Origin: Nitzschia sp. DOCU1
Taxonomy: Eukaryota > Bacillariophyta > Bacillariophyceae > Bacillariales > Bacillariaceae
Reading direction: 5' to 3'
Assembly (NCBI GenBank): GCA_951394045.1
Contig: OX595991.1
Span: forward strand, 3,348,001-3,412,000
DNA length: 64,000 bases
The translations under genes were made by a program, and so were the position numbers. This document shows positions 1-64,000 of the stretch, piece by piece. Position 1 is the first letter of the stretch, and each line of letters begins with the position of its first letter. A model generated the notes under the pieces. The model searched no databases, had not been told where the DNA came from, and saw nothing but the letters and a program-made list of their open reading frames with translations.

Positions 1-1846
1 TAGAAGTAGGTCTCGCCCAACCCGAGTTGATGTTGGTTGTTTGACGAAGTGTCGCTGGCTTGACACCAAGTGCTTCGGCAAAGGCCTTGTTTCGTTCTAG
101 ACGTTCTTGTGATATCGTTTCCGTAGGACTAGCAGTATCCAACGCCAAAGCCATACCCGGGGGTGGACGAAGCAAGCCTTGTTGCTGTTGTTGCAATATA
201 GAGGCATCACCTCCAAAGCTCATATTCGCCAACAAGGCTCTCTTACGAGCTGCCTCTCTTGCTTCCCATTGACGTTGTACTTCTTCCGGATCGGTCTTTT
301 TGACCGCACCTGTAATACGAGCGAGAGTCTTGGACGGCTTTTTAGTAGTCGACGCGGTCGTTGTTGTAGTTGCTTGTGTGGAGGGTTTCAAAGGCGCCGC
401 TGCAGCCGCAGGTGCCGTGGTAGCCGATAGAGCTGGAAAGGCTTCGGCGGGTGGTACTCTACCACCATTCGATCCATGACGTGCGGTAATATGACTGGCG
501 GAATAATAGGGATTCGTAGGAGTATTGTTTCGGGTTGTTGCTCCTCCGGAATAGTCTCCTCCTCCCCGCATTCCAGGATGTTCATCATCATCAATAATCA
601 TGAATCCATCTTCTTCCGAACCATAAATCCCCACGGCGTCTCCAAAGTACGGCGTAGCATTGGGATTCAATTCTGGTTGTTGTTGTTGTTGCGACGCTGC
701 ATATTGTTGTTGAAGAGATACTTCTTGTTCCGTGACTGTTGTTGTGGATGTAGGTACAGGAGGATGATGATGATGATGATGGCCGGTACCAAAGAGTGCA
801 TTGAGTAAATTGCGTGCCATTTGTTGCAATATATCCGCTCTTCCTTGAGCAGTCGCTGCCGCAGCTCCTGCCGAACTAATGGTAATACCCTTGGCATCAT
901 AGGCTTCGGTAACGTTCAAATCTTGAAATCCATGCCGACGCAAATATCGATCCAAATGCACAAGTTCATCGCGAGTCAAATCTCGCCGATTGAGTGGATC
1001 AATAAACTGTAGTTGCGAGACAATATAATACGCCAGAGCCCGACCATCATATAAATTGTAATGTCGTTTGGTTGATTCTGGAGTTGCTGTTGCTGTTGCT
1101 GTTTGTTGCTCTACGATTGGCAATGCCTTGCCCCACTGCTCGGCAATCCGTTGACGATTCAGTTCTTCGACATTGACATTATTGTTGGTGGCTTTGTCAA
1201 TGACATTATTATTATTGGGCGTCTCTGGAATGGGCCATTCCGGTACAGGCTCATAGGGAGCATTGGCCACGAGTGCAAACGGCGGATACTCCAAAGATGC
1301 CAAGCTTTCCAGAGTAATCGGATCGACGGTACCGGAAGGAATGAAGCGACGCCAAGGATATTTCTTCTTTTTCGATGGCGGCTGCTTTTTCTTTGGTTTG
1401 TTTTTATTGTTTGCCTTTGCCTGTTGCTGCTTCTTATTGGACTGGCCCTGATCTAGTTGCCATTGAGGTCGAAGCGGACGAGGCTCAGCAGAAGCATCGG
1501 CCGACTCTGATGACGTCATGGCTGCATCGGCATCGTTATTGTTCTTGTTGTTGTTTGCCTTGGCCTTGTTTCGTCTCCGATTGTTGCGATTGCGGCCTGG
1601 CTGGGGTTGAGCTTGAGCTGCTGGTGCTGGTGGAGCGGCGGCTGCTTCACCCTTAAAATTTGCTTCCCCGGGTTTTGCCGCCTTGTTGTTATTCTTTCGT
1701 CTCGGACGCGGCTTGTTTGTGACTTTATCATTACTGCTACTGCTAGGCAACGCCTGACTCGGCGTCAAACTAGCATAGGCGTTGCCACCACCACTACCGG
1801 TAGCAGTAGTAGTATTAGCAGCAGCATTAGCAGCGGTATCAGACAT
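1..1846 (-). CDS. Low-complexity protein with two U-box-like motifs (C-terminus beyond window)
   Basis: The reading frame starts at the ATG ending at 1846, where an in-frame TGA lies five codons upstream, and stays open to the left edge, giving about 615 residues without a stop. The N-terminal 150 residues are Ala/Asn/Lys/Pro-rich. Near residues 165-200 there is a segment GTVDPITLESLASLEYPPF, and near 260-307 a segment with DGRALAYYIVSQ followed by FIDPLNRRDLTRDEL. Both have the DPI/DPL...LT spacing seen in U-box-like or degenerate RING folds, which is an inference. A six-His run near residue 357 comes from a CAT repeat, and Gln and Ala runs follow. The C-terminal part carries a basic stretch with KRALLANMSFGGDA. 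I do not recognise a named family; a role in ubiquitin or RNA metabolism is a guess. The long open frame with amino-acid-biased composition makes it a real gene. Confidence 0.75.
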   Translation of the reverse strand, partial: MSDTAANAAANTTTATGSGGGNAYASLTPSQALPSSSSNDKVTNKPRPRRKNNNKAAKPGEANFKGEAAAAPPAPAAQAQPQPGRNRNNRRRNKAKANNNKNNNDADAAMTSSESADASAEPRPLRPQWQLDQGQSNKKQQQAKANNKNKPKKKQPPSKKKKYPWRRFIPSGTVDPITLESLASLEYPPFALVANAPYEPVPEWPIPETPNNNNVIDKATNNNVNVEELNRQRIAEQWGKALPIVEQQTATATATPESTKRHYNLYDGRALAYYIVSQLQFIDPLNRRDLTRDELVHLDRYLRRHGFQDLNVTEAYDAKGITISSAGAAAATAQGRADILQQMARNLLNALFGTGHHHHHHPPVPTSTTTVTEQEVSLQQQYAASQQQQQPELNPNATPYFGDAVGIYGSEEDGFMIIDDDEHPGMRGGGDYSGGATTRNNTPTNPYYSASHITARHGSNGGRVPPAEAFPALSATTAPAAAAAPLKPSTQATTTTTASTTKKPSKTLARITGAVKKTDPEEVQRQWEAREAARKRALLANMSFGGDASILQQQQQGLLRPPPGMALALDTASPTETISQERLERNKAFAEALGVKPATLRQTTNINSGWARPTS

Positions 1847-2435
1847 GATGTTGTTGATCGCAGACTGTCAAAGGAAACACGATGGATGCACAATGCGTTT
1901 TTATGAGCCGCAATGTCAGTGTGCAATCGGTCGGAATGCGAAACAACGCACAACGCCGCAAAACGTGCGGCGATGATTCCTGCGTGTGGTGGGAAGCAAC
2001 GGCGCACGATTGGAGGACGGAGAGGCGGACGTGACGTGGCACTGCAGTGTCTTTCTGTCTGTCTGTGCGCCTACCGATGCGATGCGCCTTTTGGTTCTAT
2101 TCTACTTCATCGGCGCCTTATCCTAATAGAGAGTACTGTACAGGACGAAGAACCTGCTCCACGGCGACGACTAGGAAATACTCTTAGCCTCTATTGGTAA
2201 ATCGGGAGAAGCATGTTCTATAAAGTCAGTGGTAGTAGAGGTGTATGATGTTCTTGTAGACCTGCTGAAAGAACAACGACGAGAGCATCTAGAAAGGATT
2301 TTGTGCTGGTCGGCTACTATCTATCACTCAAAATGTCAGTTCCAGCCAGCTAATGAGATTTCACCCACTTGCACTCTTGCTAGCGTACTCCTATTATTAA
2401 GGCAGCAGTCGATTACTTCTTCTACAAAAATGGAT
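1847..2435. other. Intergenic, probable 5' region of the gene at the left edge
   Basis: 589 bases between the start of the first gene and the stop of the next minus-strand gene. Several short frames cross it on both strands, but none looks protein-like. No repeat, tRNA or obvious regulatory motif was seen. Confidence 0.5.
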
Positions 2436-3737
2436 CTATTCATCTTGCTGGTGGTCATCTTCGTTTTCAGATAGTTCTTCGATTCCTTCTTCTGCTGGTC
2501 GCTCTTGTACAGAAAGATTGGCGTGTACGACGTCGGTGATCTCATTTTCAACTTGGTCCTCTTGTACGTCGTCCTCGTCCTCGTCCACTACCACATCATA
2601 CCCCGTGGCAATAATGGCTCCTCGCAAGGAATCTTTGAATACATTTCGCATGTACGACTCTTCCAATAGCATCCCCAAAGCAGCCTTGTCTAAAAGAATC
2701 TTTCGTATCCGTTCTTTCATGCCCTCCACGAGAAGTGATCGATCGATATAGCGTTGAACAGTGCTACTCTTTCGATTGGCTCGTTCGAGACGATGTCGTA
2801 ACCCTTCCGTGACGGTATACAACTTTTCACAAGTCATTTCCGCATAATACAAGGCCACCAGTTCCTGCTCTGCTTCGGTCCAATCCAACGATACCTGTCG
2901 ACGTTTGTGTTTCCATTGTCTCTCTATGATTCGAGATACCTTGCGCGTCAATTGTTGACGTTTCTTCATACTAGGTTTCATCTTTTGAACAAGTCGTTTT
3001 TGTAAATCGGGTCTTTCTCGTAACAACTGTGGAGGGCTACTGTCATCATTTTCTTCCGACGTTTTTGTTAATAATGATAAATGTCCCGTCAGCTTGGGGG
3101 CAATTTCTCGTTCCCAAAAGAGGGGTTCCTGATCTCGACACATGGCTTCCCATTCATGAATGGAAATCTTCTTCCATGAGAGAGGTGGAACAAAGGAGCC
3201 TCTAGAAAGTATCCATTGGACAAGGAGAATGGCGGCTACCCCACCGACGGTTGCCGTCGAAGCTACCAATAGACTTTTCGGAATTCTCGCCAAGAAACGT
3301 GCAGCATCGGTCGATGTTGACGATTCTCTCAAGGGTGCCATCGTTGGTACGGCTGCATCTGTTGTATCTGCCGATGCTACTGTCGCTAGACTGTTCCTCT
3401 TACTCATACTTCTAGCGTCAATGGTCGACTGATGTGCCGACGCCCCTAGAGCATGGGGCCGATTTCTTTCGTCGTTCCTTCCAGATTTGTTGTGTCTTGT
3501 CTTGACGTAAGCATCAATCGTCGACGATATAAGGTTCTCGGCAAAGTCGGTTTGAAGAATATTGGCCGAACGCCGTTTCGAAGCACCAAACAAACGTGGA
3601 AACAATCGAATGATTGGAATGAAGCGGCCATTTGATGGTTCCAGTAATAACATTATAACTGCAATCAGGGAGACCCACCGCCTTTGGAGGAATCGACGAG
3701 GATAATGACTCATATCAGGAGCGGCTGTGAATATCAT
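2436..3737 (-). CDS. Predicted membrane protein of unknown function
   Basis: From the first ATG (ending at 3737) the product is 433 residues; a second ATG ending at 3713 gives 425 and places a signal-anchor-like segment (LIAVIMLLLEP after a basic RRFLQRRW) close to the N-terminus. A second hydrophobic helix, SLLVASTATVGGVAAILLVQW, lies near residue 170-190. Between them is a Ser/Asp-rich linker and after them a long charged, mostly helical region with many Lys/Arg (KKRQQLTRKVSRIIERQWK). The C-terminus is strongly acidic (VVDEDEDDVQED and ELSENEDDHQQDE). This suggests a two-helix membrane protein with a large soluble coiled C-terminal part, maybe in an organelle envelope. No family is recognised. 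Confidence 0.7.
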   Translation of the reverse strand: MIFTAAPDMSHYPRRFLQRRWVSLIAVIMLLLEPSNGRFIPIIRLFPRLFGASKRRSANILQTDFAENLISSTIDAYVKTRHNKSGRNDERNRPHALGASAHQSTIDARSMSKRNSLATVASADTTDAAVPTMAPLRESSTSTDAARFLARIPKSLLVASTATVGGVAAILLVQWILSRGSFVPPLSWKKISIHEWEAMCRDQEPLFWEREIAPKLTGHLSLLTKTSEENDDSSPPQLLRERPDLQKRLVQKMKPSMKKRQQLTRKVSRIIERQWKHKRRQVSLDWTEAEQELVALYYAEMTCEKLYTVTEGLRHRLERANRKSSTVQRYIDRSLLVEGMKERIRKILLDKAALGMLLEESYMRNVFKDSLRGAIIATGYDVVVDEDEDDVQEDQVENEITDVVHANLSVQERPAEEGIEELSENEDDHQQDE

Positions 3738-5113
3738 CAAGCTTGTGCTTTTAGTGATGCTTTCAGGAGAGTCAGAAGCAATGGCCAATATATGAGTAAT
3801 AGGTCATCGGATTGTTCCGCTTTCCCCATTTACAATTTTCCTCCATCCAAAAACCGGTTCTCGTGGTATCCTTCTCTTCTTGGGAAACCTCAAAGTCTGA
3901 ACCCGACGACGTCATCACAAAATCTCAACGGAAGGAACATGGTGGCGCTGCTTTTGTGCTTAGACGAATCTTTATACGGGTCCGAGGAATAGAGTGCGGC
4001 ATGCGCGCGACGCCAAGCTTGCAAATCATGGTACTTAGGGTACCGTACTGTTTGAAATACATAGAAGAATTCTCTCATGACTGGCCGCCGCGGGCATCGG
4101 CACACACACATGAAGGAGGCGTCATCGATCAGGCCTCCGTGCGCGCCAGGCGGTCTGGTCGCACCCATGCCCCCAGTACGAAAGCGGTTGTTGCGAAATC
4201 GCTTGTTGTAAAATCTTGTGTCACCAAATTGCGAGTAGTGAAATCTCGGGAAATCGCATTGCATCCCCTCGGCTGCCTCCAAGAGGGCATATGCATTTAC
4301 TTAAAGGGAAATTGATCTTGAGTGATTTTGATTACCTCGACTGCTTACACATAAATTTATAGTGAAATCACGGCGGGCGACCATCTTCCCTCTATTACAA
4401 TCTAACTTTGCTTACACTTTCTGGCAAGGTCGCTCTTTACAATATTGTACTTTATGTTGACATTGACTCTAGATTAAATTTTCATTGTCTCCTTTTGATC
4501 ACAGAGTGAGTTAGCGTCATCTAAAAACCGAACTCACGATAGACCGCGTGGCCGACCATTTTTCCCACGGGTCGATGAGGGCATTGAAAAAGGGCTACTA
4601 AGTTTCTAACTACCTATCGTAATTTGACAAAACTTTACAAGCGTCTTCAAATCAACCATAGCTTGCCGTTTACAGCTTGGGTGTGATTGTAGCATCCAGC
4701 TGGACAGCGATCGGCCCACTTCTCTAGCTTGCTATCTTTCTGATGTAGTCCGTCTAGTCGACGAACGATTGACGTAAGGCATATCAATCGTGTTTAACAA
4801 ACAGCGTCAAATGTTTTCTAGCTTATGCCCTTGCCTCAGAAACCATATTCTGTGGAGTTGGCGAACTGGCGGATGATGAATGTGGATTACTTTCAGCCAC
4901 CGTGGGGCTTCATCGTGGGAAAAATCACGAAACTGCTTCATCGTGGGAAAAATCACGAAACTGCTCGCAAACCACAGCAGAAACGGCTCGGATCTCCGCA
5001 TTCCTTCCAACAAATGCATCACTTTTTCACTCAATCGACCTCACTTTTTTGCGAAGGGAGCAATCCGCATCGTACGATGATCAGCTTTCTTCATCAACTT
5101 TCTTTTCACTCTG
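3738..5113. other. Intergenic, no supported gene
   Basis: About 1.4 kb with only short overlapping frames on both strands and no recognisable domain. It contains the 28-bp tandem repeat listed separately and AT-rich sequence around 4320-4700. Confidence 0.5.
4907..4962. repeat. 28-bp tandem duplication
   Basis: Two perfect direct copies of a 28-bp unit (starting gcttcatcgtgggaaa) at 4907 and 4935. It lies in non-coding sequence and changes the reading frame of any frame crossing it, because 28 is not a multiple of three. Confidence 0.9.
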
Positions 5114-5685
5114 CTATGAACAGACCTCTACTGCGGCGATCACTATCATTTTGATGGTGCGGCTCAGCTGTAGCGAGATAACAGCCTGAAGGAGGAGAAA
5201 TCCACGGTGAAGGTCCGGTTGGACCGCCCTGGAACACTCGTCCTGAAGGAAGCCAATATTGGGGGTGTACGTGGACTCAGTCTCTGGAGAGCCCTCCAGA
5301 TTCGGTTGAACCATGACGCTAGCTCCCTGAGGCAAACGGAGCCGAAGCAGACCCTGGAAGAAAGTTGTTGGATGAAATGTTTGATTGTTGTGTTGGTGTT
5401 GGCGGAGGAATGATTCATGTGGTGGCGCCCTTGGGAACGGTACGTGCACTCCAAACTTGCGTTTTTGCGACTTGACGGTGCCGTTTGATCATATTTCTTT
5501 CCCGCAGTGCTACTCGCCTTGTTCTTTCCTCCTTTTGCAGGCGTCTGGCGTTGTTCTACAATACCAACATTTTCCAGAGCAACGATCCTGATCCGTGATC
5601 TCGACCCCGATTCCGATTCTCCCCGCACACAAACAGCCTGATCAACGCAACCGGTTTGTGGTTCCGGTTTTAAAACGTCCTCCAC
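5114..5685 (-). other. Possible two-exon gene fragment, unknown
   Basis: Two overlapping minus-strand frames look more protein-like than background: an upstream Ser/Arg-rich part (GESESGSRSRIRIVALE, then KGGKNKASSTAGKK) and a downstream part with ASVMVQPNLEGSPETESTY. A pyrimidine-rich acceptor ending TTCTTCCAG lies between them, so an intron is possible, but I could not find a donor giving a clean phase, and the upstream frame has no ATG in view. It may be a relic like its neighbours. Confidence 0.25.
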
Positions 5686-6141
5686 TCGCGTACGTGTCTC
5701 GTCGCGGAGAGTTTAAGTGTAACCTGTGCTGGTGCGTGGAGAATTGGAATCGGCTACGCCGTCGAGTGAAGTGGATTGTTGTCTCTACCGGGCGGAGCAG
5801 CTGTGGCCCACCCCCTCCGAAATCGAACTGCTTTGACGTAGCGGTGGGGCTCAGTAACTTTTTGTGTGAGAACACAAAAACGAAGCCAAAAGTTCGATGA
5901 ATAGATAGATGATAAATCTACCGGTAGAGAAGTAGCTAGCTAGGTTGCATCGTTTCTCGCACGATACATAACATATTATTGCTCCGAACAAAATACGTTC
6001 TAGTCCTACTATTATTTCAAATCGGTTCTTGGCGACGCTTCCGTTTTGCGTATCATATTTTTCTTCGCAAACAGTGGTCCCGCACTCTTGTGCTTGAATT
6101 GGTGATGATCACTCTCGTCGTCTTCAGCAGGCATTATCAAA
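5686..6141. other. Intergenic, nothing recognised
   Basis: Contains only short spurious frames; the region just downstream of the ABC-transporter relic's stop codon (6142) should hold its 3' UTR. Confidence 0.4.
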
Positions 6142-7932
6142 TTAATGGTCGTTTGTGCCTAATTTGAGTTTCTCCGCTTCGGCAGCATGCATGTTGAAGA
6201 CTTGTTCCAAAGAGGTCTGACTGACTCCATAGTCATCCAAAAGGAGACGTTCCTTGTTCGCTTCCAAACTGGCAAAGATACTCGAAATCTTCACACCCTC
6301 CGAGTGGACTTCGTATCGGACCTTGGTATCCTGGCGCTCCCGGAAAATATTGGAGGCATACGAAGTTACGATGTACTCCGCAATCTTTCGGATCCTCAAC
6401 TCTACGGTCGCAAAGGCGGCGAGTTCGGCAAGGGTTACTCCCGTCGGTGAAGTCGCACTCTTGTGAATATTGTAACCAATGGGATTCTGGTCGTTGATGA
6501 CAGAAGATAGGTAGGTATCACCCGTCAATTCCTGCAGGGCCGCAACCGTCTGATCCAGATTAAAGAAAATGTCTTCCGTCTCTGGCACGACGCCCCCTTC
6601 TTCTGCTGTTTGCGCCCCGGAGCTATTCAAACGCCCTTGACCGAGCTTCGAAACTACCTCGACATAGTCAGGATCCGACCGTTCCACGAGCTTGCACTTC
6701 ATCTCTATCTGGTATCCTTTGCCGAATTTGTTCTTGAGATGCTGTGCCGATCCCAGAGCCCGGCGCCGCCCATTGGCCATGATGCCGATTCGAGGACACA
6801 AGGCCTCGCATTCTTCCATGCTGTGCGTGGTCAAAATGATGCTGGTGCGTTCTTCAGGAGCGACGTTTCTCCCGGCAACCATGTTGCTTACCATTTCCCA
6901 AATCTCGCGTCGAGCCACGGGGTCCACTCCGGTCGAGCACTCATCCAAAAAGACGATTTGAGGATCACCAATGGTAGCACATGCAAGACTCAAACGACGC
7001 TTCATTCCTCCACTGTAGTTTGCGGCCAAGCGATCGCTGTCGGATTCCGAAAGACCTACTTGGGCAAGCTTGGCAGAAGTCGCCTCCTTGACGAATTCCC
7101 TGGGAATCCCCTTGATCGTAGCGTAAAGCTCGACATGCTCTCTCCCGGTCATGTTGGCAAAGTGCGCATCGAACTGAGGACAGTATCCGACCCACGACGG
7201 GTCTTTTCAGGCTCCCTTGATACGCTGTAGCCCGCCAGGGTCGCGTCGCCAGAAGTGGCGGGAAACTCGGCGGTCAGCATCTGCATAGTCGTCGTCTTTC
7301 CACTGCAAACACGAACGCAAGATTGTAAAGGGTGAGAGACAGAGACTCATGGTGCCTCGAGCCAAAAACCGAGACTTCAAAACTTACGCCCCGTTCACGC
7401 CCAGTAAGCCAAAAACTTGGCCAGGCGGGATACCCAGAGATAAATTATTGACTGCCTTCTTTCCGTTGTCGTACGTCTTCGACAATTTGTCGCACACAAT
7501 AATGTCGTTATTGGCGCCGCCGCTGCCAACACGCTCCTCCTCCGCCAATACGTCGCTGTCCTCAGCTAGTTCCGTCGTGATGTCACGATCCGACGATTTC
7601 GGCCACGAGCACGTCAGGCACCAAGTGAACTTCTTCCAGGCCGAAACAATACTTGGATTAGTGCTCCAGATATCGATCTGGATAGCAAGAATGACGTAAA
7701 CCACCGACTCCCACCCCAAAAAGACCACGTCGTACAGCAACACTTCCTTGCTCCAAACGGTCGTCAAGCCGGGGTACAAGAACTTCACAAAGTCGTAGCT
7801 GTCGGACGTGGCGGCATGATAAAGCATGGTCGAATTTTCCGCCACGTAGTCTCCCTTGATGATGTCCACTCCATTGTATCGCAAAAATTGTAGCGTAGCC
7901 GAATCCAGCAGGGTCCGACGAACAAAGCTACT
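6142..7932 (-). pseudogene. ABCA-type ABC transporter, C-terminal ATP-binding half, truncated and frameshifted
   Basis: The minus strand encodes the last membrane segment and second nucleotide-binding domain of an ABCA-like lipid transporter. Exon A (about 7388-7932) ends in VFGLLGVNGA; a GTAAGT donor and TTTGCAG acceptor bound an 85-bp intron (7303-7387) that splits the Walker A glycine, and the next exon continues GKTTTMQML. The ABC signature YSGGMKRRLSLACA and Walker B IVFLDECSTGVDP are intact, followed by the switch histidine in TTHSMEECEAL. Near 7195-7203 the frame breaks just before the conserved GYCPQFDAHFANM: one base is missing after CGTCGT, where family members have a third Arg codon. 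No first half or remaining membrane helices lie upstream; a bromodomain relic starts there. A consensus error could explain the indel but not the missing N-terminal two thirds. Confidence 0.8.
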
Positions 7933-7999
7933 CTAGTGTTGTGTGTGGCTGAAGGAGCCGAAGAGGCGACGGAAATCATTTCGTGTAGGACACTCGATT

Positions 8000-10252
8000 T
8001 CAAGGAACACACGGAAGATGACCGAACACCATCCTCGTCGTTTGGAAATGAACAACCCAAGGCCTGCACCTTGCCCAGCTTGCAGTCGGCTGCTCCGTGG
8101 TGGTAGTAAGGGCCTCGTCCTCGAAATGGAAAGAGTTTCTAGCTACTAGAGAGTGATCTCGATGGCCTTCCCTAGTCTTGCTGTTGCCCGGACTTAATCC
8201 CTTGCTGTTGCTACTTGGCGCCTTTTCATTCCGCGCCGGCGCTTGATTCTTCTTCCGCGAAGCCGGGTAAGAAAGCAAGAAAAGAGAAAAGACACGTTGT
8301 CACGTAGGCCTCCTGCAAATCATTCACGATGGCAGCGACGAGATGTCGATAGTATCCGTTTTTAAGTCGCAGCCTTACGAACTCTAAACAGACGGAAGGG
8401 AAAGCCACCATCGATTTATAGTTCGACATGACCTGCTTTCTCGGGGGCGAATAGTGGGAGCTCGCCAATATCCCCCGGAAAGCTATATCTTCGTCGGTTG
8501 TCAGGATACCACGAGTATTGACTGGTTTGTCGACTTCTTGCGCACTGTCCGACGAAAGTAAATCTTCGAACGTAGGCAAGGACCCTTCCCGAGTATGATG
8601 ACAACCGGATGGTCCCATTCTGAGCATTCTCCAAGCAAAATTTCCGGTCGATATAATCCGGATCCATTCCACTGAGACAAAGACGTTTCAGAATATCGAA
8701 GCACTTTAGCAAGGAGCGCACAGAGTCGACTGAAATGCCCAACACGGAGGGGCGACGGATATTCTGGAAGGTGGCTTCCGGAAGGATCGAATCCCCGTCG
8801 ACAGGGTCTTGAACTCCGTTTGGCCAGCTTGGTCGCAGGAAAGACGAAAACTCCGGCATCCAGCAAATAGTATGTACGCCATCAACCCATTCGTATTGAA
8901 AGCGCAGCCGAATGACCAAAACTCGGGACGGTGTATCGGACACATTCTCCTTGTCTTTGTCGGATTTGCAAGGAAACGTTACACGGACGGAAACAACGAC
9001 AGCACGCATCCATTTGCCTTCGATTTCCTCAGGCACGGGCATTGTAATGATGGTGCTCTTCGTGGTGGCCTCTTCGTGTACTTGGGGATTGTCTGCCGAT
9101 GCGCTCTCGCCAGGGGCGACTTCACTTTGAAACACCGGAAGTGCGCTCTGCTCTGCCGAAAACAAGGGAGAATTGTTCCAAAAAATTTGGGGTGGAGCGA
9201 TCGTGAGTAGAAAACAGAATCCCCGCTTGGAGAGACCCAAATTGGGGAATCGGTTCTGACCACTTCATGCTGCTTTTCGCACCAACTCAAGTCTGGCATT
9301 TGTTTCTCAAGCCACGATCGATTTAGAGGACCGTGGTTTTGTGTGTTCACAAACTCGGGTACCACCAGACTCTTTTTATTGATCTTCGACGCTGCGTACG
9401 GGCTAGCCTCGCCCTGTTCCAAAGCAAGCTTCTTGTTTCTTCGTACTACATCCGCAATGACTCCCGATGCACTCTCTTTGACGTGCTCGGAGGCGACGTC
9501 CAATAGTTGCTTCTTTAGGGCAGGGATGAGATTTCCACATACGACCACAAGCTGAGAGTCCGGGCCGTTGTACAAGACGCAGTTATCCATGATTCCTTGA
9601 ACATCGGTCAAAACAGCGTCGACTGTTGTGTAGTAGCAATTATCATATTTCTTGTTGAGATCGAGACGCCGCAAGATCAGATCAAAATGCATTCAGATCG
9701 AGACAGCGCAATAGTAGCTCGGGGGTTCATCGAGACGCCGCAAGATCCGATCAAAATGCATAGCGATCGGGACGGCGCAATAGTAGCTCGGGGCTACATC
9801 CTCAGTTACTAAGCCTTGAAAAGTACCAGATTCTGGCCGGTTCTCGAGAAAATCCTGAGTGGCGAATCGTAAAAGAAGCACTTTTTGCCGGCCTTGAGCG
9901 TCCAACCAGAAGTGTATCGATGGAACGATTCTCCTCGAATGCCTACCCCGTTGTTAAGAGGCCATGTACTGCGAATGAGATCCAACAAGGTACAGCGACC
10001 TGCCACCTCTTTTGACGACACTTGTTCGGTTTCGTCCCGTATTCGTTCTGGGGAATACACTGTTAAAAAGTCGACAACTTGCGATGCATCCTCTGCTGGC
10101 AAGGAGAATGACGACGACTTGACGGCGGCATGGTTCCCAGCAGGAGTCAAGCTGGCAGCAGTGGAATGCCACGTATCCGCCGCCTCACTTTCTTCGGGCA
10201 GATCGACGGAAACATCTGGAATTTCGTCTAGGACCTCGACGTCAGACGACAT
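8000..10252 (-). pseudogene. Double-bromodomain protein, BRWD/PHIP-like, disrupted
   Basis: Three minus-strand frames together give a chromatin-reader-like protein. From the ATG ending at 10252 there is an acidic N-terminal part (MSSDVEVLDEIPDVSVDLPE), then a frame change near 9900-9960 into IHFWLDAQGRQK, and a first bromodomain with APSYYCAVPIAMHFDRILRR followed by VDAVLTDVQGIMDNC and LYNGPDS (about 9480-9870). A second bromodomain follows around 8290-8430, with MVAFPSVCLEFVRLRLKNGY and AIVNDLQEAYV. The tail (KKNQAPARNEKAPSSNSKG) is disordered. Two bromodomains in a row are the C-terminal arrangement of BRWD/PHIP proteins; the WD40 repeats that should precede them are absent. At least one frameshift and an in-frame stop inside the 69-bp duplication (9661-9798) argue that it is not functional, unless several undetected introns exist. 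Confidence 0.6.
9661..9798. repeat. 69-bp tandem duplication inside the first bromodomain
   Basis: Copies 9661-9729 and 9730-9798 differ at about eight positions. Each encodes, on the minus strand, the PSYYCAV...MHFD.ILRRLD part of the bromodomain. The copy nearer 9661 has a TGA in place of a sense codon just before MHFDL. The length is 23 codons, so the frame is kept and the stop does the damage. Confidence 0.9.
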
Positions 10253-10328
10253 TGATAGCACAGATGAATGGGCCGCCCTTGACTTCTCCGGGGTTTGCGA
10301 TGCCGCGTTGGAGTTCTTCGCCTGTACT

Positions 10329-11029
10329 TCACAATTGCATTTCGGACCAAGGCGTCGCTGAATTCGATTTGAAAACCGGCTAGAAGTAAGGAGCAAGCAA
10401 GAAACGCAAATTGAGTCGGTTTGCTCAGAGTATTGGAGCGAAGTCCACCCCGTCAACCTACCTTCATGCCTCGAAAGTTCGCCATGCCATGGATATTGGC
10501 GGCCGGTGGAAGAAGCTTCCAAAGCGGCATCTTCTGACCAAGCAAATCGCGTCGGGCCAAGTTGAGTGCCGCCACAGTTCCACAAAGCTCCTGAATGGCA
10601 AAGACCCCTCGAAATAATGCGTAAAATCCATTGTTTGCATCAGCAGCTTTGGTGTACATGCAAACTCGTCGTACAGCATCCGCTAGCTTCAACCCCAGAC
10701 TAACCGCCAGCATTCCTGACACGTATTGATTCACATTAACAACTTTCCCTGGAGTCTGCAGAGGCCAAAGAAGATCATCGCCGCCCATATCCGAAGAAAT
10801 CGACGCAGCTGGAACGCGGCAGCAAGGCATTCAGATAAGAATAGCCCGGATAATACATTACCGTTGGTGGTATTTGCCGATAGTGTGGCAAGATCATTGA
10901 AGGACTACCGGTATGGGGTTGAGTAGTTTGCTGCTGCAGCTGCCGCTGCGGAAGTTGCCGCCACTGCTTTTCTTCGGCCGCTCCAGTTGAGCTAAAATCT
11001 TTTTGATCTAGGGTCGAACGCACGTGCAT
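10329..11029 (-). CDS. PrsW-like membrane protein, short, three exons
   Basis: Three phase-0 exons give a continuous 170-residue protein: 10862-11029 (56 codons from ATG), 10462-10755 (98 codons) and 10329-10379 (16 codons plus TGA). The introns are 10756-10861 (GTAATG...CTGCAG) and 10380-10461 (GTAGGT...TTCTAG). The first exon is Gln-rich. The second has hydrophobic segments and AIQELCGTVAALNLARRDLL, then LWKLLPPAANIHGMANFRGM; the third ends in TPWSEMQL. The histidine in IHGM and the preceding RRDL resemble the C-terminal part of PrsW-family glutamic intramembrane proteases, which form a large family in diatoms. That match is from memory of the family and is uncertain. The N-terminal helices with the usual catalytic glutamates are not visible, so it is either a C-terminal half or has more exons upstream. 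Confidence 0.45.
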
Positions 11030-11134
11030 CGCGCGATGATGCCTCCGATCCGCACAAAGATCTTAAAATGATGCCGACATCGACTAATATGTGGTGACGG
11101 GGTCTGTATTGATTTGCCATTGACACACTTGAGC

Positions 11135-12124
11135 ATGTCCAAAGGGGAAGGAGCGGAAGAAACAAAGAGCAACGAGTTTGTTTGCTCAAAATGTGCATTG
11201 TATCTTGGGTTCTTGCGCAATGAAGAAGACGAGCCACTACAAATTTGCAGCGTCTGCCTGGGATTGTGGAAAGAGGCTTCAACTCGACTTCTTGAGGAAT
11301 CCTTAGAGAAAGCATGCCAGCCCTATGGGGGCTGGGGCAAGAATCGTTTTACTACAATCTCCAACCATACTGTCTCGATCGGGGTGATGTGTTCTTGCGA
11401 TATCGCCATCGATCAACGATGGCGTCGTCTTCTTATTCGACGTTTCAACAAGAGTTAAAGCACCTCTTGCATCAACGTCTGAAACAAATCCTATCGATAT
11501 TAGACGCCCCACCGCCCATATTGTCAAATGCGGAACAAGCTGGTTATTTATGGATTCATATCTTGTGCATTCCCGCCAAGGGGCATTCCCTCCTGGATCG
11601 CAATAGCATTATAGAAGCCAAAAAGCGGAAACGACACTCGAGACATTCCCATGTGACGCAAGGTGGAGACCCCAAAGATACTCTGGAACGTCGTTTACAA
11701 GCTCAAGGCTATCAATAGTGGACCTTCAATCAAGCCGAGGGTTGTGCTAGCTTCTTGCAAGGTTGTAGACGGTATCGCCGATGCCATGCCCATGGAAGTT
11801 CACGTGGCTGTCTTTCGACGACCCATTTTCTTGTATGGCCACTACACAAAGTCGAGGCGGGATGTTTCTCAAACACCCTTTGTGGTCATGGACGAAAAAA
11901 TACTTATGGCAAGCACAATACTACAAAGAAAGAAGCCACTACGTTGGGGGTCACATCGGTCGAAGAACAAAATTTGTGGCCCTATTATTCAACGATTCGG
12001 CGTTTCTACACAAACCAATTTGCCAACAGGCGATCAAATATACGGCATATACGCTTACTACAACCCGTACCGTGTAGTCCGGAGTCGCCAATTCTACCGA
12101 CCCTTTGCCAAAAAAGGTACGTAA
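11135..12124 (+). pseudogene. PUS10-like tRNA pseudouridine synthase relic
   Basis: From the ATG at 11135 the plus strand reads a zinc-ribbon-like start (EFVCSKCALYLGF, then ICSVCLGLWKE), the CxxC pairs expected at the N-terminus of PUS10. The frame then jumps near 11375 to GDVFLRYRHRSTM and YSTFQQELKHLLHQRLKQIL, again near 11660-11720 to MEVHVAVFRRPIFLYGHYTK and SRRDVSQTPFVV, and again near 11930 to TTLGVTSVEEQ. The RRP.FL.G.Y.K.RRD..QTPF...SVEEQ series matches the start of the PUS10 pseudouridylase domain. Three frame changes in 1 kb, none at a convincing GT-AG pair, and loss of everything after SVEEQ including the catalytic aspartate region mark a pseudogene. PUS10 acts on U54/U55 of tRNA in other organisms. 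Confidence 0.6.
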
Positions 12125-12672
12125 CGCCCAGCAAAGTGTCCGCCAAGGTGGCCACGTCCATTTTTTGCGGCAAGTGCTCGTCATCTGCAAACACGTTGGT
12201 TGATTTGGGTTCGGCACCTTGCGATCAACTTCTTCGGGTTGTAAGAGTCCACGTTGCACCATTTTGCGCTGATGCTCTTCAATTTTCTCTTAATCCCTTT
12301 GACGCGATTCCCGGTTGGATGTAATGCCTTGCTCAACACACAAGTCGCACCGGGCTTGTTTACCAGATTTCTTTCGTCCTTCCTTTGACAAGCCTTGTAC
12401 TTGCCCTTGGGAACGACCTCGCCATTTTCCTTCTGGAAACTCTGTCGACTTGCGCGTTTAATATCTAACCGCAGGGGTCCATGGCTGTCCTTCGTCGCCG
12501 ACGACGATGTCGCCTCCTTCCTGTCGGGCGGAACAAATCGCCCAATAGCTGCTTCATAATGATTCCATACATCAATAATCACCGTATTGGACTCGGCTAA
12601 CTTGGCATAGTAGTCTTTGGGTTCCCAATGCGTTCCTTGAATTTCGAAACTTTCGTGCCAAGAGCAAGTCAT
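12110..12672 (-). pseudogene. Rhodanese-domain protein (TrhO-like) relic
   Basis: The frame from the ATG ending at 12672 begins CSWHESFEIQGTHWEPKDYY and continues NTVIIDVWNHYEAAIGRF, the entry strand and WNHYEA motif (usually RNxYE) of the rhodanese domain in tRNA uridine 5-hydroxylation proteins. The segment that should hold the catalytic cysteine loop is gone; the sequence passes straight to a Lys/Ser-rich part, HGPLRLDIKRASRQSF and NLVNKPGATCV. Near 12310 the frame shifts so that EQGITSNRESRQRD and EHQRKMVQRGLLQPEEVDRK fall in two other frames. The fragment is convergent with the PUS10 relic and abuts it. The internal deletion and the shifts mean it cannot make an active enzyme. Confidence 0.55.
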
Positions 12673-12730
12673 CAGTCAACATGAATTTGGTCGACTCAAA
12701 TTCCGTCGGTCATAAGTTCGTAGTGACGTA

Positions 12731-13020
12731 CAATACTCGACAATCGCAGCGTGTGTTGCCGTCAAGGTACAATTCAATGCGTCCTGTCAAACCAAGTTGA
12801 GTAGCGGCTTGCTGCAGTATCTTGAGCATGAAATGATAGGTAACTTCGTTCCGAATAGGTTCAACATGTTGAGAACAGACACCCCGTGTTCGGTAGCCAT
12901 GTTGAGATTTTCGTCGGCATATTCCGCCAGTTTGGCGACTAGTTCAGATTTCTTGCCGTAAGGGCGGAGACCCCGCAATCTTATCTCGTCCTTGAGTTTG
13001 GCGACTATAACTTCGGATTA
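12731..13020 (-). pseudogene. SAP-domain fragment
   Basis: The minus strand encodes LKDEIRLRGLRPYGKKSELV followed by AKLAEYADENL, a clear SAP helix-turn-helix (a DNA-binding motif of chromatin and repair proteins). After NLNMAT the frame changes to HVEPIRNEVTYHFMLKILQQ and then LTGRIELYLDGNTRCDCRVL, ending at a TGA near 12731. The DGNTRCDCRVLYVTTNL tail looks like folded protein, so the frames belong together, but the sequence between them is too short for an intron. The parent protein's other domains are not seen. Confidence 0.5.
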
Positions 13021-13347
13021 GTCTCGATCACAGATCTCGCTAGCCGGGCTGTTAGCCACCCGGCTGTTAGAAGACGACAACATCATTCTCTCAGAGGCTT
13101 TCGTCTTCAAGTCGATATGATCGGTTCTAGTCATCTTTTCGATTCGGTTCTTCGTCTTTCAGATTTTGGATTTCATCAAGGCGCGAGCCAATGGTAAGGT
13201 TACCACATCAGAGAACTACGAGTTCTACCTGGTCCGTGGATTTGCTGCCAGCATGTACGTTCCTTCGATCGGTATCCAGCAGATGGGTAGGAACTCGAGC
13301 ATTTTGGGAGCCGCCAAAGGCTGCCACTGATGCACTTGCAAGATCTT

Positions 13348-14087
13348 TCAAGTCCACGCCGCTAGTAAGTCGTCCTCGAAGTTCTCGTCCTCGTCATCCA
13401 GGCTCGCTGATTTTCGACGGCGAACGAACAGGTCGTCCAAGCGCCTCGAGATCGAGTCATCGTCGTCGAAGACTTCTTGGGCCAAAGCACCTGCTACGTC
13501 CCAGTTCTCCTTGGCACCGTGGGCTTGAATGGTATCGTCGATCCCCCACAGTCCTACCTTCAAGTCCACCGCATCCATCCATTCATCATCCATTGGAACG
13601 ACTGCTTCGGCTTGCGGCGATTCTTCTTCTGGCCGAGCTTGCTCCTCTTGTTGGACTAACTTATCGGTGGCTTTGACGAACCCTCAATGCCTTATCTTTG
13701 AATATCAACGTAGAAATATCTTTCAAATTATCGAAAAATGTGGCAGGTGTTTTCGTTTTCATGATGATGGTCGACCAATTCGGCGGTATACTGGAGCATG
13801 CTTTCATCACCACCCTCCCGAGTCTCGCTTTTCAAGATGATGCAAGGCGACAACCAGTCCACAAACGATTGATACAGAATCATGAGATGCTCTTCGGCAT
13901 CTTCATCTTCAATCCAATCTTGCCCAGATCGACAAGCCGTTACGATATTCGGGGGACAAGGCTCTTTATGTAGTTCGGTAGTCATTGTGAGAATATCGTC
14001 AGCTCGTCCAACCGCGGCCCAAGTAATTGATATCTCGTAAGGTTCTTGCCAAGCTTCGACCAAAGAGGGACATAAGTCAAATATCAT
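13348..14087 (-). pseudogene. Unassigned protein fragments
   Basis: Two adjacent minus-strand frames have protein-like composition. 13728-14087 begins near LCPSLVEAWQEPYEISITWA and has ACRSGQDWIEDEDAEEHLMI; it ends in HHHENENTCHIFR. 13348-13670 has QQEEQARPEEESPQAEAVVP, then MDDEWMDAVDLKVGLWGIDD and an acidic end before TGA. They lie upstream of, and in the same direction as, the SAP fragment, so all three may be parts of one broken gene. No domain is recognised. Confidence 0.35.
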
Positions 14088-15454
14088 ATGTAATCCAAAT
14101 ACAATTCTTCAGACTCTTCTAAATCTCAGAGAAGATCTGGATCTTGCCCAACGATACCGCCGCCACAAATGCATTGATAAGCAGAGCTCTTTGGATATTA
14201 CCTGGGAACTCTTCTCGTGTCGGATGCCTTTGAGGCCTTGCTTCGTTTCCGCAAAGCGAGTTCCGTGTGTACGGAACGTTGGCATCAAACAGGAAAACGG
14301 CAATCACAACCATACGCGAGCAACCGTGGTGCTCGAGCACATGATGCAAGCGTCGGATGTTTCAGGGAATCGTCGCTAGGTTAAGGAAATGCATTTGGCG
14401 TGTTGTCAGGTACAATCACGTCATTGCCTTGGCCCAGAAGTGGAGTAGAATAGCAACTCGACGGCAGCAGTCATTGTCATCGTCATCATGGTTCCCGCCA
14501 AAATGTCCAAGCATAGCTTTTTTCTGCATGATGAGAGGGCATGTGTCCGTTCGGAATGGTCGAATGGGAAAATCGAATGAGTCCAACGAATGAATTGCCG
14601 ACTCCTGGTGGGGTCCAGACCATCGGAGGCCTGCCCGCCGTTCTTGAAGAACTCCATTAGAACTCCATTGAGTCGACAAAGGCCCAAAACAACGAAATGA
14701 ATCTCACATCCTACGAAATCAGCGATTTTCGACCCCCCACCAAATCAACGACCATGGCACTATTTTGGAAGCAAGCCTGTGGCAGGACATATTGCTTTCA
14801 GGCCTTGATTCATAGCCACGTGCGTTATTCGAAACATCTCTGAACAGACTTGAGCGAGTGGCATTGTTCAAATCCGCCTACAGAAGTCGACCTCGCTTCG
14901 TGAAATTTACGATTTGTCGATTTCAGGACTCAACAAATTGAGACCCAAAGAGCCCAAAAATCGACCCTTTTTCTGGCTTTTCTCATTTCACAAGCCGTCT
15001 AGCTCAAATGACCGGGTGATCTCATAAACCTTGGCTTACGGCAGTATCGAGGTTGTAATTGGAGGCGTTTTAGTCGCCGGTAAGCCTTCCCACGCCTACG
15101 GTCAAATTCAAGCGTTTTGGGATAAATCGGGCCATGCACCGAATCATGGTTTTGGCAGTTTCTTTGGCGTTCGCCATCTTTGCGGCTTGCCAAGCATAGA
15201 TTCATCATGCAGGTGTTTTATGAAAAATTACCGGGGTAGAAAGAGTCGGGAATACGAGATGCGAAAATATCGCGTATCTTCTCGTGTTACTGAAACTACT
15301 AGCTCGGCCCTGGTGGCCTTGGACAAGCGGTGGTTTGTGCTCGATGATGAATAAGACTCTTACCCGCGTCCTCAAGTCGAACAGCTACGCAATATCAAGT
15401 CCCCAGCAAACTATCTAAGTCCGACTTGCTGAGCTCCTAGCTCATTCTAGCAAG
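14088..15454. other. Region without a supported gene
   Basis: Short frames on both strands between 14109 and 15354 lack recognisable motifs. The minus-strand pieces at 14109-14687 may be more of the decayed cluster. 14700-15000 shows nothing. Confidence 0.4.
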
Positions 15455-15640
15455 TGTGCCTTCTTATTGACGGCGATGTCGATGGTGGTCCGGTTCCGAT
15501 ACGTTAACGACACTTTGAGTCAAATCTTTCGTCTGAAGCTCAACGAAAGCGTTGCATACCCACTGTGCAACAAAGGCTTCATTCCCACTGTCTATCATAA
15601 TTGGGAATCCAGGCGACAACAAAGAACTAGGATACGCCCA
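15455..15640 (+). repeat. Decayed partial copy of the dynamin-like gene's 5' end
   Basis: 15455-15535 (ttcttattgacggcgatg...) is a diverged copy of 15925-15995, the segment just after the GTPase P-loop. 15536-15640 (gcgttgcatacccac...) is a diverged copy of 15738-15845, the 5' leader and start region. The order, P-loop piece then leader piece, is what a tandem gene duplication followed by an internal deletion would leave. Confidence 0.7.
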
Positions 15641-15796
15641 AGTTCCACTTACTTCAACGGAAGACTTCTGGGGTTCCTAAAAATCTGGATTAAGGTTCCT
15701 AAAAATCTGAAATGGTCGTTGCGTCCCTTCTGCAAATTTTCGAAAACAGCGTTGCATGCCCACAATACACTACATACAGCATTCCAGATCTCTACC

Positions 15797-17968
15797 ATGG
15801 TGGGGAATCAAACAGGCAACGAACGACTTCGCGAGTTTATGGACAAGCTGGCAGTGTCCAATGTCAGCCGTCACGTGGAACTGCCCATGATTGCCGTCAT
15901 GGGGGACACGAGTAGCGGCAAGAGTTTCTTATTGACAGCGATTTCCATGGTGGAACTACCGAGTTCGGATACGCTAACGACACGATGTCCTATAATGTTG
16001 CAAATGAAGCGAGCGGAACAACGAACGGCCAAAGTAACAGTGCAGTGGAAAGAGCATCTTCCCGCAGAGCAGGGGGCGTCGCCCCCGCCGTCGTTTTTGA
16101 GAGTAGTCAACGAAGCATCCTGGCTCAGTTTGAGCGAGTACATCGCTGAGGCCCAGGCCCATATCCTCAAAGAGAAACACAAGACAGGAACAAACGACGT
16201 TTCTAAGGATATCGTACAAGTGCGAGTGACCGGGCCTGATTGCGAAGATCTTACTCTGATTGACTTGCCGGGCATTGTACGATCAACGGGGGCAGGCGAA
16301 AGCACAAGTCTGGTGGCAGACATTCAAAGCCTGATTGATGACTACCTGGCTAACTCTCGCTGTGTCATTCTAGCTGTCCATCCGGCCAATGTCGACTTTC
16401 ATAACTCTCAAATCATGGCTGATGCCAAGAAGGTTGACCCGCAGACCAAGCGGACGTTGCCCGTGATTACTAAACCGGACTTGATTGACACGGGAGCAGA
16501 AGACGCCGTCAAAGAGCTGTTGCTGGGTCACAAGACGGACAAGTTCGATAAGGGCTTTCATATGGTCAAATGTCGTGGTCAAAAAGCGCTGAATGACCGT
16601 CAGTCGATTGAGAATGGTCTTACGAGCGAAGCTGTATTCTTTGACAAGACGGAACCATGGCGCAGCATTCCCAATCGTAGGTTGTTCGGTATCAAGGAGC
16701 TCCGGGTAAAGTTGGGCGAGCTGCAGATTCAAATGGTGCAGGATTCGTTTCCAGAGATTTTGGAGGACATGAAGTCTCAAAAGGCGAAAGCTCTCGAGGA
16801 ATTAGAAGGCATTGGTGAGATGTGCGAGAACATGCCGGAGAAACGTAATCTCTATTTGGAAATCGTCCGGCGTGTAATCAAAGAGATTGGAGATCTTGTC
16901 GCCGGGCAATCATTTGCGATCAATCGCAAGCGGAAGCGGGCTTCGCTGGCCGCAGACTTCCATGCACTTTGTGAGAGCTTTAGTTCAAAGTTGTCAAAGA
17001 GCATTTTAGCTGTGGGGTCGGAGCTTTCGACAGGAACACAGGTTTTCGTTACAAATGCAAAGGGCGTTTATTCTGGAGTTGTTACACGTGTGGAGGATAG
17101 ACGAGTATTTGTCCGACGTGACGACAGCGACGGCGAAGAGGAGAGCGACGGAGAAGAGGAGAAGGGGTCGATACCTGTGCCCAAGAACGAGGTTCGTAGA
17201 GATGCCCGTTGGATCAAGAAACGTCTGTCGGAGCATCGATCGCTACTAGACTTGCCCATCTTCCCGAGCGCTTCAGTCTTCAACAGTATAATTTCCAGTT
17301 TCATCGAAGAGGACTGGGAGGCCAGCTGTCATGAGCTGCTAGAGTCGGCGATGAAACTTTTGAGGAGCATCATCACGGGCGTTCTGTCAGTCGAGAAACG
17401 CCTGGTAAACTATCCACGGCTCGCCAATTTCTTGAAAATTCGAATGGACGAGGTTGCGCAAGCATCATGTGATTCCGCTCGTGCGGATCTTGAAAACTAT
17501 TTGGAAAAGGAGAAAAAGCCGTACAGTCAGAACGACTACTTGACCGAAACCCTCACCCGACTAAGATTGCAGTCGATTCAACAATCCATCAACCAATCTT
17601 TGGGTTTGGACAACTTCCGCGGTGGCGAGCAAATTTCAAAGACGCAAGTAAAGACCACAATCGACGCCATCTTTAACAGGAATCGGAAAAAGTCACTCGA
17701 CGACCACATGGCCGAAGACTTGCAGCATTGCCTCGATGCGTACGGAAAGGTGGCATACAAGCGTTTTGCGGATGCAGTGCCAATGATTTGCAAGGAGATT
17801 TTTGTGAACTATGCTAGGAAGGCAGAAGCTTCCCTGTCCATACTACCTGACGAAGAAAAGCTGGACGAATTGATTGCAGAGTCAACCGAGTCACGAGAGA
17901 AATACACTTATCTTCGCGGAAAGGTTTCAGACCTCGAAGAAGGTCTGAAAAGTATTGAAAGCCTATGA
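15797..17968 (+). CDS. Dynamin-superfamily large GTPase
   Basis: 723 residues from the ATG at 15797, which has a good context (accATGG). The open frame extends 110 codons further upstream, but that stretch has no ATG at its beginning and is made of duplicated pieces, so I exclude it. The GTPase domain has G1 GDTSSGKS (residues 36-43), a TRCP switch I, G3 DLPG (156-159) and G4 TKPD (225-228), in the order of dynamin/Mx proteins. After the stalk begins, residues about 413-455 form a small beta-rich insert (GTQVFVTNAKGVYSGVV) followed by an acidic DSDGEEESDGEEEK loop, resembling a Tudor/KOW-type barrel. The rest is helical, with a GED-like end. No PH domain or membrane helix is seen. It probably acts in membrane remodelling or fission; an Mx-like role cannot be excluded. 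No intron is needed. Confidence 0.9.
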   Translation: MVGNQTGNERLREFMDKLAVSNVSRHVELPMIAVMGDTSSGKSFLLTAISMVELPSSDTLTTRCPIMLQMKRAEQRTAKVTVQWKEHLPAEQGASPPPSFLRVVNEASWLSLSEYIAEAQAHILKEKHKTGTNDVSKDIVQVRVTGPDCEDLTLIDLPGIVRSTGAGESTSLVADIQSLIDDYLANSRCVILAVHPANVDFHNSQIMADAKKVDPQTKRTLPVITKPDLIDTGAEDAVKELLLGHKTDKFDKGFHMVKCRGQKALNDRQSIENGLTSEAVFFDKTEPWRSIPNRRLFGIKELRVKLGELQIQMVQDSFPEILEDMKSQKAKALEELEGIGEMCENMPEKRNLYLEIVRRVIKEIGDLVAGQSFAINRKRKRASLAADFHALCESFSSKLSKSILAVGSELSTGTQVFVTNAKGVYSGVVTRVEDRRVFVRRDDSDGEEESDGEEEKGSIPVPKNEVRRDARWIKKRLSEHRSLLDLPIFPSASVFNSIISSFIEEDWEASCHELLESAMKLLRSIITGVLSVEKRLVNYPRLANFLKIRMDEVAQASCDSARADLENYLEKEKKPYSQNDYLTETLTRLRLQSIQQSINQSLGLDNFRGGEQISKTQVKTTIDAIFNRNRKKSLDDHMAEDLQHCLDAYGKVAYKRFADAVPMICKEIFVNYARKAEASLSILPDEEKLDELIAESTESREKYTYLRGKVSDLEEGLKSIESL

Positions 17969-18360
17969 TTCTAGCCACGGTACGGCCATCGAGGATTCAT
18001 TCACGATGAGTCGGTAGAGTTAGTAGTTGCGTGATTTCAAACGCGCACATCGAGGAGATGCTTGTTGCGTGAGCAGAACAAGCCCATTACGTTCGATAAT
18101 AATCAAGCATAGCAAATCCTTTAAAAAAGTAAAGTCAATTGCTTGCTAGTATTGAAAGCCTATGATTCTAGCCGCCGCGGCACGGCCATCGAGCATTCAT
18201 CCAAGAGTCGTCATCCCTTAGTTTGATTGACAGTTAGTAGTTGCGTGATTTCAAACGCGCACATCGAAGAGATGCTTGTTGCGTGAACAGGACAAGCCCA
18301 TTAGGTTCGATAATGATCAAGCAAGGCCAATCCTACTAGCTGGTAGTAAAGTTAACAGCC
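17951..18360. repeat. 197-bp tandem duplication of stop codon and 3' UTR of the dynamin-like gene
   Basis: The sequence agtattgaaagcctatgatt, which holds the last codons and TGA of the GTPase, occurs at 17951 and again at 18148. The following roughly 190 bases are copied with scattered changes, including gtgatttcaaacgcgcacat and aacaagcccatta-type segments. The second copy fills the gap to the convergent ureohydrolase. Confidence 0.85.
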
Positions 18361-18402
18361 TTAGAGAACCGTTTATCTGTATTATAACTACGTAGTATTG
18401 TA

Positions 18403-19754
18403 TTAGAACGGAACAAACTCCTTGTCGATGATGCTCTTGTGCTTGCCCATGGTTCCATGACTGACCATGGCCCCCAAGGCATCGACAATGATTCGCAAGG
18501 CCATGAGCGATGTAATATCCGCATGATCATAGGGAGGACTGACTTCGACAACTTCCATACCGCACAAACCTTCCTTGGCCACTTCCCCCACCAATTTCAA
18601 AGCTTCGCGTGGCAACAAACCTCCTGGTTCGGGCCATCCCGTTCCTGGCACAAAGGCCGCTTCAATGGAATCGATATCATAACTCATGTATACCGCATCA
18701 CATCCATCCCACGCCAAATCCAACGCCATTTCGGCAATCTTTTCAATTCCATATTGTTCAATATCATCCATGGTAAAAATGTTGGTTTCTCGTTCAATCA
18801 TGTTGGGTACTGCCGGTCGCGGGACTTGCCAACCTCCAATGCCAATTTGTACCAAGTTCTTTGCGCGTACATTTGGCAAATTGGTCGCATGAAAGTATGG
18901 CGTAGTATGCATGCGTTCATCCATGTCTTTTTCTTGAATATCCGCATGACGATCGACATGAATGATCCCAATATTTTTGGTGGTGACACTTGCCAAACCC
19001 CGTACGGTAGGAAAGCCAATGGAATGATCACCACCCAAAATAATGGGAAAGGATCCTGTGGAAGCAATGTGAGCAATGGCATTGGAGATTTGATCAAAGG
19101 ACTTTTCCAAATTTGCGGGGATGGTAAAAACGTCTCCGGTATCACACAAGGTCATGGATTCTCGCAAATCAATGCCGCGTTCATAATTGTATGGAGTATA
19201 CAAGGCGGAAATACGTCGAATGCCTTGTGGTCCAAAGCGAGTACCCGCACGATAGGTACATCCTCCATCAAAGGGGACACCCACCACAGTTGCATCGTAG
19301 TTGCCTACTAGACGCACGTCTTCGACGTAGGGAGCTTTCAAAAAGGTGTTGATTCCCGCAAAATGGGGAAGTTCTCCTCTCGAAAACGTGGAAATATCCC
19401 GATCTTCAATGGACGATGCGGCGGGCAATCCCAATCGCAATCCTTCATCCAAATGTTCTCGCATTTTGGTGCGAGGAATCTTGGCTTCCTATCAAGTTAA
19501 GTTGTGGAAAAGAAAGAGTGTATTGAGACGACGATGATGATGATGATGATGACGATGATGACATGGAACGACTAGTACTATTGCACTACTTCTTTGTTGA
19601 TTTTACGTACCGCCAAGGCAGCCTTCCACCCCCTTGTGGTCTTTGGATTGAAAGGATCCGGATGATGCGAACGACGAGCTTCTTGAAGAACTCGTCCTTG
19701 TTCACGGCGCAAGGTTGCCTGCAAGAAGCGTTTGGACGCTAGCGAGAACGTCAT
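18403..19754 (-). CDS. Ureohydrolase, guanidine-hydrolase (GdmH)-like, probable mitochondrial targeting
   Basis: Two exons, 19611-19754 (48 codons) and 18403-19488, flank a 122-bp intron with a GTACGT donor and TTGATAG acceptor; together 409 residues. The N-terminus (MTFSLASKRFLQATLRREQG) is basic and Ser/Leu-rich like a mitochondrial presequence. Metal ligands of the agmatinase/arginase fold are present: GGDHS (200-204), DRHAD (227-231) and SYDID (317-321). Two features separate it from ordinary agmatinases: an Arg in DRHAD where Ala or Thr is usual, and VPGTGWPEPGG after the second metal motif. DRH with DERMHTTPYFHATN and GIGGWQVPRP are, from memory, features of the nickel-dependent guanidine hydrolases of cyanobacteria, which release urea and ammonia from guanidine. 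An agmatinase or other guanidino-compound hydrolase remains possible. The intron contains a GAT/GAC trinucleotide run. Confidence 0.9.
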
Positions 19755-20109
19755 GGTGATGATATTACAATCAAATCGATCGACTTTACTGATAATGGAT
19801 GACAACTCGCGTACTTTCGTTGCTAGCTACTACTAGTAGTAGAGAGAAACGCCAGCTGCAGCTGCTGCTGCTGCAGGTGCATCGCAGTTGATTTAGATTG
19901 ATGGATGTGCGTGTCAACTCATTGATGCCTCTCGTCGTCGAGAGGTTCGCGATAGGCAGTTGGATCCTACCGGGTAAAAAAATGAGGCAGATAACCTAAT
20001 GCCAAGAATCAATGACGTCAGGGAAAGGCAGTAATCAAATATACCAAAGACAGCGTAGAATGGACATGCGCAACTTCCATGGCACGCATCGGCAGTTCTC
20101 CTTTTGGTC
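19755..20109. other. 5' region of the ureohydrolase gene
   Basis: Upstream of the minus-strand start codon; it holds a CTG/CAG run at about 19855-19876 and ctactagtagtag-type short repeats. It is one half of the intergenic region now split by the transposon array. Confidence 0.5.
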
Positions 20110-20117
20110 TGTTCTTC
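20110..20117. repeat. 8-bp target-site duplication, left (TGTTCTTC)
   Basis: Directly precedes the first base of the left terminal inverted repeat; the same eight bases directly follow the array at 34354-34361. Confidence 0.9.
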
Positions 20118-21701
20118 GGCAACCCCGCGGTCACGTAGGTAGCATCTGATAGACATTTGACGAAAGATGTCCATTATTATGAAAAAGAAGGGCTATTTCA
20201 TCCTTTTTGGCCCTTTTCAACACGAATCGACCGGAAGATTCTGATAGACACACCAACTTTCTGATAGACACCCAATAGACAACTGTAAAAAAGCATTTCA
20301 AAACGAAATTCCAAATTCAATAAATTAACATTTTGAAAGTTCGCAAATCCAAATTGGTGGGAGGACCTGCCGCCGACGCATGCCCGCCGCCCCCTCCGAG
20401 CACAGATTACCGGCATCAACATAGCAAACCAATGACGCCGTTGTTATTATTTTCCCTTGACGACACTTTGAGTACATTGTTGCATTCGTTGACCTATGAG
20501 TCCCATGAAATAGTGTGGCGGGGCGGCGACTTCGCAGGGGCACCGATTCGAAGTTGATTATTGCGTTCGTTGTATCCTGTCAAAAGAACAAAACTAGCTA
20601 TGAGTTCAACAAAACAGTGGTGGGTGGCGGTGACTTTGTACAGGTAGCAACGAATATTGAAGTTTATTGTAGTGTGGTTCTCGTTCAGCAGCAGCGTAGC
20701 TTTGTCAAAGAAGTCACACTGATTCGAAGTTGATTGTCGCATTCGTTGTATCCTCTCAAAGAACAAATGACTAACGAGTTCAATGAAACAGTGGCAGCAC
20801 GGTGGCGACTTCCTAGAGATAGCCACGAATAATGAAGTTCATTGTAGCGTAATTGTAGTGGCGGTGGCAGCTTGTAGCCGAATTCACAGGGATTCAAAGT
20901 TGATTGTGGCGTTAGTTGACAGGGAAACAATGACCCCCGAACAAAATGATCGACAAGATGAAGGAAACAATAGCAGCAAACGGTGGTGGCTTTTTAGAGG
21001 TGGCAGCGACAAATGATGAAGTGTATTGTAGTGTAGTGGTGGCGGTGGCAGCTTGTAGGCAAATCAACAGCGATTCAACGTTGATTGTCGCATTCATGAG
21101 CAAGGAAAGAAAACGACTGACCAGTTGAAAGTAGCGATGGCGATGGCAGCTTCGTTTTGGGAGCACATTGGCAGCAAAGGCCACAACAGGCGATTTGTAA
21201 AGGTGCTGGGTGGTGAGCGGATTGTCAGGTTTACATGACGATGTTAGTGAAATGCATGAATCAAAATACCTTGGTCCGCGATGGAATGCACTTACCTTGG
21301 TAATATTGAAGTAGTAATTGAATAATAACTACAAATTGAATAATCATGCTGCTGCAACCACTGTATATAGCGAGTCGAGGGGTTTATACTCATAAAGTGG
21401 TAGGAGTGCAGCAGCAGTACTCGAGGATTACTCGCAAATGAAAGTTTGAAAGTGAATGAATGGATTTTTGTGTTGCGCCATTGTCGCCGCTCGTCCAATT
21501 CGACTTCGTTGTTGGCGGGTGGTGGGCTGGCGGGCGCGACGCGCAAGCCAGCCTATGATTGTTCGCGGGCGGTAAATGACACTCCTTGATAACGACCGCC
21601 ACATCAATTATCGCCTTCAAAATGTTCGTCCAATTCCTTTTTCCTTTTTCCTTCCTTTTTCTTTATAAAACTTTAGCTACCTACGTGAGCGGGGGTAAGC
21701 C
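20118..21701. mobile_element. Family A copy 1
   Basis: 1,584 bp, with attattatg near 20176. Its left end borders the outer target-site duplication. Confidence 0.9.
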
Positions 21702-21707
21702 TTCTTC

Positions 21708-23291
21708 GGCAACCCCGCGGTCACGTAGGTAGCATCTGATAGACATTTGACGAAAGATGTCCATTATTTTGAAAAAGAAGGGCTATTTCATCCTTTTTGG
21801 CCCTTTTCAACACGAATCGACCGGAAGATTCTGATAGACACACCAACTTTCTGATAGACACCCAATAGACAACTGTAAAAAAGCATTTCAAAACGAAATT
21901 CCAAATTCAATAAATTAACATTTTGAAAGTTGGCAAATCCAAATTGGTGGGAGGACCTGCCGCCGACGCATGCCCGCCGCCCCCTCCGAGCACAGATTAC
22001 CGGCATCAACATAGCAAACCAATGACGCCGTTGTTATTATTTTCCCTTGACGACACTTTGAGTACATTGTTGCATTCGTTGACCTATGAGTCCCATGAAA
22101 TAGTGTGGCGGGGCGGCGACTTCGCAGGGGCACCGATTCGAAGTTGATTATTGCGTTCGTTGTATCCTGTCAAAAGAACAAAACTAGCTATGAGTTCAAC
22201 AAAACAGTGGTGGGTGGCGGTGACTTTGTACAGGTAGCAACGAATATTGAAGTTTATTGTAGTGTGGTTCTCGTTCAGCAGCAGCGTAGCTTTGTCAAAG
22301 AAGTCACACTGATTCGAAGTTGATTGTCGCATTCGTTGTATCCTCTCAAAGAACAAATGACTAACGAGTTCAATGAAACAGTGGCAGCACGGTGGCGACT
22401 TCCTAGAGATAGCCACGAATAATGAAGTTCATTGTAGCGTAATTGTAGTGGCGGTGGCAGCTTGTAGCCGAATTCACAGGGATTCAAAGTTGATTGTGGC
22501 GTTAGTTGACAGGGAAACAATGACCCCCGAACAAAATGATCGACAAGATGAAGGAAACAATAGCAGCAAACGGTGGTGGCTTTTTAGAGGTGGCAGCGAC
22601 AAATGATGAAGTGTATTGTAGTGTAGTGGTGGCGGTGGCAGCTTGTAGGCAAATCAACAGCGATTCAACGTTGATTGTCGCATTCATGAGCAAGGAAAGA
22701 AAACGACTGACCAGTTGAAAGTAGCGATGGCGATGGCAGCTTCGTTTTGGGAGCACATTGGCAGCAAAGGCCACAACAGGCGATTTGTAAAGGTGCTGGG
22801 TGGTGAGCGGATTGTCAGGTTTACATGACGATGTTAGTGAAATGCATGAATCAAAATACCTTGGTCCGCGATGGAATGCACTTACCTTGGTAATATTGAA
22901 GTAGTAATTGAATAATAACTACAAATTGAATAATCATGCTGCTGCAACCACTGTATATAGCGAGTCGAGGGGTTTATACTCATAAAGTGGTAGGAGTGCA
23001 GCAGCAGTACTCGAGGATTACTCGCAAATGAAAGTTTGAAAGTGAATGAATGGATTTTTGTGTTGCGCCATTGTCGCCGCTCGTCCAATTCGACTTCGTT
23101 GTTGGCGGGTGGTGGGCTGGCGGGCGCGACGCGCAAGCCAGCCTATGATTGTTCGCGGGCGGTAAATGACACTCCTTGATAACGACCGCCACATCAATTA
23201 TCGCCTTCAAAATGTTCGTCCAATTCCTTTTTCCTTTTTCCTTCCTTTTTCTTTATAAAACTTTAGCTACCTACGTGAGCGGGGGTAAGCC
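21708..23291. mobile_element. Family A copy 2
   Basis: 1,584 bp. It carries two changes that mark it: attattttg near 21766 and gttggcaaatcc near 21929, where the other copies have gttcgcaaatcc. Confidence 0.9.
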
Positions 23292-23297
23292 TTCTTC

Positions 23298-24881
23298 GGC
23301 AACCCCGCGGTCACGTAGGTAGCATCTGATAGACATTTGACGAAAGATGTCCATTATTATGAAAAAGAAGGGCTATTTCATCCTTTTTGGCCCTTTTCAA
23401 CACGAATCGACCGGAAGATTCTGATAGACACACCAACTTTCTGATAGACACCCAATAGACAACTGTAAAAAAGCATTTCAAAACGAAATTCCAAATTCAA
23501 TAAATTAACATTTTGAAAGTTCGCAAATCCAAATTGGTGGGAGGACCTGCCGCCGACGCATGCCCGCCGCCCCCTCCGAGCACAGATTACCGGCATCAAC
23601 ATAGCAAACCAATGACGCCGTTGTTATTATTTTCCCTTGACGACACTTTGAGTACATTGTTGCATTCGTTGACCTATGAGTCCCATGAAATAGTGTGGCG
23701 GGGCGGCGACTTCGCAGGGGCACCGATTCGAAGTTGATTATTGCGTTCGTTGTATCCTGTCAAAAGAACAAAACTAGCTATGAGTTCAACAAAACAGTGG
23801 TGGGTGGCGGTGACTTTGTACAGGTAGCAACGAATATTGAAGTTTATTGTAGTGTGGTTCTCGTTCAGCAGCAGCGTAGCTTTGTCAAAGAAGTCACACT
23901 GATTCGAAGTTGATTGTCGCATTCGTTGTATCCTCTCAAAGAACAAATGACTAACGAGTTCAATGAAACAGTGGCAGCACGGTGGCGACTTCCTAGAGAT
24001 AGCCACGAATAATGAAGTTCATTGTAGCGTAATTGTAGTGGCGGTGGCAGCTTGTAGCCGAATTCACAGGGATTCAAAGTTGATTGTGGCGTTAGTTGAC
24101 AGGGAAACAATGACCCCCGAACAAAATGATCGACAAGATGAAGGAAACAATAGCAGCAAACGGTGGTGGCTTTTTAGAGGTGGCAGCGACAAATGATGAA
24201 GTGTATTGTAGTGTAGTGGTGGCGGTGGCAGCTTGTAGGCAAATCAACAGCGATTCAACGTTGATTGTCGCATTCATGAGCAAGGAAAGAAAACGACTGA
24301 CCAGTTGAAAGTAGCGATGGCGATGGCAGCTTCGTTTTGGGAGCACATTGGCAGCAAAGGCCACAACAGGCGATTTGTAAAGGTGCTGGGTGGTGAGCGG
24401 ATTGTCAGGTTTACATGACGATGTTAGTGAAATGCATGAATCAAAATACCTTGGTCCGCGATGGAATGCACTTACCTTGGTAATATTGAAGTAGTAATTG
24501 AATAATAACTACAAATTGAATAATCATGCTGCTGCAACCACTGTATATAGCGAGTCGAGGGGTTTATACTCATAAAGTGGTAGGAGTGCAGCAGCAGTAC
24601 TCGAGGATTACTCGCAAATGAAAGTTTGAAAGTGAATGAATGGATTTTTGTGTTGCGCCATTGTCGCCGCTCGTCCAATTCGACTTCGTTGTTGGCGGGT
24701 GGTGGGCTGGCGGGCGCGACGCGCAAGCCAGCCTATGATTGTTCGCGGGCGGTAAATGACACTCCTTGATAACGACCGCCACATCAATTATCGCCTTCAA
24801 AATGTTCGTCCAATTCCTTTTTCCTTTTTCCTTCCTTTTTCTTTATAAAACTTTAGCTACCTACGTGAGCGGGGGTAAGCC
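23298..24881. mobile_element. Family A copy 3
   Basis: 1,584 bp, reading like copy 1 at the marker positions. Confidence 0.9.
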
Positions 24882-24887
24882 TTCTTC

Positions 24888-26403
24888 GGCAACCCCGCGG
24901 TCACGTAGGTAGCATCTGATAACACGAATCGACCGGAAGATTCTGATAGACACACCAACTTTCTGATAGACACCCAATAGACAACTGTAAAAAAGCATTT
25001 CAAAACGAAATTCCAAATTCAATAAATTAACATTTTGAAAGTTCGCAAATCCAAATTGGTGGGAGGACCTGCCGCCGACGCATGCCCGCCGCCCCCTCCG
25101 AGCACAGATTACCGGCATCAACATAGCAAACCAATGACGCCGTTGTTATTATTTTCCCTTGACGACACTTTGAGTACATTGTTGCATTCGTTGACCTATG
25201 AGTCCCATGAAATAGTGTGGCGGGGCGGCGACTTCGCAGGGGCACCGATTCGAAGTTGATTATTGCGTTCGTTGTATCCTGTCAAAAGAACAAAACTAGC
25301 TATGAGTTCAACAAAACAGTGGTGGGTGGCGGTGACTTTGTACAGGTAGCAACGAATATTGAAGTTTATTGTAGTGTGGTTCTCGTTCAGCAGCAGCGTA
25401 GCTTTGTCAAAGAAGTCACACTGATTCGAAGTTGATTGTCGCATTCGTTGTATCCTCTCAAAGAACAAATGACTAACGAGTTCAATGAAACAGTGGCAGC
25501 ACGGTGGCGACTTCCTAGAGATAGCCACGAATAATGAAGTTCATTGTAGCGTAATTGTAGTGGCGGTGGCAGCTTGTAGCCGAATTCACAGGGATTCAAA
25601 GTTGATTGTGGCGTTAGTTGACAGGGAAACAATGACCCCCGAACAAAATGATCGACAAGATGAAGGAAACAATAGCAGCAAACGGTGGTGGCTTTTTAGA
25701 GGTGGCAGCGACAAATGATGAAGTGTATTGTAGTGTAGTGGTGGCGGTGGCAGCTTGTAGGCAAATCAACAGCGATTCAACGTTGATTGTCGCATTCATG
25801 AGCAAGGAAAGAAAACGACTGACCAGTTGAAAGTAGCGATGGCGATGGCAGCTTCGTTTTGGGAGCACATTGGCAGCAAAGGCCACAACAGGCGATTTGT
25901 AAAGGTGCTGGGTGGTGAGCGGATTGTCAGGTTTACATGACGATGTTAGTGAAATGCATGAATCAAAATACCTTGGTCCGCGATGGAATGCACTTACCTT
26001 GGTAATATTGAAGTAGTAATTGAATAATAACTACAAATTGAATAATCATGCTGCTGCAACCACTGTATATAGCGAGTCGAGGGGTTTATACTCATAAAGT
26101 GGTAGGAGTGCAGCAGCAGTACTCGAGGATTACTCGCAAATGAAAGTTTGAAAGTGAATGAATGGATTTTTGTGTTGCGCCATTGTCGCCGCTCGTCCAA
26201 TTCGACTTCGTTGTTGGCGGGTGGTGGGCTGGCGGGCGCGACGCGCAAGCCAGCCTATGATTGTTCGCGGGCGGTAAATGACACTCCTTGATAACGACCG
26301 CCACATCAATTATCGCCTTCAAAATGTTCGTCCAATTCCTTTTTCCTTTTTCCTTCCTTTTTCTTTATAAAACTTTAGCTACCTACGTGAGCGGGGGTAA
26401 GCC
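24888..26403. mobile_element. Family A copy 4, 68-bp deletion
   Basis: 1,516 bp. Sequence runs agcatctgata directly into acacgaatcg, removing the 68 bases present in all other copies just inside the left end; one of the three subterminal motifs is affected. The right end is normal. Confidence 0.9.
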
Positions 26404-26409
26404 TTCTTC

Positions 26410-27993
26410 GGCAACCCCGCGGTCACGTAGGTAGCATCTGATAGACATTTGACGAAAGATGTCCATTATTATGAAAAAGAAGGGCTATTTCATCCTTTTT
26501 GGCCCTTTTCAACACGAATCGACCGGAAGATTCTGATAGACACACCAACTTTCTGATAGACACCCAATAGACAACTGTAAAAAAGCATTTCAAAACGAAA
26601 TTCCAAATTCAATAAATTAACATTTTGAAAGTTCGCAAATCCAAATTGGTGGGAGGACCTGCCGCCGACGCATGCCCGCCGCCCCCTCCGAGCACAGATT
26701 ACCGGCATCAACATAGCAAACCAATGACGCCGTTGTTATTATTTTCCCTTGACGACACTTTGAGTACATTGTTGCATTCGTTGACCTATGAGTCCCATGA
26801 AATAGTGTGGCGGGGCGGCGACTTCGCAGGGGCACCGATTCGAAGTTGATTATTGCGTTCGTTGTATCCTGTCAAAAGAACAAAACTAGCTATGAGTTCA
26901 ACAAAACAGTGGTGGGTGGCGGTGACTTTGTACAGGTAGCAACGAATATTGAAGTTTATTGTAGTGTGGTTCTCGTTCAGCAGCAGCGTAGCTTTGTCAA
27001 AGAAGTCACACTGATTCGAAGTTGATTGTCGCATTCGTTGTATCCTCTCAAAGAACAAATGACTAACGAGTTCAATGAAACAGTGGCAGCACGGTGGCGA
27101 CTTCCTAGAGATAGCCACGAATAATGAAGTTCATTGTAGCGTAATTGTAGTGGCGGTGGCAGCTTGTAGCCGAATTCACAGGGATTCAAAGTTGATTGTG
27201 GCGTTAGTTGACAGGGAAACAATGACCCCCGAACAAAATGATCGACAAGATGAAGGAAACAATAGCAGCAAACGGTGGTGGCTTTTTAGAGGTGGCAGCG
27301 ACAAATGATGAAGTGTATTGTAGTGTAGTGGTGGCGGTGGCAGCTTGTAGGCAAATCAACAGCGATTCAACGTTGATTGTCGCATTCATGAGCAAGGAAA
27401 GAAAACGACTGACCAGTTGAAAGTAGCGATGGCGATGGCAGCTTCGTTTTGGGAGCACATTGGCAGCAAAGGCCACAACAGGCGATTTGTAAAGGTGCTG
27501 GGTGGTGAGCGGATTGTCAGGTTTACATGACGATGTTAGTGAAATGCATGAATCAAAATACCTTGGTCCGCGATGGAATGCACTTACCTTGGTAATATTG
27601 AAGTAGTAATTGAATAATAACTACAAATTGAATAATCATGCTGCTGCAACCACTGTATATAGCGAGTCGAGGGGTTTATACTCATAAAGTGGTAGGAGTG
27701 CAGCAGCAGTACTCGAGGATTACTCGCAAATGAAAGTTTGAAAGTGAATGAATGGATTTTTGTGTTGCGCCATTGTCGCCGCTCGTCCAATTCGACTTCG
27801 TTGTTGGCGGGTGGTGGGCTGGCGGGCGCGACGCGCAAGCCAGCCTATGATTGTTCGCGGGCGGTAAATGACACTCCTTGATAACGACCGCCACATCAAT
27901 TATCGCCTTCAAAATGTTCGTCCAATTCCTTTTTCCTTTTTCCTTCCTTTTTCTTTATAAAACTTTAGCTACCTACGTGAGCGGGGGTAAGCC
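26410..27993. mobile_element. Family A copy 5
   Basis: 1,584 bp with the full left end restored, so the deletion in copy 4 was not propagated to its neighbour. Confidence 0.9.
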
Positions 27994-27999
27994 TTCTTC

Positions 28000-29583
28000 G
28001 GCAACCCCGCGGTCACGTAGGTAGCATCTGATAGACATTTGACGAAAGATGTCCATTATTATGAAAAAGAAGGGCTATTTCATCCTTTTTGGCCCTTTTC
28101 AACACGAATCGACCGGAAGATTCTGATAGACACACCAACTTTCTGATAGACACCCAATAGACAACTGTAAAAAAGCATTTCAAAACGAAATTCCAAATTC
28201 AATAAATTAACATTTTGAAAGTTCGCAAATCCAAATTGGTGGGAGGACCTGCCGCCGACGCATGCCCGCCGCCCCCTCCGAGCACAGATTACCGGCATCA
28301 ACATAGCAAACCAATGACGCCGTTGTTATTATTTTCCCTTGACGACACTTTGAGTACATTGTTGCATTCGTTGACCTATGAGTCCCATGAAATAGTGTGG
28401 CGGGGCGGCGACTTCGCAGGGGCACCGATTCGAAGTTGATTATTGCGTTCGTTGTATCCTGTCAAAAGAACAAAACTAGCTATGAGTTCAACAAAACAGT
28501 GGTGGGTGGCGGTGACTTTGTACAGGTAGCAACGAATATTGAAGTTTATTGTAGTGTGGTTCTCGTTCAGCAGCAGCGTAGCTTTGTCAAAGAAGTCACA
28601 CTGATTCGAAGTTGATTGTCGCATTCGTTGTATCCTCTCAAAGAACAAATGACTAACGAGTTCAATGAAACAGTGGCAGCACGGTGGCGACTTCCTAGAG
28701 ATAGCCACGAATAATGAAGTTCATTGTAGCGTAATTGTAGTGGCGGTGGCAGCTTGTAGCCGAATTCACAGGGATTCAAAGTTGATTGTGGCGTTAGTTG
28801 ACAGGGAAACAATGACCCCCGAACAAAATGATCGACAAGATGAAGGAAACAATAGCAGCAAACGGTGGTGGCTTTTTAGAGGTGGCAGCGACAAATGATG
28901 AAGTGTATTGTAGTGTAGTGGTGGCGGTGGCAGCTTGTAGGCAAATCAACAGCGATTCAACGTTGATTGTCGCATTCATGAGCAAGGAAAGAAAACGACT
29001 GACCAGTTGAAAGTAGCGATGGCGATGGCAGCTTCGTTTTGGGAGCACATTGGCAGCAAAGGCCACAACAGGCGATTTGTAAAGGTGCTGGGTGGTGAGC
29101 GGATTGTCAGGTTTACATGACGATGTTAGTGAAATGCATGAATCAAAATACCTTGGTCCGCGATGGAATGCACTTACCTTGGTAATATTGAAGTAGTAAT
29201 TGAATAATAACTACAAATTGAATAATCATGCTGCTGCAACCACTGTATATAGCGAGTCGAGGGGTTTATACTCATAAAGTGGTAGGAGTGCAGCAGCAGT
29301 ACTCGAGGATTACTCGCAAATGAAAGTTTGAAAGTGAATGAATGGATTTTTGTGTTGCGCCATTGTCGCCGCTCGTCCAATTCGACTTCGTTGTTGGCGG
29401 GTGGTGGGCTGGCGGGCGCGACGCGCAAGCCAGCCTATGATTGTTCGCGGGCGGTAAATGACACTCCTTGATAACGACCGCCACATCAATTATCGCCTTC
29501 AAAATGTTCGTCCAATTCCTTTTTCCTTTTTCCTTCCTTTTTCTTTATAAAACTTTAGCTACCTACGTGAGCGGGGGTAAGCC
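28000..29583. mobile_element. Family A copy 6
   Basis: 1,584 bp; no marker differences from copy 5 were noticed. Confidence 0.9.
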
Positions 29584-29589
29584 TTCTTC

Positions 29590-31173
29590 GGCAACCCCGC
29601 GGTCACGTAGGTAGCATCTGATAGACATTTGACGAAAGATGTCCATTATTATGAAAAAGAAGGGCTATTTCATCCTTTTTGGCCCTTTTCAACACGAATC
29701 GACCGGAAGATTCTGATAGACACACCAACTTTCTGATAGACACCCAATAGACAACTGTAAAAAAGCATTTCAAAACGAAATTCCAAATTCAATAAATTAA
29801 CATTTTGAAAGTTCGCAAATCCAAATTGGTGGGAGGACCTGCCGCCGACGCATGCCCGCCGCCCCCTCCGAGCACAGATTACCGGCATCAACATAGCAAA
29901 CCAATGACGCCGTTGTTATTATTTTCCCTTGACGACACTTTGAGTACATTGTTGCATTCGTTGACCTATGAGTCCCATGAAATAGTGTGGCGGGGCGGCG
30001 ACTTCGCAGGGGCACCGATTCGAAGTTGATTATTGCGTTCGTTGTATCCTGTCAAAAGAACAAAACTAGCTATGAGTTCAACAAAACAGTGGTGGGTGGC
30101 GGTGACTTTGTACAGGTAGCAACGAATATTGAAGTTTATTGTAGTGTGGTTCTCGTTCAGCAGCAGCGTAGCTTTGTCAAAGAAGTCACACTGATTCGAA
30201 GTTGATTGTCGCATTCGTTGTATCCTCTCAAAGAACAAATGACTAACGAGTTCAATGAAACAGTGGCAGCACGGTGGCGACTTCCTAGAGATAGCCACGA
30301 ATAATGAAGTTCATTGTAGCGTAATTGTAGTGGCGGTGGCAGCTTGTAGCCGAATTCACAGGGATTCAAAGTTGATTGTGGCGTTAGTTGACAGGGAAAC
30401 AATGACCCCCGAACAAAATGATCGACAAGATGAAGGAAACAATAGCAGCAAACGGTGGTGGCTTTTTAGAGGTGGCAGCGACAAATGATGAAGTGTATTG
30501 TAGTGTAGTGGTGGCGGTGGCAGCTTGTAGGCAAATCAACAGCGATTCAACGTTGATTGTCGCATTCATGAGCAAGGAAAGAAAACGACTGACCAGTTGA
30601 AAGTAGCGATGGCGATGGCAGCTTCGTTTTGGGAGCACATTGGCAGCAAAGGCCACAACAGGCGATTTGTAAAGGTGCTGGGTGGTGAGCGGATTGTCAG
30701 GTTTACATGACGATGTTAGTGAAATGCATGAATCAAAATACCTTGGTCCGCGATGGAATGCACTTACCTTGGTAATATTGAAGTAGTAATTGAATAATAA
30801 CTACAAATTGAATAATCATGCTGCTGCAACCACTGTATATAGCGAGTCGAGGGGTTTATACTCATAAAGTGGTAGGAGTGCAGCAGCAGTACTCGAGGAT
30901 TACTCGCAAATGAAAGTTTGAAAGTGAATGAATGGATTTTTGTGTTGCGCCATTGTCGCCGCTCGTCCAATTCGACTTCGTTGTTGGCGGGTGGTGGGCT
31001 GGCGGGCGCGACGCGCAAGCCAGCCTATGATTGTTCGCGGGCGGTAAATGACACTCCTTGATAACGACCGCCACATCAATTATCGCCTTCAAAATGTTCG
31101 TCCAATTCCTTTTTCCTTTTTCCTTCCTTTTTCTTTATAAAACTTTAGCTACCTACGTGAGCGGGGGTAAGCC
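29590..31173. mobile_element. Family A copy 7
   Basis: 1,584 bp; no marker differences from copy 5 were noticed. Confidence 0.9.
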
Positions 31174-31179
31174 TTCTTC

Positions 31180-32763
31180 GGCAACCCCGCGGTCACGTAG
31201 GTAGCATCTGATAGACATTTGACGAAAGATGTCCATTATTATGAAAAAGAAGGGCTATTTCATCCTTTTTGGCCCTTTTCAACACGAATCGACCGGAAGA
31301 TTCTGATAGACACACCAACTTTCTGATAGACACCCAATAGACAACTGTAAAAAAGCATTTCAAAACGAAATTCCAAATTCAATAAATTAACATTTTGAAA
31401 GTTCGCAAATCCAAATTGGTGGGAGGACCTGCCGCCGACGCATGCCCGCCGCCCCCTCCGAGCACAGATTACCGGCATCAACATAGCAAACCAATGACGC
31501 CGTTGTTATTATTTTCCCTTGACGACACTTTGAGTACATTGTTGCATTCGTTGACCTATGAGTCCCATGAAATAGTGTGGCGGGGCGGCGACTTCGCAGG
31601 GGCACCGATTCGAAGTTGATTATTGCGTTCGTTGTATCCTGTCAAAAGAACAAAACTAGCTATGAGTTCAACAAAACAGTGGTGGGTGGCGGTGACTTTG
31701 TACAGGTAGCAACGAATATTGAAGTTTATTGTAGTGTGGTTCTCGTTCAGCAGCAGCGTAGCTTTGTCAAAGAAGTCACACTGATTCGAAGTTGATTGTC
31801 GCATTCGTTGTATCCTCTCAAAGAACAAATGACTAACGAGTTCAATGAAACAGTGGCAGCACGGTGGCGACTTCCTAGAGATAGCCACGAATAATGAAGT
31901 TCATTGTAGCGTAATTGTAGTGGCGGTGGCAGCTTGTAGCCGAATTCACAGGGATTCAAAGTTGATTGTGGCGTTAGTTGACAGGGAAACAATGACCCCC
32001 GAACAAAATGATCGACAAGATGAAGGAAACAATAGCAGCAAACGGTGGTGGCTTTTTAGAGGTGGCAGCGACAAATGATGAAGTGTATTGTAGTGTAGTG
32101 GTGGCGGTGGCAGCTTGTAGGCAAATCAACAGCGATTCAACGTTGATTGTCGCATTCATGAGCAAGGAAAGAAAACGACTGACCAGTTGAAAGTAGCGAT
32201 GGCGATGGCAGCTTCGTTTTGGGAGCACATTGGCAGCAAAGGCCACAACAGGCGATTTGTAAAGGTGCTGGGTGGTGAGCGGATTGTCAGGTTTACATGA
32301 CGATGTTAGTGAAATGCATGAATCAAAATACCTTGGTCCGCGATGGAATGCACTTACCTTGGTAATATTGAAGTAGTAATTGAATAATAACTACAAATTG
32401 AATAATCATGCTGCTGCAACCACTGTATATAGCGAGTCGAGGGGTTTATACTCATAAAGTGGTAGGAGTGCAGCAGCAGTACTCGAGGATTACTCGCAAA
32501 TGAAAGTTTGAAAGTGAATGAATGGATTTTTGTGTTGCGCCATTGTCGCCGCTCGTCCAATTCGACTTCGTTGTTGGCGGGTGGTGGGCTGGCGGGCGCG
32601 ACGCGCAAGCCAGCCTATGATTGTTCGCGGGCGGTAAATGACACTCCTTGATAACGACCGCCACATCAATTATCGCCTTCAAAATGTTCGTCCAATTCCT
32701 TTTTCCTTTTTCCTTCCTTTTTCTTTATAAAACTTTAGCTACCTACGTGAGCGGGGGTAAGCC
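31180..32763. mobile_element. Family A copy 8
   Basis: 1,584 bp; no marker differences from copy 5 were noticed. Confidence 0.9.
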
Positions 32764-32769
32764 TTCTTC

Positions 32770-34353
32770 GGCAACCCCGCGGTCACGTAGGTAGCATCTG
32801 ATAGACATTTGACGAAAGATGTCCATTATTTTGAAAAAGAAGGGCTATTTCATCCTTTTTGGCCCTTTTCAACACGAATCGACCGGAAGATTCTGATAGA
32901 CACACCAACTTTCTGATAGACACCCAATAGACAACTGTAAAAAAGCATTTCAAAACGAAATTCCAAATTCAATAAATTAACATTTTGAAAGTTCGCAAAT
33001 CCAAATTGGTGGGAGGACCTGCCGCCGACGCATGCCCGCCGCCCCCTCCGAGCACAGATTACCGGCATCAACATAGCAAACCAATGACGCCGTTGTTATT
33101 ATTTTCCCTTGACGACACTTTGAGTACATTGTTGCATTCGTTGACCTATGAGTCCCATGAAATAGTGTGGCGGGGCGGCGACTTCGCAGGGGCACCGATT
33201 CGAAGTTGATTATTGCGTTCGTTGTATCCTGTCAAAAGAACAAAACTAGCTATGAGTTCAACAAAACAGTGGTGGGTGGCGGTGACTTTGTACAGGTAGC
33301 AACGAATATTGAAGTTTATTGTAGTGTGGTTCTCGTTCAGCAGCAGCGTAGCTTTGTCAAAGAAGTCACACTGATTCGAAGTTGATTGTCGCATTCGTTG
33401 TATCCTCTCAAAGAACAAATGACTAACGAGTTCAATGAAACAGTGGCAGCACGGTGGCGACTTCCTAGAGATAGCCACGAATAATGAAGTTCATTGTAGC
33501 GTAATTGTAGTGGCGGTGGCAGCTTGTAGCCGAATTCACAGGGATTCAAAGTTGATTGTGGCGTTAGTTGACAGGGAAACAATGACCCCCGAACAAAATG
33601 ATCGACAAGATGAAGGAAACAATAGCAGCAAACGGTGGTGGCTTTTTAGAGGTGGCAGCGACAAATGATGAAGTGTATTGTAGTGTAGTGGTGGCGGTGG
33701 CAGCTTGTAGGCAAATCAACAGCGATTCAACGTTGATTGTCGCATTCATGAGCAAGGAAAGAAAACGACTGACCAGTTGAAAGTAGCGATGGCGATGGCA
33801 GCTTCGTTTTGGGAGCACATTGGCAGCAAAGGCCACAACAGGCGATTTGTAAAGGTGCTGGGTGGTGAGCGGATTGTCAGGTTTACATGACGATGTTAGT
33901 GAAATGCATGAATCAAAATACCTTGGTCCGCGATGGAATGCACTTACCTTGGTAATATTGAAGTAGTAATTGAATAATAACTACAAATTGAATAATCATG
34001 CTGCTGCAACCACTGTATATAGCGAGTCGAGGGGTTTATACTCATAAAGTGGTAGGAGTGCAGCAGCAGTACTCGAGGATTACTCGCAAATGAAAGTTTG
34101 AAAGTGAATGAATGGATTTTTGTGTTGCGCCATTGTCGCCGCTCGTCCAATTCGACTTCGTTGTTGGCGGGTGGTGGGCTGGCGGGCGCGACGCGCAAGC
34201 CAGCCTATGATTGTTCGCGGGCGGTAAATGACACTCCTTGATAACGACCGCCACATCAATTATCGCCTTCAAAATGTTCGTCCAATTCCTTTTTCCTTTT
34301 TCCTTCCTTTTTCTTTATAAAACTTTAGCTACCTACGTGAGCGGGGGTAAGCC
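32770..34353. mobile_element. Family A copy 9
   Basis: 1,584 bp. It shares the attattttg variant (near 32830) with copy 2 but not copy 2's second change. Its right end lies 146 bp from the carrier start codon. Confidence 0.9.
34316..34322 (+). promoter_or_regulatory. TATA-like box in the right end of the last transposon copy
   Basis: TATAAAA follows a long pyrimidine tract and points out of the element, 178 bp before the carrier ATG. Every family A copy has it, and family B has tataaaa at the same place. Whether it drives transcription is unproved. Confidence 0.3.
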
Positions 34354-34361
34354 TGTTCTTC
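34354..34361. repeat. 8-bp target-site duplication, right (TGTTCTTC)
   Basis: Perfect match to 20110-20117; follows the terminal GCC of copy 9 immediately. Confidence 0.9.
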
Positions 34362-34499
34362 TTCCGTTCCGTCGCAAGATCTTTTTGGCTTTGTGTGTGT
34401 TGACACCCTCTCCGCCTTCGATCTTGCCGACACGATGGCCACTCGAATAGATAGATTGCATTCTATTTCGTACATCGTAACAAATAAACAACGATAGTC

Positions 34500-35517
34500 A
34501 TGCCACTTTCCGAAACGTGGGTTGATTTCTTGGCAGGATGGGCCAGTGGTGCCGTCGCCGTTTGGACGTGTCAACCCGTCGATACCGTGTTGACGCGATT
34601 GCAAGCGGGAACTTTGTCGTCATCGCAGCAAGGCGTCGTCGTCTTGCATCAACAAGGCAAGGCCTTGGTTCAAACCTTTGGTTGGTCGAGTCTGTGGAGA
34701 GGATCCTCCGCCATGATCTCGGCAGTGCCCTTGCAAAATGCAATGCTCATGGGCGGTTATGGGATTGGCAAGCAATTTGCTTCTGACAATCACCTGAATG
34801 TCTTGTGGAGTGTCTTTTGTGGTGGATGTACCGGCGGCATTTTGCAGAGTTTTCTTATGAGTCCAGTCGAACTCATCAAGGTCAATCAACAAGTGCATGC
34901 TACCAAAACGGCGGCAGTAGCCACTCGAGAATTCTTGAAAAGTCCCTCCTTTTGGAGAGGATTGAATGCGACACTTCTAAGAGATGGAATTCCACATGGC
35001 GTCTGGTTTGCTTCCTATGAATGGTGTAAAACAGAATTGACTTTTCGTGTGAAAAGTAGTGATGATGGAACTAGTAGTGATGTCGCCGAACGAATCATGG
35101 TTCCCATGGCATCGGGGGCCTTTGCCGCAACAGTCGCATGGGTACGTACCAGTACGTCGTCGTTGCACAAACAAAATACTACTACTCATGACGACTGACC
35201 ATGTTTTTGTTTGTTTTTTTGGCTTGACATATATTGCACAGGCTGTTGGATATCCTTTTGATATCATCAAGACTCGAATTCAAGCTTCGACAACTACTAC
35301 TACTACTCCAACACAACAACAACACACGGCAGGTATAGCAGCAACGGCCATGGAATTGATGCGCGGCAGTGGCATTCGAGGATTGTATCGGGGATTTGGA
35401 CTCAAATTGTTACGAGCCGTACCTGCATCCATGGTGGGATTTTTAACCTATGAAACAGTAGCAGGAACAATTCGAGCAAGTGGTGGTGGAGGAGGAAACA
35501 ATAGCAATGTTGCGTAA
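34500..35517 (+). CDS. Mitochondrial carrier family (SLC25) transporter
   Basis: Exons 34500-35141 and 35242-35517 are joined across a 100-bp intron (GTACGT...TTGCACAG) in phase 0, giving 305 residues, the usual size for the family. The three signature PxD/ExxK/R motifs are present, one per repeat: PVDTVLTRLQ, PVELIKVNQQ and PFDIIKTRIQ, the last spanning the second exon. Each repeat also has the aromatic/Gly stretch after the matrix helix (SLWRGSSAM, FWRGLNATLLRDGIPHGVWF, GLYRGFGLKLLRAVPASMVG). RDGIPHGVWFASYEW resembles carriers of the carnitine/ornithine group, so basic amino acids or acylcarnitines are candidates; the substrate cannot be fixed. It is divergent from the ureohydrolase, with the transposon array in between. 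The C-terminus is Gly/Asn-rich and lies in a tandem duplication. Confidence 0.9.
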
Positions 35518-35772
35518 AAGGCAATAGTAGAGAGTAAAGGAGAGTGTGGCGCTCGGTCGACTGCTTCTAGTAGACGAGGTGAAACGGAATCCTACTAGTC
35601 TCACTAGCTAGAATCTGCTGTTTATTACAGTGGAGGAGGAAACAATAGCAATGTTGCGTAAAGGCAATAGTAGAGAGTAAAGGAGAGTGTGGCGCTCGGT
35701 CGACTACTTCTAGTAGACGAGGTACAATGGAATCCTACTAGTCTCACTAGCTAGAATCTGCTGTTTAATAGT
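35486..35772. repeat. 144-bp tandem duplication of stop codon and 3' UTR of the carrier gene
   Basis: gtggaggaggaaacaatagc occurs at 35486 and 35630, and the following sequence (gcgctcggtcgact, ctagaatctgctgttta) is copied with few changes. The first copy holds the carrier's real TAA. Confidence 0.9.
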
Positions 35773-36179
35773 GCAAAACTATAGACTAGCTTGTAAAAAC
35801 TCTCTCACGATAACCTCCAGCCGCTGCTAGCTAGTAGTAGAGGGTGAATAGAATGCAATCGGGACGCTCCATCACTCGGTCGACTTCATTTGTAGTACAA
35901 TCGACGCATACTTCTAAAGAGGTACCTCCAGCTGCGAATAGCTAGTTAGAAGACAGAGTGAACAGCATGCAATCGGGACGCCCGGCACTCGGTCGACTCC
36001 TTGTTGTACGATCCAAGGCGATCGAAGGCGCCTACTTTGACACCGACAATCAATCCTAGTTCCACTAGCTATAACCTGTTGATGCGTGGACGCTTGTCTC
36101 ACAAAATAATAATACACTAGTGCAAAACTATAGACTAGCTCGTTAAAAACGCCAAAAACGCTCTCACTATATCCGCTTC
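35773..36179. repeat. Patchwork of short direct repeats between convergent genes
   Basis: Segments such as gtgcaaaactatagactagc (35778 and 36119), gcaatcgggacgc and cactcggtcgact recur two or three times between the carrier's 3' end and the stop of the EamA-type gene. No gene is seen here. Confidence 0.7.
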
Positions 36180-36977
36180 TCAAATTCCTTCACCTTCACT
36201 ATCCATACCCACGAGACTGATCCCCAGACTAATCAACAAGACGCCCAACCATCCACGATACGATAACTCTTCGTGCAAGGCTACTGCTCCCAAAACTGTT
36301 CCAAACATGACGCTTCCTCCAATGATAATGGGAATCGATTGCATCGCTTGGACACCCAAACTACTCACAAAAAAGGAAATAATCTCGGCTGATCCCACTG
36401 CCAATCCTGCCAAAACTGCCCAATGAATTCCTTCCATATCATACGAGACCATTTCGGCACCTCCTTCCTTGAGAATCAAAAAGCCCAACAAACAACATCC
36501 CAAGAGGGCTGCCACTAGTTGCAAAATGACACCCCCCAATACTGGATTGATGTGCGCGCTTCCCTTTTTAATAAAGATATTGTACAAAGCATACGCCATG
36601 GCACAACACAGTGCTGGAATAATCCAAACGGCTAGAGGGGGACTTCCAGCACCCACTGCCATCAATTCACCATTCGGCGACGTGGATTCTCCCGAAATCA
36701 TTTTGTGATGATGCTGTCCCCCCGCCAGCATGCGTTGTTGTTGTGTCAAAATAAGTGGAGAGGATTCGGTAGCATATCCCATTCCAATCATGGGTGAAGC
36801 TCCACCTCCACTTTCCGCCAACATGCGCAGTTGTTGTCGTCGTCGAATACTCATGGAAGCAGATCCAGGCGTCCCCGTTGCCGCTCCTGGAGAATGAATA
36901 CTCAAGCGACCAAAGGCCGCTGAAGAACTGGATACCCGGCGCATACCCCCGGCATCCTTGGATCCTGTCGTTCCCAT
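36180..36977 (-). CDS. EamA-type (drug/metabolite transporter superfamily) membrane protein
   Basis: 265 residues from an ATG ending at 36977. The first 115 residues are cytosolic and low-complexity (Ser, Gly, Met, with RRRQQLRMLAESGGGAS and a second QQQRMLAGG). From residue 117 on there are four or five hydrophobic helices: VWIIPALCCAMAYALYNIFI, GGVILQLVAALLGCCLLGFL, WAVLAGLAVGSAEIISFF, PIIIGGSVMFGTVLGAVAL and WLGVLLISLGISLVGM. The last three with LHEELSYRGWLGVLLISLG are the pattern of a single EamA repeat. Full transporters have two repeats, so this would dimerise or represents a half-size member. Substrate unknown. It converges on the carrier gene. Confidence 0.8.
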   Translation of the reverse strand: MGTTGSKDAGGMRRVSSSSAAFGRLSIHSPGAATGTPGSASMSIRRRQQLRMLAESGGGASPMIGMGYATESSPLILTQQQRMLAGGQHHHKMISGESTSPNGELMAVGAGSPPLAVWIIPALCCAMAYALYNIFIKKGSAHINPVLGGVILQLVAALLGCCLLGFLILKEGGAEMVSYDMEGIHWAVLAGLAVGSAEIISFFVSSLGVQAMQSIPIIIGGSVMFGTVLGAVALHEELSYRGWLGVLLISLGISLVGMDSEGEGI

Positions 36978-37677
36978 CTTTACTAGAGTGTTATGTGTTT
37001 GTTAAAATAAAAATGGCACCAACAAGTTTATGAAAGGCGAAGAAGAAGGGGCGAAACAAGGAATCAAAGCTGACGGCGCTAGAGTAGCAGTACCCTAGAA
37101 CGACAATGGCAACGACTCTTGCTCAAAACGACAATATCCTGCAGAAGAAACGTTTGAGTGGCTGATTAAATCGATCGATCCGTCAGCCTGAACGATGTTG
37201 TTGGGCTGTTAAAGCAGATGCTGCAATCGCATTTGGAAGAAGTGGTGTCATGTTGACATCATCAAAGGATCGCCTTGTGGCCCCAAACGGTTTGCAGTTT
37301 CAACGACCATCACCATATTCGCCATCATGTCGCGCACCAAAAATGGCGCGTGCGTCAGCCCACTGTGGTCCATTTAGTCAAAGACCTTTCGCGCGCGAAG
37401 AAAGAATGAAGTCATTTTCGGTCCATTTAGTCGTATCGGATGCAGTCGTTTTGAAGATCCGATCATCACTATCGCGGCATTAATTCCGTTTTTGGAAACA
37501 ACGCTAGTAGTAGCGGCTCAAAGTGTGACTTAAAAGTGGAGTCCGGCTACTTCGCACGACTCCGCCAGGATGTATATGCAATCGATGTCTATCTATGTTT
37601 ATGGTGCATTCGTCTATGCATCTTCGTTGGTGGGTTAAAATGCAAAATCCTTTTGTTGTTGTAGCATGCGATGATGA
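36978..37677. other. Intergenic, nothing recognised
   Basis: Upstream of the EamA-type gene and downstream of the next minus-strand gene. Short frames only. Confidence 0.5.
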
Positions 37678-38364
37678 TCATGCGCTACGTGAAGCAAACT
37701 TCAACAGTCGCGGAGTAAGGCAAAATCCACTAGTAGCAGAATCGCCTCTGATCTGTGATGGTGTGAGGTCGTCAGCATCGGGGATCTCGGGAAGATCATC
37801 TAGCGAGGTGTACTTCCTGGCCACTGGCCAGATGATCAAAGGGGGATCTTGTACTGCCGATTTCTCTTTGCGTGGTTGCAGGTTAAAGCAACGAGGTCTT
37901 TCTCGTTTGTTATTGGTCGCTGTTCCTCGTTCTTCATCTGGTCGTCCTTCTTCGTCAATATCGGGGAGCTCGGGAAGACGAAGGGCATCGGGGAGCGTAG
38001 TCGAGTAACAAAAGGTTAACTGATTTTGTTCTTGTTGTTCCTTGATAGCCAAAGAAAACAGCTCGGGGAAGATAAGCTTTCGCCGTTTGTTCAATGACGA
38101 AAGATCGTTTAGGATCAAAGGCAGGACCTTTGCTTTTGATGGGATAGGGGCCAAGGGCATCTTTATGATGTTCTTGCTGCGGACTGTAGCGTCGGCGGAA
38201 GGGTGGTACATCATTTTATCGGTGAAAGCGAACACCTCTCCCGCCAAACTCTCCTTCGGAGGCTCGGGGGTGTGGAATGACAAGAGGTCATTTCGTTGCT
38301 CTACCAGCGGCAAAGGCAGACACACAATATCGACTTCTTGTGGTGCTGTATTAATAGTTGCCAT
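37678..38364 (-). CDS. Disordered protein of unknown function
   Basis: 228 residues from an ATG ending at 38364. It is rich in Pro, Leu and charged residues, has no membrane helix or signal peptide, and repeats a short acidic LPELPDIDEEGR / DDLPEIPDADDL motif at about residues 129-140 and 193-204. A basic segment NKRRKLIFPELFSLAIKEQQ may be a nuclear-localisation signal. No family is recognised; the steady open frame and biased composition support a real gene. Confidence 0.6.
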   Translation of the reverse strand: MATINTAPQEVDIVCLPLPLVEQRNDLLSFHTPEPPKESLAGEVFAFTDKMMYHPSADATVRSKNIIKMPLAPIPSKAKVLPLILNDLSSLNKRRKLIFPELFSLAIKEQQEQNQLTFCYSTTLPDALRLPELPDIDEEGRPDEERGTATNNKRERPRCFNLQPRKEKSAVQDPPLIIWPVARKYTSLDDLPEIPDADDLTPSQIRGDSATSGFCLTPRLLKFASRSA

Positions 38365-41147
38365 GGTGGATCTTCCTTTTCAATGTTTCTGGTTTGTGTT
38401 GCTGCTTGGTGGATCTTTCTATCCAAAAAATTGAGCGGGTATCCAATTTTTATGAGTTCGTTCGTTTCAGTGGCAGGGCCCGGGAAAGGCGAAAGTTCTT
38501 TCGACCTTCGAGGAAGGTAGGTGGGGGAGTTTTGGCTTCCACCAAAGGGGATATCGCGCGGCAGGCGTCGGGCGCACTATGGCACGGCGACTACCGGTAG
38601 CGAAAGTAGAATGGATTCATTTGTGCCCTTGTTCGGCGTCCCTTGAGCTGAAGGTAGCGCCCAGAGGCTCGCAAGGGCTGTCGCCCAGCACCTTTGCGAC
38701 GCTCCTCTAATTGACTATCAGTCCGTAACGAAGGAAGCGACGCATTGATATTTGATGGTGGCAATGATGGTAGGGTGTTGGGCGTGTTTTTATCGTGCTC
38801 TGCTGCTTTTTTTCTTCGCAGGAGACGTTGGGCCACGTAGAATGAACAACAGAGAACTGGTAATGCCAAAAATCAATCTTACGAAGAGACCCGTCCATCC
38901 CATATTATTAGAAGCACTGATCCCCCACCCCACCCCACGAACAACGAAGTGTGTTCTGTAGCAGCAGGCGTTGTCGCCTCGTTCATCTTTCAGTCCGCAA
39001 GATCTAAGAACAATAATACCGCGAGCTATGGATATGGACATACAGTCCGCATCGGGGGAGCACAATTGTCGACATCAAGTCCCCGGGAAATTACTATCAG
39101 ATCTTTGGTACGATTTCGACGCATAGTTTCTCTTTTTCGATCCCGGTACCGCTTCGACTGGCACGCTTGTGCGGGTCTTTGTTGGCACTTTGTGACAATA
39201 CTTATATCAACACCCCAATATCAGATATTAATTCTACTTATGACAATGCTAAATGAATGAGACATCTCTGAGCTAAATAAAGACGGTGCCGGCTGCAGAG
39301 GGGACTTTGTTGGCGTACTTCATGCCACACATATGCATGTGTTCCATAATCATAGGTCGTTTACACACAACACGAACGGAAAAGACTGTGAAATCCACGT
39401 GCTAGTCGACTGCCGTCTTTGGTTCTCTTTTTCGCGCCCACCGACCTCTACCTCCCACACACCACAAGATTCGATTCTACCGCGAAGGTCAAGATCCCGT
39501 CACAACGAATGAAGTACGAAAACAAAGCACGTCATTTGGAGTCCCCTTGACGTGGAGTGACGTCTGGAGCAACAAATGCAAGCTATCTGGCATCGGCTCA
39601 TCGACGTTATGTTTGTAAGTGGAGAAGCGATCCTGCCACAACGAATGGAAGTACGCAAATGAAGCACATCGTCTTTGAAGTCCCCATGAAGCGGAGTGGC
39701 GTCTGGCATCGGCTCATGGACCTTTTGCTTTTGCTCGCCAGCCAAGGTCAACCGAGGCTCCTTCGATTTCCTCTTTGAATAAACTCGCGGATGGGTAGTG
39801 CTGCATCATGCTCGTCATGAAGCTTTTCGTCGGAACAATGAACGATCACTTTTCCTCAGACAGCCCTCGATTGACGCACTTCTATCCTTTTGGGTGCCGA
39901 CGCCATGGATTTGTCTGGGGGTCGGCATGAGCTGAGCGGCGTTCCTCGAGCATGCGGGAAATGTGCTGCACCATTGTTCCTCCGCTATGGCGCAGATCCT
40001 TCTTGTGGTGAACACCACGCAATGTGGCGAGGGGCCTGATTCGTGCGTTCCCCAGGAGCCTTCAAGCTGAACGCATTCGCAAGCTTGGCACTACAATGCT
40101 GTGGAGGATGCTTGAATGGCCTCGTTAGCGGCTAATACTCCTCGTCAGGAACACGACCAGTTGATTGACAGCCGTCGGTAGCGCTGGAACAAATGGAGAT
40201 CGCACAACACAATTAAGGCGTGGAAAGTATGGATTCATCCCAACACTATTCTCGTCGCCGACGAGAAGAAGACGATACTAGTTGTTCGTACAATGATGGG
40301 AACATGCTTCTGGAGAAAGTCATTGCCGCCCAGCAGGCTCCCAGGAGGACGCGTGCAATTTGGCCGCTGGTCGCAACGCAGCAGCTGCTGCTGCTTCACC
40401 ATACGACGATGAACGAGTGGAACTTCAACGTAGTACATAATAAGAATAACTTGGGTCGATGCAGGGACTTGTTCATTTAGGATTTCTAGCGGCAAAAGGG
40501 AATGGGGCTGACGATTTGGCTACAGCAGAAATAATTACCCCATGATTACTAGCCAGAGTAATGCTAGAACTTCTTGCGGTTGTTGCCATGGTCTAGTTGT
40601 TGGAGTAGATAACAAGCGAGCACTACGCTGGAATGGTAGCCACAGAAGCGAGAATTGAATACAGAAGCGTTTCGAAATACAAGGATGGGGCGGAAAACAT
40701 GCTCTCTCCATGCCGGTAGTTGGGGGAGTGGAGGGGGGAGCGAGCGGGACAAAGGAATCAATGGGCCTTTCGTTCGTCCGGTGTCCGATTGCATTGGCAT
40801 AGCATCGGATGTCTGAGCACTTTTGTTCGAGGAAGGATGTCTTTTCCACGAACCCCTTGGAGGTATCTTCTTTTCAAAATATAATCGCTAATCCATCCCT
40901 AAAATCCCTAAGTAATAGTTGCAGCATTAGTGGCGTTGGAGGGAGTTTTTCTTCCATGGTATGCCCAAAATATGCGTACTTAGAAATACACATACGCCAG
41001 CCACTCCATTGTGTCCAACGAATAGTTGATTTCGACATGGCGGGAAATGTGGATGGGCGTCGTGGAATGATGATCGATGATTGCCCATCCATTCTCATCG
41101 TCCTTGTTGCTAGATCGATTTACTATTGCATAGCTATTGATATCACC
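38365..41147. other. Long region without a supported gene
   Basis: About 2.8 kb of mostly non-coding sequence. 38591-38950 on the minus strand may hold a broken single-helix membrane protein (GWTGLFVRLIFGITSSLLFI in one frame, FYVAQRLLRRKKAAEHDKN in the next). 39493-39725 is a diverged tandem repeat. 40220-40480 has a Gln/His-rich frame of doubtful reality. The upstream frame of the PDZ gene (40809-41147) is probably 5' leader. Confidence 0.4.
39493..39725. repeat. Diverged tandem duplication of about 136 bp
   Basis: gatcccgtcacaacgaatga at 39493 corresponds to gatcctgccacaacgaatgg at 39629, and the following acgcaaat/agcac, ttgaagtcccc and gcatcggctcat blocks are in the same order. Confidence 0.75.
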
Positions 41148-41816
41148 ATGACGATTCTGACTATTACAGCCACGAAACCCTCGCAAGAGTCCAAGCTGGG
41201 CGTCGCTTTCACTCGATCCGGCGTTGATTCGCCCTTGATGATCAAGAGCGTCAAGCCAGACTCGATTTTCGCCAACACGGACTTGAAGGCGGGCATGATT
41301 GTCCACGAGGTGCTGGGCGAGCCCATGACTTGGAAGACTCCCAAGAACGCTGCCGATGCTCTTCGTGTGGCAGACGCGGGTTCTGTGACTGTTTCGGTGC
41401 AAGTGGCCATTGGAGAAATTGTAAAAGAATCCAAGACGGCCAAGCTGGGAATCGCGCTCAAGAATTCGACCACCAAACCGGGCATTTTCGTGTCCAAAGT
41501 CAACGAGGACGGCGCGTTTGCAAACTCGGAACTTGGGCCGGGCATGAAGGTCTTGTATATCAACGATCAACCTTGTCCGAATGACACCAAAAAGGCTATT
41601 GCCCTCGTCAAGGAAGCCCCGAGTACGCTCAAGATCATCGCCATTCCCACGGACTTGGTGGCGCCTGCTGGAGCTTCCACACCCAAACCCATCACGGAAG
41701 AAAAGAAGGAAGATCATGCGGAGGAATCGCGAGACAAGGCGGCGGTTGTAGACGAAGATGATCCGGAGGCATCCAAGGGTATTATTGACAAGATCTTTGC
41801 CACTTGCATTTGCTAA
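41148..41816 (+). CDS. Double PDZ-domain protein with C-terminal CxC
   Basis: 222 residues from the ATG at 41148 (context accATGA). The first PDZ-like domain (about residues 3-88) has SKLGVAFTR and DLKAGMIVHEVLG; the second (about 90-170) has AKLGIALKNS, GAFANSELGPGMKVLYINDQ and PSTLKIIAI. Both have the hydrophobic-Gly carboxylate-binding strand and the D/G..L..GM turn before the core strand. An acidic Glu/Asp linker leads to a C-terminus ending in CIC, a possible geranylgeranylation signal that would anchor it to a membrane. The open frame continues 113 codons upstream but without domain-like sequence, so the longer start is less likely. Partner unknown. Confidence 0.8.
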   Translation: MTILTITATKPSQESKLGVAFTRSGVDSPLMIKSVKPDSIFANTDLKAGMIVHEVLGEPMTWKTPKNAADALRVADAGSVTVSVQVAIGEIVKESKTAKLGIALKNSTTKPGIFVSKVNEDGAFANSELGPGMKVLYINDQPCPNDTKKAIALVKEAPSTLKIIAIPTDLVAPAGASTPKPITEEKKEDHAEESRDKAAVVDEDDPEASKGIIDKIFATCIC

Positions 41817-42592
41817 GTGCTTTATTATTATTGCAATGCGTGTATTTAGTTTCTCAACGAGAAACTGTTTGGAACGTTTATACAATCATATATTATAATA
41901 TTTTAGGGCTGAGGAATAGACAATCGATGCTTGCATAGATGTAAAAGCATCGGCGCTAGACGGCTGGGATGGACGGTGGTAGTATCTTCCTTCGTTTGCA
42001 AGCATGGCACTTCTTGTAAAGCTGGAGCTTTCGACGCACAAAAGGAATGGGCGTCATGGTTGTCGGTTGTGGGTGCCGTTAGTAAAGAAAAGGAGCGACA
42101 TTCGAAGCTAGTCGAAGACTTCTATTCGCGGCAGAGGCAAAAAGTGCAAGCTATTCTAGCTAGATATGGATAAAGTTGCCAGCTGCGACACTCTATCGAG
42201 CAATGGAGTAGTCTACTAGTAGCTCAAAGGCGTCCACGCGTTCTTGCTTTTCTCCTGTACTACCGTAGGAGAAGTAGTTGACTTACCCATCACCATCGTC
42301 AAACGTCGCATAGTTTTAACAGCGTACGCAGATCAGACCGAATGCGTCCAGGCCCATGCGTTAGTACGGCCAACTCGCGCCGGCCGAGCATAATTTCATA
42401 TGCCTGTTGGCAAGACCAATGTGGGTGGACTGTTGATTGATATTTTATATTTATATTGGTTCATGAAATCGATAGCGGAAGCCAGCGGAAGCCCCCACTT
42501 ATCTTGTTCTTTCCCCCAAAAGCGAGTGCAGGATACCGCGCTCAACAGTTCCGGCACTCGGGTTCTCCTCAAAACCTTGTCGCAGTTCTGCC
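41817..42592. other. Intergenic, nothing recognised
   Basis: A short plus-strand frame at 41931-42173 (ending AKVQAILARYG-like) is too small to support. No repeats other than the minisatellite that follows. Confidence 0.4.
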
Positions 42593-42742
42593 ATGATTTC
42601 GCGGTGATTTCGCGGTGATTTCGCGGTGATTTCGCGGTGATTTCGCGGTGATTTCGCGGTGATTTCGCGGTGATTTCGCGGTGATTTCGCGGTGATTTCG
42701 CGATGATTTCGCGATGATTTCGCGATGATTTCACCATGATCT
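42593..42742. repeat. 11-bp minisatellite (TGATTTCGCGG)n, first locus
   Basis: About 13 to 14 head-to-tail copies; the last few change to TGATTTCGCGA. Translated, it makes a repetitive NHREITAKSPR-type peptide, which I treat as an artefact. Confidence 0.95.
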
Positions 42743-43122
42743 GCCATGATCTTGCCAACGCAGATGTGGCGCCAACACGACAAGGTCCACACCTGGTAAT
42801 TGCGAAGCTGTCGGGTTGTTAGGCAGGTGGTGTGCAACGATGCTATCCAACCACAGACCTCGCTTTCGCCACTGGATGAAAGACTTGTCCATCTTCTCTG
42901 GACGGAGAATAGAGGTCTTTTGTCGGTCTACACGACACGGGCTTTTTATCTTTTGGCCATAGCCAAGTTTGTTGTTGTCCAACCGACATCCTTTTCATCT
43001 TCGTCTCACAACTTCGGTCCGCAAAAGGCGCAAAGTCTCACTTTTTGACAATCCTAGCTGGTATCTCATCGCTTGGATTGTTTGCTTCAGGAACCCTTGT
43101 ATTTCGATATAATTTCATCACG

Positions 43123-43881
43123 ATGCTGCCACCTTACGTCTCAACTGAAGGCGTCTTTGACCTGTCTTTAATCCAACAACAGCAAAACCAGCGGCCGTCC
43201 AATGGACGCCAGCGGGAAGAGCTCGCAGCACAAGATCAGGGCTCGACGAGAGCAACTGCTAACGACGCTGCAAAAGGCTGCCTTTCTCGTTCTGCGTCAG
43301 AGGAGAGCTTGCCTGCGCTAGACAGTCTAACAATGTCATCTCAGGCTGCTGATGACGATTCTTCTGTATCGACCATGGGAAGCACCATGAGTTCGTCAAG
43401 GAGATCCGTGTTTTCCAAATACTGGAGTGCTACTGGCCAGGCGCCCCCAACAACAATAGGGAAGCGGCCCGATGCCTGTTCTCCTGCCACAGTTGTTCAA
43501 CCCAGCCGCCGCTTCATCTTTTTCCCATCGAATGGGTCTCACAATTCTCTTCCGGGAATTGTGGAGACCCAGCCGCTCTCCAAGGAACGTAAATCGGTTT
43601 CTGTCGGCGATCTTTCAGCGTCTGGTAGCCTTCATAGATCTCGAGGGCCACTCCAGAGTTGCCTCCGCCGGGATCCTATCTATTCTGGCGAACGCAGTTC
43701 CCTGAACGATTTGCGTCGTCTTACCAGCACCAGCATTCACGAAGAGGACGATCTCGGTGCCGATGACTCGGCGTCGATTTGTTCATCCGTTCGCTTTGAT
43801 TTGGACGCCACTGACGTACGGCATTTTACTCTGCCTGCTGAAGTGCACGCCGAGGATGGATGGGTCGGGTACTTCCATTAG
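43123..43881 (+). CDS. Ser-rich soluble protein, unknown
   Basis: 252 residues from the ATG at 43123; the frame is open further upstream but without an ATG. The body is Ser/Gln/Asp-rich and likely disordered (MSSQAADDDSSVSTMGSTMS). Near the C-terminus is SICSSVRFDLDATDVRHFTL followed by EDGWVGYFH. An SVxF...R.Y/F block at the end of a Ser-rich tail is a recurring feature in diatom proteins and resembles a PP1-docking RVxF motif; both points are inference. No enzyme domain is visible. It could be a phosphatase-regulated scaffold. Confidence 0.6.
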   Translation: MLPPYVSTEGVFDLSLIQQQQNQRPSNGRQREELAAQDQGSTRATANDAAKGCLSRSASEESLPALDSLTMSSQAADDDSSVSTMGSTMSSSRRSVFSKYWSATGQAPPTTIGKRPDACSPATVVQPSRRFIFFPSNGSHNSLPGIVETQPLSKERKSVSVGDLSASGSLHRSRGPLQSCLRRDPIYSGERSSLNDLRRLTSTSIHEEDDLGADDSASICSSVRFDLDATDVRHFTLPAEVHAEDGWVGYFH

Positions 43882-44255
43882 ATAAGGCTGGTGCCTCATT
43901 CTTCTAACTGATTGGGGGTCGTTCAGGCACGACGCTCGCCGATGATATCCCATCACTGCCCAGTTAAGCTACTTAAGGCGGGCAAAGTTGCCATCTCTTG
44001 CCGATGCTATTCCTTGCCTTCAACGGCTGTTCATGAACTCATGTTTCACACCATCTGCTGAATTACATGTTTCTTCACGCAGTTCCACTTTCTTCTCCTC
44101 CTCTCCTTCACGCATACCCTCATCTTTAGCAGCCGTGGGATAAAGATAAATCCTTCTTGTGCAGCTCCATTTATATATAGTTGTTCACCATGTCAACGAT
44201 ATGCAACTTCTATCATAGCAAGAACTCATGCAAGCAAATAACATGTTAAGTTAAG
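43882..44255. other. Intergenic between convergent genes
   Basis: 374 bases that should contain the 3' UTRs of the Ser-rich gene and the UbiB-like gene. No motif seen. Confidence 0.5.
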
Positions 44256-45983
44256 CTACGCGAATTTATACCGCTGCATGTTCAACTCGGGCTTGTACTC
44301 TATCATCTGCTCCACTGTCCAAGTATCGTACGGCAGACCTTCCTCCTCCAAAATTCGTTCCGCTTGAGGACCCCACCACTCAGAGCACTTAACTGGATGG
44401 TTCATCCCCAAAGCTGCAAGCGAATGCTCATAAACTACACCCCAATGATTTGAATCGTCAAAACACCATGATGCAGCAGAGACAGAAAAGTGATGAAAAG
44501 ATACTGGACGAGTTATGCATAGTGTTAGTGCTGTGACCATAAATTTCAGTCAAGTCATGGAATGTCCCAATTTCAGACATGAACTTGTCCCAAATCGCGA
44601 CACTTACCTGAGCCATTACAAAATTATTGGGGACTTCTTCCCAAGGATCCTTTTCCTTGAGCTCGTCCAAAAATTGTTGGATATTCTTGTCTCCCGTCAC
44701 ATCCTTCCCGTAGGAATCGTATCCAAATTGAAGCAGCTTGAGCAGAACATCACGGCGACCAGACTTGCTCTTGTAGCCGCCCACATCGGCCATCTGAAAT
44801 AGTTTTTCTTCATCTTGACGATAGAGCGCGGCAAATAGGAGACAAGCCGACAAGCGCTCATTGCGTGTAAGGCGTTTCGTTGCTCCGTAGTCAATCATTC
44901 CGATGCGAGAGTCAGGCATGAGTACAAAGTTGCCACCGTGCGGATCCGCATTGAATACACCATGCTTTAGCAGCTGAATACCATGGACTCGCATCAAAGT
45001 ATCAATAATCCGAGGAATATTTGGCGGTAATACAGAATGAGAATACTCGACGGGCCTTCCACGAAGTTTCCCAACTGTCATATTGTACGTTCCAATGCCA
45101 ACATTGCAGACAAAGTCTTTAGTGCGCAACCATCTGCGATAGCTCGCCATTCTCCACGCCGACGGACCATCATACTTGGCAGGTATTCCCTCTCGTTCGA
45201 TTCGATCACGCGCTTCTTGTTCTAGATCATGTAACGTAGTTCCATTCTCCCGCGCCCAAATCTCAAAGTAACTTCGAATGCCGTCAATCAGCTGGGCCCA
45301 TGCAAAAGTTCCATAACCAGCAATCGTTTCGTGGAATACTCGGGGATTGGCGACGGAACTAGAACTTCGGATGGTTGAAAGCCATGTCGAATCATATTCT
45401 CCCGTACTTCCTCAAGATTCTTAGCTTCATTCCTATAATCAAGCTCGACGGCATTTTGTTTTTCTAGGGCATTCATAATGACAATATGTTCCGGTGCAAA
45501 CACCTCACAAAAGTTCCGTATCGTCGCAACATCTTCATGAAATAATTCTTGGGCTTCGGGATATTGCACCTTGATGGCTACCTCGCGGCCATCTAGAAGA
45601 GTTGCTCGGTGCACTTGACCGATACTCGCACTTCCCAGGGGCTCTTCTTCCAAATACGAAAAGGTTTCCTCGACTGCCTTGCCCGTTTCCTCTTCAATAG
45701 TTTTGAGTACACTCTTAATAGACCTGGGAGGAACTTCATTTTCGAGTTTTCTAAATTCTCGAATCCAAACATCGCTGAACGTATTTGTAAATCCAGCCGC
45801 CGGCTGACCATATTTCGTGTACATTCCCTGAAGCCGCCCTAACGTTGTGACAGTCGGAACGGCATACAGCTCATCCATGATGGCCCACTCGGCATCTGAA
45901 AGAGCGCCGAAATGCTTGTGACAGAATTCGGCAAAGCGATAATGCATCACCACTGGCACAAAGGTCGAATACGCTTGGACCAT
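44256..45983 (-). CDS. UbiB/ADCK (ABC1) family atypical kinase, one-base frameshift
   Basis: The gene reads from the ATG ending at 45983 and should start further upstream (in-frame WYDEGFHR precedes it). It has the family's KxGQ motif (YTKYGQ), the A-loop-like LGSASIGQVHRA, VAIKVQYPEAQ, and the catalytic GVFNADPHGGNF with IDYGATKRL replacing DFG. The C-terminal exon has NHPVKCSEWWGPQAERILEE and ends ELNMQRYKFA. Near 45285 the frame is lost at ELLHGP: removal of one A from CCCAAGCTG would turn PKLIDGIRSYFEIW into a stop, and exactly that reading is open beyond. A GTAAGT donor at 44607 starts an intron whose acceptor I could not fix. Members regulate coenzyme Q or prenyl-lipid metabolism in mitochondria or plastids. 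It is either a recent pseudogene or a consensus error; everything else is intact. Confidence 0.75.
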
Positions 45984-46756
45984 GCGGTGAAATCCTTCAT
46001 CGTACCAGGTATTTGTACAAGCTAGTACGTGGTGTACAATATCATGTCAAGGTTGTGTCAGCCGTGTCAAAGTTCTGCCATGTTCTCGCGGTGATTTCGC
46101 GATGATTTCGCGGTGATTTCGCGATGATTTCGCGATGATTTCGCGATGATTTCGCGATGATTTCGCGGTGATTTCGCGGTGATTTTGCGATGATTCTTCC
46201 AAGGCTTATGATTTAACGCTTTTGATGCTGATAGGGCAATTGGAACTGGGGGAAGTTACCAAATGGGGGCTTCTCTTGAATCAACTTGGAATATATTATT
46301 CAACGCCAAATAATTAACATGTTTCCATGTGTATGTGTATCGCCAAAAGAGCCGTTCATCTTAATTACTCCGACGCATGTCCGTCCTTTGTCAGCTTGAG
46401 TAACGGATGGGCCAGATGATTTTGAAATCCGGTGGGGCACGAGGCGAAACTATTGCCCTTTCGGAGCGGACAAGAATCAGACAAGTCTTGTATAGTTGGG
46501 TCGTCGCTGAACGACATGCAGGAGATAAGCGCCGGCCTAATTTTCGAAAATTCGAGCCTGGCGGTCACCAGAAGAGAAGTGCCGATGACGTTGCCAATCC
46601 GGCGATGGGAACTTTTCCCAAAGGCGACTGCTTCTACCGGTAGCTCTATTGGAGAAGAGATTTTTTCTTATCATCGTTGTTGCATGTGTCAGTTTCGTTT
46701 TATTACCATCCATCTTTCTACAATCGTTCTACTTACCTGGTACAGAACTTAGTACT
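45984..46756. other. Intergenic with minisatellite
   Basis: Should hold the missing first exon or promoter of the UbiB-like gene, but the 11-bp minisatellite begins about 100 bp upstream of its visible coding sequence and no first exon was found. Confidence 0.4.
46084..46200. repeat. 11-bp minisatellite, second locus
   Basis: About ten copies of the same TGATTTCGCGR unit found at 42593-42742, in the same orientation, 3.4 kb away. G/A variants at the last base alternate along the array. Confidence 0.95.
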
Positions 46757-47791
46757 ATGGATCAGGAGGATGGTAGCAGAAGGCAATGTCGTTTCCCAGC
46801 ATCAAGGCGGCGCATGTTTTCAATGTCACTTTCTCTGTGTCTTGTGGCTCTGGTCTTTGGTGCATTGACACTAGAGAACTGGTGGGGGCTATCCGTCTTG
46901 TATCCCGAATACTATAAGACGAAGGTTGCTAGAAATATCGTGTGGGGCGGCTGCCAAAACGCTACTGCTTCTTTCTTAGCGCTGCAGAACCACAACAACA
47001 AAACTGCCTCGGGACTAGCCATTGTCGCGTCATTCAATCATCGCAATGATATCTTTAAGCGCTCCAAAGAACCCATCCCTGCTTCCTTTGACTATATCGA
47101 ATCTTGGTACAATTCGGTACAACGATTTCCTCAAAGCATTCGAGGCATTGTTCTGCACAACATGTTTACCAAGGAGCAGACTACGGAATGGCGAAGTAAC
47201 ATGATGCACTTTGTTCAAGTACGCAACGATACACCCAGTTTTCGTCAAGCCAAGTCACGCCCCATCAACGATATGCGATTCTTTGTCCTGAAAGATTTTC
47301 TACGAAATTTATATGCGCTACCCATGGATCAGAGACTCTTTGAATTGCCCGACTATGTCTTGTTTACCGACTCGTACGATGTTCAATTCCTACGCAATCC
47401 GTTCGAGTTCATGCAACAAATGGACACATTGTTGGGGGCACCCCAAATATACGTTGGAGAAGAGTACGCTTATCGGGTCCGTAAGACGATTTGGGATGAA
47501 TGGATGAACAAGAGCTCCTATCAGTGCTTCCAAAAACCGCTCCCGCCGTCGGCGAGAATGATCAATTGTGGTATTTTAGGAGGACGTTCCGACATTGTAT
47601 TGGAATTATTGGACCTACTCATTGCCAAACTCAAGAATGCCAATGCGGGAAGAGTCTGTGATCAAAGTGCCTTGTTCTACGTGTTGACCCAAAATTACCA
47701 AGACAAGTTTATCAGCGGGTATCCCTTGAATACTCTCTTCAATCAGTGGGAAACAACAAACGATACACTGGCTTACATTGCACATAAATAG
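46757..47791 (+). CDS. Type II membrane glycosyltransferase-like protein
   Basis: 344 residues from the ATG at 46757. A short basic N-terminus is followed by one membrane helix at about residues 22-44 (LSLCLVALVFGALTL), giving a Golgi-type type II topology with a lumenal C-terminal domain. The domain has LAIVASFNHRNDIF, ELPDYVLFTDSYDVQFLRNP (TDSYDV at 204-209) and RMINCGILGG. The D-x-x-D in VLFTDSYDV and the NCG block resemble the metal- and sugar-nucleotide-binding parts of GT-A glycosyltransferases, such as hydroxylysine/hydroxyproline galactosyltransferases. There are several N-glycosylation sequons. Donor and acceptor are unknown. The frame is open upstream to 46649 without an ATG. Confidence 0.7.
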   Translation: MDQEDGSRRQCRFPASRRRMFSMSLSLCLVALVFGALTLENWWGLSVLYPEYYKTKVARNIVWGGCQNATASFLALQNHNNKTASGLAIVASFNHRNDIFKRSKEPIPASFDYIESWYNSVQRFPQSIRGIVLHNMFTKEQTTEWRSNMMHFVQVRNDTPSFRQAKSRPINDMRFFVLKDFLRNLYALPMDQRLFELPDYVLFTDSYDVQFLRNPFEFMQQMDTLLGAPQIYVGEEYAYRVRKTIWDEWMNKSSYQCFQKPLPPSARMINCGILGGRSDIVLELLDLLIAKLKNANAGRVCDQSALFYVLTQNYQDKFISGYPLNTLFNQWETTNDTLAYIAHK

Positions 47792-47862
47792 TAGACTACT
47801 TTGACGAGAAAGAGTTGTAAATCGCATTTAATGAATAGAGCATTCGCTGATGACATCAACGA

Positions 47863-50800
47863 TTATGATAAAGCACCCACGAACGCAAATGCAGCCGTCC
47901 AAACAAGAGCCAAGAGAGACCCAACAGAGAAGGTAGAAGCCCCACTACTTAACTCCTTCTCTGCTGCTGCAACGGGTGAAGTTGTTGGTCGGGCAACGGA
48001 TGTGGCTCCGGGCGACTTGGTAGGCGATGGTGAGGGCATCGGTGTGGGTCCATCGGTTGGCGAGGAACTTGGAGACATGGTATCACTCTCGCAAATGTAC
48101 TGGGATTCTTGAAAAATGGGCATGAAAACTTCGTGACCGTAGCCACAGTGATACGTGGCGTTTTCCATGATATTGGAGCAGTCCATATCATACATCATCC
48201 ATAGAGTACTGCGATCACCGCCACGGTTCAATTCAGAACAACTCGATACATAGTTGCAAGAAGAACAAATTTCTCCATTAATGGAAACTTGACACTCAAT
48301 GCCATTTCCCCGAATCACCAGCAAGTCGTCCCTTCCGACTTTGAATTGGAACGAAAGGCTTTGTGATAGCAATGATCCAAACTGGTTGATTTCGGTAGTA
48401 GAATCCGTATAATCAGCACACAAAGTCTCGCTGCGATCGGAGCAGAACTGACAGTCGTTCGCGTCAGCACAGACGAGCTCATAGCCCCCACTTTCCGTGG
48501 CGTGACAGCCACAAAGGCTCTCCATGGAGGATTTAAGTGACATGGTGTTCACGAGTGCTTCCTCGCATGCATCTTTGGGATTTGCCATTGCCACGCAGGA
48601 TTGATAAGATGGGTCATTGATGACTTCAAATACACCTGGTAGGGAGATGGCAGAGCAACCGTCATAAAAGATACCATCGAGAACATTCTGGCAATCAAAT
48701 TTGAAACCATGGAGGAAGCCCTCGCCTTTGGTATCGTCGTCGGGGCATTGCGTCGACAAACACGTGTCACACGTCTCAGCATTAACTGAGACCATGCAAC
48801 TTTGGTCCGCAATATCATTCACCGTATGGTATGAAAATAAGTCGTTGCGACCTTCCGCAAACTGAAAGCCTACAAACGTCGAAGTCAAGCGCCCAAGCTC
48901 GCCCTCGAAGGTGGAACCAAACGCATCGAATCCGCAAATCGTACGTTCGTTGTTGCAGCGGAGGCATTGACGACGCTGGCATATTAGTCTGGAGTCCTTG
49001 CTTTCTGCGACTTTTTCGCATTCACACATGACGTCTTCGTCTAAGTTCTGCTCGTACTCTCGATGATCCATGCAGGCCGTGAGAGAATCTCGAGAGAAGC
49101 ACATGTTGTAGCTTTCATCGATGAGTGGATGGAGAATATTCGTTAAAGCGCTTGAAGAATCAGTGCTGTTGCAAGTATTGATCGTAGAGTTGCCACATAC
49201 GGCCTGGATCCCTTGAGTACGATCATCGTCGGAACAATCCAGAATAGTACAGCTAGTGCAGACTTCTTCGTCAACTGTTACCTCGCATTCGGCACAGCCA
49301 TTTCCACCAGAACACCCAGACGTTTGAACAGTCAAGTACTCGGATCTTCCCATTGTAAATTGGTAGTGGCTCTTCGTCGTCACCAAGTTTCCGCCACTGT
49401 CAAACTTGCTAGACTGGGTTCGATTAGCGCAGACGGATCCCGTTTCATCACAGGTTATACAGTCGATTGAGCAATGAAGGTGGACATGACCATCTTTGTC
49501 CGGTTCCTCACACTCTCGGCATGACGCTGAAAGGTTCGGGTTGATCTCAAACAATTCTTTGCTTGATTTGCATACCGTAGAACCCCAGTTGAAGTTGATG
49601 ATCGACATTTCGAAATTCCCTATTTGTCCACCGATACCGTGAACCCGAATGTAATATACGACTTCTTCTTCGCCAAGCCATGATACTTTGCAGTCGGTCT
49701 CTGAAGCAGCGAGACACTCGAGACTCTTGCAGTTGGATCCCTTGTAGACTGAAAGTTGGGCCGTGAAATCAGGGTCTTTGTCACACAGAGACGCCTCGAT
49801 TCCCACCCCAGTCCCTTTAACTCTATACCAGAGCCCAGGAGAAAAGGATTCGGTGGAACCGCATCCAGACTGGCCGTCAAAAGTGATTAGCATGGTCGTG
49901 CCAGAAGTATTTTGTGGCAAACTTGAAAAGTGGATGGCCGTGTCGCAAACTCCGTTCACTGGAGTTCGATCCAAACATTCTTGGAACTCGGCAACCGAAA
50001 ATGGCTCAAAGATTCCAGTATCGACAGATATATCTGGTTCGCAAAGATCCAAGACAGCCCCTGATTCAAATCCGGTACAATCGACTGTGGGCGCACGATC
50101 AACATTTGGATTTTCAGGACAGGTCTTGATGACACAGCTATTGCATTTTGCCCCGTCAATTGTCATGGAGCAAATGCCATCCATGTATTCAACATACGAC
50201 AAGGTTTCCTTTCGGCCAACAGTATATTGAATATCTTTTCGGAAGTAGGATGACTCTCCTTCGTCATGAAAGTCTTGATAGAAGGACTCTCGGACACAGA
50301 CAGAGGCTTCATCGTTGCAAAGATCGCCACAAGTCGCTTGGCATTGAAGTTCCATGCTGCCATCCTCTTGGTCGGCACAAATACAATCGAACTTGTGCTC
50401 ATGGTCTTCATACTTGCTTTTAGCCTCTCGACACGCAAGTTCCTTTTTGGTGATACAGGTATCGATAAAGCCTTGTTCAAAGTACTCCAGCACGGTTCCG
50501 GAGAGGGACGGCGGAGTACAAAAGTCAATTGTGTCCGAAATTGTTTCATCAATATTTCCACAGTTGATCTGTGGAGCGCGACTTCCGTCTTGGCAGACCA
50601 TGATGTCACAATGATTGCACTGCTGCTGGACCCCAGCAACAAGAACGTTCATCTTGCAATCGAGACACCCAGAAGCATCACAATTGAATTCTTCGTAGGA
50701 AACTCTCTCCGAACGTCCTGATGTGTAGCTTACTGTTCGTTTGGAGCCTTTGAACATGGCATTGGCAAACGTCTGTTGGTATGTTTCTTGGCCGCAAACG

Positions 50801-51825
50801 TTTATAAATTCGTCGCAGTATTCGCACTTGTCCTGGCATCGCAAGATGCTGCCATCCGAGTTTGTCGGATCCACGTCACAATAACAGTCGTATCGTTCTT
50901 CAATTGCGTTGGCGCTTCGCTCACAGATGTCAAACGTATTGTAACAAACTCCGAATTCCTCTTCGTTGTATGCTTGAAAGATTCCTGTAGTAGTGAATCC
51001 GTCTTGGCACGAATTGTAGACAGCACCCTTTTCAACATTGCCACAGGATACACTAATACCAACGTATCCATCATCGCAATCTTCCACAAAGCATTGATTA
51101 CAGTCGGTACCACCTACACTGACAGTGCACTCTCCATCACGTTCCGTGTATCGAATGGCCTCGTTGCGCCCAAAGGTGTAGGCATCTTGCTCAAAGTACT
51201 CAACGTCGAGGCCATCCTTGTCAAAGAGAACTCCGTAGGAGTATCCTGTACATACTGTATTGTCTTCATTGCAATAGGCGCAATTCAAGTCCTTGCACTC
51301 TAGCATGGCAGTTCGCTGGGTAGTGTTTGGTGTACAAGTGCAAACCGTTCCAAACTCGGACCCTACCGATTCTTCCAAAGGCACGGCTGTATTACACACT
51401 TCCAGGGCAGCGTTGCCGCTACCAGACTGGAGATTTCGTTCTCCAGAAGGATTGATAATGACAGATTCTTCAACGTTCTTGTTGTTTGTGGCCGCACTCA
51501 TGTGGTGTCGCCAGTAGTGGCCGTTCTTGTGTCGAGAAGAGCCGTAAAGATGACGTTCCCGACGCTTTACAAAGTTGTTGTGCTCTCGGTCCCTTGTTTT
51601 CAAGAGATCACGTTCCAAAACTTTGTTGATAAATTGCTGGCGGTCCTCTAGGTTTTTTTGGGCCTCCGCCGTCCTTTCTTTCGTTGACATGGCCCCCGAC
51701 AGACTGTTATGCGCCTTGGAAAACGGGGATACGCCTGAAGCCCATGATGCTGCTGCTACCGGGCGTTGTTCTACTAGTACTCCCAGAAGTAGGAGTGGAG
51801 CTAATGCGATTGAATGGAATCTCAT
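47863..51825 (-). CDS. Large secreted, GPI-type cysteine-repeat protein with a PPC-like domain
   Basis: 1,320 residues from the ATG ending at 51825, chosen because MRFHSIALAPLLLLGVLVEQ is a good signal peptide; the frame opens 42 codons further upstream without that feature. Six cysteine modules follow, each with a tract like TFGRNEAIRYTERDGECTVS: a GR-x-E/D core, then C.V...G..C..C....C and a DC/NC pair. Between the third and fourth modules, at about residues 620-745, lies a beta-sandwich like a pre-peptidase C-terminal domain (GLWYRVKGTGVG, LSVYKGSNC, YYIRVHGIGG). The end has a Pro/Ser/Thr stalk (PTDGPTPMPSPSPTKSP) and a hydrophobic tail FSVGSLLALVWTAAFAFVGA, expected of a GPI anchor. It is probably a cell-surface or cell-wall protein. 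There is no intron over 3.9 kb. Confidence 0.85.
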   Translation of the reverse strand: MRFHSIALAPLLLLGVLVEQRPVAAASWASGVSPFSKAHNSLSGAMSTKERTAEAQKNLEDRQQFINKVLERDLLKTRDREHNNFVKRRERHLYGSSRHKNGHYWRHHMSAATNNKNVEESVIINPSGERNLQSGSGNAALEVCNTAVPLEESVGSEFGTVCTCTPNTTQRTAMLECKDLNCAYCNEDNTVCTGYSYGVLFDKDGLDVEYFEQDAYTFGRNEAIRYTERDGECTVSVGGTDCNQCFVEDCDDGYVGISVSCGNVEKGAVYNSCQDGFTTTGIFQAYNEEEFGVCYNTFDICERSANAIEERYDCYCDVDPTNSDGSILRCQDKCEYCDEFINVCGQETYQQTFANAMFKGSKRTVSYTSGRSERVSYEEFNCDASGCLDCKMNVLVAGVQQQCNHCDIMVCQDGSRAPQINCGNIDETISDTIDFCTPPSLSGTVLEYFEQGFIDTCITKKELACREAKSKYEDHEHKFDCICADQEDGSMELQCQATCGDLCNDEASVCVRESFYQDFHDEGESSYFRKDIQYTVGRKETLSYVEYMDGICSMTIDGAKCNSCVIKTCPENPNVDRAPTVDCTGFESGAVLDLCEPDISVDTGIFEPFSVAEFQECLDRTPVNGVCDTAIHFSSLPQNTSGTTMLITFDGQSGCGSTESFSPGLWYRVKGTGVGIEASLCDKDPDFTAQLSVYKGSNCKSLECLAASETDCKVSWLGEEEVVYYIRVHGIGGQIGNFEMSIINFNWGSTVCKSSKELFEINPNLSASCRECEEPDKDGHVHLHCSIDCITCDETGSVCANRTQSSKFDSGGNLVTTKSHYQFTMGRSEYLTVQTSGCSGGNGCAECEVTVDEEVCTSCTILDCSDDDRTQGIQAVCGNSTINTCNSTDSSSALTNILHPLIDESYNMCFSRDSLTACMDHREYEQNLDEDVMCECEKVAESKDSRLICQRRQCLRCNNERTICGFDAFGSTFEGELGRLTSTFVGFQFAEGRNDLFSYHTVNDIADQSCMVSVNAETCDTCLSTQCPDDDTKGEGFLHGFKFDCQNVLDGIFYDGCSAISLPGVFEVINDPSYQSCVAMANPKDACEEALVNTMSLKSSMESLCGCHATESGGYELVCADANDCQFCSDRSETLCADYTDSTTEINQFGSLLSQSLSFQFKVGRDDLLVIRGNGIECQVSINGEICSSCNYVSSCSELNRGGDRSTLWMMYDMDCSNIMENATYHCGYGHEVFMPIFQESQYICESDTMSPSSSPTDGPTPMPSPSPTKSPGATSVARPTTSPVAAAEKELSSGASTFSVGSLLALVWTAAFAFVGALS

Positions 51826-52068
51826 TTTGATTGCGAAGTTTGCAAACGTAAATGCATTTTGTCTCAAGTATTCGATTTGCAAAAGAAGAGAGAGGGGGAA
51901 CGGTTGTTCATGGCATGAGACGACGGTTGGTATGAAATTTGAGGTGCGCAATCTTTTTCTTGGAGGTGCGCGTTGGCGCCACCGACGGAGGGAACGTTGG
52001 CTGGCTACACAAGCACGTGGCTGTAGAAAAAAGGGGACGACGTGGATGGAGGTCCCTCTTCCATAGAG
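51826..52068. other. Spacer upstream of the cysteine-repeat gene
   Basis: Divides the minus-strand cysteine-repeat gene from the HECT relic. Promoter likely, but no motif can be assigned. Confidence 0.4.
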
Positions 52069-53098
52069 CTAACCTCTATTAGAGGACGTTGAGCGCCATG
52101 AGATGGTGCAGCGAAAGTGCCATTCCACCACAATGACAAAAAGCATGCCTATTCGTTGTGTGGAACGATCATATCTTCTAAGAATGTCACGATGCATAAA
52201 TTCCGGCGCATCCTCGTCGTTTTCCTCTTTGCAGGAATCGAGCAGTCGGCCACCTCTGCGGGCCCAGCACAGCTTGGAAATGGGGATATTGTTTGTTAAG
52301 ACTGCGACCGTGCAAGTTCCGTTAAAGAGCCTGAAAGCAAGTTCGGAAGCTCCTATGACCAATTCTTCGGGCCGCAACGATTGCAGACTGAAGCCGTCGC
52401 TCCTCTTTCGTCGAATTCGTCGTCGTATGATTCTTGATACTGTCCACCACCAGCCCCTTCCCAAGAAGCATGACATACTCTTCTCAGTTATCGCTCGTTA
52501 ACGGAATGTTGGCGTCGCCCAATTTGAGTTCTTTTTTGCGCTCCATGCCCAGCATATTCCACGTTACTTCGAATGTCCAGCAAAATGAGTCTTCAACGTC
52601 GTCTGCGTTATAGTCCAGCAAATTTGATTGGAGGCTACGTTCAACGTTGGGGTCAACCATCTTCCAAACCCATCGGCGGCATTCCATGCAACTTTCTATA
52701 AACTGTCTGGTGGAATTGCTCTTGTTGAATGATGCTATTGTACAAGGCCATGCCCAGCAAGACGCCAAGTCGTATCCATCTCGATTCCCGGTGCAGCAGT
52801 CCAAATGGAACTAAGTCTTTAGTGCAGACCGTAACGTGTTGAAATCCAAGATCTGGACTACCAAAAGTTGGTAGCAATTCTTTCGTTATTTCGCCTGGTT
52901 CAACTCCCTGTTCTCCCTTCTTGAAGGCATTCTTGAGAGATTTCGGCCGCAATTCACCTGGCAGCGGCTTTCTGGAGCATTTGCGGCCGAGAACATGCAT
53001 TTACTGCCGATCAATGGCCATGGCGAAATACGGCAAAGGGAAAAATTGTCGCCTCGCCAAGTCAAATTGAATGCCTCCAGCTCGGACTGTCGGAGCAC
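52069..53098 (-). pseudogene. HECT-type E3 ubiquitin ligase relic
   Basis: Overlapping minus-strand frames spell out a HECT domain in order: IRLGVLLGMALYNSIIQQEQ and TVYRKLHGMPPMGLED (52653-52830), then VERSLQSNLLDYNADDVEDS, FCWTFEVTWNMLGMERKKEL and NIPLTSDN (52495-52650). The last frame reaches TGA where NREEYV is expected; a CGA-to-TGA change explains it, since EEYVMLLGKGLVVDSIK is open directly after it. SLRPEELVIGASEL (about 52350) follows in another frame. The C-lobe with the catalytic Cys and the N-terminal substrate-binding part are missing. At least two frame changes and a nonsense codon make it non-functional. Confidence 0.65.
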
Positions 53099-53967
53099 TG
53101 TTCAATTGGTTTTCGACTTTTTAACTAGTAAATTGCGATGAGCAGTTAGGCGACAACAAGAGCAACAAGAAAGGAACAATGGCACACTACAAGTTGGAAT
53201 AATTCATTTACAATTTTGAATCGAGTCTACATCATGTGAAGGCTTCGCAGAGAAACCGCATGAAAAGACTGGCAACTCCTTTACTGTGGGAATCTTCGAC
53301 AGCACCGGCGGTCCCAACTGGTACAATGTGGATGTAGTTCCTGCAAGCTAGTATTACTAGATAGCTCAGCTGCTACTAACAGAATTGGGGCTCCATGAAT
53401 TAGCTTGTTCTAGTAATTATTTTATGAGTTTTCTGTCTTAGAATGTGAAATTGAGTTTGTTTCTCCCAGTCTTCGACGTTGTTCAATAGTTCGTAGTGCG
53501 CTCGGTTCGGTCGTACTGGAGTCATGGAACTGGACTATTGGTGAATCGTATTATTCCAACCTCCCTTCTGGAAAAATCCAAAACATCCAATGTTGTATCA
53601 TCCAAGATGAATCTTCCCCATGGTGCACGCCCTCTATGTAATATTCCGTTGAATCCTGGATCGTCATTCAATAAAATATTATTCCATCAATGTTGTATGA
53701 TCCAAGGCGCATGTTGCCTATGATGCAGGCCCTCTATGTAATATTTCCGTTGAGCCGTTGAATCCTTGGATCTTCGTTCAATTAAACATTTCCCGCCAAT
53801 TTGTTCACCAAAATTTGGCGAACGGGCTATGACTAAGGAAATTTCATCGGCAGCAGCGATAGTTGATGAAATATTCACGTGGTGCACGAAAACCATATTC
53901 GCACGTTAACATCTATGCTCATTGATTCGATTGCTGTTGTTACTTCAGTCTACTTTACGCGAAAGAG
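53099..53967. other. Intergenic, upstream of the cysteine-rich gene
   Basis: Holds a tandem duplication (53588-53790) and AT-rich sequence; short frames only. Confidence 0.5.
53588..53790. repeat. 101-bp tandem duplication
   Basis: aatgttgtatcatccaag at 53588 and aatgttgtatgatccaag at 53689; each is followed by ccctctatgtaatatt and ccgttgaatcc. Copies differ by small indels. Confidence 0.8.
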
Positions 53968-55464
53968 ATGATGCAAATGAAGGGTATCTTCCTTTTGCTC
54001 TTGTTGGGGGTTGCCTCGTCCGAGTCCATGCTTGAGCAGCAAGAGAAGCAGCATGACCTGAATCAAGCGGAGATGGTGTATTTGCAGGATGAGGATGTCG
54101 AAGACGAGAATCCTTCGCCGTCCAAACGACTCCGCGAGCTTGTTCGAAGCCGCCCTCGAGTCCTAGAAGGTCAAGCTCCGAAGTCGACGCTTTATTCTGA
54201 CGGAGTGGTGGATGGCACGGCTGAGCGATATATCCGCTCCTCTGCTACCAGCTCAAATGGAATCATCATGGGGGGCGGGCAACTAGATCACAATCGAGCA
54301 GGCAGCGGCACGTTTACATCGAGTGCTACAAAGTCCTCCAAGACCCCTTGCCCGACATCCAAGGCCAGCAAAACGCCCAAAACTGGTCGTCGGTTCCTCC
54401 AAGAACCTGCTCCCAAGCAGAAGAATGCCGACAAGGTCAAGGCAGCGGAGTCTGCTGCCGACGATAGTGCAGGCACGGCCCAGTACTCCAGGACAAGCGC
54501 CCGCGAGGGAGATGGGATGGAATCCCGATCGGATTATCTTTCTTCTGCTGGTGCCAAGAGCAGCAAAGGAGCAAAGGCCAGCAAAAGTTGCGGCGGCCTT
54601 GGGGGTGAGGATGATTCTGTTAAGCCCTCGTCCGAGCCCTCGTTGAATCCCTCGTCCAAGCCCTCGTTGATGCCCTCGGAGATGCCATCCTTGGAACCTT
54701 CCAACATGCCATCCAGCAGATGTGATCTCCGCTTGGATGTCTTCAAGGGAAATGAAAACGCCTTGGTGGCGCAATGCAACGCTGAACAGTTATCCGGCGC
54801 CGGTCTTGGCAAGGATTGTAGCATCGGCGGAGACGACGCTTGTTGCACTTGTTGCTGCGTTGAGAATGGAGCATCGCAAGTATGTGCCGCCCCAAGTGCA
54901 TGCAAGGGAGGAACCTGCGAACCAAACGGCAACACGTGTCCATCAACAACGACGGCAGGAGTGGATGCGGGGTGTTGCAGCGCATATTGCGGCTCTGACG
55001 GCAAATGCTGCAGCGACGGCTTTTGTACAGGTACTGCGGATACTTCCTGTTGCAGTGGACTCTCCTGCCAGAAGCAAGGTGGCTCTGACAACTTTAAATG
55101 TCAGAACTGTGTTGCAGACGACGATCCTTGTGCAACTACAGGTAATCCGGCTCCCTGTTGCAGTGCGACACACAGCTGCAAGTCGGATGGTAGTGGGGGC
55201 ACTAAATGTCTCCCCGCCTCCTCCACCTGCAGTAGTATAAAAGGCACAGTTTGTAGTGACAATGCTGGGTGCTGCTCTCCATTAACCTGCAACTCCGGCA
55301 GTTGCTGCATTCAAAAAAACGCCGCCTGTACCAATGGGTCGGATGGTAGATGTTGCAGTGGAAACTCCTGCCAGCAGGTTGGTGCCTCTGCCAACTTTAA
55401 ATGTGACACCGTCAGAAGACTCGAGGAGAACGGCCAGGACCTCCCGGCCTTCATGCAGTGGTAG
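53968..55464 (+). CDS. Secreted cysteine-rich protein with PS-repeat stalk
   Basis: 498 residues from the ATG at 53968. A signal peptide (MKGIFLLLLLGVASSE) is followed by an acidic and Lys/Ser-rich region of about 190 residues, then a PSxxPS repeat (KPSSEPSLNPSSKPSLMPSE) near residues 213-240, then a cysteine-rich domain of about 220 residues with many CC and CxxC pairs (GDDACCTCCCVENG, DTSCCSGLSCQKQGG, GRCCSGNSCQQVG). At least four short CC-S-G-x-S-C repeats are present, which resemble knottin-like disulfide modules. It ends DLPAFMQW. PS-repeat stalks are common in diatom cell-surface proteins, so an extracellular or wall location is likely. The last 300 codons are duplicated downstream. Confidence 0.85.
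   Translation: MMQMKGIFLLLLLGVASSESMLEQQEKQHDLNQAEMVYLQDEDVEDENPSPSKRLRELVRSRPRVLEGQAPKSTLYSDGVVDGTAERYIRSSATSSNGIIMGGGQLDHNRAGSGTFTSSATKSSKTPCPTSKASKTPKTGRRFLQEPAPKQKNADKVKAAESAADDSAGTAQYSRTSAREGDGMESRSDYLSSAGAKSSKGAKASKSCGGLGGEDDSVKPSSEPSLNPSSKPSLMPSEMPSLEPSNMPSSRCDLRLDVFKGNENALVAQCNAEQLSGAGLGKDCSIGGDDACCTCCCVENGASQVCAAPSACKGGTCEPNGNTCPSTTTAGVDAGCCSAYCGSDGKCCSDGFCTGTADTSCCSGLSCQKQGGSDNFKCQNCVADDDPCATTGNPAPCCSATHSCKSDGSGGTKCLPASSTCSSIKGTVCSDNAGCCSPLTCNSGSCCIQKNAACTNGSDGRCCSGNSCQQVGASANFKCDTVRRLEENGQDLPAFMQW
54523..55425 (+). repeat. Source (or sister) copy of a 903-bp duplication within the cysteine-rich gene
   Basis: Begins sharply at tcccgatcgg and matches 63098-64000 base for base as far as I compared. 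It spans the PS-repeat stalk and nearly all of the cysteine domain. Confidence 0.9.
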
Positions 55465-55785
55465 TCATTGCAGTTGCAGTTGCAATTGCAATTGCGAGTA
55501 GATATGGAAAGAAAGATGACGCTTGTGAAAATGATAGTAATAGTCAAAGTAAAGTAAAAGAGCATGCATGTTGATGTTGTTGTTGTTGTTGCAGCAGCAT
55601 GAGAAAGAAGGATGGTTCATTTCAATTGTCGCTGTGGCTCGCAAGAGAAACAAACCAAAGCTTTCCGCGCCGCTATCATACCAGGTACGTCCATCTGTCC
55701 TTCGTCCAACCACGCCTCCGATTAGAATTTGTCCGAACAGCCTATCATTTTTGAGGGACACCTGTTGGCCACGTATGATAGGCAG
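55465..55785. other. Short intergenic with GTT/GCA runs
   Basis: Contains cagttgcagttgcaattgca and ttgttgttgttgttgc runs; no gene. Confidence 0.5.
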
Positions 55786-57005
55786 ATGTCAAAAACGTCC
55801 GCACCTCTGGTGACACTGGAAGAAACGTGTACCATTCTGGGAGGGGGCGCAACCAAACAAAATGTCGTCGGGGCGTGCATTCGCATCGGTCGCAAGGTCA
55901 TCCACGCAGTTGATGCTGGCAGCCGATCGTGCCGTCGCCGTCGTCATTATCGATGGGAGAGAGCAGATATCATAGATGAACGTTGGTGCCCATGGGCTGC
56001 TCCCATTAATGTGACTTTCTACATCAGGATGATTCCCTCACCACTCTTCAACTTTGGCAACCAGGCACCTGCTGAATCATCCGAGGGGGCGCTGCCGTCT
56101 GCGGAACACTCGTCGCTGCTACTGACATCGTTGAACTTCCTGCCGGTCGCCCCTCTGCACCAGCCACCATCGCTACTCGATGCCACCGGCAAAACCAGTT
56201 CCTCCAATGGCACCGAGCCGACAGATGCAGACAATGACTCTGTGGGGATCCCCGAAGGCGTCAAGGAGGGAGAGGTCGACGCACTGCTCGCGAATGAATT
56301 GAACGCCATGTCCCTGGAAGAACGAGAACGAACTTACGAGGAAATTCACGGCGTCGATCAAATTCCAGACGAAACGCCCGCCTTTCTTCATCAGAAATTC
56401 TTGCAATTTGACGAAGCATTAAGGAGAATACCAAACAATCTCAAAGCCGCATATATGCAGGCACTGCAACAGGATTCGGCGTATATACAAAACCCGAAAT
56501 TCCGACTCATGATCCTCAGAAGTACCCTCTTTGATGTGGACGCCGCTGCCACACGCTTGGTAGATTTTCTCCAGGGAAAACTGGACTTGTTTGGACCTCA
56601 AACGTTGACAAGGTCGGTATATTTGACCGATCTAGACAAGGATGACATGGCATATCTAAAGTCGGGCGCTTATCAGCATTTGCCGTCACGCGATTCCGTG
56701 GGACGAGCAGCGATTGTGGACTTTCACCTGGTGGTGGAACATGCCTATAAACATCCAAAAAATCTGGTACGAGATTTACAAATTGGTCGACTGTCGCATG
56801 TTGTTATCCAGTGCTGGCCTGTTTCTTAATCTGTTTCTTTGTTCTTGTACAGCTCCGAACGCTGGCCTTTCTCCAACTCGCCGCAGCCGATCGGCTTCGT
56901 AGTGGGGAAGCACGGGGAAGCTTCCGGCCGCCGTCTTTTGCGAGAGATAAGTTGCTAGTAGTACCATTGGGTAACAACAAGGGACTACATTTTCCAGCGT
57001 GGTGA
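55786..57005 (+). CDS. Diatom-expanded family protein (EEIHGVDQIPDE motif), two exons
   Basis: Exon 1 is 55786-56766 and exon 2 is 56853-57005, separated by an 86-bp intron (GTACGAG...CTTGTACAG) in phase 0; 377 residues from the ATG at 55786, or 296 from the ATG at 56029, which avoids an unusual Arg-rich first part. The core, from about residue 188, has ALLANELNAMSLEERERTYE and EEIHGVDQIPDETP, then YMQALQQDSAYIQNPKFRLM and KLDLFGPQTLTRSVYLTDLD, and YKHPKNL at the exon junction. I recall these blocks from a large family of uncharacterised diatom proteins, perhaps with a CRAL-TRIO-like fold. After NLL the usual family sequence stops and a short unrelated tail follows, so this member is C-terminally truncated. 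Confidence 0.7.
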
Positions 57006-57059
57006 TGCCCCGTCATCATCGTTATCAAGAAATCAGGACAAGGCAAGAAAAGGGGGGAG

Positions 57060-57400
57060 AATAACTATTGCAGCGAAGGTGCGGTTACTTCCTGTTGCGG
57101 TGGGTTTTGCTGCGCATATCTCCAATGCTACGTTGGAGTTGGCGGAGCTTGTACTGTGCTAGGTACTGACGGTTGCAGTGGATTTTGTGGCGCCAATAAC
57201 AAATGAGCATGGGCCAATCGTTCATATACCAATGAAGGTCTGGATGATTCCTGTTGTAGTGGATATTGCAAAAAGTCTGACAAGGGTATAAAAACCTCTT
57301 TGAAAGGTGGTGCCACCCCGGGGGTGGCGGCAGAAGACTCGAGAATGAAAGCGAGGACCTTCCGGGCTTTCTGAAGTGGTATTTATTGCGATTGTTTGTA
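57060..57400 (+). pseudogene. Decayed third copy of the cysteine-rich gene's 3' end
   Basis: Reads SCCGGFCCAYLQCYVG, GTDGCSGFCGANNK then a stop, DDSCCSGYCKKSDKG, and a final piece matching the end of the intact gene (gaagactcgag...gaccttccgggctttc against gaagactcgag...gacctcccggccttc at 55415). Stops and frame changes show that it is a relic. No N-terminal half is seen. Confidence 0.7.
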
Positions 57401-57700
57401 GTGAAGGACATATGAAGATTGTGAAAATGTAACTCCAAATCTCTCGTTGAAAAAACCAAGACACCGGTCGTACGAAATAAGAATCAGAGTCGATGAAAAA
57501 TAGTAACAGCAATAGTGCATTTCCAATTTTGAAGCGGGTCAGCGTCGCATCAAGTGTCCAAAGCGAGTCCCCATGTGGAGACTAGCAACTCCTTTGCTGA
57601 CGAAGTCATCCGCTTGGGCCACAACTTCGTCTTGACGGTGCAATGACCGGAGCTGGCCGGGTTCTTTCTATCTGTATTTTGGAAACGAGTTGATGAATCA
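57401..57700. other. Intergenic, nothing recognised
   Basis: 300 bases with no convincing frame or repeat. Confidence 0.4.
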
Positions 57701-58459
57701 ATGACTAGACCAAAAAGGGACGAGTGGATAAAGCCAGAAAGGCCTTGTAGCCCTCACCTGGAAGACCGAAATGGTTTTACATGCCAGAAAGGCTTCCCCT
57801 CCGACATCACGCTGAAAAATTCACTTTTCGTCCAATTGAGAGAGGGGGCAGCATCAAACCGCTTTGGGATACACGGACCGCGCCATGTTGGTAATATCAA
57901 GCCCCTTAGAGAAAATCCCCCATTCAATGGCCAACAAGAAGTGTTGTCGATTTCTCTGCTCTCCTGCCACCGAAATGAGTTTGGCACCGTAATGCATGTC
58001 ATCAATTTCCTTTACAGGGCAATGAAACAGTTCTTCCGCTCGGAGACACCCTTGAAGATGCCACCAGAAGGGCTTGAGGGCCCCGATTGTCGAGATGCAC
58101 ACATTGTCATCTCTGTGATATCGCATCAGGATCTCAGGGGAAATGTGGTGCAAACATGGGTATTAGCATGCCGCCGTTTGGCACGGCATTCAATATTGAT
58201 AAATGGGGTGATGAAGTCAAAGGTCTCTAGTAGCCCCCATGCAGATGGCTTCGGTGCTAATTCTTGCTGTCGTCGGTGCAACTATAACAGCCAGGACTAT
58301 TTGTCAAGCCTAGTCGTGTATGTAAAAGGGAGCCGACGTGATGCCATGATCCCAGGAACCAGCAACCTGCACACGAGCCTGATCCGCTCACGCCATCTCA
58401 ACAACCTTTGGACAGGCCATCCAACACACCAAACAGTGGTAATCAAGGTGGATGCGTAG
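57701..58459 (+). CDS. Hypothetical protein, doubtful
   Basis: A 252-residue frame from an ATG at 57701. Its length is more than chance would usually give, and it has mixed composition (PPEGLEGPDCRDAHIVISVI, DLRGNVVQTWVLACRRLARH), but no domain, signal or repeat supports it. The opposite strand is also open in pieces. A further plus-strand fragment at 58675-58821 (ending MMQSFADMLAL) may be a separate relic. Confidence 0.3.
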   Translation: MTRPKRDEWIKPERPCSPHLEDRNGFTCQKGFPSDITLKNSLFVQLREGAASNRFGIHGPRHVGNIKPLRENPPFNGQQEVLSISLLSCHRNEFGTVMHVINFLYRAMKQFFRSETPLKMPPEGLEGPDCRDAHIVISVISHQDLRGNVVQTWVLACRRLARHSILINGVMKSKVSSSPHADGFGANSCCRRCNYNSQDYLSSLVVYVKGSRRDAMIPGTSNLHTSLIRSRHLNNLWTGHPTHQTVVIKVDA

Positions 58460-58933
58460 CCAACATTAAAATCCAACAGCGATATGGACAACGGCGGCGA
58501 CGGAAACAAAAACAACCAAGGTTATGCATATGCATCATCCGAAGGTTACGATCATCCTGCTTGCTGCAGTTGTTGCCGCACGAAGAATTAGAAAGGGCCC
58601 AAGTAACGCAAGCCAAAGGCCGACTGCGGTTTTCGAAGAAGGCTCGATGAGGCCGACGGGGAAGTGCTGGGCTTTCTGGAGTGCTCGTTGTCATTGCGGA
58701 TGATGGTACTGATCTTACCACTCCAACTATTACCAGGTATGCCGCCGCCCGAAATAAGAAACAAGGTGTAGGAGGCAAACTAATAATGATGCAATCCTTC
58801 GCCGATATGCTGGCTCTCTGAGGCATAGTCAGCATATCGATGCTTCATTTTCATTGCGTCCATTTTCTGTCGCATTGGCCGGGACCCGCCGTCCGCACCT
58901 CACCCGACAAGGGAACCACAATTGGCGAAGCGG

Positions 58934-58941
58934 AATAAAAC
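58934..58941. repeat. 8-bp target-site duplication, left (AATAAAAC)
   Basis: Directly before the first family B element; the same eight bases follow the second copy at 61978-61985. Confidence 0.9.
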
Positions 58942-60456
58942 GGTGAGTGTCGAACTACGTAGGTAGCTCTTTGATAGTGTATGACAGAAATGCCCCGTTT
59001 TCGTCCAAAATCGGTGCTTTTTGATTGAATTCGCGTCCTCAACGTGTCCTACTTTGATAGTGCATTTATGGACGTTTTGATAGTACATTTAACACTACGA
59101 CACAAAAGATTAAAATTTGACTTTTGATTTACCAATTTGAAGCTTCTTTTTGTGTATTCTTGATATCTTGGGAGCGCGCCTGCTCCCTCCCATGCCAGAC
59201 GAAGCTTGCGATAACAACTAAAGCTCACAATAGTAGCACCAATAGTAGTTCCTTCTCGGTTCTTGGTTAACCAGCCTCGTTGCTCGATAACTCGCAATCA
59301 TGATAGCAAGGAAGAACGACGACGATTGACGACAAGCGACACCAAAAAAGTGACAAGTCGCATGACCAGACTTTCTAGTTCAAGTGCACTAGCAACGTCT
59401 ACTATAGTGCAATCCCTATTTCAAATCAGCAGAATCATCCTTCTATCATTCCCATGAATCATGATTCGAAGTTGATTGTTGCATTCCTTGTATGATTCGT
59501 TGATTGTTGCATTCGTTGTATCGTGTCAAAAGAACAAAACTAGGAGTTCAACGAAACAGTGGCGGGGCAGCAACTTCGTAGAGGTAGCAGCAAATAATGA
59601 AGTGTATTGTAGTGTAGTAGTTGTAGTGGCCATGGCAGCTTGTAGACGAATTCACAGCGATCCAAAGTTGATTGTAGCGTTCGGCCCACGAACAAAATGA
59701 TCGATGAGATGAAGGAAACAATAGCGGCGCGACGACGGCTTCGTAGAGGTAGCCCTGAATAATAAAGTGTATTGTAGTGTAGTAGTGGCGGTGGCAGCTT
59801 GTAGATGAATCCACAGCGATCCAAAGTTGATTGTAGCGTTCATTGGCAGGGAAACAAAACGACTGACGAGTTGAAAGCGGCGGCGGCGACGGCAGCTTCG
59901 TTTTGGGAGTAGATTGGCACCAAAGGCCACAACAGGCGAGTTGTAGAGATGCTGGGTGGTGAGCAGGTTGTCAGGTTTACATGACAATGTTAGTGAAATG
60001 CATGAATCAAAATACTTTGGTCCGCCATGGAATGCACTTACCTCGGTAATATTGTAGTAGTAATTGAATAATAACTAGCAATCGAATAATACTGCTGATG
60101 GAACGACTGTATAGCGCCAATCAAGGAGTTTATACACATGCGGTGGTAGGAGTAGAGCTGCAGTACTCGAGAATTACTCGCAAATGAAAGTTTGACAGTG
60201 AAAGAATGGATTTTTGTGTTGCGCCATTGTCGCCGCTCGTCCAATTCAACGACAAATTTGGACCAATTCGACTTAACGGCGAGCGGCGGGCGCGCCGCGC
60301 AAGCCGGCAAAAGTTTGTTCCCAGCGGTAAATCTCAATCCTTGATACAACCGAAACAGCGATTATTGCTTTCAAAATGTTCTTCGAACTTTTTCTCTTCT
60401 TTTTCCTTTCTTTCCCTTTATAAAAATTTCGCTACCTACGTAGCTGGACATAGGCC
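58942..60456. mobile_element. Family B non-autonomous transposon, copy A
   Basis: 1,515 bp. It begins GGTGAGTGTCGAACTACG and ends CTGGACATAGGCC; the 26-bp ends share an inner TACGTAGGTAGC with each other and ACGTAGGTAGC with family A. Subterminal TTGATAGTRY motifs lie at 58971, 59054 and 59077 only at the left end. The middle has internal repeats beginning GATCCAAAGTTGATTGTAGC, cognate to those of family A. No transposase frame is seen. Confidence 0.9.
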
Positions 60457-60462
60457 TAAAAC

Positions 60463-61977
60463 GGTGAGTGTCGAACTACGTAGGTAGCTCTTTGATAGTG
60501 TATGACAGAAATGCCCCGTTTTCGTCCAAAATCGGTGCTTTTTGATTGAATTCGCGTCCTCAACGTGTCCTACTTTGATAGTGCATTTATGGACGTTTTG
60601 ATAGTACATTTAACACTACGACACAAAAGATTAAAATTTGACTTTTGATTTACCAATTTGAAGCTTCTTTTTGTGTATTCTTGATATCTTGGGAGCGCGC
60701 CTGCTCCCTCCCATGCCAGACGAAGCTTGCGATAACAACTAAAGCTCACAATAGTAGCACCAATAGTAGTTCCTTCTCGGTTCTTGGTTAACCAGCCTCG
60801 TTGCTCGATAACTCGCAATCATGATAGCAAGGAAGAACGACGACGATTGACGACAAGCGACACCAAAAAAGTGACAAGTCGCATGACCAGACTTTCTAGT
60901 TCAAGTGCACTAGCAACGTCTACTATAGTGCAATCCCTATTTCAAATCAGCAGAATCATCCTTCTATCATTCCCATGAATCATGATTCGAAGTTGATTGT
61001 TGCATTCCTTGTATGATTCGTTGATTGTTGCATTCGTTGTATCGTGTCAAAAGAACAAAACTAGGAGTTCAACGAAACAGTGGCGGGGCAGCAACTTCGT
61101 AGAGGTAGCAGCAAATAATGAAGTGTATTGTAGTGTAGTAGTTGTAGTGGCCATGGCAGCTTGTAGACGAATTCACAGCGATCCAAAGTTGATTGTAGCG
61201 TTCGGCCCACGAACAAAATGATCGATGAGATGAAGGAAACAATAGCGGCGCGACGACGGCTTCGTAGAGGTAGCCCTGAATAATAAAGTGTATTGTAGTG
61301 TAGTAGTGGCGGTGGCAGCTTGTAGATGAATCCACAGCGATCCAAAGTTGATTGTAGCGTTCATTGGCAGGGAAACAAAACGACTGACGAGTTGAAAGCG
61401 GCGGCGGCGACGGCAGCTTCGTTTTGGGAGTAGATTGGCACCAAAGGCCACAACAGGCGAGTTGTAGAGATGCTGGGTGGTGAGCAGGTTGTCAGGTTTA
61501 CATGACAATGTTAGTGAAATGCATGAATCAAAATACTTTGGTCCGCCATGGAATGCACTTACCTCGGTAATATTGTAGTAGTAATTGAATAATAACTAGC
61601 AATCGAATAATACTGCTGATGGAACGACTGTATAGCGCCAATCAAGGAGTTTATACACATGCGGTGGTAGGAGTAGAGCTGCAGTACTCGAGAATTACTC
61701 GCAAATGAAAGTTTGACAGTGAAAGAATGGATTTTTGTGTTGCGCCATTGTCGCCGCTCGTCCAATTCAACGACAAATTTGGACCAATTCGACTTAACGG
61801 CGAGCGGCGGGCGCGCCGCGCAAGCCGGCAAAAGTTTGTTCCCAGCGGTAAATCTCAATCCTTGATACAACCGAAACAGCGATTATTGCTTTCAAAATGT
61901 TCTTCGAACTTTTTCTCTTCTTTTTCCTTTCTTTCCCTTTATAAAAATTTCGCTACCTACGTAGCTGGACATAGGCC
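60463..61977. mobile_element. Family B non-autonomous transposon, copy B
   Basis: 1,515 bp, in the same orientation as copy A and separated from it by TAAAAC (60457-60462). No difference from copy A was noticed at the positions compared. Confidence 0.9.
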
Positions 61978-61985
61978 AATAAAAC
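61978..61985. repeat. 8-bp target-site duplication, right (AATAAAAC)
   Basis: Perfect match to 58934-58941, immediately after the terminal GGCC of copy B. Confidence 0.9.
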
Positions 61986-62599
61986 TTCCGTAGGGGATTC
62001 GCGTCTGTCGGATGGTATTTCAAAAGCAATAATAAGTGTTGTCGTGGTGCCAAATAGCGCGCCAACCACAAAGAGAATTTGGGATAAACGGTCGCGTTTG
62101 TTCTTCAGAACCCTAACGCTTCAACCATTAGTATTGATGCGTTGCCCGATCGCTAAAAGAAGTTAGTGGCGTATCGCATTCGTCCTTTCGTGCACCTAAG
62201 GCTTGCTTGGTGCCGTTTCTTCTTCGCTTATCGCTTCAACCGACTTTATGCGTCTCATCCTTGGCGATCCATGTGTGTCCCAAAGTGAATGTTGCAACTC
62301 TCAATCCAACGTCCTGTGACTATCAACAAAATACCGGTAGATGTGGTGCCGTTGTTGGGAATGTTGCAACTCTCAATCCAACGTCCTGTGACTATCAACA
62401 AAATACCGGTAGATGTGGTGCCGTTGAAAGTTCCCACGAGCGATTAGCGATTATGCCTCTAGCTAGAGGTACTACTGGTACGCTGCAAAACTTTTGTGCT
62501 CACAATCCGATAGGTTGCTGGTAAGAAAATACCACCAACTCCAATCGTCACTCTTTTGATCATTGCCATTCCAAATCGACGCCGTTGCGAGATACCAAA
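61986..62599. other. 5' region of the chimeric cysteine-rich gene
   Basis: No gene is supported. It contains two 66-bp perfect repeats spaced by 6 bp. Confidence 0.5.
62288..62425. repeat. 72-bp-period tandem repeat
   Basis: Two perfect 66-bp copies, at 62288-62353 and 62360-62425, starting aatgttgcaactctcaatcc and separated by gttggg. The period, 72, is a multiple of three; a frame through it reads TSCDYQQNTGRCGAV twice. Confidence 0.9.
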
Positions 62600-64000
62600 A
62601 TGGTGGTCAAAGGATTTGCTTTGTTCGTTCCCCTTTTGTTTGCCATGATGCTTGCCATCGGGCATCACAGTGCCTGTGCCGAGAACATCACGGGGGAGAG
62701 ATTCAAAAAACAACAACAAGAAGACCCCTACCTCGTTGTGGAGAGGGACTTCTTGAAGAGCGAGTTGGAACAAGAAGAAGAGCAAGCCAGTACTACCCCT
62801 GAAGAAGAACTCCGTGCGATCCTTCGCAAACAAGGCGGGAGGAAGTTGGGAGAAGAAGATGGGGCTCCTGCATGGGGTCAAAACTCCAAGCTTCTGTACC
62901 ATGGAGATGGGATCATCAAGATGTTACGCGATGCTAACCCTTGCGTGAAAGCTTCAAAAAAGGGTGCACGCCGAGATCTCGCATCATCGTCGGGCGACCG
63001 GCGTGTAGCAGACGAGAAAGGCCGTTCTTCAGGTCAGTACTACGTTCGAAGAACCCTTTCGGACGCTGATCAAATTGGAGCAGCTCTTTATGATCGTTCC
63101 CGATCGGATTATCTTTCTTCTGCTGGTGCCAAGAGCAGCAAAGGAGCAAAGGCCAGCAAAAGTTGCGGCGGCCTTGGGGGTGAGGATGATTCTGTTAAGC
63201 CCTCGTCCGAGCCCTCGTTGAATCCCTCGTCCAAGCCCTCGTTGATGCCCTCGGAGATGCCATCCTTGGAACCTTCCAACATGCCATCCAGCAGATGTGA
63301 TCTCCGCTTGGATGTCTTCAAGGGAAATGAAAACGCCTTGGTGGCGCAATGCAACGCTGAACAGTTATCCGGCGCCGGTCTTGGCAAGGATTGTAGCATC
63401 GGCGGAGACGACGCTTGTTGCACTTGTTGCTGCGTTGAGAATGGAGCATCGCAAGTATGTGCCGCCCCAAGTGCATGCAAGGGAGGAACCTGCGAACCAA
63501 ACGGCAACACGTGTCCATCAACAACGACGGCAGGAGTGGATGCGGGGTGTTGCAGCGCATATTGCGGCTCTGACGGCAAATGCTGCAGCGACGGCTTTTG
63601 TACAGGTACTGCGGATACTTCCTGTTGCAGTGGACTCTCCTGCCAGAAGCAAGGTGGCTCTGACAACTTTAAATGTCAGAACTGTGTTGCAGACGACGAT
63701 CCTTGTGCAACTACAGGTAATCCGGCTCCCTGTTGCAGTGCGACACACAGCTGCAAGTCGGATGGTAGTGGGGGCACTAAATGTCTCCCCGCCTCCTCCA
63801 CCTGCAGTAGTATAAAAGGCACAGTTTGTAGTGACAATGCTGGGTGCTGCTCTCCATTAACCTGCAACTCCGGCAGTTGCTGCATTCAAAAAAACGCCGC
63901 CTGTACCAATGGGTCGGATGGTAGATGTTGCAGTGGAAACTCCTGCCAGCAGGTTGGTGCCTCTGCCAACTTTAAATGTGACACCGTCAGAAGACTCGAG
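62600..64000 (+). CDS. Chimeric secreted cysteine-rich protein (C-terminus beyond window)
   Basis: The frame from the ATG at 62600 is open to the right edge, 467 residues so far. The first 166 residues are unlike the paralogue at 53968: a signal peptide (FALFVPLLFAMMLAIGHHSA), a Glu/Gln-rich acidic region, then GAPAWGQNSKLLYHGDG and RRDLASSSGDRRVADEKG. From the serine codon at 63098 on, the DNA is identical to the other gene and the reading frame is conserved across the junction. The protein thus has a new secretion and propeptide-like part on the same PS-repeat stalk and CC-rich domain. The paralogue's 3' end suggests that only about 12 codons are missing. An N-terminal swap by ectopic recombination, or conversion of an old paralogue's 3' part, would both explain it. 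Confidence 0.85.
   Translation, partial: MVVKGFALFVPLLFAMMLAIGHHSACAENITGERFKKQQQEDPYLVVERDFLKSELEQEEEQASTTPEEELRAILRKQGGRKLGEEDGAPAWGQNSKLLYHGDGIIKMLRDANPCVKASKKGARRDLASSSGDRRVADEKGRSSGQYYVRRTLSDADQIGAALYDRSRSDYLSSAGAKSSKGAKASKSCGGLGGEDDSVKPSSEPSLNPSSKPSLMPSEMPSLEPSNMPSSRCDLRLDVFKGNENALVAQCNAEQLSGAGLGKDCSIGGDDACCTCCCVENGASQVCAAPSACKGGTCEPNGNTCPSTTTAGVDAGCCSAYCGSDGKCCSDGFCTGTADTSCCSGLSCQKQGGSDNFKCQNCVADDDPCATTGNPAPCCSATHSCKSDGSGGTKCLPASSTCSSIKGTVCSDNAGCCSPLTCNSGSCCIQKNAACTNGSDGRCCSGNSCQQVGASANFKCDTVRRLE
63098..64000 (+). repeat. Second copy of the 903-bp duplication
   Basis: Offset of exactly 8,575 bp from 54523-55425 along the whole length, so there are no indels. It continues past the window. 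Confidence 0.9.

Follow-up and report, generated by a model that had tools for sequence, protein, structure and literature searches.

How do tandem copies of a DNA transposon come to be joined by only six bases of an 8-bp target duplication? The question is raised by a 64,000-nt stretch of contig OX595991.1 (GCA_951394045.1) from Nitzschia sp. DOCU1, here called the window, whose positions serve as coordinates throughout. It carries two arrays, A and B, in which the outer edges show 8 bp of duplicated target and neighboring units are separated by 6 bp:

20110..20117, no strand: left 8-bp target duplication of array A, TGTTCTTC
20118..34353, + strand: array A, nine head-to-tail units with 26-bp imperfect terminal inverted repeats
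21702..21707, no strand: array A joint 1, TTCTTC
23292..23297, no strand: array A joint 2, TTCTTC
24882..24887, no strand: array A joint 3, TTCTTC
26404..26409, no strand: array A joint 4, TTCTTC
27994..27999, no strand: array A joint 5, TTCTTC
29584..29589, no strand: array A joint 6, TTCTTC
31174..31179, no strand: array A joint 7, TTCTTC
32764..32769, no strand: array A joint 8, TTCTTC
34354..34361, no strand: right 8-bp target duplication of array A, TGTTCTTC
58934..58941, no strand: left 8-bp target duplication of array B, AATAAAAC
58942..61977, + strand: array B, two identical units of 1515 bp each
60457..60462, no strand: single joint of array B, TAAAAC
61978..61985, no strand: right 8-bp target duplication of array B, AATAAAAC

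The eight TTCTTC joints and the one TAAAAC joint agree with a first-pass annotation of the window, which had read each as six of the eight duplicated bases. Array A units are 1584 bp long, except for unit 4 (1516 bp), and an alignment of the nine copies contains 1 substitution column and 68 gap columns. The same annotation took A and B for unrelated insertions; they are in fact related families (81% identity over 977 aligned columns) with end motifs common to both. The left and right ends of the units are structurally dissimilar, as the following features of the first units illustrate:

20145..20267, + strand: array A unit 1, left-end subterminal repeats TCTGATAG, starting at 20145, 20240 and 20260
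21664..21670, + strand: array A unit 1, TATAAAA starting 38 nt from the right terminus
58970..59083, + strand: array B unit 1, left-end subterminal repeats TTTGATAG, starting at 58970, 59053 and 59076
60419..60425, + strand: array B unit 1, TATAAAA starting 38 nt from the right terminus

In array A unit 1, the TCTGATAG repeats are absent from the right end, and the TATAAAA points outward, over the joint, toward the following copy. No relatives of the array A unit were found in plasmids. The window contains no tRNA and no Rfam match, although a gene split by an insertion could escape detection.

Tandem joints were sought across the 52-Mb genome by two pattern searches that together yielded 74. 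The first pattern is blind to orientation and would also detect head-to-head and tail-to-tail arrangements; the spacers within its reach run from about -9 to +21 bp. It returned 45 joints, all 45 leading from a right end to a left end, with spacers of 6 bp (n=41), 5 bp (n=1), 7 bp (n=1) and 10 bp (n=2, at one locus). The second pattern, fixed in orientation, added 29 joints from a third family, 28 with a 6-bp spacer and one with a 7-bp spacer. With both searches pooled, 69 of 74 spacers are 6 bp long and none has the full 8 bp that the first-pass annotation had named as evidence against its rule.

The origin of the spacer is equally regular. At 21 of 25 independent loci, it consists of those six bases of the local 8-bp duplication that adjoin the left end, and in none of these 21 local joints does it derive from the right flank, that is, from the six bases adjoining the right end. 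The rule spans four terminal types and extends to a 5.5-kb unit, putatively autonomous, that is present as a trimer. For seven of the 21 local loci, all of the third family, the origin of the spacer was predicted before the flanks were read; the joint six were then found beside the left end in six arrays and on the right-hand duplication in one. The right end is absent from its expected place in C6c and C15c, and the left end from its expected place in C12c. C1a and C1b were counted as one locus because their flanks are identical. The first copy in the C1 stub (L007) is a mere right-end piece; this stub is omitted from the locus count while its joint stays among the 74. That joint is GAATCA, with GAATCA on the other side too, which fits the rule. 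The pattern is genome-wide. A defined joining mechanism, as had been proposed, is supported over unequal exchange between duplications, and the direction from right end to left flank holds at 21/21 local loci. Spacers unrelated to the local duplication, another outcome that the first-pass annotation had named against its rule, do occur at the remaining four of 25 loci. Two of these four spacers are 7 or 10 bp long, and exact-pattern searches of the genome found donor sites for none of the four.

Copies within an array are closely similar. Substitution columns number 0 to 2 in 16 of the 18 arrays compared (the C15 trimer via BLAST of two units, C2 via two of three, and the C10 dimer units left out), the exceptions being C16 with 38 and C1b with 7. 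Best local alignments of representative units between loci range from 99.7% down to ~79% identity. C14a shows a T/G variant alternating among its copies. C16 has a local joint despite its 38 differing positions, and its copy 1 appears to be a mosaic.

Two-ended insertion of these elements duplicates 8 bp of target. Among 16 monomers with both ends readable, the duplication matches at 8/8 positions in 14 and at 7/8 in two, and none has a 6-bp duplication. In the perfect monomer pairs, 8 is the sole fully matching length among 4 to 11. The sequence of the duplication varies from site to site. Arrays with both flanks read (n=22) match 8/8 in 19 cases, 7/8 in two and 5/8 in one.

The monomer count omits L003, L004, L087, L089 and L090 (right end not found, or truncated), ends fetched alone whose partner was not fetched (L070, L073, L074, L076-L080) and the 13.7-kb pair L071/L072, whose 8/8 match is weak evidence because the ends were paired by their own matching duplication. 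On re-reading, L078 corresponds to the truncated L090 and L082 to L089, and the left ends L075, L081 and L083 fall inside L091, L088 and L087. For C5a, a monomer whose terminal repeat is longer by one base, the right-end position was moved by one base accordingly. The pair C14:1903149/1904655 resembles a dimer but was rejected as one, its second copy being a monomer flanked by an 8-bp duplication of its own.

The 5/8 array is C11, with a left flank ending in AAGAATAC, a right flank of AAAAAATC and the joint GAATAC. It is local by its left flank, and the right flank shows no duplication. From ~TCGGGACC on, the right flank forms the border of a different repeat, of which there are six more copies, and the right duplication may therefore simply have been lost. 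The nearest relative of C11 is C14b (99.7%), whose left end GAATAC also adjoins. A reading of C11 in which six bases were carried along in addition to two from the target is weakened by the repeat edge and remains a lead. A further idea, that the 8-bp target consists of six flank bases plus the left-end GG, was dropped because the left outer edge would then change, yet it is intact.

The 5.5-kb unit codes for a Dada-like transposase that carries a DEDDy exonuclease as an insertion. Its motifs follow the published Dada order: D418, D492, the exonuclease, DxxH at 970-973, E1138 and a C-terminal CCHC. The assignments come from comparing the alignment with the published account of the superfamily rather than from structure or Dada sequences. 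The DDE triad and DxxH (D418, D492, D970-x-x-H973, E1138) are invariant in P0001-P0003 and present in P0004. The exonuclease matches PF01612 at 637-750 (E 4e-15) and the profiles of the WRN and Mut-7 exonucleases; its residues D564, E566, D660, Y733 and D737 lie between the second D and DxxH and are invariant in P0001-P0003. The CCHC zinc finger (C1479, C1482, H1491, C1503) is invariant in P0001-P0003 and incomplete in P0004, and its spacing departs slightly from that of published Dada. As to the N-terminal CCCC zinc finger of Dada, the stretch before D418 offers three cysteines invariant in P0001-P0003 (C211, C221 and C252 only), and the spacing in print is not seen there. The protein relatives retrieved carry no informative name, and none was found in viral contigs. 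Membership in hAT, MuDR or Merlin was dropped because it rested on the 8-bp duplication alone and because the sole Pfam match of the protein is the exonuclease. By motif order, the 5.5-kb protein is Dada-like, and we class the units as non-autonomous Dada-type DNA transposons. Related 5.5-kb elements probably move the 1.4-1.6-kb units, as suggested by the end sequences that they share.

Published Dada elements have the DDE transposase with DxxH and C-terminal CCHC (PMC3706591, PMC8869645), and in the Laccaria and Ectocarpus members, too, a DEDDy exonuclease separates the second D from DxxH. Dada-U1 also occurs in tandem, its copies meeting at a 6-bp joint inside outer repeats that look 8 bp long: the apparent 8-bp duplication CTGCGAAT and GCGAAT joint were read as a 6-bp duplication (2013, PMC3706591). 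Next to Dada-tA and Dada-tY, six target bases have been swapped for a different six, and for Dada-tA the authors speculated that the old flank travelled along (2022, PMC8869645). The published duplication length is 6-7 bp, whereas it is clearly 8 bp here; since outer repeats in Dada also look 8 bp long, the published value may be too low for some members. The Nitzschia units further differ in their 26-bp terminal inverted repeats, which Dada-U6 and Dada-U1 lack, and in forming long arrays of ~1.5-kb non-autonomous families. Dada members with definable termini sit in small RNA genes, whereas no tRNA or Rfam gene was detected at the sites of A and B.

Bacterial insertion sequences provide a second precedent. 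IS256 and ISCth4 both make 8-bp duplications. Circle junctions measure 6-8 bp in ISCth4, 6 bp being the most efficient, and 5, 6, 7 and 19 bp in IS256; in both, as here, a spacer of ~6 bp is drawn from the flank of the recipient end (PMC7780238). In that system either end can donate, unlike the right end only here, and a promoter arises at the circle junction (PMC7780238), where a junction promoter in Nitzschia is speculative. These elements are bacterial, and the part of the source consulted mentions no exonuclease domain (PMC7780238). IS2 resembles the Nitzschia elements in that its ends differ and the donor role is confined to the right end, but it belongs to another family with a spacer of 1-2 bp; IS30, of a different family again, may form tandem dimers on replicated copies, and its end-targeting gives left-right junctions only (PMC3299598, PMC9333248). 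KolobokP is a eukaryotic DDE element with multimers, and the portion of its report considered here compares its excision to the circular route of IS3/IS256 (PMC9587614). The evidence in that portion is one-sided 1-5-bp deletions upon excision; it describes no fixed duplication-derived spacer and notes long direct repeats common to neighbors, whereas full copies here abut via the spacer only. The statement that no described element follows the rule is not supported, in view of Dada-U1 and the IS256 family.

We propose that, in an asymmetric reaction separate from two-ended insertion, the 3' end of the right terminus would join the left flank on the same strand, 6 nt outside the left terminus, as the joints imply. 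Joining within one copy would give a circle with a 6-bp spacer, and joining between sister copies after replication would produce a dimer at the original site and leave the outer 8-bp duplications intact. Recombination or repeated reaction could then extend the dimer into longer arrays. The reaction would correspond to the copy-out step of an IS256-type copy-out/paste-in cycle with the right end as donor. Non-local joints may mark multimers that transposed as one piece or underwent recombination with a circle of different origin. The joint may also bring the TATA-like box of one right end to a position upstream of the following left end, which is where the transposase gene starts; by analogy, the arrangement speculatively resembles bacterial junction promoters. 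As a whole, this copy-out model of flank-directed right-end joining into 6-bp circles or dimers is in our judgment likely. Of the mechanisms offered by the first-pass annotation, circles closed over six flanking bases fit best, and its overall interpretation is partly supported.

Several observations sit less easily with the model. Only one joining direction is seen here, while either end serves as donor in ISCth4 and IS256. The 38 differences of C16 alongside a local joint are not what simple sister duplication yields, and four of 25 loci have unrelated spacers.

An unlikely alternative is that a second element, linear or circular, enters beside the left end of a resident with a 6-bp stagger, in the manner of IS30. 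Such end-targeted insertion would yield the same DNA, with the outer 8 bp kept and six repeated, and would explain C16; IS30 itself does both site-specific dimerization and end-targeting, the latter in one junction polarity. However, a donor from elsewhere should often differ, whereas most arrays are near-identical and loci lie 0.3% to ~21% apart, and the required stagger is shown by 0/16 monomers.

Excision followed by repair from the sister is a still less probable source. Template slippage at the duplication would add a copy, and end processing, perhaps by the built-in exonuclease, which could trim ends, would remove two bases. Cut-and-paste is usually presumed for DDE relatives. The part of a coral study consulted attributes tandem arrays of piggyBac-type MITEs to replication slippage. 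Yet slippage predicts variable joints with many of 8 bp, a length found in 0/74, and the loss falls on the right-end-adjacent side at 21/21 local loci.

It is very improbable that the true duplication is 6 bp with the first two bases matching through target preference, the reading chosen in 2013 for Dada-U1 and Perkinsus families (PMC3706591), since those two bases are duplicated at differing sites and 14/16 monomers and 19/22 arrays match 8/8. Assembly artefact or plain unequal crossing-over can hardly be credited: tandem copies assemble poorly, so that copy numbers may be wrong, and unequal exchange probably alters copy number once a dimer exists (as in the alternating variant of C14a), but neither turns 8-bp duplications into 6-bp joints at 21 separate loci.

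The copy-out model could be carried further, though here we are tentative and lean slightly against. The whole Dada superfamily may move by copy-out/paste-in via circles with 6-bp junctions, a route in which only the right end donates and a transposase promoter is assembled at the joint; the printed 6-7-bp duplications and six 'carried' bases would then be traces of circles.

Cut-and-paste is the presumed mode of most eukaryotic DDE transposons; the Nitzschia arrays suggest a circle-making route best known from the bacterial IS256 family. The joining rule itself has precedents, but its one-way form appears to be new for a eukaryotic superfamily. A fixed 6-of-8 joint, always of one polarity and shared by 21 loci and four terminal types, would be the genomic footprint of one-ended, flank-directed strand transfer, the opening step of the bacterial copy-out route. 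It would offer an alternative reading of the Dada duplication length and the 'carried' bases, account for the in-place growth of tandem arrays, and make the role of an exonuclease within a transposase testable.

Two head-to-tail arrays of probable non-autonomous Dada-type DNA transposon units lie in the window:

20118-34353, array A, nine tandem units
58942-61977, array B, two tandem units

Both are enclosed by outer duplications of 8 bp, and all nine joints of the two arrays together consist of the last six of the eight duplicated bases. At their ends the units carry imperfect terminal inverted repeats of 26 bp. Within these lies ACGTAGGTAGC, which has 23 matches in the window with up to one mismatch (0.29 expected). 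The first-pass annotation had treated the two insertions as unrelated; since A and B units agree at 81% of 977 aligned columns, they are instead relatives. The window also carries a 903-bp repeat at 100% identity (54523-55425 and 63098-64000, the second copy running to the window end) and two arrays of 11-bp repeats, TGATTTCGCGG and TCGCGATGATT (42594-42732 and 46086-46195), that align with each other piecewise at about 90-97% identity.

The genome (52 Mb, 63 contigs) was surveyed for further joints. An orientation-blind pattern search recovered 45, every one running from a right end to a left end, and a second search with fixed orientation, directed at a third family with a different right end, added 29. 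Spacers measure six bases in 69 of these 74 joints, five in one, seven in two and ten in two, the last pair at a single locus. The sole five-base spacer (the last five) is flanked by six-base spacers in one array. PF00504, a light-harvesting family, is matched 63 times in the genome; the single match tested was closest to fucoxanthin-chlorophyll proteins, which makes a diatom the likely source.

Flanks were compared with spacers in two sets of loci. The first comprises 18, with C1a and C1b counted as one locus on account of their identical flanks and the third-family array C2 included. At 14 of these loci the spacer repeats the six left-end-proximal bases of the local duplication, and at four it is unrelated to it:

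Loci with a spacer unrelated to the local duplication
C4b, ATCTTT
C15a, ATTCTC
C8, TATTACC
C14b, GAAATTATCT

For the second set, seven third-family arrays from the fixed-orientation search, the prediction was recorded before the flanks were read; all seven follow the rule, six through the left flank and C12c through the right-hand duplication only. Both sets combined give a local left-end-proximal spacer at 21 of 25 loci, and the right-end-proximal six never occur among the local spacers. The joint pattern called in the first-pass annotation is real, strong and general. The duplication itself is 8 bp: among 22 arrays with both flanks read (the 18 plus four) it matches at 8/8 positions in 19, 7/8 in two (C10 and C14b) and 5/8 in C11, and among 16 monomers with both ends read at 8/8 in 14 and 7/8 in two. 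A joint beside a stub in region L007 fits the rule and lies outside the 25-locus count. Of the first copy, the stub (around position 1486, reverse strand) preserves just the terminal portion of a right end; GAATCA lies on either side, and a truncated copy follows. One joint persists here though the first copy is nearly gone. In region L032, the array abuts on its right side the edge of a different repeat, one with six further genome matches.

Units within an array are nearly identical. Among 18 arrays compared (C1a and C1b taken separately), 16 have 0-2 substitution columns, C1b has seven and C16 has 38; copy 1 of C16 looks mosaic. Gap columns number 68 in A, 559 in C8, where one copy is shortened, 48 in C16, four in C17 and two each in C1b and C2. 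Between loci, identity in the best local alignments ranges from 99.7% down to about 79%. The local spacer together with the outer duplication shows that the additional copies arose at the site itself. The foreign spacers at the other four loci suggest, in addition, movement of multimers or their recombination with circles from outside; an exact-pattern search of the genome found no donor sites for these spacers. L024 and L025, arrays separated by 27 kb, have common near flanks and three versus six copies, as if the locus had been duplicated and the array lengths had then changed; L024 has an additional right end at 5525 with an identical right flank. In array C14a (L034), a single variant reads T, G, T, G across four copies, as if a dimer had been duplicated pairwise.

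The short units have end sequences in common with 5.5-kb elements, and we infer that the long elements move the short ones. The C15 unit (5508 bp) forms a trimer with local joints, in which the two fully read units are identical; its open reading frame spans 1558 codons. A 3'-5' exonuclease is the only Pfam match of the encoded protein. Four relatives were found, three of them with the exonuclease. The fourth, P0005 (1479 aa), was found by profile with an alignment covering only 16% of the query; it has no exonuclease match in Pfam and may have little in common with the C15 protein beyond a zinc-knuckle region. In another 5.5-kb element (L043), a stop interrupts the frame. Region L042 contains, at 1357-7870, a 6514-bp element that has the terminal repeats of these families and lies between intact copies of an 8-bp duplication. 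Its polyprotein frame, with reverse transcriptase, RNase H and integrase, is Ty3/gypsy-like by this domain set; the DNA transposon thus holds a retrotransposon that inserted into it or was captured by it. The motif order of the C15 protein (D418, D492, DEDDy, DxxH, E1138, CCHC) is that of the exonuclease-bearing Dada members described in the 2013 paper (PMC3706591).

The two ends differ in structure. Three short repeats occur at about 29, 105-125 and 137-147 of the left end in 20 of 21 representative units (C2 is the exception) and are absent from the right 300 bp of these units, where the only repeats, in six units, are of pyrimidine-rich or single-base runs. All 21 units, from 19 loci, have TATAAAA (14) or CATAAAA (7), which begins 38 nt from the right terminus and is oriented across the joint toward the left end of the next copy. 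The first in-frame transposase ATG lies about 313 and 363 bp from the left end in the two long elements examined, and the TATA-like box is a candidate promoter for the next copy. The arrays are best read as the outcome of one-ended strand transfer, a chemistry we infer from its products: a putative Dada-type transposase would use the right terminus as donor and, as target, the left flank 6 nt outside the element.

Parts of this scheme have counterparts elsewhere. ISCth4 duplicates 8 bp of target and is most efficient with a 6-bp junction (PMC7780238), the right end is the sole donor in IS2 (PMC3299598), and tandem dimers of IS30 may form on replicated copies (PMC9333248). For a eukaryotic element, a circular route of the IS3/IS256 kind was suggested earlier in the case of KolobokP (PMC9587614). 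Coral MITE arrays have been attributed to replication slippage. In the accessible open-licence literature, we found no statement of the 6-of-8 joint rule as the mechanism of a eukaryotic element.

Published Dada elements bear on the same rule. Dada-U1 seemingly has 8-bp flanks, CTGCGAAT, of which GCGAAT was taken as the duplication, partly from the GCGAAT between tandem copies, with 8 bp left possible (PMC3706591). Beside Dada-tA and Dada-tY, six target bases are reported to be swapped for another six on one or both sides, and for Dada-tA the authors speculated that the original flank was carried along (PMC8869645). An 8-bp insertion stagger combined with a 6-bp junction would yield both the flank and joint pattern of Dada-U1 and the six-base swaps.
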